A DNA stretch of 64,000 nucleotides from Mycolicibacter minnesotensis (GTDB lineage: Bacteria > Actinomycetota > Actinomycetes > Mycobacteriales > Mycobacteriaceae). Where the stretch lies: positions 2,852,001 through 2,916,000 of the forward strand of contig NZ_AP022589.1 of assembly GCF_010731755.1 (NCBI RefSeq), read 5' to 3'. The notes beneath the pieces were generated by a model. That model ran no database searches, had not been told where the DNA came from, and saw only the letters and a list, made by a program, of their open reading frames with translations. A program made the translations under genes and the position numbers. Positions 1 through 64,000 of this stretch are shown here, piece after piece (position 1 is the first letter of the stretch; every line of letters starts with the position of its first letter).

Positions 1-2
1 CG

Positions 3-779
3 GCTGTGGCGCTGGAAGATCCGAGCCTGACCGCGGCCGCCCAGGAGTGCGCGGAGAAGCTGCTGGATCTGCACCTGGTGGACGGCCGGCTGCGCCGGGC
101 CAGCCTGGGCGGCCGGGTGGGGGACAGCGCCGCGACCCTGGAGGACTACGGCGCCCTGGCCACCGCCCTGCTCAGTGTGTACCAGTTCAGCGGTGAGCAG
201 CACCTGCTCGACGCCGGCACCGGCCTGCTGGACGTCGCGCTGGCTCACTTCGCCGATCCGGAGACCCCGGGGCACTGGTTCGACACCGCCGACGACGCCG
301 AGGCACTCGTGCTGCGGCCCAGTGATCCGACGGACGGCGCCACCCCATCAGGTGCGGCACTGATCACCGAGGCGTTGTTGACCGCGGCCCACCTGGTTCC
401 CGCGGATCGCAGCGAACGCTACGGCCAGGCGGCCACCGACTCTCTGTCGGCTCATGCCGCACTGCTGGACCGGGCACCACGTTCGGCCGGGCATTGGCTG
501 GGCGTCGCCGAGGCCTGTGTGCGTGGTCCGCTGCAGATCGCGGTGGCCTGTGCCGGCCCGGATTCAGCACTGCTGGCCCAGGCGCGCCGCTTGGCGCCCG
601 GCGGGACGATCGTCGTCGGCGGGCCGGCTGACTCATCCGAACTGCTGATGGGGCGGGGGCGGGTCAACGGCGCCGACGCCGCCTACATCTGCCGCGGCCA
701 GGTGTGCGACCTACCGGTGCGCAGTGCGGCGGAGTTGGCTGCGGCCCTTGGGGTGCCCGCGGATTCGGCATCCGTGTAA
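3..779 (+). CDS. C-terminal part of a thioredoxin-domain (DUF255/YyaL-like) protein, cut by the window edge
   Basis: The reading frame is open from the first bases, so the true start lies upstream and only about 259 C-terminal residues are visible. The segment is alanine/leucine rich and helical (for example EDYGALATALLSVYQ), as expected for the alpha/alpha-toroid C-terminal half of DUF255 (YyaL/SPATA20) proteins, whose N-terminal thioredoxin fold is missing here. The next genes are hemolysin III and Z-farnesyl diphosphate synthase, which matches the place of Rv1084 in M. tuberculosis. Function is not established for the family. The assignment rests mainly on synteny and general helical character. 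The TAA stop doubles as the start of the -10 box of the following gene. Confidence 0.7.
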   Translation, partial: AVALEDPSLTAAAQECAEKLLDLHLVDGRLRRASLGGRVGDSAATLEDYGALATALLSVYQFSGEQHLLDAGTGLLDVALAHFADPETPGHWFDTADDAEALVLRPSDPTDGATPSGAALITEALLTAAHLVPADRSERYGQAATDSLSAHAALLDRAPRSAGHWLGVAEACVRGPLQIAVACAGPDSALLAQARRLAPGGTIVVGGPADSSELLMGRGRVNGADAAYICRGQVCDLPVRSAAELAAALGVPADSASV

Positions 780-789
780 CGTGCGGCAC

Positions 790-1173
790 ATGACCTCCGC
801 ACCTGACAAGGCACAGGCCATCACCGAAACCGTCAACCGCTACATCGAGCTGGTCGGCGGCGGCGACGCCGACGCGCTGGTGGAGTTGTATGCGGCCGAC
901 GCCACCCTGGAGGACCCGGTCGGCGGTGAGGTGCACATCGGTCACAACGCCATCCGCAACTTCTACTCGGCCATCACCGGGCTGGACCGCAGCAGTGAGC
1001 TGGTGTCGCTGCGGGTCGCCGGAAGCGAGGCGGCTTTCCAGTTCGCGTTGACCATCACCAACGGTGACCACCGGATGCGTATCGAGCCGATCGACGTGAT
1101 GGTCTTCGACGGCGACGGCAAGATCGCCGGCATGAAGGCCTACTGGTCGGCGGAGAACATCACCCAGCTCTAG
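790..1173 (+). CDS. Ketosteroid isomerase-like (SnoaL/NTF2 fold) protein
   Basis: A 127-residue single-domain protein closely resembling bacterial steroid delta-isomerase. The three catalytic positions of Comamonas ketosteroid isomerase are all present: Tyr18 (VNRYIEL), Asp42 (ATLEDPVGG) and Asp102 (EPIDVM). That enzyme moves a steroid C=C bond from position 5 to 4 beside the 3-keto group. The ATG at 790 is chosen because a TAACGT -10 hexamer (777-782) ends 7 nt before it and no ribosome binding site is seen, so the mRNA is probably leaderless. The hexamer overlaps the stop codon of the previous gene. A role in sterol handling is an inference; other NTF2-fold enzymes use similar acidic pockets. 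I do not recall a counterpart between Rv1084 and Rv1085c. Confidence 0.85.
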   Translation: MTSAPDKAQAITETVNRYIELVGGGDADALVELYAADATLEDPVGGEVHIGHNAIRNFYSAITGLDRSSELVSLRVAGSEAAFQFALTITNGDHRMRIEPIDVMVFDGDGKIAGMKAYWSAENITQL

Positions 1174-1176
1174 GGG

Positions 1177-1890
1177 CTAATGCAGTACCGCGAACCAGAT
1201 CGCGATGTACTGACAGATCGCGGCCACGGCCGTGCAGGCGTGGAAGAACTCGTGGTAGCCGAACGTCGTCGGCCACGGGTCCGGCCACTTCAGCGCGTAC
1301 ATGATCGCGCCGACGCTATAGAGCATGCCGCCGACGGCCAGCAGCACCATCGCTGCGACGCCGGCGTTGTGCATGATCGTCGCGATGAAGAACGCTGCCA
1401 CCCAGCCCAACAACAGGTAGAGCGGCACCCCGACCCACTTCGGTGCGGTGGGCCAGCACAGCTTGAGCACCACGCCGGCCAGCGCACCACCCCACACGAT
1501 CGTCATCACCAGCCGTTCCTGGGCGCCGTGGTCCATCGCCAGCAGCGCGAAGGGGGTGTAGGTGCCGGCGATGAAGATGAAGATCATCGCGTGGTCGAGC
1601 CGCTTCATGCGCATCCGCGTGGCGACCGATTTCCAGGTGATCCGGTGATAGGTGGCGCTGACCGCGAACATGCCCACCACCGAGATGGTGTAGGCCAATG
1701 TCGCCAGACCGGCCTCGCGCCCGGCCATCGACCAGGCCACCGCGGTAAGGGTGACCCCGGCGACGACGGCAACGATGGCCGACACGAGGTGGATCCACCC
1801 GCGGGCCCGCGGTTTGGTATGCGGCAAGAGGATATCGGCCGGCAGATCGTTCGGATTCTGGTCGGCGATCATGTCGGTGTGGGTACTCAT
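1177..1890 (-). CDS. Hemolysin III family (PAQR-like) membrane protein
   Basis: A 237-residue protein with about seven membrane segments after a short hydrophilic N-terminus. Family signatures are visible: SATYHRITW after the second or third helix, the segment around [19 protein letters not shown], and a late histidine cluster ([11 protein letters not shown]) that in PAQR/HlyIII proteins forms a metal site with the early His. It corresponds in position and orientation to Rv1085c, convergent with the isomerase gene and divergent from the prenyl synthase. The ATG at 1890 is preferred over a longer upstream reading frame because an AGGAAGG motif precedes it. Despite the name, haemolytic activity is unproven for most members. 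Confidence 0.9.
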
Positions 1891-1950
1891 GGACCTTCCT
1901 GACTCCACGCGGATCCCGGACTGCTTTCGATCACAGTAGTCTGGGATTTT

Positions 1951-2778
1951 GTGGCGATCATCCCGGCGCGCTTGAAGGAGCCGCTGTACCGGATCTACGA
2001 GCTGCGTCTCCGGCAGGGCCTGGCGGCGTCGAGGTCGAATCTGCCGCGCCATATCGCGGTGCTCTGCGACGGCAACCGGCGCTGGGCGCGCGACGCCGGC
2101 TACGACGACGTCAGCTACGGCTACCGGATGGGTGCGGCCAAGATCGCGGAGATGCTGCGCTGGTGTGCCGATGCGGGGATCGAGATGGCCACCGTCTATC
2201 TGCTGTCCACCGAGAACCTGCAGCGCGAACCCGCCGAACTGGCCGCGCTCATCGAGATCATCACCGACGTGGTGGAGGAGATCTGCGCGCCCGCCAACCG
2301 CTGGACGGTACGTACCGTCGGGGACCTGGAGCTACTGGGCGAAGCGCCCGCTCGGCGCCTGCGCGAGGCCGTAGAAAGCACCGTAAGCACCGTAAGCACC
2401 GTGAGCACCGGCGACGGCGAGGGCGGCTCCTCACGGCTGCATGTCAACGTCGCGGTGGGCTACGGCGGCCGGCAGGAGATCGTCGACGCGGTACGCGGTC
2501 TGCTCAGCAAGCAGCTGGCCAACGGTGCCAGCGCCGAGGACCTGGTCGACGCCGTGACGGTCGAGGGCATCTCGGAGAATCTCTACACCTCCGGTCAGCC
2601 CGACCCGGACCTGGTGATCAGGACCTCCGGGGAACAGCGATTGTCGGGTTTCCTGCTGTGGCAGAGCGCCTACTCGGAGATGTGGTTCACCGAGGCGCAC
2701 TGGCCGGCCTTTCGACGGGTCGACTTTCTGCGAGCACTGCGCGACTACAGCGTGCGGCACCGGAGATTCGGGCGCTAG
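1951..2778 (+). CDS. Short-chain Z-isoprenyl diphosphate synthase (Z-FPP synthase, Rv1086-like)
   Basis: This 275-residue cis-prenyltransferase adds isopentenyl diphosphate to geranyl diphosphate to make omega,E,Z-farnesyl diphosphate, a precursor of decaprenyl phosphate for arabinogalactan and peptidoglycan synthesis. Seen: the signature [13 protein letters not shown] with the catalytic Asp40, and the C-terminal motif [17 protein letters not shown]. It is near-identical over long stretches to my recollection of Rv1086, which supports the short-chain assignment over a decaprenyl synthase. The GTG start at 1951 follows a TAGTCT hexamer (1937-1942) by 8 nt, so the message is likely leaderless. 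Odd: a tandem 9-bp repeat inserts Val-Ser-Thr units near residues 142-153, in a loop that is shorter in the tuberculosis protein. Confidence 0.95.
2374..2409 (+). repeat. In-frame tandem 9-bp repeat inside the Z-FPP synthase gene
   Basis: Four consecutive 9-bp units read GAAAGCACC, GTAAGCACC, GTAAGCACC, GTGAGCACC. They encode E-S-T followed by three V-S-T triplets and do not disturb the frame. The repeat lies in a variable loop before the [11 protein letters not shown] core strand, so copy number could vary between strains without loss of activity. Confidence 0.9.
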
Positions 2779-2784
2779 CGCGAC

Positions 2785-4152
2785 ATGATCGTGCTGTCGG
2801 CGCTGGTCTTCACCCTGAGCTGGTGGCTCGGGATGTATCTGCTCGCCCGGGACCCGCGCAAACCGGTGCTGGCGCTGGCCGCCGTCGGGTTGTGCGGGTT
2901 CGCGGCGGTGGTGGCCGCCGATGCGGTGCGCACCGTGTGGCATCCGGCGCTGCTGGGGCGGGTGGAGATCTACCTGGCAGTGCTGCCGGGGGTGGCCTGG
3001 TTCGCGGTGCTGCTGGAGTTGAGCCGGCCGTGCGACCGCTGGACCGGCCGGGCCCGCGATGTGGGGTTCATCAGCGTGGTCTCGATCGCCGCATTGATCG
3101 GCGCGACCTGGGCCGGCAGCGTCGACGGTCCGCCGCGGGCCGGACACTGGCTGCTGTTCGGGGTGGTCTCGGTGTCGACATTGGCCGCTATGGTCAAGGC
3201 CCTGATCCGGCCGGCGCAACCGGGGTCGGTGCTCGGTGTGGCCGCCGTCGCGACGCTGTTCTTCGCCCTGGCCAACGCGATCCTGATCATTCCGCTGGGT
3301 GTGGTGCCCAGCGGCATCGCGCTGGCGAGCACCGGCGTCGACGTACTTCTGCTGGGGCTGGCGGTGGCACTATGGGACGCCTTCGACGAGGGGCAGGCGC
3401 TGCGCCAGGACATGCTGCGGTCGTTTCTGGCTGCCGTCGCGATGGCAGCACTGCTGGGCGGGCAGGTGCTGATCGGACTGTGGCTGACCCGCACCGAAAT
3501 CGTGGCGCAGACCGCGTTGACCGTCCTGCTGTTCACCACCATCGCGGTCGGCATCGAGGTTCAGGTGTTTGTCGACCGGCTGGCCGGACTCTGGGATCGG
3601 CTCGCGTTCTGGCGGTCGCCGGGATTGCGCGCCGACCGTGCCGCGCTGCGCGACACCGAGGCGGCGCTGCCGCTGCGGTCTACCGGCCCGCTCGACGAGC
3701 TTGACGAGGAGACCTTCGCCCGGCTGACCCGGCGGGCGCTGGGGCACTATGGCGATCTGTCGAAGCTCGTGGCCAGTCCGCTGACCGCGTTGCCGGCCAT
3801 CGACGAGCGGTTGGCGGCGCGGGGCGCGCCCGATGCGCCGCTGGAACGCGCCAACGAGCTCAAGGCCCTGCTGGCCGACCGGATCGCAGCCCTCAAGCCG
3901 CGCGACGGTGGCGAGTTCGGCACCACCGAACAGTGGCGCCACTACAACGCCCTGTACTTCCCCTACGTCGTGGGCGTGCGGGCTTACGCGCAGAACGCCA
4001 CCGCCGCTGGGCTCGATCCCACCGCCCGGCAGGCGTGGCAGTGGCTGGTCACCGAGGTGCCGCAGCGTTCGCTGCACAACTGGCAGAACGCCGGTGCGCG
4101 GGTGATCGCCGCCGATCTCCGGGGCCGGATGCCGGTGACGTCAGGTCTGTGA
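2785..4152 (+). CDS. Polytopic membrane protein with cytosolic C-terminal domain, function unknown
   Basis: A 455-residue protein that I do not recognise by family. The first 260 residues hold eight or nine hydrophobic helices (for example around residues 2-20, 57-77, 150-170 and 240-262). The last 190 residues are soluble, rich in Arg/Glu/Ala and contain a conserved-looking aromatic stretch (EQWRHYNALYFPYVVGV). It follows the prenyl synthase by 6 nt without a clear promoter and is probably co-transcribed with it. The architecture resembles actinobacterial sensor-like integral membrane proteins lacking a kinase domain, but no catalytic motif is visible. Confidence 0.75.
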   Translation: MIVLSALVFTLSWWLGMYLLARDPRKPVLALAAVGLCGFAAVVAADAVRTVWHPALLGRVEIYLAVLPGVAWFAVLLELSRPCDRWTGRARDVGFISVVSIAALIGATWAGSVDGPPRAGHWLLFGVVSVSTLAAMVKALIRPAQPGSVLGVAAVATLFFALANAILIIPLGVVPSGIALASTGVDVLLLGLAVALWDAFDEGQALRQDMLRSFLAAVAMAALLGGQVLIGLWLTRTEIVAQTALTVLLFTTIAVGIEVQVFVDRLAGLWDRLAFWRSPGLRADRAALRDTEAALPLRSTGPLDELDEETFARLTRRALGHYGDLSKLVASPLTALPAIDERLAARGAPDAPLERANELKALLADRIAALKPRDGGEFGTTEQWRHYNALYFPYVVGVRAYAQNATAAGLDPTARQAWQWLVTEVPQRSLHNWQNAGARVIAADLRGRMPVTSGL

Positions 4153-4252
4153 CCTGGGCGTGGCAGTGCTTGGCAGCGTCGTGGGTCGATGTGGCAGCGG
4201 CTGCTGAGCAGTCTCAAGGGTGTTCCGCCACGCCTCGAAGGGAGATTGACCC

Positions 4253-4660
4253 ATGACCGCTATCGCCACCCCGACCCTGTCCGACTCGACCGATTCACTG
4301 CTTCGCTTCGCATTGCGCGCCGACGCCGTGATCGTCGGAATCGCCGGGCTTGCCCTTGCGGTCGCCGCCGGACCGATGGCGGCGCTGGAAGGCTTGACCG
4401 CTACCCATGAATACGCCTTGGCCGCGTTCTGCATCGTCTACGGCGTGACGGTCTACTTCCTGGCGGCGCTGCCGAATCTGCGCGGCGTCGGCATCGGCGT
4501 GATCGCCGCCAACGTGGTGTGCACCGTCGCGGCCATCGCGGTGGTCGAGTCCGGAGCTTTGCCGCTGACCGGGATCGGCGTTGCGGCAACCCTGGGCTGT
4601 GCCGCCTACACGGCGTTCTTCGCGGCACTGCAGTACGCCGGCCTGCGTCGTCTGGGCTGA
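4253..4660 (+). CDS. Small four-helix integral membrane protein
   Basis: A 135-residue protein with four predicted membrane helices (about residues 25-45, 55-75, 80-100 and 107-127) and short loops. The ATG at 4253 has an AAGGGAG ribosome binding site at 4238-4244. No catalytic or binding motif is seen. It stands alone between the larger membrane protein and a secreted proline-rich protein. The layout is typical of unnamed mycobacterial membrane proteins; function unknown. Confidence 0.7.
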   Translation: MTAIATPTLSDSTDSLLRFALRADAVIVGIAGLALAVAAGPMAALEGLTATHEYALAAFCIVYGVTVYFLAALPNLRGVGIGVIAANVVCTVAAIAVVESGALPLTGIGVAATLGCAAYTAFFAALQYAGLRRLG

Positions 4661-4714
4661 GACGCAGCCCACTCAGCGTGTCGCCGTCGCCGCCACCGTC
4701 TAAAGTTCACTCCC

Positions 4715-5263
4715 ATGATGTGGCGGCTGGCGGCGATGACGCTGATCCCCGGAACCCTGATCTTCGCCGCGGTGCCGGCGCAGGCTGACGAGAAGAGCTA
4801 CCTCAGCTACCTCGATTCACACGGCTTCAAATACCAGAACAGCCCCGGGTTGACCACGCCGTCCGGTGCGGTGCAGTTCGGCACGGTCATCTGCCAGAAC
4901 CTGCGGAAGGGCCGTCCCGCCAAGGACCGGTTCGGCGCCAAGGTCGCCGACGGCGTCACCAAGGTCATGATCGACGCCGCGCAACACGAGTTGTGCCCGG
5001 ACACCTTGACGGTTGCCGCCACCCCGACCCCGGCGGTGCCGCCGCCAGGTGCCGAGCCGTCGCCGGGGCCTGAGGTCCCGCCCCCGCCTGGCTTCCCGCC
5101 GCCCCCGGAGTTCCCACCACCGCCGGAGTTCCCACCGCCGCCAGTTTTCCCGCCGCCGCCTGAGCCGGTGCCCGGTCCCGCGGCAGAGCTCCCGCCGCCG
5201 CCCGCCGAGCCGGCGCCTCCGCCGCCGGGCCAGCCGCAGCCTGGCACCGCGACACAGCCCTAG
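4715..5263 (+). CDS. Secreted DUF732-like protein with proline-rich tail
   Basis: A 182-residue protein with a signal peptide (residues 1-24, cleavage after VPAQA). A roughly 75-residue domain follows with two cysteines (C58 and C92) and the DEKSYLSYLDSHGF start typical of the mycobacterial DUF732 family. The tail of about 80 residues is built of PPPEF and PPPPVF-like repeats ending in QPGTATQP. The protein is likely secreted, with the tail crossing or binding the cell wall; this is inference from composition. A TAAAGT hexamer at 4701-4706 ends 8 nt before the ATG, suggesting a leaderless message. DUF732 function is unknown. Confidence 0.8.
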   Translation: MMWRLAAMTLIPGTLIFAAVPAQADEKSYLSYLDSHGFKYQNSPGLTTPSGAVQFGTVICQNLRKGRPAKDRFGAKVADGVTKVMIDAAQHELCPDTLTVAATPTPAVPPPGAEPSPGPEVPPPPGFPPPPEFPPPPEFPPPPVFPPPPEPVPGPAAELPPPPAEPAPPPPGQPQPGTATQP

Positions 5264-5280
5264 GCCCCTAGGCGCTGGGT

Positions 5281-6219
5281 TCAGAGCTTGCGCAGGCGCA
5301 GCCGATTAATGGAGTGATCGGCGTCCTTGCGCAGCACCAGGGTGGCCCGCGGCCGGGTGGGCAAGATGTTCTCGATCAGGTTGGGACGATTGATCGAACG
5401 CCAGATGTCGCGCGCGGCGGCCACCGCCTGCTGGTCGTTGAGCCCCGCGTAGTGGTGGAAGTGCGAATCGGGATTGGCGAACGAGGTGGACCGCATCGCC
5501 AGGAATCGTGAGATGTACCAGCGCTCGATGTCTTCCACCCGGGCGTCGACGTAGAGCGAGAAGTCGAACAGGTCCGAGATCATCAGCGTCGGCCCGGTCT
5601 GCAACACGTTGAGGCCTTCGAGGATCAGGATGTCGGGGTGCTGAACCACCTGCTTGGAGCTCGAGACGATGTCGTAGCTCATGTGTGAATACACCGGCGC
5701 GCACACGTAGTCCGCACCGGATTTCACCGAGGTGACAAAGCGCATCAACGCGCGGCGGTTGTAGCTTTCGGGGAACCCCTTGCGGTGCATCAGGTTCCTG
5801 CGCTTCAACTCGTGGTTGGGGTACAAGAAGCCGTCGGTGGTCACCAGGTCCACCCGAGGGTGGTGGTCCCAGCGGGCCAGCAGCGCCTGCAGCACGCGGG
5901 CTGTCGTGGACTTGCCGACGGCTACGCTTCCGGCCACACCGATGATGAACGGCACCGGCCGGTCAGGACTCAGTTCGTTCTCGCCGAGGAATTCCGCGGT
6001 GGCGGCGAACAGCTGCTGACGGGCGGCCACCTGCAGGTGCAGAAGTCGGGCCAGCGGCAGGTAGACCTCTTCGACCTCCAACAGGTCGACCTGTTCGCCG
6101 AGGCCACGCAGGGCCACGACTTCGGCCTCGCTCAGTGGCATGGGCGTCGACATACGCAGTGTCCGCCATTGACGTCGGTCGAACTCCACGTATGGACTCG
6201 GCTCACTCAGCCGCCGCAT
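5281..6219 (-). CDS. coaA: Type I pantothenate kinase
   Basis: CoaA phosphorylates pantothenate with ATP, the first and usually rate-controlling step of coenzyme A synthesis in the cytosol. The 312-residue product has the P-loop [15 protein letters not shown] (about residues 91-105), the [12 protein letters not shown] segment with the catalytic Asp, the [10 protein letters not shown] strand, and the C-terminal [15 protein letters not shown] shared almost exactly with M. tuberculosis CoaA (Rv1092c). The ATG at 6219 gives the same length as that protein; a GTG two codons upstream is possible. It faces the secreted DUF732 gene tail to tail and the DUF885 gene head to head. Confidence 0.97.
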
Positions 6220-6264
6220 GACCACACAGTCTTGCAGCTGACCCGACCATTAGCCTGATCGGGT

Positions 6265-7461
6265 ATGGAGCCCGCCGCTTTGATCCGTGAATACTTGTTG
6301 CTCGGTCTGCGCTTCGACCGGATCGAACAGGGGTACGTCGATGCCTTCACCGGCGATCCGGCGCTGCAACGAATCGTCGCCGACGAGCCGCCGCCGGAGC
6401 CGTCCGCGCTGGCGCGGCAGGCCGAGCGGCTGGCCGCCGCGTTGCCCGGGGGACTGGATCCGGAGCGGGCCGAGTACCTGCGGGTGCACCTGCGTGCCTT
6501 GGCCTGCGCCGGCCGCAAGTTCGCCGGCGAGCAGGTCGGATTCGTCGAGGAGGTGCGTGAGTACTTCGACGTCGACATCGTCAAAGGCGACACCGACCGC
6601 TATCGCCAAGCCCATGCCCGCCTCGACGAAGCGCTGGGCGGCACCGGCCCGCTGGCGGAACGGATGACCGCGCACCGCCAGGCCGAGGAGATTCCGCCGG
6701 AGCGGCTGGAAGCGGCGATCCACGCCTTCTCCTCGGCTCTGCGCGACCGGGTGCGGGTACACTTCCCGCTGCCGGATACCGAGATGATCACCTACGAGGT
6801 GGTGACCGATAAGCCGTGGTCGGGGTTCAACTACTACCGCGGCGACTACCGCTCCACAGTGGCGGTCAACGCCGACCTCAAGCAGCTGATGTCGAACCTG
6901 CCGAGACTGGTGGCCCACGAGTCCTATCCAGGCCATCACACGGAGCACTGCCGCAAAGAGGCCGGACTGGTGGCCCGGCTGGGTCAGGCCGAGCAGACCA
7001 TCTTTCTGGTCAACACCCCCCAGTGCCTGATGGCTGAGGGCCTGGCCGATCTGGCGCTGTATGCCACGGTCGGGCCGGGCTGGGGTGCCTGGGCGGCGGA
7101 GATCTATGCCGACCTGGGCCTGCAGTTCGACGGTGAGCGGGCCGAAGCGGTGTCCGAGGCCGCTGCGGCTCTGGCGGACGTGCGCCAGGACGCGGCGCTG
7201 ATGCTGCACGACGAACACCGCGACGCCGACGAAGTGACCGAATACCTGCGTCGGTGGCTGTTGGTCACCGACGACCGGGCTCGCCAGAGCCTGCGGTTCC
7301 TGTCCTCGCCGCTGTGGCGGGCCTACACCTCGACCTATGTGGAGGGCTACCGGCTGCTGCGCGGCTGGTTGGATGCTGCGCCTGCCGGGGTGAGTCGCAC
7401 CGAGCGCTTCCGCCGGCTGCTCGATGAGCCGCTGACGCCGTCGACGTTGCGGGCCGATTGA
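6265..7461 (+). CDS. DUF885 family protein (putative metallopeptidase-like)
   Basis: A 398-residue soluble protein. The key motif is HESYPGHHTEH at residues 218-228, the histidine-rich HExxPGHH signature of DUF885, which resembles gluzincin-type zinc sites (HExxH) with a proline insertion. A second acidic helix (MAEGLADLALY) lies about 40 residues downstream, where a third ligand would be expected. No signal peptide is present. TAGCCT at 6251-6256 precedes the ATG by 8 nt, so transcription is probably leaderless and divergent from coaA. I do not recall a gene here in M. tuberculosis. Peptidase activity is inferred from the motif only. Confidence 0.8.
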   Translation: MEPAALIREYLLLGLRFDRIEQGYVDAFTGDPALQRIVADEPPPEPSALARQAERLAAALPGGLDPERAEYLRVHLRALACAGRKFAGEQVGFVEEVREYFDVDIVKGDTDRYRQAHARLDEALGGTGPLAERMTAHRQAEEIPPERLEAAIHAFSSALRDRVRVHFPLPDTEMITYEVVTDKPWSGFNYYRGDYRSTVAVNADLKQLMSNLPRLVAHESYPGHHTEHCRKEAGLVARLGQAEQTIFLVNTPQCLMAEGLADLALYATVGPGWGAWAAEIYADLGLQFDGERAEAVSEAAAALADVRQDAALMLHDEHRDADEVTEYLRRWLLVTDDRARQSLRFLSSPLWRAYTSTYVEGYRLLRGWLDAAPAGVSRTERFRRLLDEPLTPSTLRAD

Positions 7462-7645
7462 CGGGCTTGGGCACCGGGCCAGCCCCGCGAGTGTGCGGTT
7501 TTACACACCGGACCTCGTGATTTGCGAATAAATCCGCACAGTCGGCGGTAGGGGAGCGATCGCTGGCCTGCGGCAATCGAGCGAAGGTTCGCGTGCCAAA
7601 CTGGAGGGCGTGACTGCTGCACCGAACACCCGCCCCGCATCCACT

Positions 7646-8920
7646 ATGTCGACGCCGTTGGCAGAACTCGACCCCGACATCGCCGAACTGCTCGGCAAGG
7701 AACTGGGGCGTCAGCGCGACACGCTGGAAATGATCGCCTCGGAGAACTTCGTGCCGCGGGCGGTGCTGCAGGCGCAGGGCAGCGTGCTCACCAACAAGTA
7801 CGCCGAGGGCCTGCCGGGCCGGCGTTACTACGGCGGCTGCGAGCACGTCGACGTGGTGGAGAACATCGCCCGTGACCGCGCCAAGGAGCTGTTCGGCGCA
7901 GATTTCGCCAACGTCCAGCCGCACTCGGGTGCCCAAGCCAACGCCGCGGTGCTGCAGGCGCTGATGGAGCCCGGCGACCGGCTGCTGGGCCTGGATCTGG
8001 CCAACGGGGGACACCTGACCCACGGCATGCGCCTGAACTTCTCCGGCAAGCTCTACGAGAACGCTTTCTACGGGGTGGACGCTGTCACTCACCGGATCGA
8101 CATGGATGTGGTGCGGGCACAGGCGTTGGAATTCAAGCCGAAGGTGATCATCGCGGGCTGGTCGGCTTACCCGCGCACCCTGGACTTCGAGGCTTTCCGC
8201 TCGATCGCCGACGAGGTCGACGCGACGCTGTGGGTGGACATGGCCCACTTCGCCGGGTTGGTGGCCGCGGGCCTGCACCCCTCGCCCGTGCCGCACGCGC
8301 AGCTGGTGTCGACCACCGTGCACAAGACCCTCGGCGGCCCGCGCTCCGGGCTGATCATGGGCAAGAAGGAATTCGCCAAGCAGATCAACTCGGCGGTCTT
8401 CCCCGGGCAGCAGGGCGGTCCGCTGATGCACGTGATCGCCGCCAAGGCCGTCGCGCTGAAGATCGCCGGTACGGCCGAGTTCGCCGAGCGTCAGCAGCGG
8501 GTGCTCTCCGGCGCGAAGATCATCGCCGAGCGGCTGCTGGCCGCTGACGTGGCCAAGGCCGGCGTTTCGGTGGTCAGTGGCGGTACCGACGTGCACCTGG
8601 TTCTCGTCGACCTGCGTGACTCGCCGCTGGACGGTCAGATGGCCGAGGACCTGCTGCACGAGGTCGGTATCACCGTCAACCGCAACGCGGTCCCGAACGA
8701 CCCGCGGCCGCCGATGGTGACCTCCGGGCTTCGGGTGGGCACTCCGGCGCTGGCAGCCCGTGGCTTCGGGGACACCGAGTTCACCGAGGTCGCCGACATC
8801 ATCGCCACCGCACTTGCGGCCGGTTCGGCCGCTGACGTGCCGGCGTTGCGGGCCCGGGTCGCCAAGCTGGCCCAGGACTTCCCGCTTTATGACGGCCTGG
8901 AGGACTGGAAGCTCGCCTGA
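7646..8920 (+). CDS. glyA: Serine hydroxymethyltransferase
   Basis: This PLP enzyme converts serine and tetrahydrofolate to glycine and methylene-THF, supplying one-carbon units in the cytosol. The 424-residue protein contains the PLP-binding lysine in [14 protein letters not shown] (Lys227), the N-terminal [14 protein letters not shown] and [13 protein letters not shown] segments, and normal length. The start at 7646 matches the start of M. tuberculosis GlyA1 (Rv1093, MSAPLAE); a GTG 36 nt upstream (7610) is in frame but its GGAGGG lies only 1 nt away. Upstream, 7462-7645 holds no gene; a GTGTG/CACAC hairpin with a T-rich loop around 7490-7508 could end the DUF885 transcript. Confidence 0.96.
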
Positions 8921-8962
8921 CCGGCGAAGTCGATCGGGGTGCGGAACACGCCGTACCCCGAG

Positions 8963-8993
8963 TTGACAAGATAGTGTGAATTAGGGTTACAGT
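8963..8993 (+). promoter_or_regulatory. Promoter of the desaturase gene, leaderless
   Basis: A consensus TTGACA (8963-8968) is followed after 19 nt by TACAGT (8988-8993), which fits the mycobacterial TAnnnT -10 form. The ATG at 9001 begins 7 nt after the hexamer, so the transcript should start at or next to the start codon. A purine-rich leader with a Shine-Dalgarno sequence is absent. Confidence 0.6.
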
Positions 8994-9000
8994 TACTTTC

Positions 9001-9828
9001 ATGGCTGAACGTCCCGTTGCTAATGCACTGATCCGCGAGCTGGAGCCGGTGGTCGACGCGAACTTGGTCCGGCACATCGACACGGTGGACCCGTGGTACG
9101 CCCACGACTACGTGCCCTTCGAGCAGGGCCAGAACTTCGCCTTTCTCGGCGGCAAGGACTGGGACCCCTCGCAGGTCAGCCTGCCCAAGGTGATCACCGA
9201 CGCCTGCGAGGTCCTGCTCGTGGAGAAGGACAGCCTGGCCGGCTACCACCGTGAGCTGGTCGAGCACTTCATCCTCGAGGACAAGTGGGCCCGCTGGATC
9301 GGCCGGTGGACCGCCGAAGAGCACCTGCACGCCATCGCGCTGCGCGAGTACCTGATCGTGACCCGCGAGATCGACCCGGACGAGAACGAGCGGGTCCGGA
9401 TGGAGCACGTTCAGAAGGGCTACCGCTCGGACCGCTACAGCCAGGTCGAGACGCTGGTGTTCATGGCCTTCTACGAGCGTGCGTGCGCCGAGTTCTGCCG
9501 CAACCTCGCCGACCAGACCGAGGAGCCCGTGCTCAAGGGTCTGATCGGCCGGATCGCCGCGGATGAGGAACGCCACGAGGAGTTCTTCGCAAACCTGATC
9601 GTGCACTGCCTGGACTACGTGCACGACGAGACGGTTGCGGCCATCGCGGCTCGTGCCGCCGAACTCAAAGTCGTCGGCGCCGACATCGATGGCTACGCCG
9701 ACCGGCAGCCCGTCATCGCCGAGGCGGGCATCTTCGGTCCCGAGCAGTTGCGCCGGGTGATCTCGGATCGGATCAGCGCGTGGGGCCTGGCCGCACACCC
9801 CGACCTGAAAGCCTTTGTCGTCGGCTGA
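9001..9828 (+). CDS. desA2: Acyl-ACP desaturase (DesA2-like)
   Basis: A 275-residue ferritin-like di-iron protein of the soluble stearoyl-ACP desaturase family, the counterpart of M. tuberculosis Rv1094 between glyA and phoH2. The di-iron ligands are visible as EEHLH (Glu107, His110 region) and DEERHEEFF (about residues 183-191). It would introduce a double bond into ACP-bound fatty acids; in mycobacteria DesA2 is linked to mycolic acid or unsaturated lipid supply, but its exact substrate is not deducible here. It is shorter than plant desaturases, as usual for the mycobacterial members. It is transcribed from a strong-looking leaderless promoter directly upstream. Confidence 0.93.
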   Translation: MAERPVANALIRELEPVVDANLVRHIDTVDPWYAHDYVPFEQGQNFAFLGGKDWDPSQVSLPKVITDACEVLLVEKDSLAGYHRELVEHFILEDKWARWIGRWTAEEHLHAIALREYLIVTREIDPDENERVRMEHVQKGYRSDRYSQVETLVFMAFYERACAEFCRNLADQTEEPVLKGLIGRIAADEERHEEFFANLIVHCLDYVHDETVAAIAARAAELKVVGADIDGYADRQPVIAEAGIFGPEQLRRVISDRISAWGLAAHPDLKAFVVG

Positions 9829-9870
9829 GAACTCCGGCGCGCCTGCCCAGCGCGCTCCCGCAGACGGGGG

Positions 9871-9876
9871 TACCGT
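9871..9876 (+). promoter_or_regulatory. Candidate -10 box of the small ORF preceding phoH2
   Basis: TACCGT (TAnnnT) ends 8 nt before the ATG at 9885, the same geometry as other leaderless genes in this window. No convincing -35 element is visible. Confidence 0.4.
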
Positions 9877-9884
9877 CGCAATCG

Positions 9885-10028
9885 ATGGCTAGCCCAAGCT
9901 TCGCTGTCTCATCGGCACCACCGGTCGTGATTACGACAGGACCGGCCCCGGTCCTGTGCCCGTGCCCCCCGTCGAACTGTTCGCGCGGGGTCGCGCGTGC
10001 CTTCACCGCTGGAGCGCCTAGTGCCTGA
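9885..10028 (+). CDS. Small Cys/Pro-containing ORF overlapping phoH2, candidate PhoAT antitoxin
   Basis: A 47-residue ORF whose stop codon (10026-10028) lies inside the first codons of phoH2, an 8-nt overlap in a different frame. It has Ala/Pro-rich ends and a central CPCPPSNC motif (three cysteines). In M. tuberculosis and M. smegmatis, phoH2 is known to be preceded by a small overlapping gene, phoAT, proposed to work with PhoH2 as a toxin-antitoxin-like pair. Position, size and overlap fit that gene. I cannot compare the sequence directly, so the name is an inference. An upstream in-frame start at 9780 would overlap the desaturase and is less likely given the -10 box at 9871-9876. Confidence 0.5.
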
Positions 10029-11328
10029 AATTCGGACGTACGTGCTCGACACCTCTGTGCTGTTGTCGGACCCCTGGGCCTGCACCCGGTTCGCCGAGCA
10101 CGAAGTTGTCGTCCCATTGGTGGTCATCAGCGAGTTGGAGGCTAAACGCCACCACCACGAGCTGGGCTGGTTCGCGCGCCAGGCGCTGCGGCTCTTCGAC
10201 GACATGCGACTCGAGCATGGCCGCCTTGATCAGCCCATTCCTGTTGGCACACAGGGCGGCACGTTGCACGTCGAGCTCAATCACAGCGACCCTGCTGTGC
10301 TGCCGACCGGGTTTCGGACCGACAGCAATGACTCGCGCATCCTGACCTGTGCGGCCAATCTGGCCGCCGAGGGCCGCAAGGTCACCCTGGTAAGCAAGGA
10401 CATTCCGCTGCGGGTCAAGGCCGCCGCGCTGGGCCTGGCCGCCGACGAATACCACGCCCAGGATGTGGTGGTCTCCGGCTGGACCGGGATGGACGAGGTC
10501 GAGTCTGCGGTGGAGGACATCGACGCCCTTTTCGACGAGGGTGAGATCGACCTGGAGGCCGCCCGGGATCTGCCGTGCCACACCGGGATCCGGTTACTGG
10601 GCGGCAGCTCGCATGCCTTGGGCCGGGTCAACGCCGCCAAGCGCGTGCAGTTGGTCCGCGGGGACCGCGAGGCATTCGGCCTGCGCGGACGTTCCGCCGA
10701 GCAGCGGGTGGCGCTGGACCTGCTGCTCGACGAGTCGGTGGGCATCGTCTCGCTGGGCGGCAAGGCCGGTACCGGCAAGTCGGCGCTGGCACTGTGCGCC
10801 GGCCTGGAAGCGGTCTTGGAGCGCCGCACCCAGCGCAAGGTGGTGGTGTTCCGCCCGCTCTACGCCGTCGGCGGTCAGGAGCTGGGCTATCTGCCCGGCA
10901 GTGAGAGCGAGAAGATGGGGCCTTGGGCCCAGGCGGTGTTCGACACCCTGGAGGGGCTGGCCAGTCCGGCGGTACTTGAGGAAGTGCTGTCGCGCGGCAT
11001 GCTAGAGGTGTTGCCACTGACCCACATCCGGGGCCGGTCGTTGCACGACTCGTTCGTGATCGTCGATGAGGCGCAGTCGCTGGAACGCAACGTGCTGCTG
11101 ACCGTGTTGTCGCGGCTGGGCACCGGGTCGCGGGTGGTGCTCACCCACGACGTCGCTCAGCGGGACAACCTGCGGGTCGGCCGGCACGACGGCATTGCGG
11201 CGGTGATCGAGAAGCTCAAGGGCCACCCGCTCTTCGCTCACATCACCCTGCTGCGCAGCGAGCGGTCACCGATCGCCGCGCTGGTGACCGAGATGCTCGA
11301 GGAGATCAGCGGCCCCGATCTGCACTGA
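10021..11328 (+). CDS. phoH2: PIN-PhoH fusion protein (RNase/RNA helicase)
   Basis: This 435-residue cytosolic protein fuses an N-terminal PIN ribonuclease domain (residues 5-140; acidic site Asp10 in [16 protein letters not shown] with a second Asp) to a C-terminal PhoH ATPase with Walker [12 protein letters not shown] and Walker [10 protein letters not shown]. Mycobacterial PhoH2 has been shown to unwind and cut RNA in an ATP-dependent way. The GTG at 10021 is chosen because GGAG at 10011-10014 sits 6 nt upstream. A start at 9997 is possible but lacks this. It overlaps the small upstream ORF by 8 nt, pointing to translational coupling. It corresponds to Rv1095. Confidence 0.93.
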
Positions 11329-11350
11329 GATTCCCCGGTAGGCTGCCGGG

Positions 11351-12196
11351 GTGCGGTTAGTAGCAGGGACGGTCGCGACCGTCGCAGCAGTGCTGATCGG
11401 GGCCTGCGCCGCCCCGCCGCACCCGGCAGCAGCCGAACCTGTCGACTGCGCCGTGGCCAAGTGTGTGGCCCTGACCTTCGATGACGGGCCATCGCCCTAT
11501 ACCGATCGGCTGTTGCGGATCTTGAACGACTCGGGTGCGCGCTCGACGTTCTTTCTGATCGGCAACAAGGTGGCGGCCGACCCTGCGGGCGCCCGCCGGA
11601 TCGCCGAGGCCGGCATGGAGATCGGCAGTCATACCTGGGAACACCCGAACATGACCACCATCCCCGCCGCGGATGTGCCTGCGCAGTTCTCGAAGGCCAC
11701 CGAGGCGATCCAGGCCGCCACCGGCGTCACGCCCACACTGTGGCGCCCGCCCGGCGGGCTCACCGATGATGCGGTCAATGCGCAGGCCGCGGCGGCCGGG
11801 CAGGCCGCCATCCTGTGGGACGTCATCCCGTTCGACTGGATCAACGACGCCGACACCAACGCCACCCGCTACATGCTGATGACCCAGATCAAGCCCGGCT
11901 CGGTGGTGTTGTTCCACGACACCTACTCGTCCACCGTCGATCTGGTCTACCAATTTCTCCCGGTGCTCAAGGCCAACGGCTACCACGTGGTCACGGTCAG
12001 CCAGCTGCTCGGCCCGCGTGCGCCGGGCAGCGTGTACGGGGGCCGGGAGAACGGGCCACCGGTCAACGAGCTGCGCGACATCCCGCCCGCCGACATCCCG
12101 GCCCTGCCCGCGACTCCGTCGCCGCCGCCGATGCCGAACCTGCCGATCACCGACATCGCCGGGGCGAATTCGGGGGGACCCAATAACGGGGCGTGA
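11351..12196 (+). CDS. Polysaccharide deacetylase (NodB fold), probable lipoprotein
   Basis: A 281-residue exported protein. Residues 1-19 form a signal with the lipobox LIGAC (Cys19 as lipidation site). The NodB domain carries the metal-binding set Asp45 (TFDDGP), His94 and His98 (SHTWEH), plus RPPGG and FHDTYSST motifs, so the deacetylase active site is complete. Rv1096, its tuberculosis counterpart, is reported to deacetylate peptidoglycan. The last 50 residues are a proline-rich tail. The GTG at 11351 follows TAGGCT (11339-11344) by 6 nt, so it is likely leaderless, and it starts 22 nt after phoH2. Confidence 0.92.
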   Translation: MRLVAGTVATVAAVLIGACAAPPHPAAAEPVDCAVAKCVALTFDDGPSPYTDRLLRILNDSGARSTFFLIGNKVAADPAGARRIAEAGMEIGSHTWEHPNMTTIPAADVPAQFSKATEAIQAATGVTPTLWRPPGGLTDDAVNAQAAAAGQAAILWDVIPFDWINDADTNATRYMLMTQIKPGSVVLFHDTYSSTVDLVYQFLPVLKANGYHVVTVSQLLGPRAPGSVYGGRENGPPVNELRDIPPADIPALPATPSPPPMPNLPITDIAGANSGGPNNGA

Positions 12197-12198
12197 GC

Positions 12199-12801
12199 CT
12201 ACGGGATGAGGCTGGCCAGAATCCCGCCCAGATCCGGGAGGCTGGCGTCGGGGTCGAATGCCGCGCCGACGTCGACCACGGACGTCAGGTCTAGGCCCGA
12301 TGTCAGTGCCCCGGGATCGAGCATCGCAGTCACGTCGTGGATGAGGCTGCTGGGATCGAACGCCACGGCTGCCTCGGCTGCGTCGGCGAACTGCGGGCTA
12401 TCGAAGCTCGGCGCGATCTGCGACCACAGATAGGCCAACAGCAATGCCCCCGGGAACGCCACGAACAATCCGAGGCCCCAGAGCAGTGGACCGATCAGGG
12501 GAAGTTCTTCGATTGCTCCGATGAGGTCTAGCCAGGCGGCGGACCCGGCGTCGGGATTGAACAGGTCGGCCCAGAACAGTTGCCAGAACTCGGGGTCGAG
12601 TAGCGCCAGGGTCGCCTCGCTTGTCGCCGCGTCAGCCCACGTGCCGTCGACCAGGCCGGCGAGATCGCCGGGGACTTCGGCCGCGGCGAGGGCAACGGCG
12701 GGCTGCAGCACAGCGGGTGCGGCTATCGGCGTGACGGAGATCAGACCGCCACCGAGCACGGCGACACCGGCCGTGGCAAAGGGACGCAGTGTTAATCGCA
12801 T
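12199..12801 (-). CDS. Secreted Ala/Leu-rich protein of unknown function, member of the shared-palindrome regulon
   Basis: A 200-residue protein with an N-terminal signal sequence (residues 1-33, cleavage in the VALAAAE region). An acidic, Trp-containing central part follows, then a strongly hydrophobic stretch (about residues 95-115, GPLLWGLGLFVAFPGALLL) that may be a membrane helix, and a C-terminus with repeated acidic/Pro turns ending in GGILASLIP. I recognise no named domain. It resembles in plan, not clearly in sequence, the secreted protein at 33652-34224. The ATG at 12801 has an AAGGAG ribosome binding site. Its promoter carries one of four copies of a conserved 20-bp palindromic site, which links it to the P450/ABC locus about 17 kb away. 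Confidence 0.7.
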   Translation of the reverse strand: MRLTLRPFATAGVAVLGGGLISVTPIAAPAVLQPAVALAAAEVPGDLAGLVDGTWADAATSEATLALLDPEFWQLFWADLFNPDAGSAAWLDLIGAIEELPLIGPLLWGLGLFVAFPGALLLAYLWSQIAPSFDSPQFADAAEAAVAFDPSSLIHDVTAMLDPGALTSGLDLTSVVDVGAAFDPDASLPDLGGILASLIP

Positions 12802-12851
12802 GGTCAGCTCCTTCGAGCGGTTCCGCCTCATGATGTTGGGAACACAACGAC

Positions 12852-12898
12852 ATGCTCGCTCGCCGGAGCCGCGACGGCCTCAGTGGTGCACTACTGCA
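12852..12898 (-). promoter_or_regulatory. Regulon site 1: 20-bp palindrome plus -10 box for the secreted protein gene
   Basis: On the minus strand, TGCAGTAGTGCACCACTGAG occupies 12898 down to 12879. After exactly 21 nt comes GAGCAT (12857-12852), an nAnnnT hexamer; the start codon is 51 nt further. The site is a near-palindrome (CAGTRGTGCACYACTG core), and placed at about -43 it would cover the -35 region, the place of a class II activator. Three further copies lie near 29.8 and 33.5 kb. Confidence 0.7.
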
Positions 12899-12908
12899 TC
12901 TGCGATCC

Positions 12909-12946
12909 TTGACACCTTGACACAAAAAACTATTCTTTGTGTCAAG
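12909..12946 (+). promoter_or_regulatory. Promoter with perfect inverted-repeat operator for the oxygenase-TetR operon
   Basis: TTGACA (12909-12914), a 16-nt spacer and TATTCT (12931-12936) form a promoter reading toward 12964. A perfect 11-bp inverted repeat, CTTGACACAAA (12916-12926) and TTTGTGTCAAG (12936-12946) with a 9-nt spacer, covers the spacer, the -10 box and the start point. This is a textbook repressor operator, most likely bound by the TetR protein encoded second in the operon. Confidence 0.75.
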
Positions 12947-12963
12947 CCAGCCGAGGAGGCCAC

Positions 12964-13920
12964 ATGACCGCAGTGACCAGCAACGTCACCCGCATTGCCC
13001 CGACCGCTCGGATACGGCCCGAGGTCATGGCCCAGTTCCGCCGGCACTCCGGCAGCGTGTTGTCGGGCCTGTTCGGCGCCGCAGCTTTCGACGAGGTGGC
13101 GTTGGTGCCGGTGGCCGCCGCCGTCGACAAGACCGGTCGCTTCGAACGTAACTTCACCGACCGCGCCATCCGCAGCGGATTCTCTGCGCTGCTTGCCATC
13201 TGGGGCGATGCCGAGGACCGCGCCGCCGAAGGCGAACGACTCAAGCGGATGCACCGCGACGTGCACGGCCACGGCAAGGGGGAATTCGCCGACGTTCGCT
13301 ACAGCGCACTGAACCCCCGCCTGTGGAACTGGATCGCGATCAGCGGCATGTTCGTGACGCTCAATTCCTTCACCCCCGTCACCGGCATCGCCTGGAATGA
13401 CGCCGAACGAGAGGCCGCCTACCAGCAGCTGATCGAGGCTTTTGGGGCCCTTGAGCTGCCCGGCAAATCCGGCAAGTTCCCCGCCAGCTATGCCGCGGCC
13501 GCCGCCTACTACGACGAGATGGTGCACAGCGACCTGGCGGCCAACCCCTTCTTGGATCGCGTCACCGCCGGTCTGGGACGGCTGCCGCTGCCCTCGGCGC
13601 TGCCGGCGCCGGTTCGGGCCGCGGCCGCTCCGCTGTGGTCGGTCCTGAGCGCCGGGGCGGGACGGGTGGTGAAGATCTGCTCGTTCGGGATCATGCACCC
13701 GGGCGTGCGGGAGCTGACCGGCTTCCGGTGGGAACCGCGCCACGACGCCGAATTCGCCTTCTACACCCAGCTTGTGCAGATGGCGTGGCGGGTCCTGCCG
13801 GATCGTGTGGTGCTGGTGCCGCTGGCCTATAACCGGATGCAGTACGAGAAGCTGGTCAAGATGCATCGCTCGGTCGCGCTGGACTCCTTCGCGCCGCCGG
13901 CCGGCTGTCCGATGCGATGA
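12964..13920 (+). CDS. Oxygenase MpaB family (DUF2236) protein
   Basis: A 318-residue soluble protein of the DUF2236/MpaB-like family, common in mycobacteria and thought to be haem-dependent oxygenases. Visible family features are the N-terminal basic helix with an early glycine-rich turn (SGSVLSGLFG), an Arg/His segment (LKRMHRDVHGHG, about residues 97-108) and a conserved aromatic region later in the chain. GAGGAGG at 12953-12959 is a strong ribosome binding site for the ATG at 12964. The gene precedes tetR by 13 nt, and the operator overlapping its promoter suggests induction by a small ligand, possibly the substrate. The reaction is unknown. Confidence 0.8.
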   Translation: MTAVTSNVTRIAPTARIRPEVMAQFRRHSGSVLSGLFGAAAFDEVALVPVAAAVDKTGRFERNFTDRAIRSGFSALLAIWGDAEDRAAEGERLKRMHRDVHGHGKGEFADVRYSALNPRLWNWIAISGMFVTLNSFTPVTGIAWNDAEREAAYQQLIEAFGALELPGKSGKFPASYAAAAAYYDEMVHSDLAANPFLDRVTAGLGRLPLPSALPAPVRAAAAPLWSVLSAGAGRVVKICSFGIMHPGVRELTGFRWEPRHDAEFAFYTQLVQMAWRVLPDRVVLVPLAYNRMQYEKLVKMHRSVALDSFAPPAGCPMR

Positions 13921-13933
13921 CGCACTGGCCCCG

Positions 13934-14521
13934 ATGACAGCGCGACGCAACACCGCCAGCCCCGCCGAGCAGGAGGCGGCCATCCTCAAAGCGGCCGCCG
14001 AGGAAGTCGGTCTGGTGGGGGTGGGGCGCGCGAGCCTTGATGTGATCGCCCGCCAGGCGGGGGTCAGCCGCAGCACTTTGTACCGGCGCTTCCCGACCCG
14101 CGACGCGTTGATCACCGAGCTCGGGCGACAGGCCTTCGACAACGCGATGCTTCAGCTGCGCACCGTCGCCGTGGACTCCGGCCCGCAAAACGCTGCGGTC
14201 GCGGCGTTTCGGGCCGGATTGCGGGTGCTCATCTCCGACCCGGTGGTGCGCAAGCTGCTGCGGCTCGATGCCGGGGTGCCGATGATGGCCGGGATGTACC
14301 GCGAGGTCGAGGTCTTCCTGGACAGTGCCTCGGGGGCCATGGCCAAGGCGCTGCGCGCCGCCGGAGCTACCATGCCCGACGAGGAATTGGTGGCCGCCGC
14401 CGAACTGCATGTGCGCCTGGCTGCTTCGATCGCTCAGGTGCCCACGTCGGTGCTAGACCCGGGCGATGAGCAGGCGGTCAGCGCGTATGCGACAAAGTAT
14501 CTGGCCCCGCTGATCTGGTAG
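13934..14521 (+). CDS. TetR/AcrR family transcriptional repressor
   Basis: A 195-residue regulator with an N-terminal helix-turn-helix (residues 35-65: ASLDVIARQAGVSRSTLYRRF) and a helical ligand-binding C-terminal domain. It is the second gene of the operon with the DUF2236 protein. The perfect inverted repeat over that operon's promoter is the obvious candidate operator, giving negative autoregulation. A longer upstream reading frame exists but would run through the preceding gene. The 3' end overlaps the convergent MFS gene by 44 nt. Confidence 0.9.
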   Translation: MTARRNTASPAEQEAAILKAAAEEVGLVGVGRASLDVIARQAGVSRSTLYRRFPTRDALITELGRQAFDNAMLQLRTVAVDSGPQNAAVAAFRAGLRVLISDPVVRKLLRLDAGVPMMAGMYREVEVFLDSASGAMAKALRAAGATMPDEELVAAAELHVRLAASIAQVPTSVLDPGDEQAVSAYATKYLAPLIW

Positions 14522-15827
14522 CCGCCGGAGCGGAACCCAGCAGGATCACCACCGCGGCCGACGCCAGCGAGAAGGCCCCCACCACCCACAGCGAGGCGTG
14601 GGGACCACCCGTCAGGTCGTTGAGCCATCCGGTGACATAGGGGCCACCGAAGCCGCTGATGTTGCCCAGCGAATTGATCAGCGCAATACCGCCGGCTGCC
14701 GCGGCCCCGGTGAGAAACGTCGAGGGCAACGCCCAGAAGACCGGCATGGCGCACATGATCGAGCACGTGGTCAACGTGATCGCGACCATCGCCAGATACG
14801 GGTTGGCCATATACAGCGCCGCGGGGGTACTCACCCCGCCGACGATCGCCGGGATCGCCACATGCCAGACGCGTTCTCCGGTCCGGTCGGCGTGGCGGGC
14901 CCAGGCCACCATGACGATCGCTGCGACGGCGTAGGGGATGGCGGTCACCAAGCCTCGCCCGATGATGCCGAGGTGGGTGTCGTACTGCTGCTGAAAACCC
15001 GCCACGATGGTGGGCAGGAAGAACCCGACGGCATACAGCCCGTAGACGATGCCGAAGTAGATGAACGCCAGGGCCAGCATCCGTGGGTGGCTGAGCGCCT
15101 TGCGCAGCGGCCAATGCGCAGCGGCCTCCGCCGTCGCCCGCTCAGCCTCCAGCGTGGTCTGAAGCCACTGCCGTTGCTCGGCGCCGAGCCAGCGGGCCTG
15201 GGCGGGACGGTCGGTCAGGTAGAACCAGCACACGAACGCCAAGGCGATGGCGGGAAGTCCCTCGACCAGAAACATGAAGCGCCACCCGGCCAGCCCGAGA
15301 ACGCCGTGGCCCCAGTCGATCACCAGTGCCGAGATCGTGGAGCCGATCGCGGTCGAGACCGGGACCGCCACCATGAACAACGAGACCGCCCAAGCGCGCT
15401 GCTTAGCCGGAAACCAGAATGTCAGGTACAAGATGATGCCGGGAAAGAAGCCGGCCTCGGTCACCCCGAGCAGAAATCGCAGCACCACCAGGGTGTGGGC
15501 GTTGGGCACGAAAGCGATTGCGGTGCTGAAGATTCCCCAGGTCAGCATGATCCGGGCCAGCCAGCGTCGGGCGCCGAACCGGTGCAGGGCGATGTTGCTG
15601 GGCACTTCCAGGAACAGGTAGCCGAAGAAGAAGATCCCCGACGCGAACCCGAACATGGTTGCGCTCAGGCCCAGCTCGGCATTCATGCCGTTGGGTCCGG
15701 CGAACCCGATATTGACCCGGTCCAGATAGTTGATGAAGTAGAGCAGCGCCAGAAACGGGATGAGCCGGCGCGTCACTTTCGTGATCGTCGACCGGCCCAG
15801 CTCCGATACTGCGGACTCGGGGTTCAT
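14478..15827 (-). CDS. MFS transporter of the anion:cation symporter (phthalate permease-like) family
   Basis: A 449-residue carrier with 12 predicted membrane helices. The sequence LLYFINYLDRVNIGFAGP in helix 1 and FGYLFLEVPSNIALHRFGARRW in helix 2 are hallmarks of the ACS branch, which takes up organic anions such as carboxylates, sugar acids or aromatic acids. It starts 13 nt after the fumC stop codon on the same strand, so it may be co-transcribed with fumC and glpX; that would suit a dicarboxylate substrate, but this is inference. The C-terminus overlaps tetR on the other strand by 44 nt. Confidence 0.9.
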   Translation of the reverse strand: MNPESAVSELGRSTITKVTRRLIPFLALLYFINYLDRVNIGFAGPNGMNAELGLSATMFGFASGIFFFGYLFLEVPSNIALHRFGARRWLARIMLTWGIFSTAIAFVPNAHTLVVLRFLLGVTEAGFFPGIILYLTFWFPAKQRAWAVSLFMVAVPVSTAIGSTISALVIDWGHGVLGLAGWRFMFLVEGLPAIALAFVCWFYLTDRPAQARWLGAEQRQWLQTTLEAERATAEAAAHWPLRKALSHPRMLALAFIYFGIVYGLYAVGFFLPTIVAGFQQQYDTHLGIIGRGLVTAIPYAVAAIVMVAWARHADRTGERVWHVAIPAIVGGVSTPAALYMANPYLAMVAITLTTCSIMCAMPVFWALPSTFLTGAAAAGGIALINSLGNISGFGGPYVTGWLNDLTGGPHASLWVVGAFSLASAAVVILLGSAPAATRSAGPDTLSHTR

Positions 15828-15840
15828 CCGCGGCGGCGGT

Positions 15841-17235
15841 TCAGTCCTTCACCTTGGCCATGGCCAGCACGTCGAGGCGGCGGTCCAGCTCTTCCTCCGA
15901 CAGATTCTCGCCGATCAGGCCGCGGTCGATCACCGTCTGACGGATGGTCTTGCGCTCCTTGAGGGCCTGCTTGGCCACCGCGGCGGCCTCCTCGTAACCG
16001 ATCGCGGAGTTCAGCGGGGTCACGATCGACGGGCTGGACTCGGCCAGCTCGCGCAGGTGCTCCTCATTGGCGACCAGTCCGACGATGCAACGCTCGGCGA
16101 ACAGGCGCGAGACGTTGGACAGCAGCGTGAAGGACTCCAGCGTGTTGCGGGCCATCATCGGGATGTAGACGTTGAGCTCGAATGCGCCGTTGCCGCCGCC
16201 CCAGGCGATCGCGGCGTCGTTGCCGATCACCTGCGCCGCCACCTGGGTGACCGCCTCGGGCAGCACGGGGTTCACCTTGCCCGGCATGATCGAGCTGCCC
16301 GGCTGCAGGTCGGGAAGCTGGATCTCGGCCAGCCCGGTCAGCGGGCCCGAGCCCATCCACCGGATGTCGTTGGCGATCTTGGTCAGCGACACCGCGATGG
16401 TGCGCAGCGCACCCGACGCCTCAACCAGGCCGTCACGTGCCGCCTGCGCCTCGAACGAGTTCGCCGCGGTGCGCAGCTCGGTGATCCCGGTCTCGGCCAC
16501 CAGGACCTCGACCACCTTGGCGCCGAAGCCGTCGGGGGCGTTCAGGCCGGTGCCGACGGCGGTGCCGCCGATTGCCAGCTCGCCCAGGCGGGGCAAGGTG
16601 GCCTGAACCCGCTCGATACCGGCGGCGATCTGACGTGCGTACCCGGAGAACTCCTGGCCCAGGGTCACCGGGACGGCGTCCATCAGGTGGGTGCGGCCCG
16701 ACTTCACCACCGTGCGCCACTGCGCGGCCTTGTCGGCCAGCGCCTCATGCAGCACCTGCAGCGACGGAATCAGGTGGCGCACCGCGGCCTCGGTGGCCGC
16801 AATGTGGGTGGCGGTCGGGAACGTGTCGTTGGACGACTGCGACATGTTCACGTCGTCGTTGGGGTGCACCGTGACGCCGTTGGCCGCCGCGATAGAGGCG
16901 ATCACCTCGTTGGTGTTCATGTTCGAGCTGGTGCCCGACCCGGTCTGGAACACGTCGATCGGGAACTGGTCGTCGTGCTTGCCGTCGGCGATCTCGGCGG
17001 CGGCGGCCTTGATGGCGGCGGCCTTCTCCGGGGCCAGCAGGCCCAGGTCGGCGTTCACCTGCGCACAGGCGCTCTTGAGCAGCCCGAGCGCCCGGATCTG
17101 GGTGCGCTCCAGGCCGCGACCGGAGATGGGGAAGTTCTCCACCGCGCGCTGGGTCTGCGCGCGCCACAACGCGGTGACCGGCACCCGGACCTCGCCCATG
17201 GTGTCGTGTTCGATGCGGTATTCGATCTCGCTCAT
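15841..17235 (-). CDS. fumC: Class II fumarate hydratase
   Basis: FumC interconverts fumarate and malate in the TCA cycle as a cytosolic homotetramer without an iron-sulfur cluster. The 464-residue sequence shows the superfamily signature [11 protein letters not shown] (flexible catalytic loop with its serine), the [14 protein letters not shown] substrate segment and [12 protein letters not shown]. Length and place match Rv1098c. It follows glpX by 25 nt on the same strand and is followed by a carboxylate-type MFS carrier. Confidence 0.97.
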
Positions 17236-17260
17236 AGCTTTTCCGGTCCTCGCTAGACGG

Positions 17261-18292
17261 TCAGGGCAGGGGGTAGGCGGCGTGAGAGTCGCCGGTGAAG
17301 TCGACGGCCGAGTACTCGTTGAGCTTCGACAGCCGGTGGTAGGCCTCGATCATCCGGACGGTGCCGGACTTGGAGCGCATCACGATCGATTGGGTGGTGC
17401 AGCCGCCGGGGTAGTAGCGAACCCCCTTGAGCAGGTCGCCATCGGTGACACCGGTGGCGCAGAAGAACACGTTCTCCCCGGAGACCAGGTCTTCGGTGGT
17501 CAGCACCGCGTCCAGGTCGTAACCGGCGTCGAGCGCCCGCTGCCGCTCGGCGTCGTCGGTGGGCGCCAGCTGGGCCTGGATCGCCCCGCCCATGCAGCGG
17601 ATCGCGGCCGCGGCGATGATGCCCTCGGGGGTTCCGCCGATACCGGCCAGCATGTCGGTGCCCGAGTCCGGCCGGCACGCCGAGATGGCGCCGGCCACGT
17701 CGCCGTCGGTGATCAGGCGAATGCGCGCCCCGGTGGCGCGCGCGTCGGTGATGAGCTGCGCGTGCCGGGGCCGGTCCAGGATGCACACCGTCATGTCACG
17801 GGCGGTCAGGCCCTTGACCTTGGCGACAGCGGCGATGTTGTCCGCGATCGGCTTGGTGATGTCCAAGACGTCCGCGGCTTCGGGGCCGACGGCGATCTTG
17901 TTCATGTAGAACACCGCCGACGGGTCGAACATCGCGCCGCGCTCGGCCACCGCCAGCACCGAGATCGCGTTGGGCATGCCCTTGCTCATCAAGGTGGTGC
18001 CGTCCACCGGGTCGACCGCGAAGTCGCAGTCCGGGCCGTCGCCGTTGCCCACCTCTTCGCCGTTGTAGAGCATCGGCGCGTGGTCCTTCTCGCCCTCGCC
18101 GATCACCACGACGCCGCGCATGGACACCGAGTTCACCAGCTCACGCATGGCGTCGACGGCCGCGCCGTCGCCGCCTTCCTTGTCGCCGCGGCCTACCCAG
18201 CGGCCAGATGCCATGGCACCGGCCTCGGTCACCCGCACCAGCTCCATGGCCAGGTTGCGGTCTGGAGCTTCACGTCGCGTGGGTCCCGTCAT
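17261..18292 (-). CDS. glpX: Class II fructose-1,6-bisphosphatase
   Basis: GlpX dephosphorylates fructose 1,6-bisphosphate, the committed step of gluconeogenesis, and is the main FBPase of mycobacteria. The 343-residue product carries the metal-site segments [11 protein letters not shown] and [12 protein letters not shown] and the C-terminal [13 protein letters not shown], nearly identical to Rv1099c. The ATG at 18292 ([13 protein letters not shown]) adds 15 residues before the [13 protein letters not shown] start used in the tuberculosis protein, so the shorter start is also possible. Divergent from the DUF4245 gene. Confidence 0.96.
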
Positions 18293-18357
18293 GCCAGTCA
18301 CGGCTGATGATTCTCCCAGAGCCGGATCAGCAGTATTGAGCTGGGATACTGGCTCCC

Positions 18358-18987
18358 GTGACCAACGAGCCCCAGCCGGCGCCCAAGCCCGCCAAACCAC
18401 GCATCTTGCAGGACTGGCGCGACATGTTCTGGTCGCTCGTTCCGCTGGTCCTGGCCTGCGTGGCGCTGGCCGGTCTCGCCGGAACCTGCGCCTTTCGGCC
18501 GGGAGGGGTCACCGCGGGGCCGGTGCCCGCCTATGACGCAGTGACAGCGCTGACCGCCGACGCGCAGACGTTGGGGTTCCCGGTGCGCCTGCCCAAACTG
18601 CCCGAGGGCTGGCAGCCCAACTCCGGCAGTCGCGGCAGTATCACCGACGGGCGCACCGACGCCTCGGGCCAGCGATTGCGGGCGGTCACCTCGCGGGTGG
18701 GCTATGTCAGCCGGTCGGGCAGGTACATCAGCCTGACGCAGAGCAACGCCGACGAGGTGGCCCTGGTCTCCTCGATCCGGCCCGGCCTGCATCCCACCGG
18801 CAGCGAGGACGTCGACGGCACCCGTTGGGTGGTCTACGGCGGTGAGGGCGATCCGGTGTGGACCACCCGGCTGGCCGGAAAGTCGGGGGCGGCGCAGCTG
18901 GCGATCACCAGTGCGGGCGACGCGGAGGTGTTCCGCACCCTGGCTGCGGCCGTGCAGTCACAGCCGCCGCTGCCGTCGACCCGCTAG
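18358..18987 (+). CDS. DUF4245 membrane-anchored protein (Rv1100-like)
   Basis: A 209-residue protein with a short cytosolic N-terminus containing a Pro/Lys-rich stretch, one membrane helix (residues 25-43, [19 protein letters not shown]) and an extracytoplasmic domain of about 165 residues. That domain has the DUF4245 pattern ([17 protein letters not shown] and a late [17 protein letters not shown]). The place after divergent glpX matches Rv1100. The GTG start lies 7 nt after GATACT, a weak nAnnnT hexamer. Function unknown. Confidence 0.85.
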
Positions 18988-19005
18988 CCGCCGGGCGTAG
19001 TTTTC

Positions 19006-20145
19006 CTAGTCCGCGTTGGCCCGGGCGAGGAAACGCGGCAGCGGTATTCGCCGGCGCGCCTTGGGTTCTTCGTCGGGTTGCTGCATCTCCACGCCGTGGT
19101 AGACCGCCAGATACACGTCGATGGTGGTGACGATGATGATCATCAGCACCGGACCGATCACGATGCCCCAGAAGCCGAACATGCCGATTCCGGCAAAGAC
19201 CGCCAGCAGCATCAGTGCCGAGTTGAGCCGGGCATCGCGTGGCACCAGCATGGGGCGCAGGAAGTTGTCGATGTTGGTCACCACGATCAGGTGGAAGAAG
19301 AACACGAACAGCCCGCCGGGAACGTTGCCGAACAAGGCCATGCCGATGCCGAACGGCATGGTCACGATGCCGCCGCCGAGTGGGATGATCGACAACGCCG
19401 TCAGCAGGATCGCGAAGATGAAGAAGGCCTGGTGAAAGCCGGCGATGTAGATGGATGCGGCACCGCTGACCCCCTGGCAGAACGCGATCACGAACTGTCC
19501 GCCGACGGTGCCGCGCACCATCGAGCCCATCTTGGCCAGGTACAGGTCGGTGGCCTCGGCGCCCAGCGGGTTGAGCCGGCGGATCAGCGTGTGCAGCTCT
19601 TCGCGGTGCGTCAGCATCGCCAGGAACACGTACAAGAAGATGATCGCCGAGGTGATCGCGCCGACCGCGCCGCCGACGGCGCCCTGCAACACGTGCAGCA
19701 GCAGCTCTCCACCCTTCTGCGCCACCGTGACCATGGCCTGGCGCAGTGACTCCATAGTCACCTCGACATGCACGAACGGCAGCCGGGTCAACGTGCCGTT
19801 GACGAATTTCAGCGCCTTGTCGCCCAGCACGGTGGGGTCGGTGGCCTGCACCCATTCAGCGACTTCACCTGCCGTGCGGGAGATCTGCGCCACCGCCAGG
19901 AAAACCGACACACCGACCGGCACGATCACCGCGAACAGCGCCGCCAGCAACGTGACGGTGGCCGCCAGGCCGGTGGGCAGCCGTCGTCCCAGCAGACGAA
20001 ACAGTGGCGTGAACAGGTAGGCGCCCACCGCGGCCACCACGATCAGCACGAAATAGCCCCGGAGAAAGTACGCGCCGAAAGCCAGTGCGAGCACGGTGAA
20101 GACGGCCAACGCGCGCCGCTGAGTGGGGGTGAATTCGGATTTCAC
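19006..20145 (-). CDS. AI-2E family transporter (UPF0118, Rv1101c-like)
   Basis: A 379-residue polytopic protein with about eight membrane helices arranged as in the AI-2E/PerM family: a pair of N-terminal helices, one further helix, a long soluble loop (residues 90-150) and five C-terminal helices containing the conserved ALSIIPLGGGI segment. Members have been linked to autoinducer export or Na+(Li+)/H+ antiport; the substrate here is unknown. Its GTG start overlaps the stop of the upstream SDR gene by 4 nt (GTGA), so the two are translationally coupled. Confidence 0.9.
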   Translation of the reverse strand: MKSEFTPTQRRALAVFTVLALAFGAYFLRGYFVLIVVAAVGAYLFTPLFRLLGRRLPTGLAATVTLLAALFAVIVPVGVSVFLAVAQISRTAGEVAEWVQATDPTVLGDKALKFVNGTLTRLPFVHVEVTMESLRQAMVTVAQKGGELLLHVLQGAVGGAVGAITSAIIFLYVFLAMLTHREELHTLIRRLNPLGAEATDLYLAKMGSMVRGTVGGQFVIAFCQGVSGAASIYIAGFHQAFFIFAILLTALSIIPLGGGIVTMPFGIGMALFGNVPGGLFVFFFHLIVVTNIDNFLRPMLVPRDARLNSALMLLAVFAGIGMFGFWGIVIGPVLMIIIVTTIDVYLAVYHGVEMQQPDEEPKARRRIPLPRFLARANAD

Positions 20146-21182
20146 GGGCGCGGCTCATTCCATTTGTCGGCGATAGCCCGCCAGGGGTCGGCGAACTGCT
20201 GTCCGGTGCGGTGATAGGGGGCGCGGCTTCGCAATACGGTCCGGGACAACGGCGCCACCATCCGCAGCAGGCCGCGCAGCGCTCCGGCTCGGGTAGCCGT
20301 CTCCGCCAGCATGTCCGGCCAGGAGTGGTGCTGAAAACCCAGTGCTTCCTGGGCGCGGCTGGAATCCATCCAGTCGGTGGTGAACCAGTCTTCGTCGTGA
20401 TCGGGATTGCCGGGCAACCCGGTGGGCAGACCGTTGACCAGCCCCATGGCAGCGGCCATGGTCGGTGCGACATCGCCTTGAATCTGACGGTGCGAGTCGT
20501 CGCCGCCGATCAGCAGGGTTTCACCGACGACGGGCGCGGTGGTGGCTGCGGCGAAGGCCGATGCGACATCGCGGACGTCGACGGTCTGCAGCCTGCCGTC
20601 GATGGGGAGCAACTGTTCGAAATAGAGGTTGTCGAGCTTCATATAGGCGCCGGGATCGACGGTGATCACCCCACCCAATCGCAGGATCACCCAATCCAAC
20701 GGGGAGTCGCGCACCAACTTTTCGGCCTGAAGTTTCTGATCGCCGTAGACGTCGGCGGGATGTGTCGGGGTGTCGGCGCTCAGCAGGCCGGAAACCGTGT
20801 GTGGGTTGCGTGACCCGTACACCGCGATGCTGGAGGCCTGCACGAAGCGGGTTCCGGCGGGGGCAGCTGCCAGCAGATACCCGGTGGCATCGACGTTGAC
20901 GCGCCGCGCCAGGTCACGGCGGGTGTAGATGAACGGCGGGATCACCGCGGCAAGGTGGATGATCGCTGCGGGCCGCACAGCCTCGACCAGAGCGTCCACT
21001 GCGGCCGGATCGGTGAGATCGGCATAGCGCACCTGCACCGACGACGGCAGGGCCGCGGCCGCCTTGCGGTGGGCCCCGATGTCGAGGTCGGTGGCCACGA
21101 CGTCGCGGCCGTCGGCCGCCAATTGCCGTACTACCGCCGAACCGACCAGACCGAATGCGCCGGTGACCAGGACTGCGTTCAT
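20142..21182 (-). CDS. NAD(P)-dependent epimerase/dehydratase-like extended SDR
   Basis: A 346-residue Rossmann-fold protein starting with the nucleotide-binding GAFGLVG motif (about residues 8-14) and an acidic residue at the end of the second strand (ATDLDIG), which favours NAD. The catalytic pair is YGDQK (Tyr-x-x-x-Lys), preceded by the serine-containing VQASSIAVYGS strand. The C-terminal 120 residues form a substrate domain. A good GAGG ribosome binding site precedes the ATG. A perfect inverted repeat lies 14 nt upstream of the start, suggesting a dedicated regulator. Substrate unknown; the 3' neighbour is a permease read by coupling. Confidence 0.85.
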   Translation of the reverse strand: MNAVLVTGAFGLVGSAVVRQLAADGRDVVATDLDIGAHRKAAAALPSSVQVRYADLTDPAAVDALVEAVRPAAIIHLAAVIPPFIYTRRDLARRVNVDATGYLLAAAPAGTRFVQASSIAVYGSRNPHTVSGLLSADTPTHPADVYGDQKLQAEKLVRDSPLDWVILRLGGVITVDPGAYMKLDNLYFEQLLPIDGRLQTVDVRDVASAFAAATTAPVVGETLLIGGDDSHRQIQGDVAPTMAAAMGLVNGLPTGLPGNPDHDEDWFTTDWMDSSRAQEALGFQHHSWPDMLAETATRAGALRGLLRMVAPLSRTVLRSRAPYHRTGQQFADPWRAIADKWNEPRP

Positions 21183-21196
21183 GAGCCTCCTCGGTT

Positions 21197-21222
21197 GTTG
21201 ATTTTGCATTAAACAAATCAAC
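21197..21222 (-). promoter_or_regulatory. Inverted repeat upstream of the SDR gene, probable operator
   Basis: GTTGATTT (21197-21204) and AAATCAAC (21215-21222) form a perfect 8-bp inverted repeat with a 10-nt AT-rich spacer, directly upstream of the SDR ribosome binding site. Size and spacing suit a dimeric repressor of the TetR type. No cognate regulator gene adjoins it. Confidence 0.5.
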
Positions 21223-21321
21223 CGTGTGGCGCTGCGGGCCTATTCTTTTCCGATCGGGTGAAATCCCGGATCGGCGGCGTGACGATGGGCGCGACAATCA
21301 GGTGCCAGGGGTAGTGATTCC

Positions 21322-24300
21322 ATGACCACCTGCATCTCGTGCGGCACCGAATTGTCGCAGCACGCCAAGTTCTGCTCCGAATGCGGCGCATCGGTCGCGG
21401 TGCCTGCGCCCGCCGAATACAAGCAAGTCACGGTGTTGTTCGCCGATGTGGTTCATTCGATGGATCTTGCCGCTGAGGTGGGCGCGGAGCGGTTGCGCGA
21501 GATCATGGCCGAGCTGTTCGACCGGTGCAACGCCGTGGTGCGGCGGTATGGCGGCCGAGTGGAGAAATTCATCGGCGACGCAGTGATGGCCGTGTTCGGT
21601 GTGCCGCTGGCGTTGGAGGACCATGCGGTGCGGGGATGTCTGGCCGCGTTAGAGATTCAGCAACAGGCCCAACAACTGGCGGCCGAACTCTCTCGCGCCG
21701 ACGGTGTCGACCTGGCGCTGCGGGTGGGACTGAATTCCGGCCAGGTGGTCGCCGGAGAGCTCGGCTCGGCCACGCAGAACTACACGGCGATCGGAGAGGA
21801 GGTCGGTTTCGCGCAACGGATGGAGTCGGTGGCGCCGCCCGGGGGTGTGATGCTCAGCGAATCGACCGCCCGGCTGGTACACCACGTCGCGGTATTGGGC
21901 GAGCCCGAGCTGGCTCGGATCAAGGGCGTCGATGAGCCGGTGCCGGTGCATCGGCTATTGGGGATGTCCCCGGAGCGCCGGCACACTCCGCGCCATGATC
22001 CGCGGCTGGTGGGTCGGTCCTGGGAGATGGGGGCACTGCAGGGCATTTTGGACGAGGCGATCGCGGGTAACGGCTGCGTCGTCGGGTTAGCCGGTCCACC
22101 GGGAATCGGCAAGAGCCGCATCGCCCGCGAGGTCAGCGCCGCGGCGCGCAGCCGCGGTGTTGAGGTGTTCGCCGTCTACTGCGAGTCCCATGCGCGCGAA
22201 ATCCCTTTCCACACGGCGATTTCGCTGCTGCGCACCGCGCTCGGGATAGCGGACTTGGACGACGAGGCCGCGCGCGCTCGAGTCGAGGAGAGCGCTCCTG
22301 GCGCGGATCCGGAAGACCTGCTGCTCTTCGAAGATCTGCTCGGTATTCGGGGTGGGGCGCAGTTGTCTGCCATCGATCCCGATGCCCGTCGGCGCCGGGT
22401 GACACGGTTGGTCAACCTGGTCTCGCTGGCGCGCACCACCCCCGCGGTCTATGTCATCGAGGACGCGCATTGGATCGATGAGGTCAGCGACGCGTTGCTG
22501 GCGGATCTGCTGAGCGTGACGTCGCAGACCCCCTCGCTGGTGCTGATCACCTACCGGCCCGAATATCACGGGGCGCTGAGTCGGACGGCGAGCTCGCACA
22601 TCATCAACCTGGGGCCGTTGAATGCGTCACAGACGGCTCAACTCGCCGCGGATCTGGTCGGGTCGGACCCGTCGGCGGCACCCCTGCGCGGGCGGTTGGC
22701 CCAGCGGGCCGCCGGAAACCCGCTGTTCGCCGAGGAGATGGTCCGCGACCTGGCCGAGCGCGGTGTGCTGACCGGCTCGCCCGGAAACTATGCCTGCGCC
22801 CTCGATCATGCCGACCTTGTTGTGCCGGCTACGGTGCAGGCCACCATCGCTTCCCGCATCGACCGGCTTGACCCGGCGGTCAAGCGGACCCTGCAAGCCG
22901 CTGCGGTGATCGGATTGCGTTTCGACGCCGACCAGTTGGCGTTGCTTGATGGTGAGGCTCAGCTGAACCCCCTACTCGCCGCGGAACTCATCGATCGAGT
23001 CAGGATCGCCCCGCGCGCCGAATATGCCTTTCACCACCCCCTGATCCGCATCGTCGCCTATGAGTCTCAGCTCAAGGCCAAACGTGCGGCGCTGCATCGG
23101 CAGTTGGCTGCCGCGATCGAGGAACACCACGCGGATGCCCTCGACGAGAACGCCGCGCTGATCGCCGAGCATCTCGAGGCCGCCGATGATCTGCAGGCCG
23201 CGTTCGGCTGGCACATGCGTGCCGGAGGGTGGGCGCAGAACCGCGACATTCGCGCCGCGCGGCTGAGTTGGGAACGCGCCCGAGCGGTCGCCGACCGGTT
23301 GCCCATCAATAACCCTGGCCGGTCAGCGATGCGGATCTCTCCGCGAACCCTGTTGTGCGGCAGCACCTCGTGGGTCAGCGGGACCGTCGCCGACACCGGA
23401 TTCGATGAACTGCGCGAACTGTGCACCATGGCCGGCGACCAGGTGTCGCTGGCAGTCGGTATGGCAGGCTTGATGACGACGCTGATCTTCCACAGTCGCT
23501 ACGTCGACGCCTCACGGGTGGCTTCGGACTGTGTCCACCTGTTGGAGTCGATCGGAGACCCGGATCTCATGGTGGCGCTGGCCATCGCGCCGGGCAACAT
23601 CAAGATCCAGGCCGGCGAGGCAGTCGAGTGTCTGCGGTTGGCCGACCGCATCATCGAGTTGGCCGAGGGCGATCTCACCAAGGGGAATCTGCTGATCGGT
23701 TCGCCGCTGGTGATCGCGCTGATGTTTCGCGGCTCCTGCCGATACTGCCTGGGGTTGCCCGACTGGAGAGCGGACCTCGACGAGGCGCTGGAGCGGGCCC
23801 GTGAGGTGGACGTGCGGACCTTTGTCACCGCCGTACTGGCCAAGTACGGCTTTGCGATTCACTCCGGGGTGCTGCTTCCCGACGCGGCGGCAGATCGGCA
23901 CACCGCGGAAGCACTGGCGAGGGCGGAGCATTCCGGCGACGACTACGCGGTGGACACCGCACTGCTGACCCGCGGACTGGTGCTGGTTCGGCAGGGCGGC
24001 GCGCAACGCGAGGCCGGGATGGCATTTCTGGCCGCCTATCGTGACGCCTACCTGCGGCACGGGTATGTACAGGACAGCGTGCGCTTCTACGACACCGAGC
24101 TTGCTCGCGAGCAGGCCCGTATCGGTGACGTCGACGCAGCGATCCACACCGCACGCGCCGCCGTGGATTACCTGTTCGACGTGGGAGACATGATCGCGCG
24201 TGGCGAGGCCGTCCGAGTCTTCGTCGAGTCACTGCTGCAGCGCGCCACCCCGGCAGACCTGGGCGAAGCGCAGGCCGCCGTTGACCGACTGGCCTCGGTA

Positions 24301-24474
24301 CCCACAGATCCCGGGTATGCACTGAACGCGATTCCGCTGCTGCGCATGCGTGCCCTTTTGGCCCGCGCCCACGGCGACGATGCCGGCTACCGCGAAAATG
24401 CCGCCCGCTACCGTGCGCAAGCCGTCGATGCCGGATATGAGGGGCACATCGCCCTGGCGGAGGCGATGACGTGA
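21322..24474 (+). CDS. Zinc-ribbon / class III cyclase-like / AAA ATPase / TPR-like regulatory protein
   Basis: A 1050-residue cytosolic protein. Order of parts: an N-terminal zinc ribbon (Cys4, Cys7, Cys18, Cys21), a class III nucleotidyl cyclase-like domain (about 33-195), an AAA/STAND ATPase with P-loop GPPGIGKSR near residue 258, then helical repeats to the end; no DNA-binding domain. In the cyclase part the metal aspartates (Asp42, Asp86) and Lys82 are present, but the transition-state Asn is Gly162 (EEVGFAQRM), with Arg166 kept, so activity is uncertain. It resembles the mycobacterial Rv0386/Rv1358/Rv2488c group. The LuxR-type ATPase gene begins 10 nt downstream, so the two likely act together. 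Confidence 0.85.
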   Translation: MTTCISCGTELSQHAKFCSECGASVAVPAPAEYKQVTVLFADVVHSMDLAAEVGAERLREIMAELFDRCNAVVRRYGGRVEKFIGDAVMAVFGVPLALEDHAVRGCLAALEIQQQAQQLAAELSRADGVDLALRVGLNSGQVVAGELGSATQNYTAIGEEVGFAQRMESVAPPGGVMLSESTARLVHHVAVLGEPELARIKGVDEPVPVHRLLGMSPERRHTPRHDPRLVGRSWEMGALQGILDEAIAGNGCVVGLAGPPGIGKSRIAREVSAAARSRGVEVFAVYCESHAREIPFHTAISLLRTALGIADLDDEAARARVEESAPGADPEDLLLFEDLLGIRGGAQLSAIDPDARRRRVTRLVNLVSLARTTPAVYVIEDAHWIDEVSDALLADLLSVTSQTPSLVLITYRPEYHGALSRTASSHIINLGPLNASQTAQLAADLVGSDPSAAPLRGRLAQRAAGNPLFAEEMVRDLAERGVLTGSPGNYACALDHADLVVPATVQATIASRIDRLDPAVKRTLQAAAVIGLRFDADQLALLDGEAQLNPLLAAELIDRVRIAPRAEYAFHHPLIRIVAYESQLKAKRAALHRQLAAAIEEHHADALDENAALIAEHLEAADDLQAAFGWHMRAGGWAQNRDIRAARLSWERARAVADRLPINNPGRSAMRISPRTLLCGSTSWVSGTVADTGFDELRELCTMAGDQVSLAVGMAGLMTTLIFHSRYVDASRVASDCVHLLESIGDPDLMVALAIAPGNIKIQAGEAVECLRLADRIIELAEGDLTKGNLLIGSPLVIALMFRGSCRYCLGLPDWRADLDEALERAREVDVRTFVTAVLAKYGFAIHSGVLLPDAAADRHTAEALARAEHSGDDYAVDTALLTRGLVLVRQGGAQREAGMAFLAAYRDAYLRHGYVQDSVRFYDTELAREQARIGDVDAAIHTARAAVDYLFDVGDMIARGEAVRVFVESLLQRATPADLGEAQAAVDRLASVPTDPGYALNAIPLLRMRALLARAHGDDAGYRENAARYRAQAVDAGYEGHIALAEAMT

Positions 24475-24484
24475 GGCGGCCACC

Positions 24485-27103
24485 GTGAGTCTGTCGTGGC
24501 CGCTCACCGGACGCTCGGCAGAGCTGCAGACCCTGCAAACAGCCCTGGCGACTCCCGAGACGTCCGGCGTGCTGGTGTGTGGTGCGTCAGGGGTGGGCAA
24601 GAGCCGGATCTGCCGCGAGCTGCTGGCGGTGGCCGCGCCCCAGGGGCAGGACCTGCGCTGGGCGATGTGCACCTCGTCCGCGCGAAACGTTCCACTCGGG
24701 GCGTTCGCCGCATGGGCACCTACGGGTGTCACCGACACGGTGCAGCTGATCCGCGGTCTGATCGAAGCCCTGACCGCCGCGCCGTCGGGTACTGCGGTGG
24801 TGGGCGTCGACGATGTGCACCTGATCGATGACCTGTCGGCCTTCGTGGTCCATCAGATCGTGCAACGTGGCCTGGCGAAAGTGATCCTCACCCTTCGTGA
24901 GGGCGAGTCCATTCCCGATGCCGTGCGCGAAATCTGGACTGCCGGCCGTTTCGAGCGCCTGGATCTGCAGCCGTTGTCGCTCAACGAGACCGCCGGTCTG
25001 CTGTCGGCGACATTGACTGGTTCGGTGGATGCCCATGCCGCTCAACGGCTGTGGAAGCTCACACAGGGCAATGCGCTGTATCTGCGTAGCATCGTCGAGC
25101 ACGAGCTGGCCGAGGGGCGCATGGTGCTCCGGCGCGATCAGTGGTGCTGGATCGGGGAACCGACCATGCCCCCGAGTTTGGCCGGATTTCTCGAACCGCG
25201 GATCGGGTCACTGCCCGGGCCGGTCGGTGACGTGGTCGATCTGTTGGCGGTCGCGGAACCGATCGAACTCGGGGCGCTGTCGCGCATCGGCGACCCCGCC
25301 GCGGTGGAGGAAGCCGAGGTACGCGGGCTCATCACGATCGAGTCCGGTGAAGGCGGTGCGCAGGTGCGGCTGGCGCACCCGTTGTACGGCGAGATCTGCC
25401 GCAGCCGCGCCGCCACCACCCGGCTGCGCAGGCTGCGCGGCCTGGTCGCTGCCGAACTCGCGGCTGACGAGGACCGCGACGACATCGCAGCACTGGTGCG
25501 TCGCGCCACCTTGACCCTTGAATCCGATCTCCCGCCGGACGCGGACCTGTTCACCCGGGCCGCCAGCGGCGCGGTCTGGCTCGCCGATCTGGTCCTCGCC
25601 GATCGACTCGCGCAGGCGGCCGCGCGTGCGGGCGCCGGGCCGGAGTCGAGTTTCGTCTCCGCGCATGCACTGTCGTGGCTGGGGCGCGGGGAGGAAGCCG
25701 ACGCGCTGTTGGCCAAGGTCGGAACCGGCGACCTCGATCATCGCGACCGAGCCAGGCTGGCGTTCCTGCGCGCCAGCAATATGCTCTGGGCGCTGGGCGA
25801 ACCCGCGCGCGCCAAGGACATCATCGATGCTGCCTCGGCCACCGTGCCGTCACCAGCCCGCAGCTATATCGACGCCTTTCTGGCGGTGTACTGGTTTGCC
25901 ACCGATGATCTGGATTCGGCCCGACAGGCCTCGGAGCATCTGGATCTGGAGGACCTGCCGCCGGTGGTGGGCGCCGAAATCGCCTGGGTGCTCAGCGCCA
26001 TCTCCGCGGATGCGGGCCGCGCCACCGATGCCCTGACCGCCGCGGACACGGGGTACACCATCGCGGCCCGCTCCTTGGACGCCCCGCAGATGATGTTCAA
26101 CATCGCCGATGCCCACGTCAGTGCGCTGATGTGGGCGGGACGGCTCGACGAGGCCGTTGAGGTGGCGGAGCGGGTGCGCCGGCAGGCTGCCGACCTGCCG
26201 GGTGCGGCCCAGCTCCTGGGCGCCGCGATCGCGGGCCGGGCGGCGCTGGGGGCCGGCTGTGTCGACTCGGCCGATCAGCTGTTGGAGCAGGTCGCGCTGG
26301 CCTTCTCCGAGCGCGGCCATGGCAGCGGCTGGGGATACCGGTATCTGCTGCCGCGGATCACCGCACTGGCCCTGCGTGGTCGCATCGACGCCGCGGCGAC
26401 CGCGCTGGACAGTCTCGATACGGTACGGCGGCGCTTCCGGTTGCTTGACCATGAGCGGAGCCTGGCTCGAGCTTGGGTGGCCGCCGGCCAGGGCGCAGTC
26501 CGGGAGGCGATCACCGTCCTGCGGTCGGCGGCCGAGGCGGCCGCGGCCAAAGGACAGTTCGCGGCGGAAGTGATGTGTCTGCAGACCGCCGCTCAGTTCG
26601 GGGACAGCGCCGGTGCCGCCCGGCTACGTGAGCTTGAAGCTGTCGTCGAGGGGCCGCGGGTTGGTCTGGCCGTCCGGTTCGCCGCCGCGCTACGTGATGG
26701 AGATGCCGCGGAATTGGCCGCGGTGTCGCTGGACTTCGAGCGCATCGGGGATCTGGTCGCGGCGATCGATGCTGCCGCCCAGGCGGCGATCGGCTACCGC
26801 CGCAAAGACCTACGGGGAACAGCGTTGGTCTGCGGAACCCGCGCCGCCGCCCTGGCCGAACAGTGCGGTGGCGCGAGCACGCCGGCGCTACGTCAAGCCG
26901 CGCAGCCCTTGCCGTTGACCGAGCGCGAGCAGGAGATCGTGATGTTGATCAGCGCGGGGTTGTCCAATCGGGAGATCGCCGAGCGGCTGACGCTGTCCGT
27001 TCGCACTGTCGAAAGTCATATCTACCGGGCCATGTTGAAAACGGACACCAACGGCCGCGACGAGCTCGCCGCTCTGCGACCGCACCGCCGAAGCGATTCC
27101 TGA
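24485..27103 (+). CDS. Large ATP-binding LuxR-family (LAL-type) transcriptional regulator
   Basis: An 872-residue STAND-type regulator: N-terminal ATPase with P-loop CGASGVGKS (residues 32-40) and a Walker B-like VGVDDVHLID, a long helical sensor region, and a C-terminal LuxR helix-turn-helix (about residues 812-865: LTEREQEIVMLISAGLSNRE, ending in VESHIYRAM). Such proteins bind a ligand with ATP, oligomerise and activate promoters, usually at sites overlapping -35. It is read from a GTG 10 nt after the cyclase-AAA gene. It is the nearest regulator to the P450/BAHD genes and the best candidate in this window to bind the shared 20-bp palindromes; that link is inference. Confidence 0.87.
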   Translation: MSLSWPLTGRSAELQTLQTALATPETSGVLVCGASGVGKSRICRELLAVAAPQGQDLRWAMCTSSARNVPLGAFAAWAPTGVTDTVQLIRGLIEALTAAPSGTAVVGVDDVHLIDDLSAFVVHQIVQRGLAKVILTLREGESIPDAVREIWTAGRFERLDLQPLSLNETAGLLSATLTGSVDAHAAQRLWKLTQGNALYLRSIVEHELAEGRMVLRRDQWCWIGEPTMPPSLAGFLEPRIGSLPGPVGDVVDLLAVAEPIELGALSRIGDPAAVEEAEVRGLITIESGEGGAQVRLAHPLYGEICRSRAATTRLRRLRGLVAAELAADEDRDDIAALVRRATLTLESDLPPDADLFTRAASGAVWLADLVLADRLAQAAARAGAGPESSFVSAHALSWLGRGEEADALLAKVGTGDLDHRDRARLAFLRASNMLWALGEPARAKDIIDAASATVPSPARSYIDAFLAVYWFATDDLDSARQASEHLDLEDLPPVVGAEIAWVLSAISADAGRATDALTAADTGYTIAARSLDAPQMMFNIADAHVSALMWAGRLDEAVEVAERVRRQAADLPGAAQLLGAAIAGRAALGAGCVDSADQLLEQVALAFSERGHGSGWGYRYLLPRITALALRGRIDAAATALDSLDTVRRRFRLLDHERSLARAWVAAGQGAVREAITVLRSAAEAAAAKGQFAAEVMCLQTAAQFGDSAGAARLRELEAVVEGPRVGLAVRFAAALRDGDAAELAAVSLDFERIGDLVAAIDAAAQAAIGYRRKDLRGTALVCGTRAAALAEQCGGASTPALRQAAQPLPLTEREQEIVMLISAGLSNREIAERLTLSVRTVESHIYRAMLKTDTNGRDELAALRPHRRSDS

Positions 27104-27130
27104 TTCCGGTCAGCGGTGAACCCGACGGAT

Positions 27131-28429
27131 TCATCGCGGGAGGACGTCACCGGCACACCGGAACCGGTGCAGGTGTTCCCGAACAGCGGGGCTGGACATG
27201 GCCTCGAATTCTCTGGGCGGCAACGACATCTGAAAGACCAACCCGTGACCGTCGGCCCCTTCCATCAGGGCGCCGAGGCCCGCAACCGGCAACCTCATCA
27301 ACGGGGTGCAGTAATACGGCCAGGTGTCTTCGAAGTGGATGCGATAGACGCCGAAGCCGCTCCAGTTCGTGATGATCGGATTCCACTGGACCGGATCGAA
27401 GGCAGCGGAGACGCAGCGGGCGGCCCGCCAAGAACCGGCGGCGTCGAAGAACTGTTGGTTGATCCGCATGTCGCAGTGCTCGTCGGAAAAGTGGTCCACA
27501 CTGTGGCGGATGCGTTCGGCGATGGCACTGGCGGCCTCTCCACGTCGCAGGTCCAGGTTGAGCGTCGTAAGGATGTTGCCGGCGAGCATCGGATCCAGGC
27601 CGCACCGCTTCCGGGTGTTCACGGCGATCGCGAGCCTGCGACGATCCACCACAGGATCGGCCCTCATGAGCGATTCGGACATGTGAGCGCACACAACGTC
27701 GTTGGCCGACAAACGCATCCGGCTGCCGTAGGCGCCGGGCATACGAGCGATCTCGTCGTCGGTGAAGTACAGATTCAGAGTCCGCTGCGAGCGAGCATCC
27801 TTTGCCAGGTAAAGCCCACTGCGGGCGAGTTCTGCCCATCCCAGACAACGCACCCCGGGCTCCCGAGCGCCGTCGGTGGGCAGGTGTTCGTCGAGATAGG
27901 CGGCGCGGTCTTCCACGATCAACGGCTCTGCGACCGGCCTGCCCGCAGCGGCAGCGACCCACGCGTTCATGAAGTGCATCGCCGTCTGCATGTCGCCGAT
28001 CGTGTGGTGCCAGGAAAATCCGATCGCCGCAGCCTCGTTCGCGAGATGGGTGAGGCGCACCTTGCACAAGGGACCTCGCACCCATCGCGCTGCGGGGCCG
28101 TTGACCGGGTCGATGAGCCAGCCTCCGCTGTCCTCTGATGCCGAACGAATCGCCTGCCGCAGCGTGCGTCCAGAGGACACGGTGGTGAAGGGCACCCCCT
28201 GCCCCGCGCAACGGATTCGCATCCTGCCGTGGCTCATGGCCAATCGCCCCGCGAAGAGGGGAAAGCTGTCGAGCACCTGCGCAAAGGCGCCGGTGAGCGC
28301 CCGCGCCTCGAGCCGCCGGGGGAAGAAGAAGACAATGTGGACGGCCAGGTTCGCGACGATCGCATCGCCGACGTTGCAGCGGATGTCGAACCGTTGTGGG
28401 TGACGTGGCTGGATGAGCTGGGTCGACAT
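27131..28429 (-). CDS. BAHD/condensation-superfamily acyltransferase
   Basis: A 432-residue CoA-dependent acyltransferase-like protein. The catalytic HHTIGD (His142-x-x-x-Asp146) sits mid-chain and a second motif, TNWSGFGVYRIHFEDTWP (354-371), aligns with the plant/fungal BAHD signature in which NW..F.. precedes DFGWG. Here DFGWG is degenerate (HFEDTW). Overall plan and length (430-450) fit BAHD enzymes, which transfer an acyl group from CoA to a hydroxyl or amine. The ATG lies 6 nt after the stop of the P450 gene, so they form one transcription unit: the P450 could install a hydroxyl that this enzyme acylates. PapA- or WS/DGAT-type relatives are the alternative. No signal peptide. Confidence 0.75.
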   Translation of the reverse strand: MSTQLIQPRHPQRFDIRCNVGDAIVANLAVHIVFFFPRRLEARALTGAFAQVLDSFPLFAGRLAMSHGRMRIRCAGQGVPFTTVSSGRTLRQAIRSASEDSGGWLIDPVNGPAARWVRGPLCKVRLTHLANEAAAIGFSWHHTIGDMQTAMHFMNAWVAAAAGRPVAEPLIVEDRAAYLDEHLPTDGAREPGVRCLGWAELARSGLYLAKDARSQRTLNLYFTDDEIARMPGAYGSRMRLSANDVVCAHMSESLMRADPVVDRRRLAIAVNTRKRCGLDPMLAGNILTTLNLDLRRGEAASAIAERIRHSVDHFSDEHCDMRINQQFFDAAGSWRAARCVSAAFDPVQWNPIITNWSGFGVYRIHFEDTWPYYCTPLMRLPVAGLGALMEGADGHGLVFQMSLPPREFEAMSSPAVREHLHRFRCAGDVLPR

Positions 28430-28435
28430 GATGGT

Positions 28436-29782
28436 CTAGGTTCGCCGGCTCACCGTTACGCGGGCGCCGCGTAGGGGAGTGTGCGCGACTCCGCGAAAAT
28501 ACGACTTCTCGTCGGCGGCGGCGTCGGTCTGGATCGAGAAGTGCCGGAGCACCGTCCGCAGCACGACATCTATCTCGGCGACCGCGAAATCAGCACCGAG
28601 GCAGCGGCGTGCTCCGCCGCCGAACGCCAGCCATGCCGGCGCGACCGGCCTGGTGTCGAGGAATCGAGACGGGTCGAATGTTTCCGGATGCGGGAAGATC
28701 TCGGGATTCTCGTGCAGATCAGCGATACGCACGAGCACCGTGCGCCCCCGCGGAATGCGCCATGGCCCGAGGTCGAAGGTCGACGCGCTGACCCGGCGGC
28801 CGATCACGTCGACGACGGTGCGTACCCGCAGCACCTCCCAGATTGCGGCCCGGCGAAGTTCGCTGCCTCCGTCATCGGCCTCCCTGACCAAGTCGGCCAG
28901 CACCGCGGGGTGACGTCGCAGCCTCTCGAACGTCCAGCCCAATACCGTTGCCGTGGTCTCATGTCCCGCACCGATGAAGGTCAGCAACTCGTCACAGAGT
29001 TCACGGTGCGGTATCGGCATCCCGTTGTCGTGGCTGCCGCGCAGCAGCATCGCCAGGATGTCCCGGCGCTCGGCGAGCTGTGGATCGGCATCGGCCTGCG
29101 CGATCAGGGTGAGCATGATCCGGTCGATCGCCGCGCGGTACCTGTCCAACCTGGCCCACGGTCCGTGACGACCGGCCCACCCTGGCGGTGCCGGCACAAA
29201 GGCCATGACCTGTCCCAACCGCATATAGGGCGGGACGATCTCGCGGAGTGTGTTCCGCTCCGCGGACGTGGCCCCGGCTGACCCGAAGATGGCCCGCAGG
29301 ATCACGTTCAGCGTGATTCTGCTCATCGGCTCGAGAATCCGAAATTCTTCTCCCTCAGGCCAGTTCGCGCACTCGCGCAGTGTCTCCTCCGCGATGACCT
29401 GCTCGTAGTTATCGAGGCTGCGGCCGTGCAAGGCCGGCGCCAGCAGCCGGCGCCGATCGTGATGCCGGTCGCCGTCAAACCCGAAAACGGATCCGGGCCC
29501 GAACCAGTTGCTGAGGTTCGGTTGCACGTTGACCAGCTGTTCGGTGCTCGCGGTACAGACCGTTCGCACCAGGGCTGGGTCGGAGACGACCACGGATCGG
29601 CCAAAGAAAGGGATGTTGATCTCGAAGACCGGTCCGTGCCGCGCGGCCCAATGCCGCATCGCCTTGCGACGGAAGAAGGCGAATCCGATCCCCTGCACGA
29701 GCCGCGGCAGGCGAACCGACGGCGGGTTTCTGCTCTGCGCCGTCGCTTCTTCGTCGGAGTGGACCGATGCCAGATCGGTCAT
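28436..29782 (-). CDS. Cytochrome P450, CYP138-like
   Basis: A 448-residue haem monooxygenase. Seen: the I-helix AGHETT (near residue 255) for oxygen activation, the K-helix ExxR (WEVLR), and the haem-ligand motif FGGGARRCLGADFA with Cys394. Long stretches resemble my recollection of M. tuberculosis CYP138 (Rv0136), for example VQPNLSNWFGPGSVF and HDRRRLLAPALHG. There is no membrane anchor, as usual for bacterial P450s, which need separate ferredoxin partners; none is encoded nearby. The ATG at 29782 has a GGGAGG ribosome binding site. It heads a two-gene operon with the BAHD-like acyltransferase, under regulon site 2a. Substrate unknown. Confidence 0.92.
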   Translation of the reverse strand: MTDLASVHSDEEATAQSRNPPSVRLPRLVQGIGFAFFRRKAMRHWAARHGPVFEINIPFFGRSVVVSDPALVRTVCTASTEQLVNVQPNLSNWFGPGSVFGFDGDRHHDRRRLLAPALHGRSLDNYEQVIAEETLRECANWPEGEEFRILEPMSRITLNVILRAIFGSAGATSAERNTLREIVPPYMRLGQVMAFVPAPPGWAGRHGPWARLDRYRAAIDRIMLTLIAQADADPQLAERRDILAMLLRGSHDNGMPIPHRELCDELLTFIGAGHETTATVLGWTFERLRRHPAVLADLVREADDGGSELRRAAIWEVLRVRTVVDVIGRRVSASTFDLGPWRIPRGRTVLVRIADLHENPEIFPHPETFDPSRFLDTRPVAPAWLAFGGGARRCLGADFAVAEIDVVLRTVLRHFSIQTDAAADEKSYFRGVAHTPLRGARVTVSRRT

Positions 29783-29821
29783 GTCTTCCTCCCACGGTGT
29801 TGTGCTGCGGCGCCCAGAAGA

Positions 29822-29868
29822 ATCGTCGCGCCGGCGCCACCGAACGCGCTCAGTAGTGCGGTACTGCA
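29822..29868 (-). promoter_or_regulatory. Regulon site 2a: palindrome plus -10 box for the P450-acyltransferase operon
   Basis: On the minus strand, TGCAGTACCGCACTACTGAG runs from 29868 to 29849. Exactly 21 nt later is GACGAT (29827-29822), an nAnnnT hexamer; the P450 ATG follows 40 nt further. It is divergent from, and only 13 bp away from, site 2b, so the two promoters are back to back. Confidence 0.75.
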
Positions 29869-29881
29869 AACCGGGCGAGAT

Positions 29882-29928
29882 TGCAGTGGCCCGCCACTGC
29901 GGTCGTTCTGCCGGACGCGAGTCACGCT
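29882..29928 (+). promoter_or_regulatory. Regulon site 2b: palindrome plus -10 box for the small ORF-ABC exporter operon
   Basis: TGCAGTGGCCCGCCACTGCG (29882-29901) is followed after 21 nt by CACGCT (29923-29928), again of the form nAnnnT, then by the ATG at 29966. A GACGAT, identical to the hexamer of sites 2a and 3, also occurs 8 nt further on (29931-29936), so the exact -10 is not settled. Confidence 0.7.
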
Positions 29929-29943
29929 GTGACGATCACAGCG
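29925..29943 (+). promoter_or_regulatory. Perfect short hairpin at the predicted 5' end of the ABC operon mRNA
   Basis: CGCTGTGA and TCACAGCG are perfect 8-bp arms around a CGA loop. Placed at the predicted start of transcription, it could be a 5' stabilising stem-loop or a protein site. It resembles CRP half-sites (TGTGA/TCACA), but the 3-nt spacing is wrong for CRP. Confidence 0.45.
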
Positions 29944-29965
29944 CACAAGAAAGAAGGCGCACATC

Positions 29966-30157
29966 ATGGCCACGATGTCTGCGGCACACGCCCATCCGCT
30001 GCTGGTGCCCAACCTGAAGCACGTCGAGCTCGTCGTTGTTGGCGCCGTGCGGGCAATGTTCCGCCGCGGGAGGCGGACGGAACGGGCCCACTATGTGCCG
30101 CCGTTGAACGTTCTTCTCGAGGACGCCGCCATGGCGCGAGAGCTGCGGCACCTGTGA
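29966..30157 (+). CDS. Small protein translationally coupled to the ABC exporter
   Basis: A 63-residue ORF, MATMSAAHAH at its start, with a hydrophobic patch (about residues 20-30) followed by a basic stretch (RRGRRTERAHY) and an amphipathic C-terminus. Its TGA overlaps the ATG of the ATPase gene (TGATG), so ribosomes would re-initiate there. GAAGG at 29953-29957 is a usable ribosome binding site, and the gene sits at the expected distance behind regulon site 2b. The coupling and promoter make it likely to be a real gene. No known family is recognised; an accessory peptide of the exporter is possible. Confidence 0.6.
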   Translation: MATMSAAHAHPLLVPNLKHVELVVVGAVRAMFRRGRRTERAHYVPPLNVLLEDAAMARELRHL

Positions 30158-30924
30158 TGGCGCAACCCGCACCGGTCGGCGGGCCGGGTGTTTCCGGCCG
30201 ACACCGCTACCGCTGCGCCCCGAAGCCAGTGGCGCTGCAGCTCAAGGGCGTCGCCAAGCAGTACCGCTTGGGCGACGAGCAGGTGAACGTGCTTGTCGAG
30301 TTCGACTTTGACGTCACTGCAGGAGAATTCGTCGTCGTGACCGGACCGTCGGGCGCCGGAAAGTCGACCCTGCTGCATGTCGCCGGGGGGCTGGATGCGC
30401 CGGATACCGGCACGGTCGTCGTCGCCGGCCACGATGTGTGGGCGATGAGCGCGCGGGCCCGGGCCGAGTTCCGGCTCCGCAACCTGGGATTCGTGTTCCA
30501 GTTCTTCAATCTGGTGCCGATGCTGACCGCCATCGAGAATGTGTCGTTGCCGCTGGTGCTTGACGGGGTGTCGGCCCGGTCGGCGGATGCGCGCGCGGAG
30601 GAGCTGCTGCATCGGGTCGGGCTTGCCGACCGGGCTCGACATCGGCCGGCCGAACTGTCGGGTGGACAGATGCAGCGGGTCGCGGTCGCGCGTGCGCTGG
30701 CGGCCCGGCCGTCGATCATCCTTGCCGACGAGCCGACCGGGAACCTCGACCGGCGTTCGTCGATGGAGATCGTGGAGCTGCTGCGCTCGCTGTCGGATGA
30801 GGACGGCACCGCGGTGGTGGTGGTGACACACGACCGGGGAGTAGCCCGCTACGGCTCCCGCGAGGTGCACTTGGTCGACGGGCGCGCCTATGCAGTCGCC
30901 GGCGTATCCGGCGCGCGGCGATGA
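30157..30924 (+). CDS. ABC transporter ATP-binding protein, MacB/LolD type
   Basis: A 255-residue nucleotide-binding subunit. Walker A GPSGAGKST (residues 63-71), Q-loop in FVFQFFNLVP, signature LSGGQMQR (167-174), Walker B IILADEPTG (187-195) and the H-loop His in VVTHD are all intact. The VFQFFNLVP Q-loop and length place it with the MacB/LolD group, which drives FtsX-fold permeases in mechanotransmission-type export or lipoprotein/lipid release. It overlaps the small ORF by 1 nt and the permease by 4 nt (ATGA), so all three are one coupled operon. Confidence 0.95.
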   Translation: MAQPAPVGGPGVSGRHRYRCAPKPVALQLKGVAKQYRLGDEQVNVLVEFDFDVTAGEFVVVTGPSGAGKSTLLHVAGGLDAPDTGTVVVAGHDVWAMSARARAEFRLRNLGFVFQFFNLVPMLTAIENVSLPLVLDGVSARSADARAEELLHRVGLADRARHRPAELSGGQMQRVAVARALAARPSIILADEPTGNLDRRSSMEIVELLRSLSDEDGTAVVVVTHDRGVARYGSREVHLVDGRAYAVAGVSGARR

Positions 30925-33503
30925 TCCGGCGACTGTCGGCCGGGTGGGTGTCTTTTCGGCGAATCCACCTCGCCGCACTGGGCGCCGATTGGCGCCGCAC
31001 GCTGCTCAGCGTGATCGGTGTCGCGGTGGGGGTCATGGTGGTACTCGGGGTCTTGGTCCTCAAGTCCGAACTGGTTCGTCCGTTCGACGCATTCGGTCCG
31101 TCGCTGGCCCACGCCGCCGATAGCGGGGTCGTCGAGGTGACCCCGAACATCGACGGCCGGTTGCCGATCGAGACGGTGGACCGCCTGCGCACCGAGGTTG
31201 CCGGCGCGCAGGCGGTGATCCCGATCGTCGCCGGCCTGACGCCGGTGGACATCGCCGGAGGCAGCGACACTCGCCCCGCCGAGTCACCCCCGGGTTTCTT
31301 CCTGCTCGGCGGGTCCTGCCAGATCGAGCTGTTGGTCGGTTCTTTCAACTGCGAGCAGCGCGCCAAAGACCAGCCCGCGGCCGGACCCGGGGTGCCACTG
31401 CAGATTCCGGAGGTGATCGCTGCGCGGCATCACCTGCAGCTCGGCGCCGAGCTGCGCATCCCCGGTCTACCCCCAGGCTCGGCACATGTGGGGTGGATGT
31501 TCCAAGAGTTCGACCGCGTGGCCGACATCAACGGGGGCTACGTCCTGCTGGCGCCCTCCGGGGACATCGCCGCTGAACTGCTCTCGGCACGCGGCTACGT
31601 CACCGCTGCGTTCGTCGTGCCGAGACCTGAGGCTGACATCACCGCCGGCATCGACCGTGTCATCGCCGGCGTCGCAACGGCAGGCCCGCCCCGGCCGCAC
31701 CAGCCGGCCATCTTCGCCAACGTCGCACAGAGCCTGGACCTGACCGCGCTGTGCGGCGTTCTGATCGGCTTCCTCATCGCGCTGAACACCATTCTGTTGG
31801 CCATCGAGGATCGGCGGGCGGTGCTGGGGACCATCGGCGCGATCGGCGCCAAGCCGGTCGGGCTGTTCGGCGGCATGCTCGGCGAGGGCGCCGTGGTGGG
31901 CCTTCTCGGGGGCCTGGCCGGGGTGCCGGGCGGCTTTCTCCTGGGGTGCTACCTGGTGGACCGGTTCGGGCGGTCCATGTTGTCCGGCTCCGGTGGCACC
32001 GTCACAGCACACTTCACGCCGAGCCTGATCGTGGCCGGTGCGGTCGCGGGAACGGTCTGCGGCATCCTCGCGATGATCGGCCCGGCCATGCGGCTGGCCC
32101 GGGAAGGGCCGCTGGCGTCGATGGCCAGCGCCGGCGGGGTGCAACGTGCCCGGACCATCTCGATCTGGCCGCTGCTGGCCGGGACGGCTGCGCTGGCAGG
32201 CGCTTTCGTCGTGATGACGATCTTCGAGCACGGGTCGCTGCCGGCACATGTGGGCATCAACGCAATATCGTTGTGGCAGTTAGGGGTCGCGCTGACGACG
32301 GTGTGGCTCGCCCCGCGTGGTGCACGGCTGCTCATCGAACTGCTGACGCTCGCCCGCCCCGACGTCGGGCGCCTGCTGGGAGCCGACGTGCGGCGCTACG
32401 CGCTGCTGTTCGCCATCTCCGCGGCCATCCTGGCCATCGGCGCCAGCTTGGCGATCGCCGCGCAGAGCATGCAGTTGCTCGGCACCGAGCAGGTCGCCGC
32501 GCAGAAGGCCCAGCGATTGCCGGACTCCCTGCTCATCACCGCGCAATCGATACTCGATCAGCGGGACGGTCAACTCCCCGATGCCACGCTCGCGCTGGCG
32601 ACCGACGCGGCCGGCGGGCGCAGCGTGTCGTCGCGGTGGAGGTCGATGATCTCCTCGGGCACCGTTGCGCGCCTCGTCATCGGCGTTACGCCGGGTGACT
32701 GGTTCAGCCAGGGGCTGTATCAGCCGACCGGTGCCTCCGACACTTTCTGGGAGGAGCTCCGGGCCGGGCAGATCGGCCTGAGCGAGATCGCCGCCAGCCG
32801 GCTCGGTGTGGCCAGGGGCGGGACGGTCGAGCTGCCCACCGTGGCGGGATCGAAGCGATACCGGGTGGCGGGGATCATCTCGCCGCGGATGATCGATGAC
32901 TCCGCGGTGGGCGACATCGTGGTGGCCTCGGAAGCCGTCGCGCGCGCGGACTGGGCGGCGGCGCGCGATCAGATCGCCGTGCGCTATCCGACCGCCGCCG
33001 AGGCGACCGCGCATCGCGCTGATTTTCTGGCGCTGGGCGCCGGACTGTCGGTGTATGACAACCAGCAGTGGCGTACTGCCGCCACCGGCGGACTCACGCG
33101 ATTTCTGGAGCCCTTGACGGTCGCCGCATACGTGGTGATGGCCGCGGCCGGGCTGAGCGTGCTCAATGTCTTCGTCCTGGGGCTGGTGCAACGCAAGCGG
33201 GAGCGGGCCGTGTTGCGGGCGATCGGCGCGCGGCCCGGACAGGAGCAGGCTGTCGTCGCGGCTCATGCCGGACTGCTGGGCCTGCTGGTGGCGCTACTCG
33301 GTGGGCTCGGGGGAGTGGGGCTGACCTATCTCTGGTCGATGGGCTCACCGGTGTTCTACGGCACCACGATTGACGGGGACGTGCTCGGCCTACCGCTGCG
33401 AACCGGGGTGGCCGCCGTGACCGTGCTGGTGTTGGCGGCGGCGGTGTATCCGGCGATCCATGCGCGGCGGTTGGAGACGGCCGAGGTACTACGGACCGCC
33501 TGA
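30921..33503 (+). CDS. FtsX-like ABC transporter permease (MacB-type, fused tandem form)
   Basis: An 860-residue permease with two FtsX units. The N-terminal helix (residues 25-47, TLLSVIGVAVGVMVVLGVLV) is followed by a large extracytoplasmic MacB-core-like domain (50-270), then a group of helices. A second extracytoplasmic domain (about 520-725) and a final three-helix group (VAAYVVMAAAGLSVLNVFVL onward) follow. RKRERAVLRAIGA near the end is the typical cytosolic coupling motif. It works with the preceding ATPase. Such systems export peptides, lipoproteins or lipids; the cargo here may be the product of the divergent P450/acyltransferase pair, which is inference from shared regulation. Confidence 0.9.
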   Translation: MIRRLSAGWVSFRRIHLAALGADWRRTLLSVIGVAVGVMVVLGVLVLKSELVRPFDAFGPSLAHAADSGVVEVTPNIDGRLPIETVDRLRTEVAGAQAVIPIVAGLTPVDIAGGSDTRPAESPPGFFLLGGSCQIELLVGSFNCEQRAKDQPAAGPGVPLQIPEVIAARHHLQLGAELRIPGLPPGSAHVGWMFQEFDRVADINGGYVLLAPSGDIAAELLSARGYVTAAFVVPRPEADITAGIDRVIAGVATAGPPRPHQPAIFANVAQSLDLTALCGVLIGFLIALNTILLAIEDRRAVLGTIGAIGAKPVGLFGGMLGEGAVVGLLGGLAGVPGGFLLGCYLVDRFGRSMLSGSGGTVTAHFTPSLIVAGAVAGTVCGILAMIGPAMRLAREGPLASMASAGGVQRARTISIWPLLAGTAALAGAFVVMTIFEHGSLPAHVGINAISLWQLGVALTTVWLAPRGARLLIELLTLARPDVGRLLGADVRRYALLFAISAAILAIGASLAIAAQSMQLLGTEQVAAQKAQRLPDSLLITAQSILDQRDGQLPDATLALATDAAGGRSVSSRWRSMISSGTVARLVIGVTPGDWFSQGLYQPTGASDTFWEELRAGQIGLSEIAASRLGVARGGTVELPTVAGSKRYRVAGIISPRMIDDSAVGDIVVASEAVARADWAAARDQIAVRYPTAAEATAHRADFLALGAGLSVYDNQQWRTAATGGLTRFLEPLTVAAYVVMAAAGLSVLNVFVLGLVQRKRERAVLRAIGARPGQEQAVVAAHAGLLGLLVALLGGLGGVGLTYLWSMGSPVFYGTTIDGDVLGLPLRTGVAAVTVLVLAAAVYPAIHARRLETAEVLRTA

Positions 33504-33546
33504 TGTCCGGCGTCGCTAAGTACTACCGCTATGGAGACCGTGAAAC

Positions 33547-33593
33547 TGCAGTGGTGCGCCACTGAGCGCGGCTCACCCAACCTGAGTGACGAT
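33547..33593 (+). promoter_or_regulatory. Regulon site 3: palindrome plus -10 box for the secreted protein-PE-PPE operon
   Basis: TGCAGTGGTGCGCCACTGAG (33547-33566) is the most symmetric copy. GACGAT (33588-33593) follows after 21 nt and the start codon at 33652 is 58 nt further. Site, spacing and hexamer match the three other copies in the window. Confidence 0.75.
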
Positions 33594-33651
33594 CCTGGCA
33601 GCGGAGCGAAAACCGGCTTCGGAGTGTTCTTCACCACGACGGGAGATGGAC

Positions 33652-34224
33652 ATGCAGGCAGTACAGGTGCCGCACTTCACCACGGCAGCAGCAGTGCTTG
33701 GCGCTTGCCTCATCGCCCTTCCCGCGGCGATCGCACCTCCAGTCCCGCAGCATCCGGTCGCGTGGGTGGCCGCCGCGGACCCGATCGAGCTGACGGGCGC
33801 ATTCAGTCCGATGATCGGCGATCTGAATGCGGGTGATCCGGCGCCCGTGGTCGATGCCTTGGCGAGCGTTGAGTTGGGCACTGCGGAGGCGGATCCGTTC
33901 ACCGACTTCGTCCAACAGATCTCGAACTACCTGCAAGGCGCACTCTTACTGGGGATTCTGGTTTTCGGCGGCGTCGTGGCCAATGTGGCGCAGGCCTTTG
34001 TGGACGTCTATGACTGGTTCGCAGGCATTTTCGGCTTCGAGCCCTACGGCGTGATGGACGCCGCCCCTGCCCTGGCCTCTGACCTCGGTACAGCGCTGGG
34101 GGACTTCACCGTGCCGCTCGGCGAACTGATCCCGGCGTTCGACATCAGCGGGGGAGCAGAGGTGAACCCGATAGCCGATGACGCCGGGATCATCGGTGCG
34201 CTCGTGGACAGCCTGGGCCTCTGA
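33652..34224 (+). CDS. Secreted protein of unknown function, member of the shared-palindrome regulon
   Basis: A 190-residue exported protein: signal peptide (residues 1-38, cleavage near AAADP), an acidic region, a central hydrophobic helix (about 90-112, YLQGALLLGILVFGGVVANVAQAF) and an acidic C-terminus ending in GIIGALVDSLGL. There are no cysteines after the signal and no named domain. The ATG at 33652 has GGGAG six nt upstream; an ATG at 33646 is too close to it. The plan resembles the protein at 12199-12801, which shares its promoter motif. The PE-PPE hydrolase gene starts 39 nt later, so they are probably one operon. Confidence 0.7.
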   Translation: MQAVQVPHFTTAAAVLGACLIALPAAIAPPVPQHPVAWVAAADPIELTGAFSPMIGDLNAGDPAPVVDALASVELGTAEADPFTDFVQQISNYLQGALLLGILVFGGVVANVAQAFVDVYDWFAGIFGFEPYGVMDAAPALASDLGTALGDFTVPLGELIPAFDISGGAEVNPIADDAGIIGALVDSLGL

Positions 34225-34263
34225 GGGACGTCCGGCTGTGACCCTATGGAGAGGAATCAGATC

Positions 34264-35799
34264 ATGGCGACTGTGACTGTGGGGCAAGCTCATTGGCTGG
34301 CGCTCAGTGTGGGCGTCGTGTTCGCCGGCATTGCTCCGATGCCGGCTGCGTCGGCGGCAGCGCCGCTGCCCGAGGTTGCGTTCGGCGACATTCAGCTCAC
34401 CGCCGGCGGCACGGCGTTGGTCTATGACGGCAGTGGTGGCCCTATGCTGCCGCCCCCGCAATTTCTCGATGCGATCAACACGCTTTACCTGCAGCCTGGC
34501 GGCTTCACCGGCACGATGCAGGCCGCGTTGCTGCCCAACGAGCTCTATCCGATCACCGGTGTCAAGAGCATGGGATTCGGTGCGTCGGTGAGCCACGGAC
34601 AACCGATCATGCTCTCCGACATCCAAAACCAGATCGCCGCCGGCGGGGTGACGGCGGAGAATCCCCTCGTGGTTTTCGGCTACTCGCAGAGCGCCGCGGT
34701 GGCCTCGCAGATCATGCCGCAACTCCGCGATGCGGGTGTCCCCAGTGACCTGGTGCACTTCGTGCTGGTGGGCGATGTCAACAACCCCAACGGCGGCCTG
34801 TTGAACACCTTCGATTTTCCGGCCGGCAACAGCTGGGCCTTCACCGCCGCGAACTTCCCGTTCAGCCCCCCGACCCCGTCAGATCTGTATCCGACCGACA
34901 TCTACACCCTCGAATACGATGCCAGCGCCGACTTTCCGCACTACCCGCTCAATCTGTTGTCGGTCTTCAACGCCTTGATAGGCAACTTCACCCAGCACTT
35001 CATCTATGCGAACCTCACCCCGGAGCAGATCGACAGTGCCATTCTGCTGCCGGGATCCGAGGCGCTGTCCGGAGAAGGCCTCACCGACTACTACATGATC
35101 CCGAGCGCGAGTCTGCCGTTGCTGATGCCGCTGCTGTTCCTCCCCGGGATTGGCCAGCCCCTGTATGACTTGTTGGAGCCCGTCACCCGCATCCTGGTGA
35201 ACCTGGGCTACGGCAGCATTGACGAGGGATGGAATCAGGGCCCGGCGAATGTCCCGACGACGTTCGGGTTGTTCCCGCAGATCGACCTGGGTCAGCTTTC
35301 TACGGCACTGGGCAACGGCCTGCAGCAGGGAATCAACGACGCCCTCAACGCCCTTGCGAATCCGGTCAGCTACGAAGAGCAGCTCGCGCCCTGGCTGCCC
35401 TTCGCGGACTCGATCTACACCCACGGATTCGCGCCGGAGAACCCGACGTTTGACGATGTGATGGAGGGGATTCTCACGCTCGCCGGCTTCCCGGTTTCCG
35501 ACGTGACGCTCAATTCACCGGTAACCGACATCATCACCATGATCAACAGCACGCTGGCCTACGACTACTCGGCACTGCTGCCCGCCGCCGACGCGATCAG
35601 TGCGCTGTTCACCAGCCTGCCCGCGTACGCCGCGAATATCTTTGTCGACCAGCTTCTGGACGGTGACCTTCTTGGCGCGATCGGGCTTCCACTGGCCGCT
35701 TATTCAGGTCTGGTCCCGTTCGATTTGCTGCTCGGGGCTCCACCGGCACTGTTCGCGGCCATCGGCACTCTGGACAACTTCATGGAGCTGTTCTCATAA
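34264..35799 (+). CDS. Exported PE-PPE-domain alpha/beta hydrolase or acyltransferase (Chp-like)
   Basis: A 511-residue protein with a signal/anchor (residues 10-32) and a PE-PPE domain (about 45-290) but no PE or PPE N-terminus. The serine-hydrolase motif is GYSQS (Ser141), followed by LVGDVNNPNGG with Asp171 and a later His. This arrangement matches the Chp proteins (such as Rv3822, Rv1184c), membrane-tied enzymes that transfer acyl groups between trehalose glycolipids, and some PE-PPE esterases. The C-terminal 200 residues are hydrophobic, Leu/Pro-rich and not assigned. GGAGAGGA lies 8 nt before the ATG at 34264, which I prefer over 34246. The 3' end overlaps the convergent cyclase-AAA gene by 20 nt. 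Confidence 0.85.
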   Translation: MATVTVGQAHWLALSVGVVFAGIAPMPAASAAAPLPEVAFGDIQLTAGGTALVYDGSGGPMLPPPQFLDAINTLYLQPGGFTGTMQAALLPNELYPITGVKSMGFGASVSHGQPIMLSDIQNQIAAGGVTAENPLVVFGYSQSAAVASQIMPQLRDAGVPSDLVHFVLVGDVNNPNGGLLNTFDFPAGNSWAFTAANFPFSPPTPSDLYPTDIYTLEYDASADFPHYPLNLLSVFNALIGNFTQHFIYANLTPEQIDSAILLPGSEALSGEGLTDYYMIPSASLPLLMPLLFLPGIGQPLYDLLEPVTRILVNLGYGSIDEGWNQGPANVPTTFGLFPQIDLGQLSTALGNGLQQGINDALNALANPVSYEEQLAPWLPFADSIYTHGFAPENPTFDDVMEGILTLAGFPVSDVTLNSPVTDIITMINSTLAYDYSALLPAADAISALFTSLPAYAANIFVDQLLDGDLLGAIGLPLAAYSGLVPFDLLLGAPPALFAAIGTLDNFMELFS

Positions 35800-38700
35800 G
35801 CGCCCTGGCCCCGTCGATGTGACGTTCGAAGCCGAACGATTCCGCGCTGGCGAGGTAGCTGGCGGCCATGTCCGGGACGGCGGCGTGATCACCGCGGGCC
35901 CGGCACAGCAGTGTGTTGAGGCGCAGCAACGTGACCTGATACATCGCCGAATGGTGAGCGGACCACAGGTCTGCCAATCGGCGGAGCGCGCGTTCGGCCT
36001 CGGTCAGATCACCGTCGGCGCCGCGCTCCAGCAGTGTCTCCACCAAGAGCCCGGTGCCCCACAACCCGTAGAAGAGGTTGCCGACCCGGCAGAGATCGTC
36101 GACTGCTGTGCGCATAAGCGCGATGGCGGCATCGCGATCGCCGCTGTGGGCGGTCTCCCGGGCGGCCCACACATCGGTGACCGGGATGAGGAACAGTGCG
36201 CGCTTGCGCAGCCAGATATCGCGGCACTGCATGATCAGTTCGAGCCCCCGGTGACGGTCGCCCGCGCTGTCCCGATTGAGCAGCACCACACCCAAGGCAT
36301 AGCCGGACAGGCCCAGCGCGCGATCGCTGCTGGCGCGGTGCGCGGACTGCACCGCCTCCTCACAGGCACGTTCGGCGGACTGGTGGGGCCGCAGCGCGCC
36401 GAACTGCATCGCGAAACCGTAGGTCCAGGCCACGGTGCTGGACAGCGTCTCGGCGTTGCTTCTGCGGGCCATCTCGACGGCGTCGTGGAGATCGTCGCGC
36501 CACTGCGGACGGCCCAGCCACCAGCGGGCAGTGCCGCGCCAGGCCAACGCGATCGCCAACGGTGATCCCACCCCGAAGTTGGCGCCTTTGGCCGGATCTC
36601 CCTCGGCCAAGTCGATGATGGTCTGCGACCACCGCGATATCGCGTCGAATTCGCCCACGCACAGCCAGTTGACGAACGCCATGAATGCCAGTCCCATGGT
36701 GGGGGAGCGATCGCCGATCGACTCGAACAGTGCCATCTGTTCCGAGGCCAACTGCGCGCCTTCACGGGAGCGGCCTGCGTAGAGCAGCTCGGTGGCGAGC
36801 GCCGTCATCCCGATGGCCAAGGACGCGTTGTCCCCGGCGGCGTCGCACAACGCCCGCAGCTCCCCGAACCGGCTCCGGCTCTCTTGGACTTCTCGGGCCT
36901 GCCAATCTGTGGCGCACAACATGGTTCGCGGCGCGATACGCATCGACAGCTGGTCTGGCGAGTCGTCCGACAGGGCGTCGGCGATCCGGCGGGCCCGCTC
37001 CCAGCTGCCTCGCGCGGCCACCAGGTCGCGGTTGGTGGACCAGGCGCCGGCGCGCATGTGCCAGGCATATGCCGCGTGCAGGTCACCTGCGGCCTGCAGA
37101 TGCTCGGCGATCAGCGCTGCGTTGTCGTCCACCGATGCGGGGGCGCCCGCCTCGATGGCGGCGGCGAGTTTCCGGTGCCAGTCGGCCCGATCCGATCTGA
37201 GTTGCGATTCGTAGACCACCGCACGGATCAACGGATGCCGAAACGCGTATTCGGCGCTGGGGGTGAATCTGACCTGATCGATCAGCTCGGCATGCAGCAG
37301 TTCGTCGAAGTCGGCGTCGACGCCCAGCGCGGGCAGTAACTGGGCCTCGAAGCGGGCCCCGATCACCGAAGCCGCGCTCAAAGTTCTTTTGGCCCTGCCT
37401 GGGAGCTTGTCGATGCGGGCCTCGATGGTCGCCTGGACCGTGGCGGGCACTGTGACGTCGGCGGCCCGGGTGTGGCAGACGTAGCAACCGTGTTCGCCCG
37501 TCAACGTCCCGCGCTGGGCCAGCTCACGCACCATCTCCTCGGCGAAGAACGGATTTCCGGCTGCTCGCCGGGCGATGATCGCGGCCAGAGCGGTAACCGA
37601 GGGGTGCGAACCCAGAAGTTGCCCGATCAGTGAGGTGATGTCTGAATCATCCAGCGGAGCAAGGATTATGCGCTCGGTGGCGGGCAGTTGGGTCAGCGCG
37701 CCGCGGTACTCGGGTCGATAGGTGATCAGCGCCAGCGCTGGGGTGCGGGGGATCACCGCCAGAAAATCGGCGATCAGCGACTCGCTGACGATGTCCATCC
37801 AGTGGGCGTCTTCGATGATGAACAGCGTGGGTTCGGTGCGGGCCAATGATGCGGCGTTGATCAGCGCGGTCAGCTTGCTGCGGCGGGTGTCGGGCTCCCA
37901 ATGCGGTAACTCGACGTCGGCGTCGGCAATGCCCAACACGTCCTCGAGCAGCAGCAGGTCCTGGGGATCGGCATGCCGAACCCGTTCCCGGACCTGCGTC
38001 CGGGCGTCCTGGCCGCCGAGTTCGGTCACGCCGATGCTGGCCCGCAACAGCGTCGACACAGCGTGGAACGGCAGGTCGCTGGCGTGTGACTCGCAGAAGG
38101 TCCACACCACCTCGATTCCGCGAGCTGCCGCGGACGCCGCGGCCTCCCGGGCCATCCGGCTTTTGCCGATGCCCGGTGTCCCCACCACGGTGGACACCCC
38201 GCCGCGCCCCTCGATCGCGCGGTCCATCATCGCCTCCACCGCCGCCAGCTCGCCGCGCCTACCGATCAGACTTGACTCGGCGCGCCGGACCGTGCGATCC
38301 CGCTCGGCCATGCCCAACAACTGGCGGGCGGGCACGGGTTCCCGACTGCCCTTGATCTGCACCGATTCGACGGCACCCAACGTGGCCGCGCCCTCGACGA
38401 GCCCGGCCGTCGAAGCACTGAGCATGATCCCGCCCGGCGGGGCGACCGACTCCATCCGCTGGGCCATGCCGACCTGCTCGCCCACGGCGGCATAGCCGAA
38501 CTGCCCCGAGCCGATCCCGCCCGCGATCACCTCACCGGAGTTCAGCCCGACCCGTAATTGCAGGGCGATACCGTCACGCCGGCCGACGTCGACGGCAAGC
38601 CTGGCCGCCTCCTGCTGCACCTCCAGAGCCGCCAGGCAGGCCCGCAGGGCGTGATCTTCCAGAGCAACGGGGGCACCGAACACCGCCATGATCCCGTCCC

Positions 38701-38989
38701 CGGTCCATTGCGCGATCGTGGCGCCGTAGCGGTGCACCACGGCCGCACAGCGGTCGGCGAGGGCGGCCATGATCTCGCGCAGGCGCTCCGCGCCCACCGC
38801 CGTGGCGATCTCCATCGAGTGCACGACGTCGGCGAACAGCACCGTCACCTGCTTGTACTCAGCGGGTGGCGGGGCAATAGCAACGGCCGTTCCACACTCA
38901 TGGCAGAACTTGAAGGTCGTGGGCAGCCGTGTGCCGCAGGAGCTGCACACCAGGGCCGGCAGCTCCGAGGGCGGCCCAACGCCGTTCAC
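35780..38989 (-). CDS. Second zinc-ribbon / cyclase-like / AAA ATPase regulatory protein
   Basis: A 1069-residue paralogue of the protein at 21322-24474 with the same order: zinc ribbon (Cys15, Cys18, Cys29, Cys32), cyclase-like domain, AAA P-loop (GTPGIGKSR), helical repeats. In the cyclase part the metal aspartates (Asp54, Asp98) remain, but the substrate lysine is Gln94 (IAQWTGDG), recalling the Gln of Rv0386, and the transition-state Asn is Gly (GEQVGMAQRM). Catalysis is therefore doubtful or altered. The GTG start lies 59 nt from the divergent end of the 3beta-HSD gene. It closes the accessory block on its right side. A regulatory role through ATP-dependent assembly is inferred. Confidence 0.85.
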   Translation of the reverse strand: MNGVGPPSELPALVCSSCGTRLPTTFKFCHECGTAVAIAPPPAEYKQVTVLFADVVHSMEIATAVGAERLREIMAALADRCAAVVHRYGATIAQWTGDGIMAVFGAPVALEDHALRACLAALEVQQEAARLAVDVGRRDGIALQLRVGLNSGEVIAGGIGSGQFGYAAVGEQVGMAQRMESVAPPGGIMLSASTAGLVEGAATLGAVESVQIKGSREPVPARQLLGMAERDRTVRRAESSLIGRRGELAAVEAMMDRAIEGRGGVSTVVGTPGIGKSRMAREAAASAAARGIEVVWTFCESHASDLPFHAVSTLLRASIGVTELGGQDARTQVRERVRHADPQDLLLLEDVLGIADADVELPHWEPDTRRSKLTALINAASLARTEPTLFIIEDAHWMDIVSESLIADFLAVIPRTPALALITYRPEYRGALTQLPATERIILAPLDDSDITSLIGQLLGSHPSVTALAAIIARRAAGNPFFAEEMVRELAQRGTLTGEHGCYVCHTRAADVTVPATVQATIEARIDKLPGRAKRTLSAASVIGARFEAQLLPALGVDADFDELLHAELIDQVRFTPSAEYAFRHPLIRAVVYESQLRSDRADWHRKLAAAIEAGAPASVDDNAALIAEHLQAAGDLHAAYAWHMRAGAWSTNRDLVAARGSWERARRIADALSDDSPDQLSMRIAPRTMLCATDWQAREVQESRSRFGELRALCDAAGDNASLAIGMTALATELLYAGRSREGAQLASEQMALFESIGDRSPTMGLAFMAFVNWLCVGEFDAISRWSQTIIDLAEGDPAKGANFGVGSPLAIALAWRGTARWWLGRPQWRDDLHDAVEMARRSNAETLSSTVAWTYGFAMQFGALRPHQSAERACEEAVQSAHRASSDRALGLSGYALGVVLLNRDSAGDRHRGLELIMQCRDIWLRKRALFLIPVTDVWAARETAHSGDRDAAIALMRTAVDDLCRVGNLFYGLWGTGLLVETLLERGADGDLTEAERALRRLADLWSAHHSAMYQVTLLRLNTLLCRARGDHAAVPDMAASYLASAESFGFERHIDGARALMRTAP

Positions 38990-39048
38990 GTCGCTATCGT
39001 GTCACCGTCGACCCCTGGCTGGATAGCGGCTTCGGCGAAGAGACGATG

Positions 39049-40158
39049 CTATTCCGGATGCGGCTCGGCGACCACGGTCGCCAGGTGCGGCTGGGCTTCG
39101 GCCTTGACCTGCTCGAAGAGCTTCTTGTAGTACGGCAGGCAATCGGCCATGGCCTGTTCGGTGGTGAACAGCGGCTGGTACCCGAGATCGCGCTGGGCCT
39201 TCTCGATGGAGAAGTAGTTGTTCAGGTAAAGCCGTTCCACCGCACCGGGTTCCAGCATCGGCTCGGGCAGGCCGAACCGGAAGTGCAGCCACTGCCAGGC
39301 GAACATGACATCGCGCACCATGCGGCCGGAAACCCGGATCTTGGGCCACGGTTCGCCACAGGCCTCGACCACGGGGCGGGCGAACTCGAACATGTTGATC
39401 GGGTCACCGTCGTTGATGAAGTAGGCCTGGCCGGGCGCCGAGCCGCCGGGCACCAGGTGTTCGGCGGCCAGGATGAAGCCGTGAATCAGGTTGTGCACGT
39501 AGGAGTTGTCCAGCTTGGCGCGCTTGCTGCCGATGAGGACCTTGACGTGACCGGCAACCACGCTCTCGAACAGCCTGCGGAACATGGTCTGGTCACCGTT
39601 GCCCCAGATACCCGAGGGCCGGATGGCGCAGGTCAACATGCCGTCCACGCCGTTCTCGCCGAGCACGAACTTCTCGGCGACCACCTTGGTCTCGGTGTAG
39701 AGGTCGTTGAACTTGGTGGTGTAGGCCATGGTCTCGTTGCCGCCCGAGATGGCCTTGCCGCCCATCACCACGCTGTTGGACGCGGTGTAGACGAACCGCT
39801 TCACCCCGGCCCGCTGCCCGGCCTGGACCAGGTTCTTGGTGCCGTCGACGTTGACCGCGAAGCTGCGGCGACGGATCTCGTCGGTGACTTTCGCGCCGCC
39901 CTGCAGGTCGATGATCGCCGCGGTGTGGAACACGGTGTCGATCCCGGCGACCGCCGCTGCCACCGTTGCCGGGTCACAGATGTCGCCTTCCAGTTTCTCC
40001 AGGTTGGGGTGGTCGGGCAGCGACGACGGCGCACGGTCGAAGGACCGCACCTGGTAGCTCCGCTCGAGCAGGGTCTGGACGAAATTGGTTCCGACGAAAC
40101 CGGAGCCCCCGGTGACAAGTACCCGGCCCAGTTCAGTAGTCAGTGAAGGATCACCCAT
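39049..40158 (-). CDS. 3-beta-hydroxysteroid dehydrogenase/isomerase-like SDR (Rv1106c-like)
   Basis: A 369-residue extended SDR. The Rossmann motif TGGSGFVG (about residues 16-23), the downstream acidic Asp41 (RSFDRA), the catalytic YTETK (Tyr-x3-Lys) and the preceding TASNSVV strand are all present, with a 3beta-HSD-type C-terminal domain. Rv1106c, its match by sequence and position, oxidises cholesterol and pregnenolone to the 3-keto-4-ene steroid with NAD+, an early step of sterol catabolism. In this window it lies next to xseB as in M. tuberculosis. Confidence 0.93.
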   Translation of the reverse strand: MGDPSLTTELGRVLVTGGSGFVGTNFVQTLLERSYQVRSFDRAPSSLPDHPNLEKLEGDICDPATVAAAVAGIDTVFHTAAIIDLQGGAKVTDEIRRRSFAVNVDGTKNLVQAGQRAGVKRFVYTASNSVVMGGKAISGGNETMAYTTKFNDLYTETKVVAEKFVLGENGVDGMLTCAIRPSGIWGNGDQTMFRRLFESVVAGHVKVLIGSKRAKLDNSYVHNLIHGFILAAEHLVPGGSAPGQAYFINDGDPINMFEFARPVVEACGEPWPKIRVSGRMVRDVMFAWQWLHFRFGLPEPMLEPGAVERLYLNNYFSIEKAQRDLGYQPLFTTEQAMADCLPYYKKLFEQVKAEAQPHLATVVAEPHPE

Positions 40159-40201
40159 CGGGCGAGCATAACTGAACGTGTTTCAGTTCTTGTGTTCGAA
40201 G

Positions 40202-40444
40202 TCACCCGCGGAGGTCGTCGCCGGGTTCTGCGTCGAGGGCTTCCTGCACTCGGCGGCGGGCTCCGGCCAGATGCTCTTCGCACCGCTTGGCCAGCTGCTC
40301 GCCACGTTCCCACAGGCTCAGCGACGCGTCGAGATCCAGCCCGCCCTGTTCCAACCGCTGCACCACATCGATCAGCTCATCCCGGCACTGCTCATAGCCC
40401 AGCTCACTAACGGGTGTCACCGGATCGGCTTGCTCAGCTGGCAT
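40202..40444 (-). CDS. xseB: Exodeoxyribonuclease VII small subunit
   Basis: An 80-residue helical protein with the family core [20 protein letters not shown] and [16 protein letters not shown]. XseB coats the XseA large subunit to form exonuclease VII, which cuts single-stranded DNA from both ends. The ATG at 40444 overlaps the end of xseA by 11 nt; a GTG at 40474 would lengthen the overlap. It is co-transcribed with xseA and the upstream Rv1109c-like gene. Confidence 0.93.
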
Positions 40445-41705
40445 CGCTGGGTCCGTCAAGAAGTCGTCCTTCACGAAGTCGCCCCTCACTGGTCGCTGCG
40501 ACGGCCCCATCGGCCACCCGGATGCGCAACCGGGTGCCGGCGGCGGCGTCCTCGACCGACCGCAAGACATGCGGCCCGCCGGCGTCGACAGTCTGGACCA
40601 CCGCGTAGCCGCGTGCCAAGGTCGCGGCCGGACCCAGGGTAGCCAGGCGTGCCGACAGATGCCCCACCCGTTCGCCCTGTTGGTCGATCAACCGGGTCAC
40701 GTCGCGGCGCACCGCCGCTAGGGCACGCCGTATCTGGTCGCCGCGCTCGGTCAGGGCGCGCAGCGGGTCGGTCAGCACCGGGCGGCTGCGCAGCTGGGTG
40801 AGCAGCCGCTCCTCGCGCACCACCCAGTGCCGCACGGCGTGCGCGCTGCGTCGCCGCAGGTCGTCTACCAGTGCCTGCTCCGCGGCGGCGTCCGGGACGA
40901 TCCTCTTCGCGGCGTCGGTGGGGGTGGCCGCGCGCAGGTCGGCGACCAAATCGCACAGTGGGCTGTCGGGTTCGTGGCCGATGGCGCTGACCACCGGGGT
41001 GCGGCACGCGGCGATCGCCCGGCACAGGGTTTCGTCGGAGAACGGCAGCAAGTCCTCGACGCTGCCGCCCCCACGGGCCAGCACGATCACCTCCACGCCC
41101 GCGTCGGCGTCCAGGTCGCGCAGTGCCTCGACCATCTGGGCCACGGCGGTCGGTCCCTGCACGGCGGTGTTGCGCACCGTGAAGCGCACCGCCGGCCACC
41201 GGGTGCCGGCCACGGTCATGACATCGTGCTCGGCGGCGCTGGCACGCCCGGTGATCAGGCCGATCGTGCCGGGCAGAAACGGGATCGGCCGCTTGAGCCG
41301 GGCGTCGAACAATCCCTCGGCGTCCAGCAGCCGGCGTAGCCGCTCGATACGGGCCAGCAGCTCGCCGATGCCCACCGCACGGATCTCGCTCAGGCGTAGC
41401 GAGAAGGTGCCTCGGGCGGTGTAGAAGTTGGGTTTGCCGCAGACCACCACCTGGGTGCCCTCGGTCAGCTTGACCGGCGCGCCAGCCACCAGCTCGGGGC
41501 TGCAGGTCACGGTCAGCGACATGTCCGCGGCCGGATCACGCAAGACCATGAACACCGTCCGCACGCCCGGGCGCAGGTTGATCTGGGTCAACTGACCCTC
41601 CACCCACACCGAACCCAGCCGGTCGATCCAGCCCTTGACCCGGATGGCAACCGCGCGGACCGGGAACGGGTTCTCCGCGGACTCACCCGGCGCGGGGGAA
41701 GTCAC
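40434..41705 (-). CDS. xseA: Exodeoxyribonuclease VII large subunit
   Basis: A 423-residue catalytic subunit of exonuclease VII. The N-terminal OB-fold (residues 15-110, [19 protein letters not shown]) binds DNA; the nuclease core contains [15 protein letters not shown], the glycine-rich [15 protein letters not shown] and [13 protein letters not shown] motifs. A coiled-coil C-terminal region receives XseB. The start overlaps the upstream gene by 4 nt. Matches Rv1108c. Confidence 0.96.
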
Positions 41706-42289
41706 TTCGCGGTGGTGCGGGTGATCCTGTTGGCCAGCAGCGTCTGAAACGGTGCGCGGGCCTTGGTGGCCTCTTCGTAGGCGAGCAGGGTCTCCAGCTC
41801 GTCGAGGCTGAGCGAGGCCAGGCGGGCCCGCAGCTGGGCCAGGGTCAACGAGCCGTAGTCGAGCTCGTCGACCAGGTCGGGGGTCGGCACGTCGGAGTCC
41901 GCAGCGCTGCTCGGGGCGTCGTTGCCGGCGGGCGGGGTGGCTCCGTCGTCACTGAACGAGTACAGGGCGAACCGGCCCTCGGTGCGCGGGTCGGTGTCGT
42001 CGTCGTCGAAGGTCGCGCCGGCACCGTCGAAACTGTCCTCGACGTCGTCGTCATCGAAGGTTGCCCACTCCGGCTGCTCGTCCTTGGGGGGAAAAAGTGA
42101 CTCCAGGGTGGTGTCGCCCTTGTTGACCAGCTCGGCGACGCCCTGCTGCCAGCGCATCACTGCGTGCGCGGCCTGGCTGGCCAGCGTCATCGGGTAGGTC
42201 AGGATGGTTTGCGGCAGCTTCAGGGTCTCCTCGACCGCGACCGTCGCCGCGCCGACCAGAAGCCGGACTCCAAAGGGTGCAGGTGCCAT
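41702..42289 (-). CDS. Conserved mycobacterial protein (Rv1109c-like), possibly lipid droplet-associated
   Basis: A 195-residue protein with an amphipathic/hydrophobic N-terminal half (residues 1-60, including [20 protein letters not shown]). A very acidic low-complexity middle follows ([20 protein letters not shown]), then a C-terminal helical domain ([20 protein letters not shown]) that resembles a short nucleic-acid or protein binding helix pair. Homologues in mycobacteria carry a lipid droplet-associated annotation; I recall this only loosely. It heads the xseA-xseB operon with a 4-nt overlap and is divergent from ispH. Confidence 0.8.
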
Positions 42290-42386
42290 GGCCCCCAGCC
42301 TGCCTTACCCGCCGGTCATCTCCAAGTATTTGGGTGCGTGGCCGCGAGCTGGCGGTCTCGCGTCGGCAGACCGTACGCTGGTTGCC

Positions 42387-43403
42387 ATGCCGCCGACCGT
42401 CCATGTGGAGATCTCTTCCCGTCTCGGGGGGCCGGTTCCCGCCGGCCACGCCGGTAAGCGGGTGCTGCTCGCGGAGCCGCGCGGCTACTGCGCGGGTGTG
42501 GACCGGGCTGTGGAGACCGTTGAGCGGGCGCTGGAGAAGCATGGCGCGCCGGTCTACGTGCGGCACGAGATCGTGCACAACAAGCATGTGGTGGACACCT
42601 TGACCAATGCGGGCGCGGTGTTCGTGCACGAGACCGACGAGGTTCCCGAAGGCGCGATGGTGGTGTTCTCCGCGCACGGAGTGGCGCCCACGGTGCATGA
42701 GACCGCTGCCGACCGCGGTCTGCGGGTGATCGACGCGACCTGTCCCCTGGTGACCAAGGTGCACAACGAGGCCAAACGCTTCGCCCGGGACGGCTACGAC
42801 ATCCTGCTGATCGGCCACGCCGGCCACGAAGAGGTCGTCGGGATCATCGGCGAGGCACCCAACGATGTGCAGTTGGTCGACGGCTTGGACGCGGTGGACA
42901 CGGTGCAGGTGCGCGACGAGAACAAGGTGGTGTGGCTGTCGCAGACCACACTGAGCGTCGACGAGACCATGCAGACGGTGGTCAAGCTGCGGCAACGGTT
43001 CCCGAATCTGCAGGACCCGCCCAGCGACGACATCTGCTACGCCACCCAGAACCGCCAGACCGCGGTCAAGGCGATGGCGCCGGAGTGCGAGCTGGTGATC
43101 GTGGTGGGCTCACGCAACTCGTCGAACTCGTGCCGGTTGGTGGAAGTGGCGCTGGGCGCCGGTGCCCGCGCCGCGCACCTGGTCGACTACGCCGACGACA
43201 TCGACCCGGCGTGGCTTTCGCCCGAAGACGGCCCCGTGCAGACCATCGGCGTCACCTCGGGTGCCTCGGTGCCGGAGATTCTGGTGCGTGGCGTGCTGGA
43301 GCGGCTTGGCGAGTATGGCTACGGGAAGGTGTTCCCGGTGGCCACAGCCAACGAGACCTTGGTGTTCGCCCTGCCCCGCGAGATCCGCCCGAGCCGACGC
43401 TAG
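42387..43403 (+). CDS. ispH: 4-hydroxy-3-methylbut-2-enyl diphosphate reductase
   Basis: IspH makes isopentenyl and dimethylallyl diphosphate from HMBPP in the last step of the MEP pathway, using a [4Fe-4S] cluster. The three cluster cysteines are visible: Cys35 ([10 protein letters not shown]), Cys119 ([11 protein letters not shown]) and Cys217 ([10 protein letters not shown]). The 338-residue length and place match LytB2 (Rv1110). The ATG at 42387 follows TACGCT (42374-42379) by 7 nt, so the mRNA is probably leaderless. It supplies the prenyl synthase encoded earlier in the window with its building blocks. Confidence 0.97.
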
Positions 43404-43430
43404 AGGTACGTGCGGCGGCGCAGCGGCTTC

Positions 43431-45161
43431 TCACTCCGTTGTTGTGGGGCTCCGTAGCGCCGTGAGGTCGGCCAGGGCGATCCGGGCACTCGTCTCGTGC
43501 TTGGAGAGGGGCCGCATGTGGTGCCATCCCTCGATCGTCAGCTTCGGCCGGTTGTCCTGACCGCTGAACTCCTCCAGGAAATAGCGCAGGGTCTCACTCG
43601 TCGTGTGATCGACGAGGGGCACGTTCGAGCTTAGGTGCAGCTGGACCGTCTGGGTGTCCGGTGGAAGCTGCCCCAATTCCCGAATGACGTGGAACAGGTT
43701 GAAACACACCAGCGAACCATCCAGGTGCAGGTGGTAGGCGCCCTCCGTGAAGTCCCGCCGCGACACCGGGTTGCGGAAGAGGCCGAGGAATCGACCGGCA
43801 AGGCTCGGTTCGGCGGAATCTGAGCCGGTGTGCGAGGTGTGCCACAGGCTCTCCAGCCACAGGTTCAACACCAATTTCACGGCGGTGCCGGCGAGAAGAC
43901 CGATGAGCAGGTCCGTCGTCAGCGTCACGAGCAAGGTGATCGTGAAGATGATGAGCTGCTCGGTCCCGACCCGTGCGACATTGAGCCATACCGTGGGCCG
44001 ACACAGTTTGTAGCCGATGAAGACCAGGACGGCGGCCAACACCGTCAGCGGGACCTTATTGATCAGGTGGCTGAACATCAGCACGAATATCAGCAGAAAG
44101 CAGGCGTTGTAGAAGTTGGCCCACTGGGTCCGGCCGCCGCCGAGGATGTTGGCAGTGCTCTTGACCATGCCGGGGATGATGGTCAGGCCGCCGAACACGC
44201 TGGAGGCGACGTTAGAGGCCCCCATGGCCTGCAGGGTTCGATCCGGGTCGGAGCGGCGCCGAAAGGGATCGATCTTGTCGACGGCCGCGATCGTCGCCAG
44301 GGACTCGACCCCGTCGATCAAGACCAGGGTGAGTACCAGGTAGGCCAGCGCCAGCCAGAGTTCGGGATGGGCGAACACCGTGCCGAACTCGGGCAGGACG
44401 ACCCCGTCGATGAGCGAACTGGGGACTTCGATCAAGTAGCGCTTGTCCAGCTTGAGGATGAATACGCTGGCCAGCGTGCCCGCGAAGAACACCCAGACCG
44501 GCGGCGGCATGACCTTCAGCAGCCGCCCGGGCATCGCAGTCAGGAGGAAAAGCCCCGCCAGGCAACCGATCCCCAGGATGAAGACCGGACGATTCATCGA
44601 CCCGACATGGCGGGGAACTTCGGCCAGGATCGCCCAGAATTCGCGGCCTTCGAACTTCTCGCCCATAAACAGCGGGATCTGCTTGGCGATGATCATCAGG
44701 CCTATCGCGGCCAGCATGCCCTGAATCGCCGCGGCCGGGAAGATGGCGCTCAGCCGAGCCACCTTCAACTTGGCAAGGAGCACCTGCACCACGCCCGCAA
44801 GGGCGATGGCAACCAGAACCAGGGGGTATCCCACCGCGAGCAATTCGGATTCCGTGGCGCCCTCGCCCAGGCGGATCTGTCCGAGCGTGATCATGCCGGC
44901 GAACAGGACTGGCGCCAGTCCCGCCGCCGGGCCGCTGATGGTCACATACGAACCACCCAAGAACGGCAGGACAAAACCGGCAATGACCGCCGACACGATC
45001 CCGCAGATCGGCGGGGCGCCCGAGGTGATCGCGATTCCCATCGAGAACGGCAGCGAGATCATGGCCACCGTGAAGCCCGACCGCAGATCGTAGCGCCAGT
45101 GCTTCAGACCGGCCAGGCCATTGCGCGGCTTTTCGGTCAGAACGGTCAGGATCTCTTGCAT
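43431..45161 (-). CDS. SulP family anion transporter
   Basis: A 576-residue transporter with 10-12 membrane helices and a C-terminal STAS-like domain (about residues 470-560). Family features: the N-terminal AMISLPFSMGIAITSGAPP segment with its proline turn, GSYVTISGPAAGLAPVL, and the conserved IPGMVKSTAN loop. SulP members carry sulfate, bicarbonate or dicarboxylates, and this branch resembles low-affinity bicarbonate carriers, though without a carbonic anhydrase gene beside it the substrate is open. I do not recall it between Rv1110 and Rv1111c; it appears inserted and is flanked by a 544-bp gene-poor gap. Confidence 0.9.
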   Translation of the reverse strand: MQEILTVLTEKPRNGLAGLKHWRYDLRSGFTVAMISLPFSMGIAITSGAPPICGIVSAVIAGFVLPFLGGSYVTISGPAAGLAPVLFAGMITLGQIRLGEGATESELLAVGYPLVLVAIALAGVVQVLLAKLKVARLSAIFPAAAIQGMLAAIGLMIIAKQIPLFMGEKFEGREFWAILAEVPRHVGSMNRPVFILGIGCLAGLFLLTAMPGRLLKVMPPPVWVFFAGTLASVFILKLDKRYLIEVPSSLIDGVVLPEFGTVFAHPELWLALAYLVLTLVLIDGVESLATIAAVDKIDPFRRRSDPDRTLQAMGASNVASSVFGGLTIIPGMVKSTANILGGGRTQWANFYNACFLLIFVLMFSHLINKVPLTVLAAVLVFIGYKLCRPTVWLNVARVGTEQLIIFTITLLVTLTTDLLIGLLAGTAVKLVLNLWLESLWHTSHTGSDSAEPSLAGRFLGLFRNPVSRRDFTEGAYHLHLDGSLVCFNLFHVIRELGQLPPDTQTVQLHLSSNVPLVDHTTSETLRYFLEEFSGQDNRPKLTIEGWHHMRPLSKHETSARIALADLTALRSPTTTE

Positions 45162-45705
45162 GAATCAGCTTTCTCGGCAGCGGCTAAAGGTGATTGCGGT
45201 AATGCGCTGCCGAAATTCGTGCAGCGTCAATCCACCTTCATAAGGGGAGGCTGCAAATTCGTGCGGGGCGGAAAAACCGCGCCGTCGCCGTTAATGCTGA
45301 ATGAGCCACTTGAACCCACAGTCTCCGTAAAATCCGCGCTGCGGGGTACGCCAATCTGTCTGCCCGATACGACGATTGACCCCGAACCGACTGGCGCCGG
45401 TATCAGCAAGTCCAGCTTGTTGGCGCTGCGCCAACATCGGGATCATAGGCCGAGGCAGCGCGAGAATTCCAAGCCTGGAGCCGCCATTGGTGCATCCACA
45501 GCAAGTTGGCAGCAGAAATTACGGATAGACCCAGCTTCGATTTTCGGGCTCGAAATAAGAGGACTTAGGGCACCGAATTTGCTGCATCGCCTGATTTCGG
45601 CTCGCGACGATGATCCATGCCAGCCCAAAAAGGACTTGTTTCACCACGTCAGCGCCCCGCCTCCTCGGCAGGCGTCGATCGCCCGCGCATGGCAGGTCAG
45701 CGTCG
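45162..45705. other. Gene-poor gap, visibly richer in A/T than its neighbours
   Basis: No convincing gene is seen. A 60-codon minus-strand frame (45227-45409) lacks a ribosome binding site and recognisable motif. The stretch separates the SulP gene from the DUF6542 gene and presumably holds the SulP promoter, but I cannot point to a clear -10/-35 pair. It may mark an old insertion junction. Confidence 0.4.
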
Positions 45706-46857
45706 CTAGATGTCGAATTCCCAGGAATCGGCTTGTTCGCGCTGCTGACGGGGGCGGGCGCGGCGCTGCGCGTTGGCCTCCTCAGCATCGGTCCCGCGGT
45801 AGCGCACCTGGGATACCGGGTGGCGGGTTCCGTTGCCGTTGCCCCGGCCATCGGCCGACGACGCGGCCGGACGCCGGCCTGGGGCCTCGGTCGGGCGGTA
45901 GCTGCGCGGATGCGGATCCCGGTTGGCTCGCGAGAGCGGGTCACCGGTGCGCGGCCCTTCTTGAGGCGGACGCGGCCGCCGGCGCGGCTCGCCCTGCCCG
46001 TCGGGGGCGGGACCCCGGCGTGGCTGGCGCTCATCACGGGCCTCGGTCGCCGGGCGTCGGCGTCGCTGCAGCGATTCGTCGCCTGCCGGACGCCGGCGGG
46101 GACGCGGGTGTTCGGCGGCCCCGGCCTCCATGGGCGGCCGGACGTGCCGGGAGCGGGTCGGTGCCTCGCCGTTGGCGCGTCGCTCGGGGGAACGAGTGCG
46201 GGTGCGGGTCCCGGCGGAGGCCTCCCGCGCGGCCCGACGGGATTCCGCGCTGGCCCGGCGGGGACGCTGGCCGGAGCGCTGTTCACGGGGCGCCGGCTGC
46301 TCGATGGCGTGCGCGGGGTTGCGGCTCAGGGCCGAGGAGATCAGGGCGCCGAGCCGGTCGCTGAGCGTGGGGCGTTGGGGTGTGCCGTGGTCCTCGGCGG
46401 TGCGGCGTTTGGCGGCGGCGCCGTCCAGCATCCCGAGATACCAGCGGACCATTCCGATCAGCAGCACAGTCGCGGCCGTGAACAGCATCAGCGGGAATCG
46501 TTCGATCAGGGGATAGCCGCAGTTGATGACGATGGCTTTGAGGCCGGGGAACCCGGCGCCGCGGAACAGCCAGTAGGCGCCGGGGACGATCACGAACAGG
46601 ATCAACGGCGGCTGGATGACCGTGGTGAAGACGCCGGACTGCTGCACCATCAGCACCGCCGCGATGCATCCCATGACATAGAGCGCAGAGAAGACGAACG
46701 TCAGGTCTTTGTCGCCGGAGCCGGCGTCGAATGCCACTCCGATAGCGGCCGCCACCACCGCGACCGCCACCGCGCTCCACCATGGCAATCCGGCGATGCT
46801 CGGCAAGATCGAACGGTGGTCAGCGGCCACTGCCGACTTCTCGCGCGCTACTGCCAC
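45706..46857 (-). CDS. DUF6542-type membrane protein with long basic disordered tail (Rv1111c-like)
   Basis: A 383-residue protein. The first 150 residues hold four membrane helices (from GLPWWSAVAVAVVAAAIGVA to MLFTAATVLLIGMVRWYLGM). The remaining 230 residues are Arg/Pro/Glu-rich and repetitive, predicted disordered and strongly basic, so they probably bind nucleic acid or an acidic partner in the cytosol. The GTG at 46857 is preferred over 46902 because TACCGT (minus strand, 46869-46864) ends 6 nt before it. Divergent from ychF, as in M. tuberculosis. Function unknown. Confidence 0.8.
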   Translation of the reverse strand: MAVAREKSAVAADHRSILPSIAGLPWWSAVAVAVVAAAIGVAFDAGSGDKDLTFVFSALYVMGCIAAVLMVQQSGVFTTVIQPPLILFVIVPGAYWLFRGAGFPGLKAIVINCGYPLIERFPLMLFTAATVLLIGMVRWYLGMLDGAAAKRRTAEDHGTPQRPTLSDRLGALISSALSRNPAHAIEQPAPREQRSGQRPRRASAESRRAAREASAGTRTRTRSPERRANGEAPTRSRHVRPPMEAGAAEHPRPRRRPAGDESLQRRRRPATEARDERQPRRGPAPDGQGEPRRRPRPPQEGPRTGDPLSRANRDPHPRSYRPTEAPGRRPAASSADGRGNGNGTRHPVSQVRYRGTDAEEANAQRRARPRQQREQADSWEFDI

Positions 46858-46975
46858 ACACTGACGGTACCGGCTGACGGTGGCGGGAGCGCAGCGCGGC
46901 ACGCGTGGCGGTGATCGCCGCCGCGGCGACTCCGGGCGAGGAGAGCCGCCGCCGTACTCCTAGAATTGGCTTCCC

Positions 46976-48049
46976 GTGAGCCTGAGCCTGGGAATCGTGG
47001 GGTTGCCCAACGTCGGTAAGTCGACCCTGTTCAACGCGCTGACACACAACGATGTGTTGGCCGCCAACTACCCTTTCGCGACCATCGAGCCGAACGAGGG
47101 CGTGGTGCCGCTGCCCGACCCACGGCTGGTCAAGCTCGCGGAGATCTTCGGATCCGAGCGGATCCTGCCCGCGCCGGTGACGTTCGTCGACATCGCCGGG
47201 ATCGTCAAAGGCGCCTCGGAGGGGGCCGGGCTGGGCAACAAGTTCCTGGCCAACATCCGCGAGTGCGACGCCATCTGCCAGGTGGTGCGGGTGTTCGCCG
47301 ACGACGACGTGGTGCACGTCGACGGCAAGGTGGACCCCGAGGCCGACATCGAGGTGATCGCCACCGAACTGATCCTGGCCGACATGCAGACCCTGGAGAA
47401 GGCGGTCCCGCGGCTGGAGAAGGAAGCCCGCAACAACAAGGACCGCAAGGCCATGCACGAGGCCGCGGTGGCCGCCGCGGCGATCCTCGACACCGGCAAG
47501 ACCCTGTTCGCCGCCGGCGTGGACACCGCCCCGCTGCGCGAGCTGAACCTGCTGACCACCAAGCCGTTCCTCTATGTCTTCAACGCCGATGAGTCGGTGC
47601 TCACCGACGACGCGCGGGTGGCCGCGCTGCGTGAGCTGGTGGCACCGGCCGACGCGGTGTTCCTCGACGCCAAGATCGAAGCCGAACTGGCTGAGCTGGA
47701 CGACGAATCCGCCATGGAGCTGCTGGAGTCCATCGGCCAGAGTGAGCGCGGCCTGGATGCCTTGGCGCGGGCCGGTTTTCACACCCTGAAGTTGCAGACC
47801 TACCTGACCGCCGGGCCCAAGGAAGCGCGGGCCTGGACCATCCACCAGGGCGACACCGCCCCCAAGGCGGCCGGGGTGATCCACACCGACTTCGAGAAGG
47901 GCTTCATCAAGGCCGAGGTGGTCTCCTACGACGACTTGGTGGAGGCCGGATCGATGGCCGCCGCCAAATCCGCCGGCAAGGTGCGCATGGAGGGCAAGGA
48001 CTACGTCATGGCCGACGGGGACGTGGTGGAGTTCCGGTTTAACGTCTAG
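46976..48049 (+). CDS. ychF: Redox-regulated ATPase YchF (OLA1 family)
   Basis: A 357-residue Obg-family P-loop protein. G1 is GLPNVGKSTLFN (residues 6-17), DIAGIVKGASEGAGLGN forms the switch II region, and the NKxD motif is replaced by NADE, which explains the preference of YchF for ATP over GTP. A TGS domain occupies the C-terminus (HTLKLQTYLTAGPKEARAW onward). It associates with ribosomes and stress responses. TAGAAT (46961-46966) lies 9 nt before the GTG start. Matches Rv1112. Confidence 0.96.
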   Translation: MSLSLGIVGLPNVGKSTLFNALTHNDVLAANYPFATIEPNEGVVPLPDPRLVKLAEIFGSERILPAPVTFVDIAGIVKGASEGAGLGNKFLANIRECDAICQVVRVFADDDVVHVDGKVDPEADIEVIATELILADMQTLEKAVPRLEKEARNNKDRKAMHEAAVAAAAILDTGKTLFAAGVDTAPLRELNLLTTKPFLYVFNADESVLTDDARVAALRELVAPADAVFLDAKIEAELAELDDESAMELLESIGQSERGLDALARAGFHTLKLQTYLTAGPKEARAWTIHQGDTAPKAAGVIHTDFEKGFIKAEVVSYDDLVEAGSMAAAKSAGKVRMEGKDYVMADGDVVEFRFNV

Positions 48050-48076
48050 CGTTAATAACGGGGGTCGTTATAGACT
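48050..48076 (+). promoter_or_regulatory. Operator-promoter of the toxin-antitoxin operon
   Basis: Three half-sites alternate in direction: CGTTA (48050-48054), TAACG (48056-48060) and CGTTA (48066-48070). They run into the -10 candidates TATAGA/TAGACT (48069-48076), and the GTG start follows 7 nt later. This arrangement fits autoregulation by the HigA-type antitoxin. The first half-site overlaps the end of ychF closely. Confidence 0.6.
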
Positions 48077-48083
48077 CCGCATA

Positions 48084-48365
48084 GTGATCAGGTCCTTTGG
48101 GAGCAAGGACACTGAGCGGCTTTCGCGTCGTGAACGTGTTCGTTCGTTGGACCCACAGATCCAACGGGCAGCGCTACGGAAGCTGCGTCAAGTCGGCTCG
48201 GCGGTCACGCTCGAAGACCTCCGACTGCCGCCGGGCAATCGGCTTGAGCGACTCAAGGGCGATCGATCTGGTCAGCACAGCATCAGAATCAACGACCAGT
48301 GGCGGATCTGCTTCACATGGACCGACGCTGGACCGGAGGAGGTGGAGATCGTTGACTACCACTGA
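48084..48365 (+). CDS. higB: HigB/RelE-type toxin of a type II toxin-antitoxin pair
   Basis: A 93-residue basic protein with the RelE-superfamily pattern of HigB host-inhibition toxins. The LRLPPGNRLERLKGDRSGQH segment and the following SIRINDQWRICFTW strand, with Arg residues that cut mRNA on the ribosome, are typical. The GTG start is directly behind the -10 box, so translation is probably leaderless. It precedes the antitoxin gene, the reversed order typical of higBA, and overlaps it by 14 nt. In M. tuberculosis another TA pair (VapBC) lies near this point, so this looks like a hotspot. Confidence 0.88.
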   Translation: MIRSFGSKDTERLSRRERVRSLDPQIQRAALRKLRQVGSAVTLEDLRLPPGNRLERLKGDRSGQHSIRINDQWRICFTWTDAGPEEVEIVDYH

Positions 48366-48654
48366 CAAGCACCCGCCGATCCACCCCGGAGAGATCCTTC
48401 ACGAGGACTTCCTGGAAGGCTTCGGCGTCACCCAGAACAAACTCGCGGTGTCGATCGGAGTTCCGCCCCGGCGCATCAACGAGATCGTGCACGGTAAGCG
48501 CGGCATCACCGCGGACACCGCATTGCGGCTGGCGAAGTATTTCGGTACCTCGGCCCAGTTCTGGCTCAATCTTCAGTCGCACTACGACCTCGACCTCGCC
48601 GAGGATCGGGTTGCCGATCAGATCGCTGCGATCACTCCGCTGAAGAGCGCATGA
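48352..48654 (+). CDS. higA: HigA-type antitoxin, XRE family
   Basis: A 100-residue protein with an N-terminal helix-turn-helix: HPGEILHEDFLEGFGVTQNK, then IGVPPRRINEIVHGKRGITADTALRL. It neutralises the toxin and represses the operon. The start is a TTG at 48352, chosen because GGAGG (48338-48342) lies 9 nt upstream and no ATG/GTG fits before the conserved HPGEIL segment. The weak start codon and the 14-nt overlap with the toxin gene would tie antitoxin output to toxin translation. Its stop overlaps the PPOX gene by 4 nt. Confidence 0.9.
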   Translation: MTTTDKHPPIHPGEILHEDFLEGFGVTQNKLAVSIGVPPRRINEIVHGKRGITADTALRLAKYFGTSAQFWLNLQSHYDLDLAEDRVADQIAAITPLKSA

Positions 48655-49136
48655 CGCCAGAAGAACTTGCGCGTCAGTGGGATGTGGTTCGCGATGTGGT
48701 GCGACGCTCGACCGGTCCGCTGGCCATTGCGTCGGTCGATGCTGACGGTGCGCCGACGATCACCCCGATTGGCACCGTGTTCTTGCGCGATGACGGCACC
48801 GGCTTCTATTTCGATCAGTACACCGAGCGCCTTGCGCAAAACCTTGACCGTGACCCTCGCGTGTGTGTGATGGCGGTCGTCAGCGGCCCGGCCTTCTGGC
48901 TTCGCTCGTTGTTGGAGGGGCGCTTTCGCAAGGCCATCGGTGTTCGGCTCTACGGAACTGCCGGTCCCCGCCGTCCGGCAACTGTGGGAGAACTCGATGC
49001 GGTGCGGCGGCGCGTACGACTGAGCCAATTGACCAGGGGCGGAAGGGCGCTCTGGTCGGACTTCAGCCACGTTCGTGACCTCACGTTCACCGGACTTCGA
49101 TTCGTTCGGTATCCGGTCATGATGCCGTCGGCGTAA
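48651..49136 (+). CDS. PPOX-class (pyridoxamine 5'-phosphate oxidase-like) flavin-binding protein
   Basis: A 161-residue split-barrel protein with the PPOX pattern near the N-terminus (GPLAIASVDADGAPTITPIG) followed by FYFDQYTERLAQNLDRDPRV. In mycobacteria this fold binds FMN or F420 and reduces small molecules; which cofactor is used cannot be told. The ATG overlaps the antitoxin stop (ATGA), so it forms a third gene in the higBA operon, an unusual companion. Confidence 0.8.
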   Translation: MTPEELARQWDVVRDVVRRSTGPLAIASVDADGAPTITPIGTVFLRDDGTGFYFDQYTERLAQNLDRDPRVCVMAVVSGPAFWLRSLLEGRFRKAIGVRLYGTAGPRRPATVGELDAVRRRVRLSQLTRGGRALWSDFSHVRDLTFTGLRFVRYPVMMPSA

Positions 49137-49287
49137 TCCTCGCGGGGTCAAAACTGACTCCGGATCAACTTATGCAACAAAGGTTTTGAAGCGGCCTTTG
49201 AGATTCGGTGAACTGGGGGTTTAGCGCGTTACTGCACTCCTGGCGGCGCGTCGCAGATCTAAAAGATTTGAGACGGAGACACCCCTG

Positions 49288-49515
49288 TTGTCGACATCAA
49301 GTAGTTGTTCATTCGGGCGGACCGACGGAGACACGGTGATTGTCGCGACGACGGTGAAGGTCAAAGGCGGCGGTGGCTCTGTCATCAAAGCGGGCACGAA
49401 GGTCCGTGGAATCCGGCTCATCGCTGATGGCGTCGGCGATCACGATATCGACGCGAATGTGCCCGGCCTGGGCCGAATGCAGCTCAAGTCGAGCGTGGTC
49501 AAGAAGGTCGGCTGA
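49288..49515 (+). CDS. Stand-alone PhnA (YjdM) C-terminal domain protein
   Basis: A 75-residue ORF whose last 60 residues match the PhnA domain well: TVIVATTVKVKGGGGSVIKA, then GTKVRGIRLIADG, DHDID and LKSSVVKKVG. E. coli YjdM and relatives carry an N-terminal zinc ribbon before this domain; none is present here, so the gene encodes only the C-terminal half. A TTG start at 49288 with GGAG nine nt upstream is the best available. It may be a truncated remnant or a genuine short form. The family name is historical; phosphonate use is not shown. Around it, 49137-49287 and 49516-49665 hold nothing recognisable. Confidence 0.6.
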   Translation: MSTSSSCSFGRTDGDTVIVATTVKVKGGGGSVIKAGTKVRGIRLIADGVGDHDIDANVPGLGRMQLKSSVVKKVG

Positions 49516-49665
49516 ACCCGGCTGCGTGAAGACGGTCGACAGCGGTTCTGCAGCGAGCTGACCAACCGGTGTGACGGGTTCGCTCGTTAAATCATTGAAA
49601 CATCGGGTGCGCAACGGGCCTCTAGGCGGTTAGCTATCGGTACCTGCGGATAGAGGGAGCACCGG

Positions 49666-50673
49666 ATGGCTGCGGACAAGCCGCGATTGCGGCCGGTTTC
49701 GGATGACCCGATCCGAGTCGAATACCGAACCGTGCATGGCTATCGCCGGGCGTATCGGGTGGCCGGGGACGGGCCGCCACTGCTGTTGATTCACGGGATC
49801 GGAGACAATTCGTCGACCTGGGAGCCGCTGATCCCGCTGCTGGCGGAGAAGTACACGGTGATCGCCCCGGATCTGCTCGGTCACGGGCTCTCGGATCAGC
49901 CGCGCGCTGACTATTCCGTCGCCGCGTTCGCCAATGGCATGCGAGATCTGCTGTCGGTCTTGAGCTTTGACCGGGTAACGGTGATCGGGCATTCCTTGGG
50001 CGGTGGGGTGGCGATGCAATTCTGCTACCAGTACCCGCAGATGGTGGAGCGACTGGTCTTGGTGGCTGCCGGCGGTGTCAAGCGCGAGGTGAACCCCGCG
50101 CTGCGGCTGGCGTCGCTGCCGGCCGCGCCGCAAGCCTTGGCCGCACTGTCGGTGCCCGGATTTGAGACAGCGCTGCGGATGGCGCGGGGGTGGTTCGACG
50201 ACGTGAGCCTGCCGCCGCTTCTGGTCGATCTTCCCGAGATCCTGCGGGTGCTCGGTGATTTGAGGTCGCCGAACAAGCGGGCAGCGTTCGTGCGGACGCT
50301 GCGCGCCGTGGTGGATTGGCGCGGGCAGATGGTCACCATGCTCGACCGCAGTTATCTCACCGAACGACTCCCGATCATGATCGTCTGGGGCACCCACGAT
50401 CTGGTGCTGCCGTATGCGCACGCCAAGCTCGCACACGCCGCCATGCCGCATTCGCGGCTGGAAACCTTCGTCGATTCCGGTCATTTCCCGTTCCGTGACG
50501 ACCCGCTGCGGTTCGCCGACCTTGTCGACGACTTCATCACCGGCACGGTGCCGCTGGATTTCGACCTGGAACGGTGGCGTCGGCTGCTCACCGACGGAGC
50601 GACCGAACCCGCGGCCGCGGATCAGGATGAGGAGCTCCTGCGCGCGTTGTCCGACGGCCGCAGCGCCACCTGA
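49666..50673 (+). CDS. Alpha/beta hydrolase (Rv2715-like)
   Basis: A 335-residue hydrolase with the nucleophile elbow GHSLGG (Ser in VTVIGHSLGGGVAMQF), the oxyanion-site LLLIHGIGDNSSTW, a late Asp (WGTHDLVLP) and the catalytic His (GHFPF). The sequence TVHGYRRAYRVAG and FVRTLRAVVDWRGQMVTMLD closely match my memory of Rv2715, a meta-cleavage-hydrolase-like enzyme with esterase activity. GAGGGAG at 49653-49659 is a strong ribosome binding site. The tuberculosis homologue lies elsewhere in the genome, so here the gene is out of its usual context. Substrate unknown. Confidence 0.88.
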   Translation: MAADKPRLRPVSDDPIRVEYRTVHGYRRAYRVAGDGPPLLLIHGIGDNSSTWEPLIPLLAEKYTVIAPDLLGHGLSDQPRADYSVAAFANGMRDLLSVLSFDRVTVIGHSLGGGVAMQFCYQYPQMVERLVLVAAGGVKREVNPALRLASLPAAPQALAALSVPGFETALRMARGWFDDVSLPPLLVDLPEILRVLGDLRSPNKRAAFVRTLRAVVDWRGQMVTMLDRSYLTERLPIMIVWGTHDLVLPYAHAKLAHAAMPHSRLETFVDSGHFPFRDDPLRFADLVDDFITGTVPLDFDLERWRRLLTDGATEPAAADQDEELLRALSDGRSAT

Positions 50674-50762
50674 CCCGCGGGGTCTGGCCTGCCGCGCAGA
50701 AGTCGCCGACGTGTGTCTCAGCGGTGACCTCACCGCGACGGCGATAGTGCAGGCTCATCCTC

Positions 50763-51074
50763 ATGTCGGTGGTTGAGGCGATCTATCTGGTCGCGGCTGT
50801 GCTGTGGATTCTTGTGGTGGTGGCCGCGGCGGGCGTCGGGGGCCACTACCTGGTGAAGCTTCGTGCCAGGCGGCGCCAGGTGACCGGGCTTTTCGACACG
50901 GTGCGGCTGTCCATCGAGCGCGCCATCGACCCGTACCGGGCCGTGGCCGCCGGCGGCGCCGCGGTTGTGCAGCGGGTGGTCTCTGGACGCAATGTCTTCG
51001 CCAGCGTCGCTCAGTTGATGATCTCGTCGAGCCCGTCAGCGCGCAGCGCGGCCAGCCGATCACGCCACTCCTGA
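50763..51074 (+). CDS. Small single-helix membrane protein, uncertain
   Basis: A 103-residue ORF: one membrane helix (residues 5-28, AIYLVAAVLWILVVVAAAGVGG) followed by a basic stretch and an amphipathic region (LFDTVRLSIERAIDPYRAVA). The last 21 residues are Ser/Arg-rich and overlap the convergent arr gene by 64 nt, so the true stop or its expression is doubtful. The N-terminal part has a credible coding look. Confidence 0.45.
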   Translation: MSVVEAIYLVAAVLWILVVVAAAGVGGHYLVKLRARRRQVTGLFDTVRLSIERAIDPYRAVAAGGAAVVQRVVSGRNVFASVAQLMISSSPSARSAASRSRHS

Positions 51075-51421
51075 AGCGCCTCGGGCGTCAGTCGCGGCCA
51101 CTCGATGATCTCGTCGACAACGCGCAGCGGGGCGCTGCTGCGGTAGGAGCGGGTCGGGTTGCCGGGGAACTTCTTGTCGGTGACGTTGGGGTCGTTCTCG
51201 AAGTCCCCGGTCGGTTCGACGCGATACACCCGCGGCTCCCCGTCACCGGCGGCGAGCTCGGCCGCCAGCCCGGCCCCGCTGAGCATCGCGGTGAAGTAGA
51301 TGTGGTTCATCACGATCTCGGGCCGGTAGTTGGACCGGAAGCCCGCGCTGAGCAGGTCACCCGCCACCAGTTGAGCCTTGGTGCCGTGAAAGAACGGGCC
51401 CGCTTCCTCGATCGCGTCCAT
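51011..51421 (-). CDS. arr: NAD(+)-rifampin ADP-ribosyltransferase
   Basis: Arr moves ADP-ribose from NAD+ to the C23 hydroxyl of rifamycins and inactivates them. The 136-residue length and motifs match the mycobacterial enzyme: FFHGTKAQL (His12), IVMNHIYFTAML (Tyr42) and DPNVTDKKFPGNPTRSYRS (Asp82), the three positions corresponding to the catalytic His-Tyr-Asp of M. smegmatis Arr. The ATG at 51421 is preferred to a longer frame that would cross the divergent GNAT gene. It is separated from that gene by 49 bp. Chromosomal arr is common in non-tuberculous mycobacteria and absent from M. tuberculosis. Confidence 0.93.
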   Translation of the reverse strand: MDAIEEAGPFFHGTKAQLVAGDLLSAGFRSNYRPEIVMNHIYFTAMLSGAGLAAELAAGDGEPRVYRVEPTGDFENDPNVTDKKFPGNPTRSYRSSAPLRVVDEIIEWPRLTPEALQEWRDRLAALRADGLDEIIN

Positions 51422-51470
51422 CGGTTCCAGGGTAGAGCTACGGCCGCACTTGATCGGTAACCTGACCGCG

Positions 51471-51932
51471 GTGCGGATTCGTGATTGCGCCGGCCCAGCC
51501 GAATACCCGCTGCTGGTGGAGATCTGGCGCAGTGCGGTCGAAGCGACACACCACTTCCTGGCCGAAGCCGATCGTGCGGACATCGAGGGCCGATTGGCGG
51601 ATGCCTATTTCCCGAACGTTCGCCTCACCGTCGCCGAGGTTGAGGGCCAGCCGGTGGGTTTCGCGGGCACGGCGGGGGAGCACCTGGAGATGCTGTTCGT
51701 CCGCGCCGATGCCCATGGCCGGGGTGTCGGGAGTGCGCTGCTGGAACACGTTGTGGCGAGGCAACGCGTTCGCGGGGTGGACGTCAACGAGCAGAACGCA
51801 CAGGCGGTGCGCTTCTATCGCCGACGCGGCTTCGTGGTCACCAGGCGCAGTGAGCTTGACGAGGCGGGACGCCCCTATCCGATCCTCGGCTTGATTCGGC
51901 AACCCCAGGACGACACCGGTAGCCGCTGTTAG
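51471..51932 (+). CDS. GNAT family N-acetyltransferase (YjaB-like)
   Basis: A 153-residue acetyltransferase with the acetyl-CoA pyrophosphate-binding motif VRADAHGRGVGSALLEH (Q/RxxGxG/A type, residues 76-92) and the downstream VNEQNAQAVRFYRRRGFVV strand-helix. The GTG at 51471 follows TAACCT (51458-51463) by 7 nt, so it is probably leaderless. Divergent from arr. The acceptor substrate is unknown. Confidence 0.88.
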   Translation: MRIRDCAGPAEYPLLVEIWRSAVEATHHFLAEADRADIEGRLADAYFPNVRLTVAEVEGQPVGFAGTAGEHLEMLFVRADAHGRGVGSALLEHVVARQRVRGVDVNEQNAQAVRFYRRRGFVVTRRSELDEAGRPYPILGLIRQPQDDTGSRC

Positions 51933-52079
51933 CCTTCGAAAAGGTGGGCCGCAACCTCCGGCTGGGCGGGCACCACTGTCGGTGGCTGCAAGACCACCCT
52001 CGATGACAGCTCGCTGACGGGCACGTATCAGTGCCCGATGCTGCCGCCGATCGACATCGCTTTGGTCAGCGCCGGCTGA
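51933..52079 (+). pseudogene. Possible C-terminal remnant of an exported protein
   Basis: Directly after the GNAT stop codon, the same frame stays open for 48 codons and reads like the end of a secreted protein: WAGTTVGGCKTTLDDSSLTG followed by TYQCPML, with two cysteines. There is no start codon with a ribosome binding site. It may be the tail of a deleted gene. Identity unknown. Confidence 0.3.
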
Positions 52080-52124
52080 ATCCGGAGAACCCGATCACGC
52101 TGATCGCAACCGGGCCGCACCCGG

Positions 52125-52478
52125 CTACCAGATGACGGCGAGCCCGGCGGCGGTCAGCGCGAGTGCACCCGCGGCGTAGAACAGCGGGCGAGGGGCCTGC
52201 CCACCCGACTTGCGCTGGCGGGCCCGGCCGATGCCCAGCACGGCGCCCAGGGCCAGCAGGATCACCAGCTTGATGCTGATCTTGGGGTAGTTGAGCACGA
52301 TGCCGGCGGGCCAGGGTGCGGCCAGCGCAAGGCCGGTCAGCAGCGACAGCAGCACGCCGTAGTCCATCACCTTGGTGAGCTGGAAGCGCCGTGCCGCGGC
52401 TTCGGTGACCAACGCTCCGAACGTCACCGCGAATCCGACGATGTGCAGCAGAACTATTACGTGCCGTAGTACCTCCAC
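52125..52478 (-). CDS. Small four-helix membrane protein
   Basis: A 117-residue integral membrane protein with four predicted helices (about residues 3-23, 38-58, 63-83 and 96-116) and a conserved-looking LHIVGFAVTFGALVTE first segment. The GTG at 52478 is chosen because TAGCCT on the minus strand (52491-52486) ends 7 nt before it; the longer frame runs through the divergent OsmC gene. It belongs to a group of unnamed mycobacterial membrane proteins; function unknown. Confidence 0.75.
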   Translation of the reverse strand: MEVLRHVIVLLHIVGFAVTFGALVTEAAARRFQLTKVMDYGVLLSLLTGLALAAPWPAGIVLNYPKISIKLVILLALGAVLGIGRARQRKSGGQAPRPLFYAAGALALTAAGLAVIW

Positions 52479-52580
52479 GTCGCTCAGGCTAGCCCCTGGC
52501 GGCGGCAAATGGTATTCGATCCGAACACCGGAGGGTCGCGCGTTGGCCGACCCGTCGGCGTGGTCTTTACCCTTACCGGC

Positions 52581-53093
52581 ATGACCACCTCGACATCTCG
52601 CCTGGCCGCCGTCGTCGCCGCCACCAGTGACCCCGCCGCCGCCGACCCCGCCACCTCCCAGGTCGTGTTCCGCGCCTCGGCAGTCGCCCACGACGCCGTG
52701 GCCAGCACCATCTCCCTGGGCCAGTACAAGGTCGAGGTCGACGAGCCGCCCGCCCTCGGCGGGGAGAACACCGCACCCAACCCGGTCGAGTACTACCTGG
52801 GGGCACTGCTGTCCTGCCAGGTGGTCACCTGGCGCTATTGGGCAGAGAAGTTGGGCATCACGGTCGATGAGATCACCGGTCGCGCCGAAGGCGATCTCGA
52901 CGTCCGCGGGTTCTTCGGCCTGGACGACGCTGTCCGCCCCGGCTTCAAGGAGGTGCGGGTGGTGGTCACCGTGACCGGCCCCGAAACCGAGGAGCGCTAT
53001 CGGGAACTGCACGAGGTGGTGGAAAAGCACTGCCCGGTGCTGGACCTGACCACCAACGTCACCCCGGTGCGCAGCACCCTGGAAATCGGCTAG
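52581..53093 (+). CDS. OsmC family protein
   Basis: A 170-residue OsmC/Ohr-fold protein. The strand-helix LGGENTAPNPVEYYLGALLSCQ holds the single conserved cysteine (LLSC); the second redox cysteine lies in EKHCPVLDLTTN. Proteins of this fold reduce organic hydroperoxides through the cysteine pair. The ATG at 52581 lies 7 nt after TACCCT (52568-52573) with no Shine-Dalgarno, so leaderless translation is likely. Confidence 0.9.
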   Translation: MTTSTSRLAAVVAATSDPAAADPATSQVVFRASAVAHDAVASTISLGQYKVEVDEPPALGGENTAPNPVEYYLGALLSCQVVTWRYWAEKLGITVDEITGRAEGDLDVRGFFGLDDAVRPGFKEVRVVVTVTGPETEERYRELHEVVEKHCPVLDLTTNVTPVRSTLEIG

Positions 53094-53099
53094 CCGGGG

Positions 53100-53492
53100 T
53101 CAGTCCAGGTCGATCCGGACGGTCAGCAAGTCGGTGCCGAACGTCCGGACCAGGGCACTGTTGACGCGCGGCAAGGTCTCGAGGCGCGCCTGCGCGTCGT
53201 CGTCGGGCATCAGGTGGGCAGTTCCGCTGTGCCAGCGGCCACCGATGCGGACCCGAACGGCGTTGTTGGCCTTGATGTTACGGATGTAGTTCGCCGTTTC
53301 GCCGTGCTCGGCGACCAGCCAGAACTGAGTGCCGTCACGTCGCCCGCCGATCGGGGTGGTGCGGCGCTGCCCGCTGACCCGGCCGGTGGTCTCCAATAGG
53401 ACCTGGGTCGGCAGACGCCGGGTGATCGGATTGGCGATGTGCCGCTGGAAGAAATCGACCATGCTGCGCTTGTGCGCCGGTGCCGTGGACAT
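53100..53492 (-). CDS. F420-binding nitroreductase/deazaflavin oxidoreductase (Ddn-like)
   Basis: A 130-residue split-barrel enzyme of the mycobacterial Ddn family. LLETTGRVSGQRRTTPIGGR and the following FWLVAEHGETANYIRNI strand form the F420-binding site in these proteins. Members reduce quinones or xenobiotics with reduced F420; Ddn itself activates pretomanid. Convergent with osmC, 6 nt apart. Confidence 0.88.
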   Translation of the reverse strand: MSTAPAHKRSMVDFFQRHIANPITRRLPTQVLLETTGRVSGQRRTTPIGGRRDGTQFWLVAEHGETANYIRNIKANNAVRVRIGGRWHSGTAHLMPDDDAQARLETLPRVNSALVRTFGTDLLTVRIDLD

Positions 53493-53575
53493 GTAGACCG
53501 ATTGTGGTCGGCTTCGGGCACCATGTCATCCGAACCCCATAGTCAGCAGCAACCCACAACCAACGAGGAGCCTCG

Positions 53576-53908
53576 GTGATCTTCATCGTCGTCAAGTTCG
53601 CGGTCAAACCGGAGTGGGCGCAGCGCTGGCCGCAGTTGGTGGCCGGCTTCACCGAGGCCACCCGCGCCGAGCCGGGCAACCTCTGGTTCGAGTGGTCACG
53701 CAGCCTGGACGACCCGAACGAATACGTGCTCGTCGAAGCCTTCCGTGACGGCGAGGCCGGCGGCGCACACGTCAACAGCGACCACTTCAAGCAGGCCATG
53801 GCCGAGATGCCGCAGGCGCTGGTGTCGACACCGAAGATCATCAGCCAGCAGATCGACGCCACGGACTGGTCGCAGATGGGCGAGCTGAGCGTCGAGGAGC
53901 AGGCCTAG
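53576..53908 (+). CDS. Antibiotic biosynthesis monooxygenase (ABM/YgiN-like) domain protein, Rv1117-like
   Basis: A 110-residue dimeric alpha+beta barrel protein (PF03992 type): FIVVKFAVKPEWAQRWPQLV, the EPGNLWFEWSRSLDDPNEYV hairpin, and HVNSDHFKQAM. Members act as cofactor-free monooxygenases on quinol-like substrates or as haem-degrading enzymes; the residues needed to tell them apart are not obvious. GAGGAG (53565-53570) lies 5 nt before the GTG. Its stop codon and that of the convergent gene share the palindrome CTAG. Confidence 0.88.
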   Translation: MIFIVVKFAVKPEWAQRWPQLVAGFTEATRAEPGNLWFEWSRSLDDPNEYVLVEAFRDGEAGGAHVNSDHFKQAMAEMPQALVSTPKIISQQIDATDWSQMGELSVEEQA

Positions 53909-54597
53909 CGGACGACGGCGATCTCCCGGCCCAGCTGATAGCCGGGGGCCAACGGCAAGATGTCGCCGCTCCAAAAGGACCCGGGGTCAAACCAGTTGGA
54001 ATCCTTGTCCGTCGAGAGCAAGCCCATCTCCTCGTAGGTGATGGCCACCGTCTCGGCGCAGTAGGCGGTCTGCAGGGCGACCCGGTTGTTGCGGGCCTTG
54101 CGCCGCTGAGTGATCTCGTGGGCCTTGCGGTCCAAGAACGGAATCCCGCGGGTCCAGTCGGCCAGGGTGGGCAACCGGCCCCGCAACCACCGGCCGGTCA
54201 ATCGGGCGGTGGTGGGAAACGCAGTCCCGTCCATCCGGGCGATCGCCTGCAGCAGGTGGTTCTCCTGTTTGCGGGTGACGGTCCCGTTGAGCTGACGAAA
54301 CCAGCAGCGCTGCTCGTAGCGGCCCATCCACTGCTCGACGGCGGCGCGGGCATCGTTGAGCTGCACGCCGCGATGGTTGGTGCCGGTCCAGAAGTCATGC
54401 AGTTTGTCGCCGAGCTCGGCGTGCCAGATCAGCGGTGGCAGGTCATCAAGGGCCACCGTCATCCCGACATGGTTCACCGGGGAGTTCGACAGCGTTTGGA
54501 TGGCGCGGTCCGGGCCGGAACGGCCGCGGAACAGCCAGATGTCGCCGGTGCGGGTCTCGGCCAGCGCACGCTCCAAAGTCACTGTGTGTTCATCCAC
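53905..54597 (-). CDS. NlpC/P60-like (YiiX/DUF830-type) protein, Rv1118c-like
   Basis: A 230-residue protein with the pattern of the circularly permuted papain-like YiiX group: an N-terminal GDIWLFRG and PVNHVGMTV strand carrying the His, and a later AYCAETVAI segment with the candidate nucleophile Cys. No signal peptide is present, so a cytosolic amidase or acyltransferase role on lipids or peptides is possible. The GTG at 54597 follows TAGGGT (minus strand 54610-54605) by 7 nt, so it is leaderless. Position matches Rv1118c. Confidence 0.7.
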   Translation of the reverse strand: MDEHTVTLERALAETRTGDIWLFRGRSGPDRAIQTLSNSPVNHVGMTVALDDLPPLIWHAELGDKLHDFWTGTNHRGVQLNDARAAVEQWMGRYEQRCWFRQLNGTVTRKQENHLLQAIARMDGTAFPTTARLTGRWLRGRLPTLADWTRGIPFLDRKAHEITQRRKARNNRVALQTAYCAETVAITYEEMGLLSTDKDSNWFDPGSFWSGDILPLAPGYQLGREIAVVR

Positions 54598-54604
54598 GCT
54601 CAGC

Positions 54605-54614
54605 ACCCTAAAGT
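54605..54614. promoter_or_regulatory. Two overlapping divergent -10 boxes
   Basis: TAGGGT on the minus strand (54610-54605) and TAAAGT on the plus strand (54609-54614) share the central TA base pairs. Each stands 6-7 nt before a leaderless GTG start (54597 minus, 54621 plus). RNA polymerase could open only one at a time, so the two genes would compete. Confidence 0.55.
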
Positions 54615-54620
54615 GTGAGC

Positions 54621-54782
54621 GTGCGCAGCATCTGGAAATGGATCGGCCTGGCGGGTGTGGTCGGGGTTGCCGCCGGCGGCGTGCTGGTGGCGCGAGACCA
54701 GCGACGGCGGCGGGCCTACACACCTGAGGAGATCCGCGCCCGGCTGCACGAGCGGCTGGCCGAGGCCGGCGGCGAGGACTGA
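54621..54782 (+). CDS. Small single-helix membrane protein (53 residues)
   Basis: A 53-residue ORF starting with GTG: a short basic/aromatic N-terminus (RSIWKWIGL), one membrane helix rich in Gly/Ala/Val (residues 8-23), then a basic, highly charged tail with YTPEEIRARLHERLAEAGG. Its -10 box TAAAGT is 6 nt upstream. The stop codon abuts the stop of the convergent cyclase gene with no spacing. The clean amphipathic C-terminus and promoter support a real gene. Function unknown. Confidence 0.7.
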   Translation: MRSIWKWIGLAGVVGVAAGGVLVARDQRRRRAYTPEEIRARLHERLAEAGGED

Positions 54783-55601
54783 TCAGTCGGTGACGTCGAC
54801 GCCGTAGAGACGATGCGTGCCGGCGAAACCTTTGAGTTCGGCGTCGCGCCCGGGGCCCACCGTGATGTCGTCGCATTCCTTGATCGCGTCGCGTACCGGC
54901 CCACTGATCAGGATCTGGCCGCCTTCGGCGGCCGCGGCCACTCGCGCGGCCATCGCCACGTTGCGGCCGAACAGGTCGTCACCGCGGCGCACCGAACGGC
55001 CCATATGCACCCCGATGCGGACCCGGATCGGATGCTGCGGCTTGCGGCCCCGCGACGACGCCAACGCGTGCTGAATGTCGATGGCGCAGCGCACCGCCTG
55101 CTCGGCTTCGGCGAAGGCGATCATGAAGCCGTCGCCCTGACTTTTGACCACGTGACCGCGGTGCTGTTCGACCAGCCGTTGCACCATGGCGTCGTGTCGG
55201 GCGATCAGCTTCACCCACGCGCGGTCGCCGATCCGTTCGTTGAGCGCGGTGGATCCCTCGATGTCGGTGAACAACACCACCACATGCCCGTCTGGGGTCA
55301 GGCGGGCCAGGTCGGGCCGCTCCACTGCCGCCCAGTCGGCGAGGTCTTCGATCGAACTGCGCACGGCCGCGCCGAATCCCTTCGTGCGCACCAGGTTCGC
55401 CGTCTGCCACACCGTCTTGACGGCCTCACGTCCGCCGCTGAGCAGCAGATTGCGGGTGTCGACCTGGCTGCGCAGTGCCTCGACCTCGGCGCGGATCTGC
55501 CGCAGCCGGGCAGCCATGAACGCCAGCGCGATTCCTTCGCCGGCAGCCAGGGCCGCCAGCGCGTACGCCGCCAGCAGGGGCGGCGCCAGCCAGCCGGTCA
55601 A
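54783..55601 (-). CDS. Class III adenylate cyclase, membrane-anchored (Ma1120/Rv1120c type)
   Basis: A 272-residue cyclase that makes cAMP from ATP. Residues 10-30 are a membrane helix, followed by a linker and the cyclase domain (about 104-268). Catalytic positions: metal Asp113 (FTDIEGST) and Asp157 (QGDGF), adenine-specific Lys153 and Asp209 (56 apart, as in M. avium Ma1120), and Arg220; the transition-state Asn appears as Ala216 (RNVAMAARV). The tuberculosis equivalent Rv1120c is reported to be a broken gene; here it is full length. It overlaps the upstream hydrolase by 4 nt (ATGA), so both are one operon. Confidence 0.9.
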
Positions 55602-56452
55602 GGCCCGGACACGAACTCGACGACGGCCGCGCTGAAGGCGTCATTGTCGTCGCCGGCCGCGGTGTGACCGGCCTCGGACAACTCCACTAGTCGCGCGCCC
55701 GGAACCTTGGACAGAAAATCCGCGACGCCCTCGGCGCTGACCACGTCGGACAGTTTGCCGCGGATCAGCAGGATCGGAATCTGCAGACCGATGGCGGCCG
55801 CCTCGATCTTCTCGGTGCGCAGCGCGGGGTCGTCGCCGGGCTTGGTCATCAATGCCGGATCCCAGTGCCAATACCAGCGGCCGTCACGCAACCGCAGATT
55901 CTTCTTCAACCCCTCCGGGCTGCGCGGCTTGGCCCGGTGCGGCAGATACGCCGCCACCGCGTCGGCGGCCTGCTCCAGGGACTCGAAGCCGTCGATGTGG
56001 CTGGCCATGAAGTCGCGGATGCGGGCGCTGCCGTCCTTCTCATACCGCGGCACCACATCGACCAGCACCAGCTTGGTCACCCGTTGCGGCCCCGCCTCGT
56101 CGGCCACCAAGATGCCGGTCAGCCCACCCATACTGGCCCCGATCAGGGCCACCGGCCGGCCGATCGCCGCGATGACGGCGACCGCGTCGGCGGTCAGGGT
56201 CTCGATGGCGTAGTCGGCGTCGGGTGCGCGGTCGCTGTCGCCGTGCCCCCGGGTGTCGAGAGCGATGACGTGATAGCCCCGGTCCGCCAGAATCTGGCCG
56301 GTCTTGTGCCAGGAGTGCCGGTTCTGTCCACCGCCGTGCAGCATCAGGATCGTCGGATTCCCAGCCGCCTCGATGGCGCCTCGGTTCCATTCGTCGGCGA
56401 CCAGCGTGACTCCGTCGACGCCGTCGTATTCGACGGTCTGGGCTGCGCGCAT
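55598..56452 (-). CDS. Alpha/beta hydrolase (non-haem peroxidase BpoB/Rv1123c-like)
   Basis: A 284-residue hydrolase: [13 protein letters not shown] (oxyanion region), nucleophile elbow GASMGG (Ser), an Asp in IRGKLSDVV and His in SEAGHTAAG. Position between the cyclase and the epoxide hydrolase matches bpoB (Rv1123c); such non-haem peroxidases are really esterase-like serine hydrolases. The ATG at 56452 follows TACCAT on the minus strand by 6 nt. Its end overlaps the cyclase start. Substrate unknown. Confidence 0.88.
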
Positions 56453-56524
56453 TTCAAGATGGTAGATAGGTTGGACGACAGGGCGGACAGAAACGGCCGC
56501 CCGGCCCGGTCTGAGGGGTATGTG

Positions 56525-57415
56525 ATGACTGAACCGCGGTGGATCGACGTGCCGACCCCCGGTATTGCGCTCAAGGCACTGAGTTGGGGGACACCGGGTG
56601 ACCCGGTGGCGTTGTGCCTGCACGGCTTTCCCGACACCGCCTACGGCTGGCGCCGCCTGGCACCGCGACTGGTGGCCGACGGTTGGCATGTGGTGGCGCC
56701 GTTCATGCGGGGTTACGCGCCGTCGGCGATTCCCGACGACGGCAGCTTCCACATCGGCGCCCTGATGGACGACGCCCTGCGGGTGCTCGCCGCCGTCGGC
56801 GAGACCGGCCGCGACGTGGTGATCGGGCATGACTGGGGTGCGTTGACGGCCACCGGCCTGGCCGCCATGCCCACCAGCCCGTTCACCCGGGCCGTGATCA
56901 TGTCGGTGCCGCCGCCCGCGGCGCTGCGTGCCGTCGAGGGGACCGGCCGGCTCAGCCTGGCCGCGCAGCTGCCGGCGCAATTGCTGCGCAGCTGGTACAT
57001 CAGTTACTTCCAGCTGCCGTGGCTGCCGGAACGCTCCGCGTCCTGGGTGCTGCCGTTGCTGTGGCGGCGGTGGTCACCGGGCTATCCGGCCGAGGAGGAT
57101 CTGCGGCACGTCGACGCCGCCATCGGAACCCCGGAGGGCTGGCGGGCCGCACTGGGGCCGTATCGGGCGTTGCGCAGCCGGCGGGTCCCCGACCGCTACG
57201 CCGAGCTGCACCGGCACTGGCTGCAACTGCCGCGGCTGCCAAGCCTGTATCTGCACGGGCGCACCGACGGCTGCATGGCGGAGGAGTTCACCCGGTGGGT
57301 GCAGCCGGCATTGCCGCCGGGCAGTGCCGCGGCCGTGGTCGAAAACGCCGGCCACTTCCTGCAACTCGAGCAGCCCGAGGAGATCGCCGTGCGGGTGCTG
57401 CAATTCCTGAGTTGA
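56525..57415 (+). CDS. Epoxide hydrolase-like alpha/beta hydrolase (EphC/Rv1124-like)
   Basis: A 296-residue hydrolase with the elbow GHDWGA, where Asp replaces Ser as nucleophile, the hallmark of epoxide hydrolases and haloalkane dehalogenases. The HGFPDTAYGWRR oxyanion region, HGRTDGCM (acid) and ENAGHFLQLEQP (His) complete the site. Such enzymes open epoxides to diols. The ATG at 56525 has a GAGGGG motif just upstream. The WS/DGAT-like gene follows after 20 nt. Order bpoB-ephC matches M. tuberculosis. Confidence 0.9.
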   Translation: MTEPRWIDVPTPGIALKALSWGTPGDPVALCLHGFPDTAYGWRRLAPRLVADGWHVVAPFMRGYAPSAIPDDGSFHIGALMDDALRVLAAVGETGRDVVIGHDWGALTATGLAAMPTSPFTRAVIMSVPPPAALRAVEGTGRLSLAAQLPAQLLRSWYISYFQLPWLPERSASWVLPLLWRRWSPGYPAEEDLRHVDAAIGTPEGWRAALGPYRALRSRRVPDRYAELHRHWLQLPRLPSLYLHGRTDGCMAEEFTRWVQPALPPGSAAAVVENAGHFLQLEQPEEIAVRVLQFLS

Positions 57416-57435
57416 CCCCGGCACCTGATCGCCGG

Positions 57436-58659
57436 ATGACCGCGATCGACGCACAGTTCTACTGGATGTCGGGGAAGATCCCCAGCGACCAGTTCCTGCT
57501 GTACGCCTTCGCCGGTGTGCCGGCCGACGTCGACGCCGCGATCGCTGAGGTGCTGGAGCGGGCCCGGCAAGTCCCGGATCTGACCATCCGGGTCGCCGAC
57601 GCCGGTGCACTGCGCTACCCGCGCTGGATCCCGTTGCGCGAGCACCCGAAAGTGATCCGGCGCCGGGCAGCCGAAGACACCTGGAGCGGCTGCCTGGATG
57701 CGGTCGTGGAACTGGCCGATGACCAACTCGACGTCCGGGTGGCACCGTGGCGGCTGCACGTGTTCGTTCCGGTCCACGACATTCCCGGTCACTCCGGCGC
57801 AGGCACCGTGGCGGTGCTGCAGGTGGCCCACGTGCTCGCCGACGGCGGGCGTGCGTCGGCGCTGGCCGCGTGGCTGTTCGGCCGTGACGCACCGGTGCGC
57901 GAGGTGACAACGCCGCGGCGCGGCTTCCTGCCGTGGCGCGCGGTGGCCGCGGCACGCACGCACCGCGGCCGCGTCGAGGACACCCAGGCCGGGCGGCTGC
58001 CGCCACCCGTCGGGGACCGTCCGTTGGTGGCCACCAACAATCGGCCGGCCGGCGGCCGGGCGGTGCGCACGCTGCTGCGGCACCGGGCGGAGCTGAGCGG
58101 GCCGACCGTGACCGTGGCGGTACTCGCGGCGGTGTCCGCGGCGCTCAGCGAACATCTGGGCACCCCCGGCGATGAGCTGGGTGCGGAGGTGCCGATGGCC
58201 AAAGCCGGTGTTCGCTACGCCCACAATCACTTCGGCAATGTTGCGGTGGGGCTCTACCCGCAGCTGCGTCATGATGAGCGATGCGCGCGGATCGCCGCGG
58301 ATCTGGAGTGCGGGCGGGCTCGCGGCAGCCACCCCGCCTCGGCCGCCGCCGACCGGGCTTTTGCCGCGACGCCCGCGGCCCTGTTGCGCTGGGGCGTCGG
58401 CTATTTCGACCCCGACGCTCGTCCACAGCGGGTGACGGGCAACACGGTGGTCTCCAGTGTCCACCGGGGTGCTGCGGACCTGCGATTCGGTGCGGCGCCG
58501 GTGCTGCTCACCGCGGGGTTTCCGGCGTTGTCCCCGGCGATGGGGCTGACCCACGGTGTGCACGGGATCGGCGACACCGTCGTGATCAGCGTGCACGCCG
58601 CCGAATCGGCGATCGGTGATATCGACCGATACTTACGCTTGCTGGACGCCGCGTTGTAG
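57436..58659 (+). CDS. WS/DGAT-like condensation-superfamily acyltransferase (Rv1125-like)
   Basis: A 407-residue protein of the CoA-dependent acyltransferase superfamily. The N-terminal MTAIDAQFYWMSGKIPSDQF is typical of wax ester synthase/diacylglycerol acyltransferases, the catalytic motif reads VAHVLADGGRASAL (His-x3-Asp-Gly, only one His), and the C-terminal part carries NHFGNVAVGLYP as in the DUF1298 half. It would esterify an alcohol or diacylglycerol with acyl-CoA, but the missing first His and shorter length make storage-lipid synthesis uncertain. Follows the epoxide hydrolase on the same strand. Confidence 0.8.
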   Translation: MTAIDAQFYWMSGKIPSDQFLLYAFAGVPADVDAAIAEVLERARQVPDLTIRVADAGALRYPRWIPLREHPKVIRRRAAEDTWSGCLDAVVELADDQLDVRVAPWRLHVFVPVHDIPGHSGAGTVAVLQVAHVLADGGRASALAAWLFGRDAPVREVTTPRRGFLPWRAVAAARTHRGRVEDTQAGRLPPPVGDRPLVATNNRPAGGRAVRTLLRHRAELSGPTVTVAVLAAVSAALSEHLGTPGDELGAEVPMAKAGVRYAHNHFGNVAVGLYPQLRHDERCARIAADLECGRARGSHPASAAADRAFAATPAALLRWGVGYFDPDARPQRVTGNTVVSSVHRGAADLRFGAAPVLLTAGFPALSPAMGLTHGVHGIGDTVVISVHAAESAIGDIDRYLRLLDAAL

Positions 58660-58668
58660 TTTGTGCAG

Positions 58669-59187
58669 ATGGTCACTGCTGCTGATGTTGCGCTCCTGTT
58701 CCTGCGCCTGGTTCTGGGTCTGACCATGGCGGCGCACGGATTCAACAAGTTCTTCGGAGGCGGCGGAATCGCCGGTACCGCGGGCTGGTTCGAGAGCATC
58801 GGGATGAAGTACGGCAAGTTCCAGGCCGTGACGGCGGCAACGGCCGAGATCGCGGCCGGGTTGGGGCTGGCGGTGGGGCTCTTGACGCCGATCGCCGCCG
58901 CCGGATTTGTGGCCCTGATGGCGGTGGCGGTGGTGACCGCGCACGCGTCCAACGGCTTCTTCGTGATGAACAACGGCTGGGAGTACAACCTGGTGCTGGC
59001 CGCCGGTGCGGTCGCGATCGCGATGCTGGGTCCGGGCTACCTCAGTGCCGACCACCAGATCTTCTGCCACTGCTGGAAGAACGGCTGGCCGGGGCTGTGG
59101 ATCTCGCTGGGTCTGGGGCTGGCCGGCGCGATCGGTCAGTTGGCGCTGTTCTACCGGCCGGCCGGGTCCACGGCCACCGGCGAGTAG
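58669..59187 (+). CDS. DoxX family membrane protein
   Basis: A 172-residue protein with four to five membrane helices and DoxX signatures: LLFLRLVLGLTMAAHGFNKF, GGGGIAGTAGWFESIGMKYG. DoxX-like proteins take part in thiosulfate/redox or membrane oxidative-stress complexes; mycobacterial DoxX works with SodA and SseA, but those are not adjacent. TAGTTT ends 6 nt before the ATG at 58669, suggesting a leaderless start. The 3' end overlaps convergent prpR by 37 nt. Confidence 0.9.
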   Translation: MVTAADVALLFLRLVLGLTMAAHGFNKFFGGGGIAGTAGWFESIGMKYGKFQAVTAATAEIAAGLGLAVGLLTPIAAAGFVALMAVAVVTAHASNGFFVMNNGWEYNLVLAAGAVAIAMLGPGYLSADHQIFCHCWKNGWPGLWISLGLGLAGAIGQLALFYRPAGSTATGE

Positions 59188-60593
59188 GGCAAGCCGCTGC
59201 CGGCGTTCTCGTCGACCACCACGCGGCGGCCCAGGTAGGGGAACGCGCGCTGCGGGCAGGACTCTCGTTCGCAGATCTTGCAGCCCGCTCCGATCGGCAC
59301 CACGGTGGCGTCGTCGTTGAGGGCGACGCCGGTGGAGTACACCAACTTGTCGGCATGCGCCAGGTCGCAGCCGAGTCCGACGGCGAAGGTCTTGTGCTGT
59401 CCCAGGTAGCCGCGTCCCTCCGGCGGGGTGGTGGTGGCGATCCAGAAGTACTTGCGGCCGTCGGGCATCTGCGCCACCTGGGTGACGATCCGGCCCGGCT
59501 GGCTGAACGCGTCATGTACCACCCACAGCGGGCAACTGCCCCCGACGCGACTGAAGTGAAATGCGGTGGCCGACTGACGTTTGGAGATGTTTCCGGCCTT
59601 GTCGGTGCGGACGAAGATGAACGGTACCCCGCGCCGGCCGGGCTGTTGCAGGGTGGAGAGCCGATGGCACACGGTCTCGAATCCGACCTCGAAACGCCGG
59701 CCCAACAGGTCGATGTCGTAGCGCAGATCCATCGCCGACCGTTGAAACTGACGGTAGGGCAACAGGAATGCACCGGCGAAATAGTTGGCCAACCCGATCT
59801 TGGCCACGCCGCGGGATTCCGGGCTCAACGACTGATCCTGGGCCACGATGTCGGAGATCAGCTCCTGCTGCGTCAGCAGCGCCAGTTGAGTGGCGATCTG
59901 GAACGCGCGTTGGCCCGCCAGCAGCCAATGTGCGATGCGCAGCACTCGGGTGGCCGGATCGAAGACGCGCTTGATTCCCGCCGGCAGGTCGTCGACGATC
60001 GCCACGGTGATGCCGAATCGGTCGCTCAACAGCGTCGCCAGCTGAATGTCCAAACCGCCGAAGCGCATCCCGGTGTCGATGAACAGCCGCTCGGCGGCGT
60101 TGTCGAGTTCGCCGATGTAGTTGTTGCGATCGTAGAAGAAGTCGCGGACCTCCTCGAACGGCATGGGACGGGCCACCGACTGCGCTGAGTCGACCGAGAT
60201 CTGTGACCGGTAGGACTCCAATTCCTCAGTGGCCCCGCGGAGCTGGCGATGCATGGTCAGCAGACTGTTGCCGATGTCGGGCATCCGCGCGACCAGTTCC
60301 TCGATCTGACTGTCGCTGGCCGCGTGTTCCCCGGCGGTCGCGGTGAACATGTCACGCAGCTCTGCCACCAGCCGGGCGTCGGTGTCTCCGGAGAAGTACT
60401 GCGCGGGCAGGCTGAATCGGTCGGTGAGCGCCAGCAACACCGGCACGGTGATCGGGCGCTGGTCGTTCTCGAGCTGATTGACGTAGCTGGTCGACAGGTT
60501 CAGTGCGCGTGCCAGCGCCACCTGGGTCAGGCCGCGCTCCTCACGTAGACGTCGCAGCCGGGCCCCGGCGAAGGTCCGGGTAGTGGGTGCCAT
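59151..60593 (-). CDS. prpR: PrpR, propionate-responsive XRE-family activator with iron-sulfur cysteines
   Basis: A 480-residue regulator: N-terminal helix-turn-helix (residues 10-60, LREERGLTQVALARALNLST then SYVNQLENDQRP), IrrE-like and DUF2083 regions, and a C-terminal cysteine motif CKICERESC (Cys438, Cys441, Cys446). In M. tuberculosis the homologue Rv1129c activates prpDC and icl1, responds to propionyl-CoA and carries a 4Fe-4S cluster on three cysteines. The ATG at 60593 has TTTGCAAA-type sites 27-51 bp upstream, fitting autoregulation. Divergent from prpDBC. Confidence 0.93.
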   Translation of the reverse strand: MAPTTRTFAGARLRRLREERGLTQVALARALNLSTSYVNQLENDQRPITVPVLLALTDRFSLPAQYFSGDTDARLVAELRDMFTATAGEHAASDSQIEELVARMPDIGNSLLTMHRQLRGATEELESYRSQISVDSAQSVARPMPFEEVRDFFYDRNNYIGELDNAAERLFIDTGMRFGGLDIQLATLLSDRFGITVAIVDDLPAGIKRVFDPATRVLRIAHWLLAGQRAFQIATQLALLTQQELISDIVAQDQSLSPESRGVAKIGLANYFAGAFLLPYRQFQRSAMDLRYDIDLLGRRFEVGFETVCHRLSTLQQPGRRGVPFIFVRTDKAGNISKRQSATAFHFSRVGGSCPLWVVHDAFSQPGRIVTQVAQMPDGRKYFWIATTTPPEGRGYLGQHKTFAVGLGCDLAHADKLVYSTGVALNDDATVVPIGAGCKICERESCPQRAFPYLGRRVVVDENAGSGLPYSPVAVDPAGR

Positions 60594-60619
60594 GCCACGC
60601 AGCGTAACCCGCGAACGCA

Positions 60620-60644
60620 TTCGCAACGTTTGCAAAATTGCGAA
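60620..60644. promoter_or_regulatory. Candidate PrpR/RamB-type binding site cluster
   Basis: TTTGCAAA (60629-60636), the core site known for RamB/PrpR-type regulators, sits between a perfect inverted repeat, TTCGCAA (60620-60626) and TTGCGAA (60638-60644). It lies between prpR and prpD and can serve both directions. Confidence 0.65.
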
Positions 60645-60659
60645 ACCTAGGACGCAGTA

Positions 60660-60680
60660 ATACGCATTTTCCGTGCGTAT
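60660..60680. promoter_or_regulatory. Second inverted repeat in the prpR-prpD intergenic region
   Basis: ATACGCA (60660-60666) and TGCGTAT (60674-60680) form a perfect 7-bp inverted repeat with a 7-nt spacer. The half-site TGCGTA recurs at 60698-60703, running into the prpD -10 box. The sequence is unlike TTTGCAAA, so a second regulator may act here. Confidence 0.45.
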
Positions 60681-60700
60681 CGGGGGTGCGACGTCGTGCG

Positions 60701-60706
60701 TAGGGT
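60701..60706 (+). promoter_or_regulatory. -10 box of the prpDBC operon
   Basis: TAGGGT ends 7 nt before the prpD ATG at 60714, indicating a leaderless operon mRNA. No good -35 is seen, as expected for an activator-dependent promoter. Confidence 0.55.
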
Positions 60707-60713
60707 GTGGAAT

Positions 60714-62219
60714 ATGCAGCTACACGACGTGAAGACCCGCCGCAGTGCCGATGAGTTCCCCCGGGAAGAACACCTCGCCTGGAAGATCGCTCAGGTGGCC
60801 GCCGACCCGGTCGCCGTGCCCGACGACACCGCCGCCATGGTGATCAACCGGATCATCGACAACGCGTCCGTCAGCGCCGCTTCGGTGCTGCGCCGCCCGG
60901 TCACGGTGGCCCGCCGTCAGGCGCAGGCCCACCCGTCGGCCCCGGGCGCGACCGTCTTCGGCATCGAAGGCAGCTACTCGGCCGAGTGGGCCGCCTGGGC
61001 CAACGGCACCGCGGTGCGCGAACTGGACTTCCACGACACCTTCCTGGCCGCCGAATACTCGCACCCCGGTGACAACATTCCGCCGCTGGTGGCCGTAGCC
61101 CAGCAGTTGGGCCTCTCCGGCGCCGACCTGATCCGCGGCCTGGCCACGGCCTACGAGATCCAGGTAGACCTGGTCAAGGGAATCTGCCTGCACGAGCACA
61201 AGATTGACCACGTCGCGCACCTGGGCCCCTCGGTCGCTGCCGGAATCGGCACCATGCTGCGGCTGGACCCCGAGGTCATCTACCAAGCTGTCGGCCAGGC
61301 GCTGCACCTGACCACCGCCACCCGCCAGTCGCGCAAGGGCCTGATCTCCAGCTGGAAGGCCTACGCCCCGGCCTGGGCCGGCAAGGTCGGTATCGAGGCC
61401 GTGGACCGGGCGATGCGCGGCGAAGGCGCACCGGCTCCCATCTGGGAAGGCGAAGACGGTGTCATCTCCTGGATGCTGTCGGGCAAGGACCACACCTACC
61501 AGGTGCCGCTGCCCGGCCCCGGTGAGGCCAAGCGCGGAATCCTGGACACCTACACCAAGGAATACTCCGCCGAATACCAGAGCCAGGCCCTGATCGACCT
61601 GGCCAAGCGACTGCGCGAGCGGATCGGCGACCTGGGCCAGGTGGCCACCATCAAGCTGCACACCAGCCACCACACCCACTACGTGATCGGTACCGGCTCG
61701 GGTGACCCGCAGAAGTTCGACCCGGACGCCTCGCGCGAGACCCTGGACCACTCGGTGATGTACATCTTCGCCGTCGCCCTGGAAGACGGCAGCTGGCATC
61801 ACGTGCGGTCCTACAGCCCCGAGCGTGCGCACCGCCCCGAGACCATCGCGTTGTGGCGCAAGATCTCCACCGTTGAAGACCCCGAGTGGACCCGGCGCTA
61901 CCACTCGAGCGATCCGAACGAGAAGGCCTTCGGTGCGCGCGCCGAGGTGACACTGGCCAGCGGTGAGGTGATCACCGACGAGCTCGCGATCGCCGACGCC
62001 CACCCGCTGGGGGCGCGGCCGTTCGAACGCAAGCAGTACATCGGCAAGTTCGTCGAGCTCGCCGAGGGCATCGTGACCAACGCCGAGCAGGAGCGCTTCC
62101 TGGCCGCGGCAGAAGGTCTGGCGGGGCTCTCGGGTGCCGACCTGCGTGGCCTCAACATCGTTGTCGAACAGTCGGTGTTGGACCAGGCGCCGGCGACGCC
62201 TGAGGGAATCTTCCGGTGA
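60714..62219 (+). CDS. prpD: 2-methylcitrate dehydratase
   Basis: PrpD dehydrates 2-methylcitrate to methylaconitate in the methylcitrate cycle, which detoxifies propionyl-CoA from odd-chain fatty acids and cholesterol. The 501-residue protein shows the MmgE/PrpD features [35 protein letters not shown] and [20 protein letters not shown], with its catalytic-site His/Asp in the LDFHDTF strand. The ATG at 60714 follows the TAGGGT box by 7 nt. prpB overlaps by 4 nt. Confidence 0.97.
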
Positions 62220-63133
62220 GTAGCGGCCTGCTCGGGGCCACCGCGGCACCAGCGGAGAAGCGGGCGGCCTTTCGGGCCGGCCTGACTTCTGGCCGGCTGC
62301 AACGGTTCCCGGGGGCGTTCTCGCCGTTGGTGGCCAAGCTGATCGCCGAGATCGGCTTCGAGGGTGTCTACGTCTCCGGCGCGGTGCTCTCCGCCGACCT
62401 GGGGCTGCCCGACATCGGGCTGACCACGCTGACCGAGGTCGCCGGTCGCGGCGCGCAGATCGCCGCCGCGACCAGCCGGCCCACGTTCATCGACGCCGAC
62501 ACCGGCTTCGGCGAGCCGATGAGCGCCGCGCGCACCATCACGGTGCTCGAAGACGCCGGGCTGGCCGGCTGCCATCTCGAAGACCAGGTCAACCCCAAGC
62601 GATGTGGACATCTCGACGGCAAGGCCGTGGTGCCCGCAGGCGAGATGGTGAAGCGACTGCGGGCGGCGGTCGCCGCGCGCCGGGACCCGAACTTCATCAT
62701 CTGTGCCCGCACCGATGCCGCCGGCATTGAAGGGCTGGACGCCGCGATCGAGCGCGCCAAGGCCTATGCCGACGCCGGGGCGGACCTGATCTTCACCGAG
62801 GCCCTGAGCGGGCCGGCCGATTTCGAGAAGTTCCGTGCCGCAGTCGATGTGCCGCTGCTGGCCAACATGACCGAGTTCGGCAAATCGGAGCTGCTGAGCG
62901 CGGCGCAGCTGGCCGACCTGGGCTACAACGCCGTCATCTACCCCGTCACCACCCTGCGACTGGCGATGTATGCCGTCGAAGTGGGACTTCGTGAGATCGA
63001 CACGGCGGGAACGCAATCCGGTCTGCTGGACCAGATGCAGCACCGCAGCAGGCTCTACGAACTGCTGCGTTACGCCGAATACAACCAGTTCGACGACGAC
63101 ATCTTCAACTTCACGTTAGGAGCGTCCCAATGA
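62216..63133 (+). CDS. prpB: Methylisocitrate lyase
   Basis: PrpB splits 2-methylisocitrate into pyruvate and succinate, the last step of the methylcitrate cycle. The 305-residue protein has the lyase signature KRCGH (Cys130) and the metal-binding FIDADTGFG strand (Asp93, Asp95). The GTG start overlaps prpD (GTGA) and its stop overlaps prpC (ATGA). M. tuberculosis lacks this gene and uses isocitrate lyase 1 for the reaction, so its presence here marks a complete dedicated cycle. Confidence 0.97.
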
Positions 63134-64000
63134 CCGTCGCCCCCTCGGAGACCGCCTCGGCACCCGAGATCCGCAAGGGTCTGGCCGGTGTTGTCGTGGA
63201 CACCACGTCCATCTCCAAGGTGGTGCCGGAGACCAATTCGCTGACCTACCGGGGCTATCCGGTGCAGGATCTGGCCGCCAACTGCAGCTTTGAGCAGGTC
63301 GCCTACCTGCTCTGGCACGGCGAGCTGCCGGGTGACGCCGAGCTGGCGCTGTTCTGCCAGCGCGAACGGGCCGCCCGGCGGGCCGACCGGTCGCTGCTGT
63401 CGCTGGTCGACAAGCTTCCCGACAATTGCCACCCGATGGACGTGGTGCGCACCGCGATCAGCTACCTGGGCGCCGAGGACCCTTCCGAGGACGACCCCGC
63501 CGAGTCGGCCAACTTCGCCAAGGCGCTGCGGATGTTCGCAGTGTTGCCGACCATCGTCGCCGCCGACATGCGCCGCAGGCGCGGCCTGGCCCCGATCGCC
63601 CCGCACAGCCACCTCGGCTACTCGGAGAACTTCCTGCGGATGTGCTTCGGCGAGGTGCCCGACCCGGTGATCGTGTCGGCTTTCGAGCAGTCCATGACCC
63701 TCTACGCCGAGCACAGCTTCAACGCCTCCACCTTCGCCGCGCGGGTGGTGACCTCCACCCAGTCCGATATCTACAGTGCGGTCACCGCTGCCATCGGCGC
63801 GCTCAAGGGTTCGCTGCACGGCGGGGCCAACGAAGCGGTCATGCACGACATGATCGAGATCGGTGAGCCGGGCAAGGCCGCAGAGTGGCTGCACGGCAAG
63901 CTGTCCCGCAAGGACAAGGTGATGGGCTTCGGCCACCGGGTGTACAAGCACGGCGACTCTAGGGTGCCCACCATGAAGGCGGCACTGGAGCGGGTCGCAG
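63130..64000 (+). CDS. prpC: 2-methylcitrate synthase, cut by the window end
   Basis: The first 290 residues of a citrate synthase-family enzyme; the frame is still open at base 64000. PrpC condenses propionyl-CoA with oxaloacetate. Visible: the N-terminal RKGLAGVVVDTTSISKVV typical of methylcitrate synthases, NSLTYRGYPVQDLA, the catalytic-site His in SLHGGANEAVM and FGHRVYKHGDSR. The ATG overlaps the prpB stop by 4 nt, so the operon is prpD-prpB-prpC with translational coupling throughout. Confidence 0.95.
   Translation, partial: MTVAPSETASAPEIRKGLAGVVVDTTSISKVVPETNSLTYRGYPVQDLAANCSFEQVAYLLWHGELPGDAELALFCQRERAARRADRSLLSLVDKLPDNCHPMDVVRTAISYLGAEDPSEDDPAESANFAKALRMFAVLPTIVAADMRRRRGLAPIAPHSHLGYSENFLRMCFGEVPDPVIVSAFEQSMTLYAEHSFNASTFAARVVTSTQSDIYSAVTAAIGALKGSLHGGANEAVMHDMIEIGEPGKAAEWLHGKLSRKDKVMGFGHRVYKHGDSRVPTMKAALERVA

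Follow-up and report, generated by a model that had tools for sequence, protein, structure and literature searches.

A conserved palindromic box at fixed distance from a -10-like hexamer suggests a local regulon of a LAL-type LuxR protein in Mycolicibacter

Four copies of a 20-bp palindrome, each followed at exactly 21 bp by a -10-like hexamer, lie in one gene cluster within the 64-kb window, that is, the whole stretch of DNA that was analysed. The same cluster encodes a LuxR protein of the LAL type (24485-27103), and we consider it likely, with a probability of about 0.8, that this protein activates a local regulon through the four sites, which would serve as its operators. Because the box and its one-base-exact promoter geometry extend from Mycolicibacter to Rhodococcus and Gordonia, a LAL regulon becomes predictable and testable.

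The preliminary description of this DNA placed four sites of the form TGCAGT-N8-ACTGMG in the window, and all four were found at the positions and on the strands that it gave, with no mismatches:

Box 1, TGCAGTAGTGCACCACTGAG, 12879..12898, minus strand, exact match, profile score 44.7
Box 2, TGCAGTACCGCACTACTGAG, 29849..29868, minus strand, exact match, profile score 46.0
Box 3, TGCAGTGGCCCGCCACTGCG, 29882..29901, plus strand, exact match, profile score 44.4
Box 4, TGCAGTGGTGCGCCACTGAG, 33547..33566, plus strand, exact match, profile score 47.6

The centres of boxes 2 and 3 are 33 bp apart. The nAnnnT hexamer described exactly 21 bp downstream is likewise present at each box, letter for letter:

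-10-like hexamer GAGCAT, 12852..12857, minus strand, 21 bp from box 1
-10-like hexamer GACGAT, 29822..29827, minus strand, 21 bp from box 2
-10-like hexamer CACGCT, 29923..29928, plus strand, 21 bp from box 3
-10-like hexamer GACGAT, 33588..33593, plus strand, 21 bp from box 4

The hexamer of box 3, CACGCT, is the poorest version of the four, and a stricter filter (nAnnAT or GAnnnT) used in one ORF selection left this box out. By itself GACGAT is frequent, with 55 occurrences in the window compared with 44.9 expected. The preliminary description had held that frequent random occurrence of the motif genome-wide would count against it; in the 4,224,047-bp genome, a whole-genome search returned only four exact matches to TGCAGT-N8-ACTGMG, which are these same sites in one cluster, and the reversed control pattern returned none. 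When up to three mismatches were allowed, 97 box-like matches were found in the window against 94.4 expected, and since relaxed matching gives no excess the signal is confined to the exact sites.

Conservation of the box was followed in 80 loci around LuxR relatives, with 20 loci around more distant LuxR paralogs (36-43% identity) as the control. The longer form first proposed, TGCAGT-N8-ACTGAG with one site ending in CTGCG, holds in the window; what stays constant among the relatives is CAGT-N8-ACTG, and the inner bases are partly symmetric. This palindrome occurs 81 times in 55 of the 80 loci, a count that spans related genomes rather than independent samples, and any other spacing from 0 to 20 gives 6-19 occurrences; among the distant-paralog loci it is present in 2 of 20. 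The hexamer nAnnnT follows at offset 21 at 63 of the 81 sites, and GAYGAT exactly at 40 of the 81; no other offset between 0 and 49 exceeds 9 sites for nAnnnT or 3 for GAYGAT. With similar flanks counted once, 42 of 58 clusters have nAnnnT at offset 21 and 6 of 58 have it at offset 22, two sets that may overlap. The nAnnnT pattern stands, refined across the relatives to GACGAT, and the overall consensus is TGCAGTRGYGCRCTACTGMG-N21-GACGAT. A box profile, for which 56 sites from the scanned loci themselves had served as input, matched 53 of these 80 loci, none of the 80 reversed sequences and 1 of the 20 paralog loci. Variant boxes of the form TTAAGTA...TACTTA were observed in three loci (L110, L113 and L100).

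The genes of the cluster are as follows:

12199..12831, minus strand, small secreted protein, 210 aa as called, no Pfam domain; faces box 1
21322..24474, plus strand, class III nucleotide cyclase and AAA ATPase protein, by Pfam domains
24485..27103, plus strand, LAL-type LuxR regulator, 872 aa, N-terminal AAA and C-terminal GerE HTH; proposed activator
27131..28429, minus strand, BAHD-type acyltransferase (PF02458)
28436..29782, minus strand, cytochrome P450, by domain match; box 2 faces the P450-acyltransferase pair
29966..30157, plus strand, 63-aa small protein of a family with a conserved C-terminus; faced by box 3
30157..30924, plus strand, ABC transporter ATPase (ABC_tran found on the longer ORF 29881-30924)
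30921..33503, plus strand, MacB/FtsX-type permease (FtsX and MacB_PCD; second MacB match weak, E 7e-4)
33646..34224, plus strand, small secreted protein, start 33646 or 33652, no Pfam domain; faced by box 4
34246..35799, plus strand, PE-PPE-domain protein (PF08237)

Boxes 1 and 2 thus face the genes originally assigned to them. Behind box 3 the exporter genes are present as described, now preceded by the 63-aa ORF, the stop of which overlaps the start of the ABC ATPase (TGATG). In the last operon, a secreted protein does come before PE-PPE sequence, but the latter is a single PE-PPE-domain protein and not separate PE and PPE genes. For the gene facing box 1, an alternative start at 12801 with a Shine-Dalgarno-like GGAG would give a product of 200 aa, and a 200-aa relative with 92% identity is found in Mycolicibacter arupensis.

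The LuxR gene is located directly behind the cyclase/ATPase gene. LAL regulators are large, about 600-1000 aa, and are often encoded within the cluster under their control. The window protein has the size of this subfamily together with its AAA domain (AAA/P-loop, PF13191 at 7-119, E 2e-8, with GASGVGKS in the sequence) and its LuxR HTH (GerE, PF00196 at 810-862, E 6.5e-13). To our knowledge, a binding site has been defined for few LAL-type LuxR regulators. Structure matches to the protein comprise 14 solved chains, among them DevR (3c3w). The profile scan of the window (threshold 12) found no box upstream of the luxR or cyclase gene, and autoregulation of these genes was rejected on that basis.

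Several known systems resemble this arrangement in part. The LAL regulator SCO6993 has the same N-terminal AAA/ATPase and C-terminal LuxR HTH as the window protein, but is 606 aa rather than 872 aa in length (PMC9628970). The Mclx proteins (Rv0386, Rv1358 and Rv2488c; cyclase-AAA-LuxR), described as nearly exclusive to mycobacteria, contain the same three domain types as the window gene pair, and the available sections of that paper give no binding site for them (PMC4452763). In Mclx proteins, however, the cyclase and the LuxR HTH share one polypeptide, whereas in the window they are divided between two neighbouring genes, a cyclase/ATPase (21322..24474) and an ATPase/LuxR (24485..27103). DevR, a mycobacterial LuxR/NarL-type protein, has a proximal box that overlaps the -35 element (PMC3029386). 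DevR/DosR and the window protein both possess a LuxR/NarL-type HTH, joined in DevR to a receiver domain and in the window protein to an ATPase half. The Dev box is a GGGACT-type sequence, from which the window consensus differs. The lux and las boxes are 20-bp palindromes at about -42 and are similar to the window boxes in this geometry, but the arms are CAG...CTG in the window and CTG...CAG in the las type.

The preliminary description knew of no mycobacterial regulator with this site, and no description of the box was found in the literature searched. The spelled-out palindromes had no match in literature searched by sequence; with N8 forms, shorter box words and a peptide word, only a 10-mer matched among the matches listed, none of which was mycobacterial by title; and the matches listed for searches by regulator and topic included no description of the box. 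Judged by sequence, the LAL-LuxR protein and its putative box would represent a regulator of recognised type with a box sequence found in none of this literature.

Co-location of box and LuxR gene is no proof of binding. The sites could be real promoter-linked operators bound by another regulator, with the LuxR gene merely a frequent neighbour. Consistent with this explanation, the exact site plus hexamer is absent from 29 of the 80 LuxR-relative loci within the available flanking DNA (some contigs being short), even though HTH segments look similar whether or not a locus has a site, in a pattern search that demanded conserved residues and missed several loci. At genome scale, palindrome plus GAYGAT gave 97 matches in 148 genomes, compared with 23 for the reversed control. 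When at least three of the four inner pairs were symmetric, matches occurred in 25 of 56 genomes whose LuxR relative reaches 49% identity or above (bit score at least 765), being absent from the other 31, and in 4 of 92 genomes without such a relative; for 17 of 37 symmetric matches, the same contig carries no listed LuxR gene within 25 kb. However, the sites track the LuxR clade and not its 36-43% identity paralogs, a site with nAnnnT at 21 or 22 in either orientation being present in 51 of 80 loci vs 1 of 20. The association of site and LuxR gene is also seen in Rhodococcus (L058) and Gordonia (L064), and the adjoining cyclase/ATPase protein has no LuxR or other DNA-binding domain by Pfam, which together make a different regulator unlikely. 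A third match to site plus GAYGAT in the window's own genome, at 989045, was set aside as chance; near-identical letters recur in four genomes (G078, G130, G110 and G139), and it looks like conserved coding sequence.

The class II activator reading of the preliminary description gains support from the recurrence of palindromic form, one-base-exact spacing and orientation in other species; activation, rather than repression, is an inference. At the predicted promoters the operator lies at or overlaps the -35 position, and the nAnnnT offset statistics place it at a constant distance from the -10. A dimer of the LuxR C-terminal HTH would bind the 20-bp palindrome TGCAGTRGYGCRCTACTGMG, the downstream edge of which would reach the -35 region, with its centre near -43.5 of the predicted start sites if GACGAT is the -10. 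The bound dimer would bring in RNA polymerase at promoters whose -35 is not recognisable and whose -10 is unusual in beginning with G. Activation would switch on the secreted proteins, the P450-acyltransferase pair, the small protein with the MacB-type exporter, and the PE-PPE-domain protein. The neighbouring cyclase/ATPase, together with the ATPase domain of the LuxR protein itself, probably carries the input signal.

Alternatively, the LuxR protein may repress at the box, or a dedicated alternative sigma factor may read GACGAT with a CTCGTC-like -35 right after the palindrome. The -10 is indeed GACGAT and not TANNNT, and a logo of 53 sites preselected for the hexamer shows a preference for CTCGTC in the first six bases after the palindrome. 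Sigma-70-type -10 elements, however, are most constant at A in position 2 and T in position 6, and these are also the most constant positions of the hexamer (46 and 43 of 58, in an unfiltered count). Spacing that is exact to one base, at promoters lacking an ordinary -35, agrees with activation by a dimer bound upstream; both variants appear improbable. Far less credible is that the palindromes form RNA hairpins, as terminators or attenuators: 37 of the 81 sites are no more than 350 bp from the luxR stop (36 of them keeping the hexamer at 21 or 22), but 44 lie elsewhere, 33 with the hexamer so placed; by eye, a regular T-run after the palindrome is absent, and all four window boxes are oriented toward genes with short predicted leaders. 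Chance matches in GC-rich DNA, in line with the three-mismatch result and with exact matches to the bare 20-bp pattern in 116 of 248 genomes (many of which the reversed control matches too), are refuted almost completely by the spacing and offset statistics in the related loci and by reversed controls of zero in the own genome and in 80 loci.

The box further leads to a family of small proteins that is widespread. The C-terminus of the 63-aa family is mostly HYPP...AMAREMxxL, and 499 database proteins are related at E <= 0.01, with no Pfam domain among the 120 listed. Codon positions gave weak evidence on the small ORF, the third position leading in some pairs (23 of 47 differences, L040/L041) and not leading in others (15 of 39, window/L038); the ORF is taken as coding because of its conserved frame, conserved C-terminus and placement. 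It is conceivable, if doubtful, that the cyclase/ATPase and LAL-LuxR pair is an undescribed actinobacterial signal module that switches on this small protein. The P450 and the BAHD acyltransferase would then modify its conserved C-terminal segment (HYPP...AMAREM), and the protein would be exported or completed via the translationally coupled MacB-type transporter; mycobacteria and rhodococci would thereby have a system of RiPP-like or lipopeptide-like kind.

Some mechanically picked ORFs at related loci (e.g., L041, L042 and L103) are antisense frames. Within the window, 38929-40143 (plus strand) was rejected as a regulon member, as it is antisense to a 3-beta-HSD-like gene (39049-40158, minus strand). 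In six other loci, the related sites lie instead before the small ORF.

The palindrome TGCAGT-N8-ACTGMG appears to be a real operator with fixed promoter spacing (probability judged at about 0.97). All four sites of the preliminary description are present in the window, and the sequence bears out a -10-like hexamer, nAnnnT (consensus GACGAT), at offset 21 from each. The sites, the genes that they precede and the regulator gene between them are:

12879-12898 (-), palindrome before a secreted protein
29849-29868 (-), palindrome before a P450 and a BAHD-type acyltransferase
29882-29901 (+), palindrome before a 63-aa ORF, an ABC ATPase and a MacB/FtsX permease
33547-33566 (+), palindrome before a secreted protein and a PE-PPE-domain protein
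24485-27103 (+), LAL-type LuxR-family gene situated among the four sites

The frequent chance occurrence that might have undermined the motif was not seen, as these four are the only exact matches in the 4,224,047-bp genome, where the reversed control pattern has 0. A single match in a genome means little, because 116 of 248 genomes of the genus have at least one, and many contain a match to the reversed control. The informative feature is that four sites lie inside 20.7 kb and none elsewhere in the genome.

The spacing recurs around relatives of the LuxR gene, in the 80 best-matching loci out of 123 found (50-76% identity). When CAGT-Nk-ACTG was counted for k = 0 to 20, the N8 form occurred 81 times in 55 of the 80 loci, and every other k gave 6-19 occurrences. 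The 81 sites were oriented by their outer bases, blind to the hexamer, with ties assigned to the luxR strand. At offset 21, nAnnnT followed 63 of them (≤9 at other offsets from 0 to 49) and exact GAYGAT followed 40 (≤3). After clustering by likeness of the 100 bp downstream, nAnnnT stood at offset 21 in 42 of 58 clusters and at offset 22 in six. The exact site with hexamer is absent from 29 of the 80 loci. Near the LuxR relatives of L110, L113 and L100 there are variant palindromes, TTAAGTA-N6-TACTTA, which are perhaps a diverged box.

With 21 bp between it and the -10, the 20-bp palindrome lies near the activating position of LuxR-type proteins. Among solved structures, the HTH of the LuxR protein is similar to response regulators of the NarL/DevR type, and the proximal DevR box overlaps the -35 element (PMC3029386). 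The GACGAT hexamer keeps A2 and T6. Because it has G at position 1 and no ordinary -35 was seen at these promoters, the promoter is likely activator-dependent. The boxes are judged very likely to mediate activation. With +1 assumed 7 bp past the hexamer, the predicted 5' leaders in the window are ~44, 33, 31 and 46-52 nt.

The adjacent LuxR protein is a strong candidate for binding the box. Among loci of 20 distant LuxR paralogs (36-43% identity), two carry the palindrome and one has palindrome plus hexamer, vs 51 of the 80 LuxR-relative loci. A search of 148 genomes for palindrome plus GAYGAT gave 97 matches vs 23 for the reversed control. Symmetric matches (at least three of four inner pairs symmetric) occur in 25 of 56 genomes with a close LuxR relative (≥49% identity) vs 4 of the remaining 92 genomes (p 3e-9 by Fisher's test, uncorrected for their kinship). 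They are absent from 31 of the 56, and 17 of 37 symmetric matches have no listed LuxR gene within 25 kb. A LAL regulator situated in its own cluster is an already known kind; a search of open-access papers, mostly as listings, found no description of this box. The cyclase/ATPase gene and LuxR gene pair resembles an Mclx protein divided over two genes (PMC4452763).

Other species carry the window's module as well, again with boxes. In L039 and L040 the P450-acyltransferase genes and the small ORF-ABC-FtsX genes are divergently oriented; their two boxes are separated by 32 bp, and the P450-side box has a changed arm. L038 has the 33-bp box separation of the window and an acyltransferase without P450, and L069 and L101 arrange the module differently. 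Pfam searches of 52 mechanically picked downstream proteins (three from the window, some in wrong frames) gave ABC ATPases (6), PE-PPE (5), P450 (3), and PKS-type acyltransferase, MMPL, PE and methyltransferase (2 each); the matching proteins have mostly cell-envelope and export functions. The window P450 is nearest to CYP51 chains among solved structures, and the permease resembles MacB weakly by sequence. The BAHD-type acyltransferase (27131-28429) of this mycobacterium has plant BAHD enzymes as its best solved-structure matches (E 2e-8).

The 63-aa ORF (29966-30157, +) has relatives, 56-120 aa among those read, in L036-L044, L058 (Rhodococcus), L066, L069 and L103. They share a C-terminus, mostly HYPP...AMAREMxxL (14 rows), also given as HYPP...AMAREMxRL. 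A profile search returned 499 proteins at E ≤ 0.01; the 120 listed have no Pfam domain and, where named, are hypothetical or uncharacterized. Matches at E ≤ 0.001 occur in 81 of 148 genomes, and many mycobacteria have weaker relatives, up to four per genome. Across 30 loci, an exact palindrome lies ≤500 bp upstream of all eight best-scoring relatives (seven with hexamer) and of none of the 22 weaker-scoring ones, a comparison that is not independent, as at least four of the eight were used to build the profile. The pattern points to a larger family of which one subgroup is associated with the box.

The cluster occupies a variable chromosomal spot between conserved fum/glpX/DUF4245 (15841-18987) and 3-beta-HSD/xseA genes (39049-41705). 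Gene content beside these flanks varies among Mycolicibacter loci L035-L044, and L044 has acyltransferase and FtsX fragments there. Around the cluster are several paralogous cyclase/AAA ATPase genes (21322-24474 and 35780-38989), and L039 has four in a row, one cut by the locus end.
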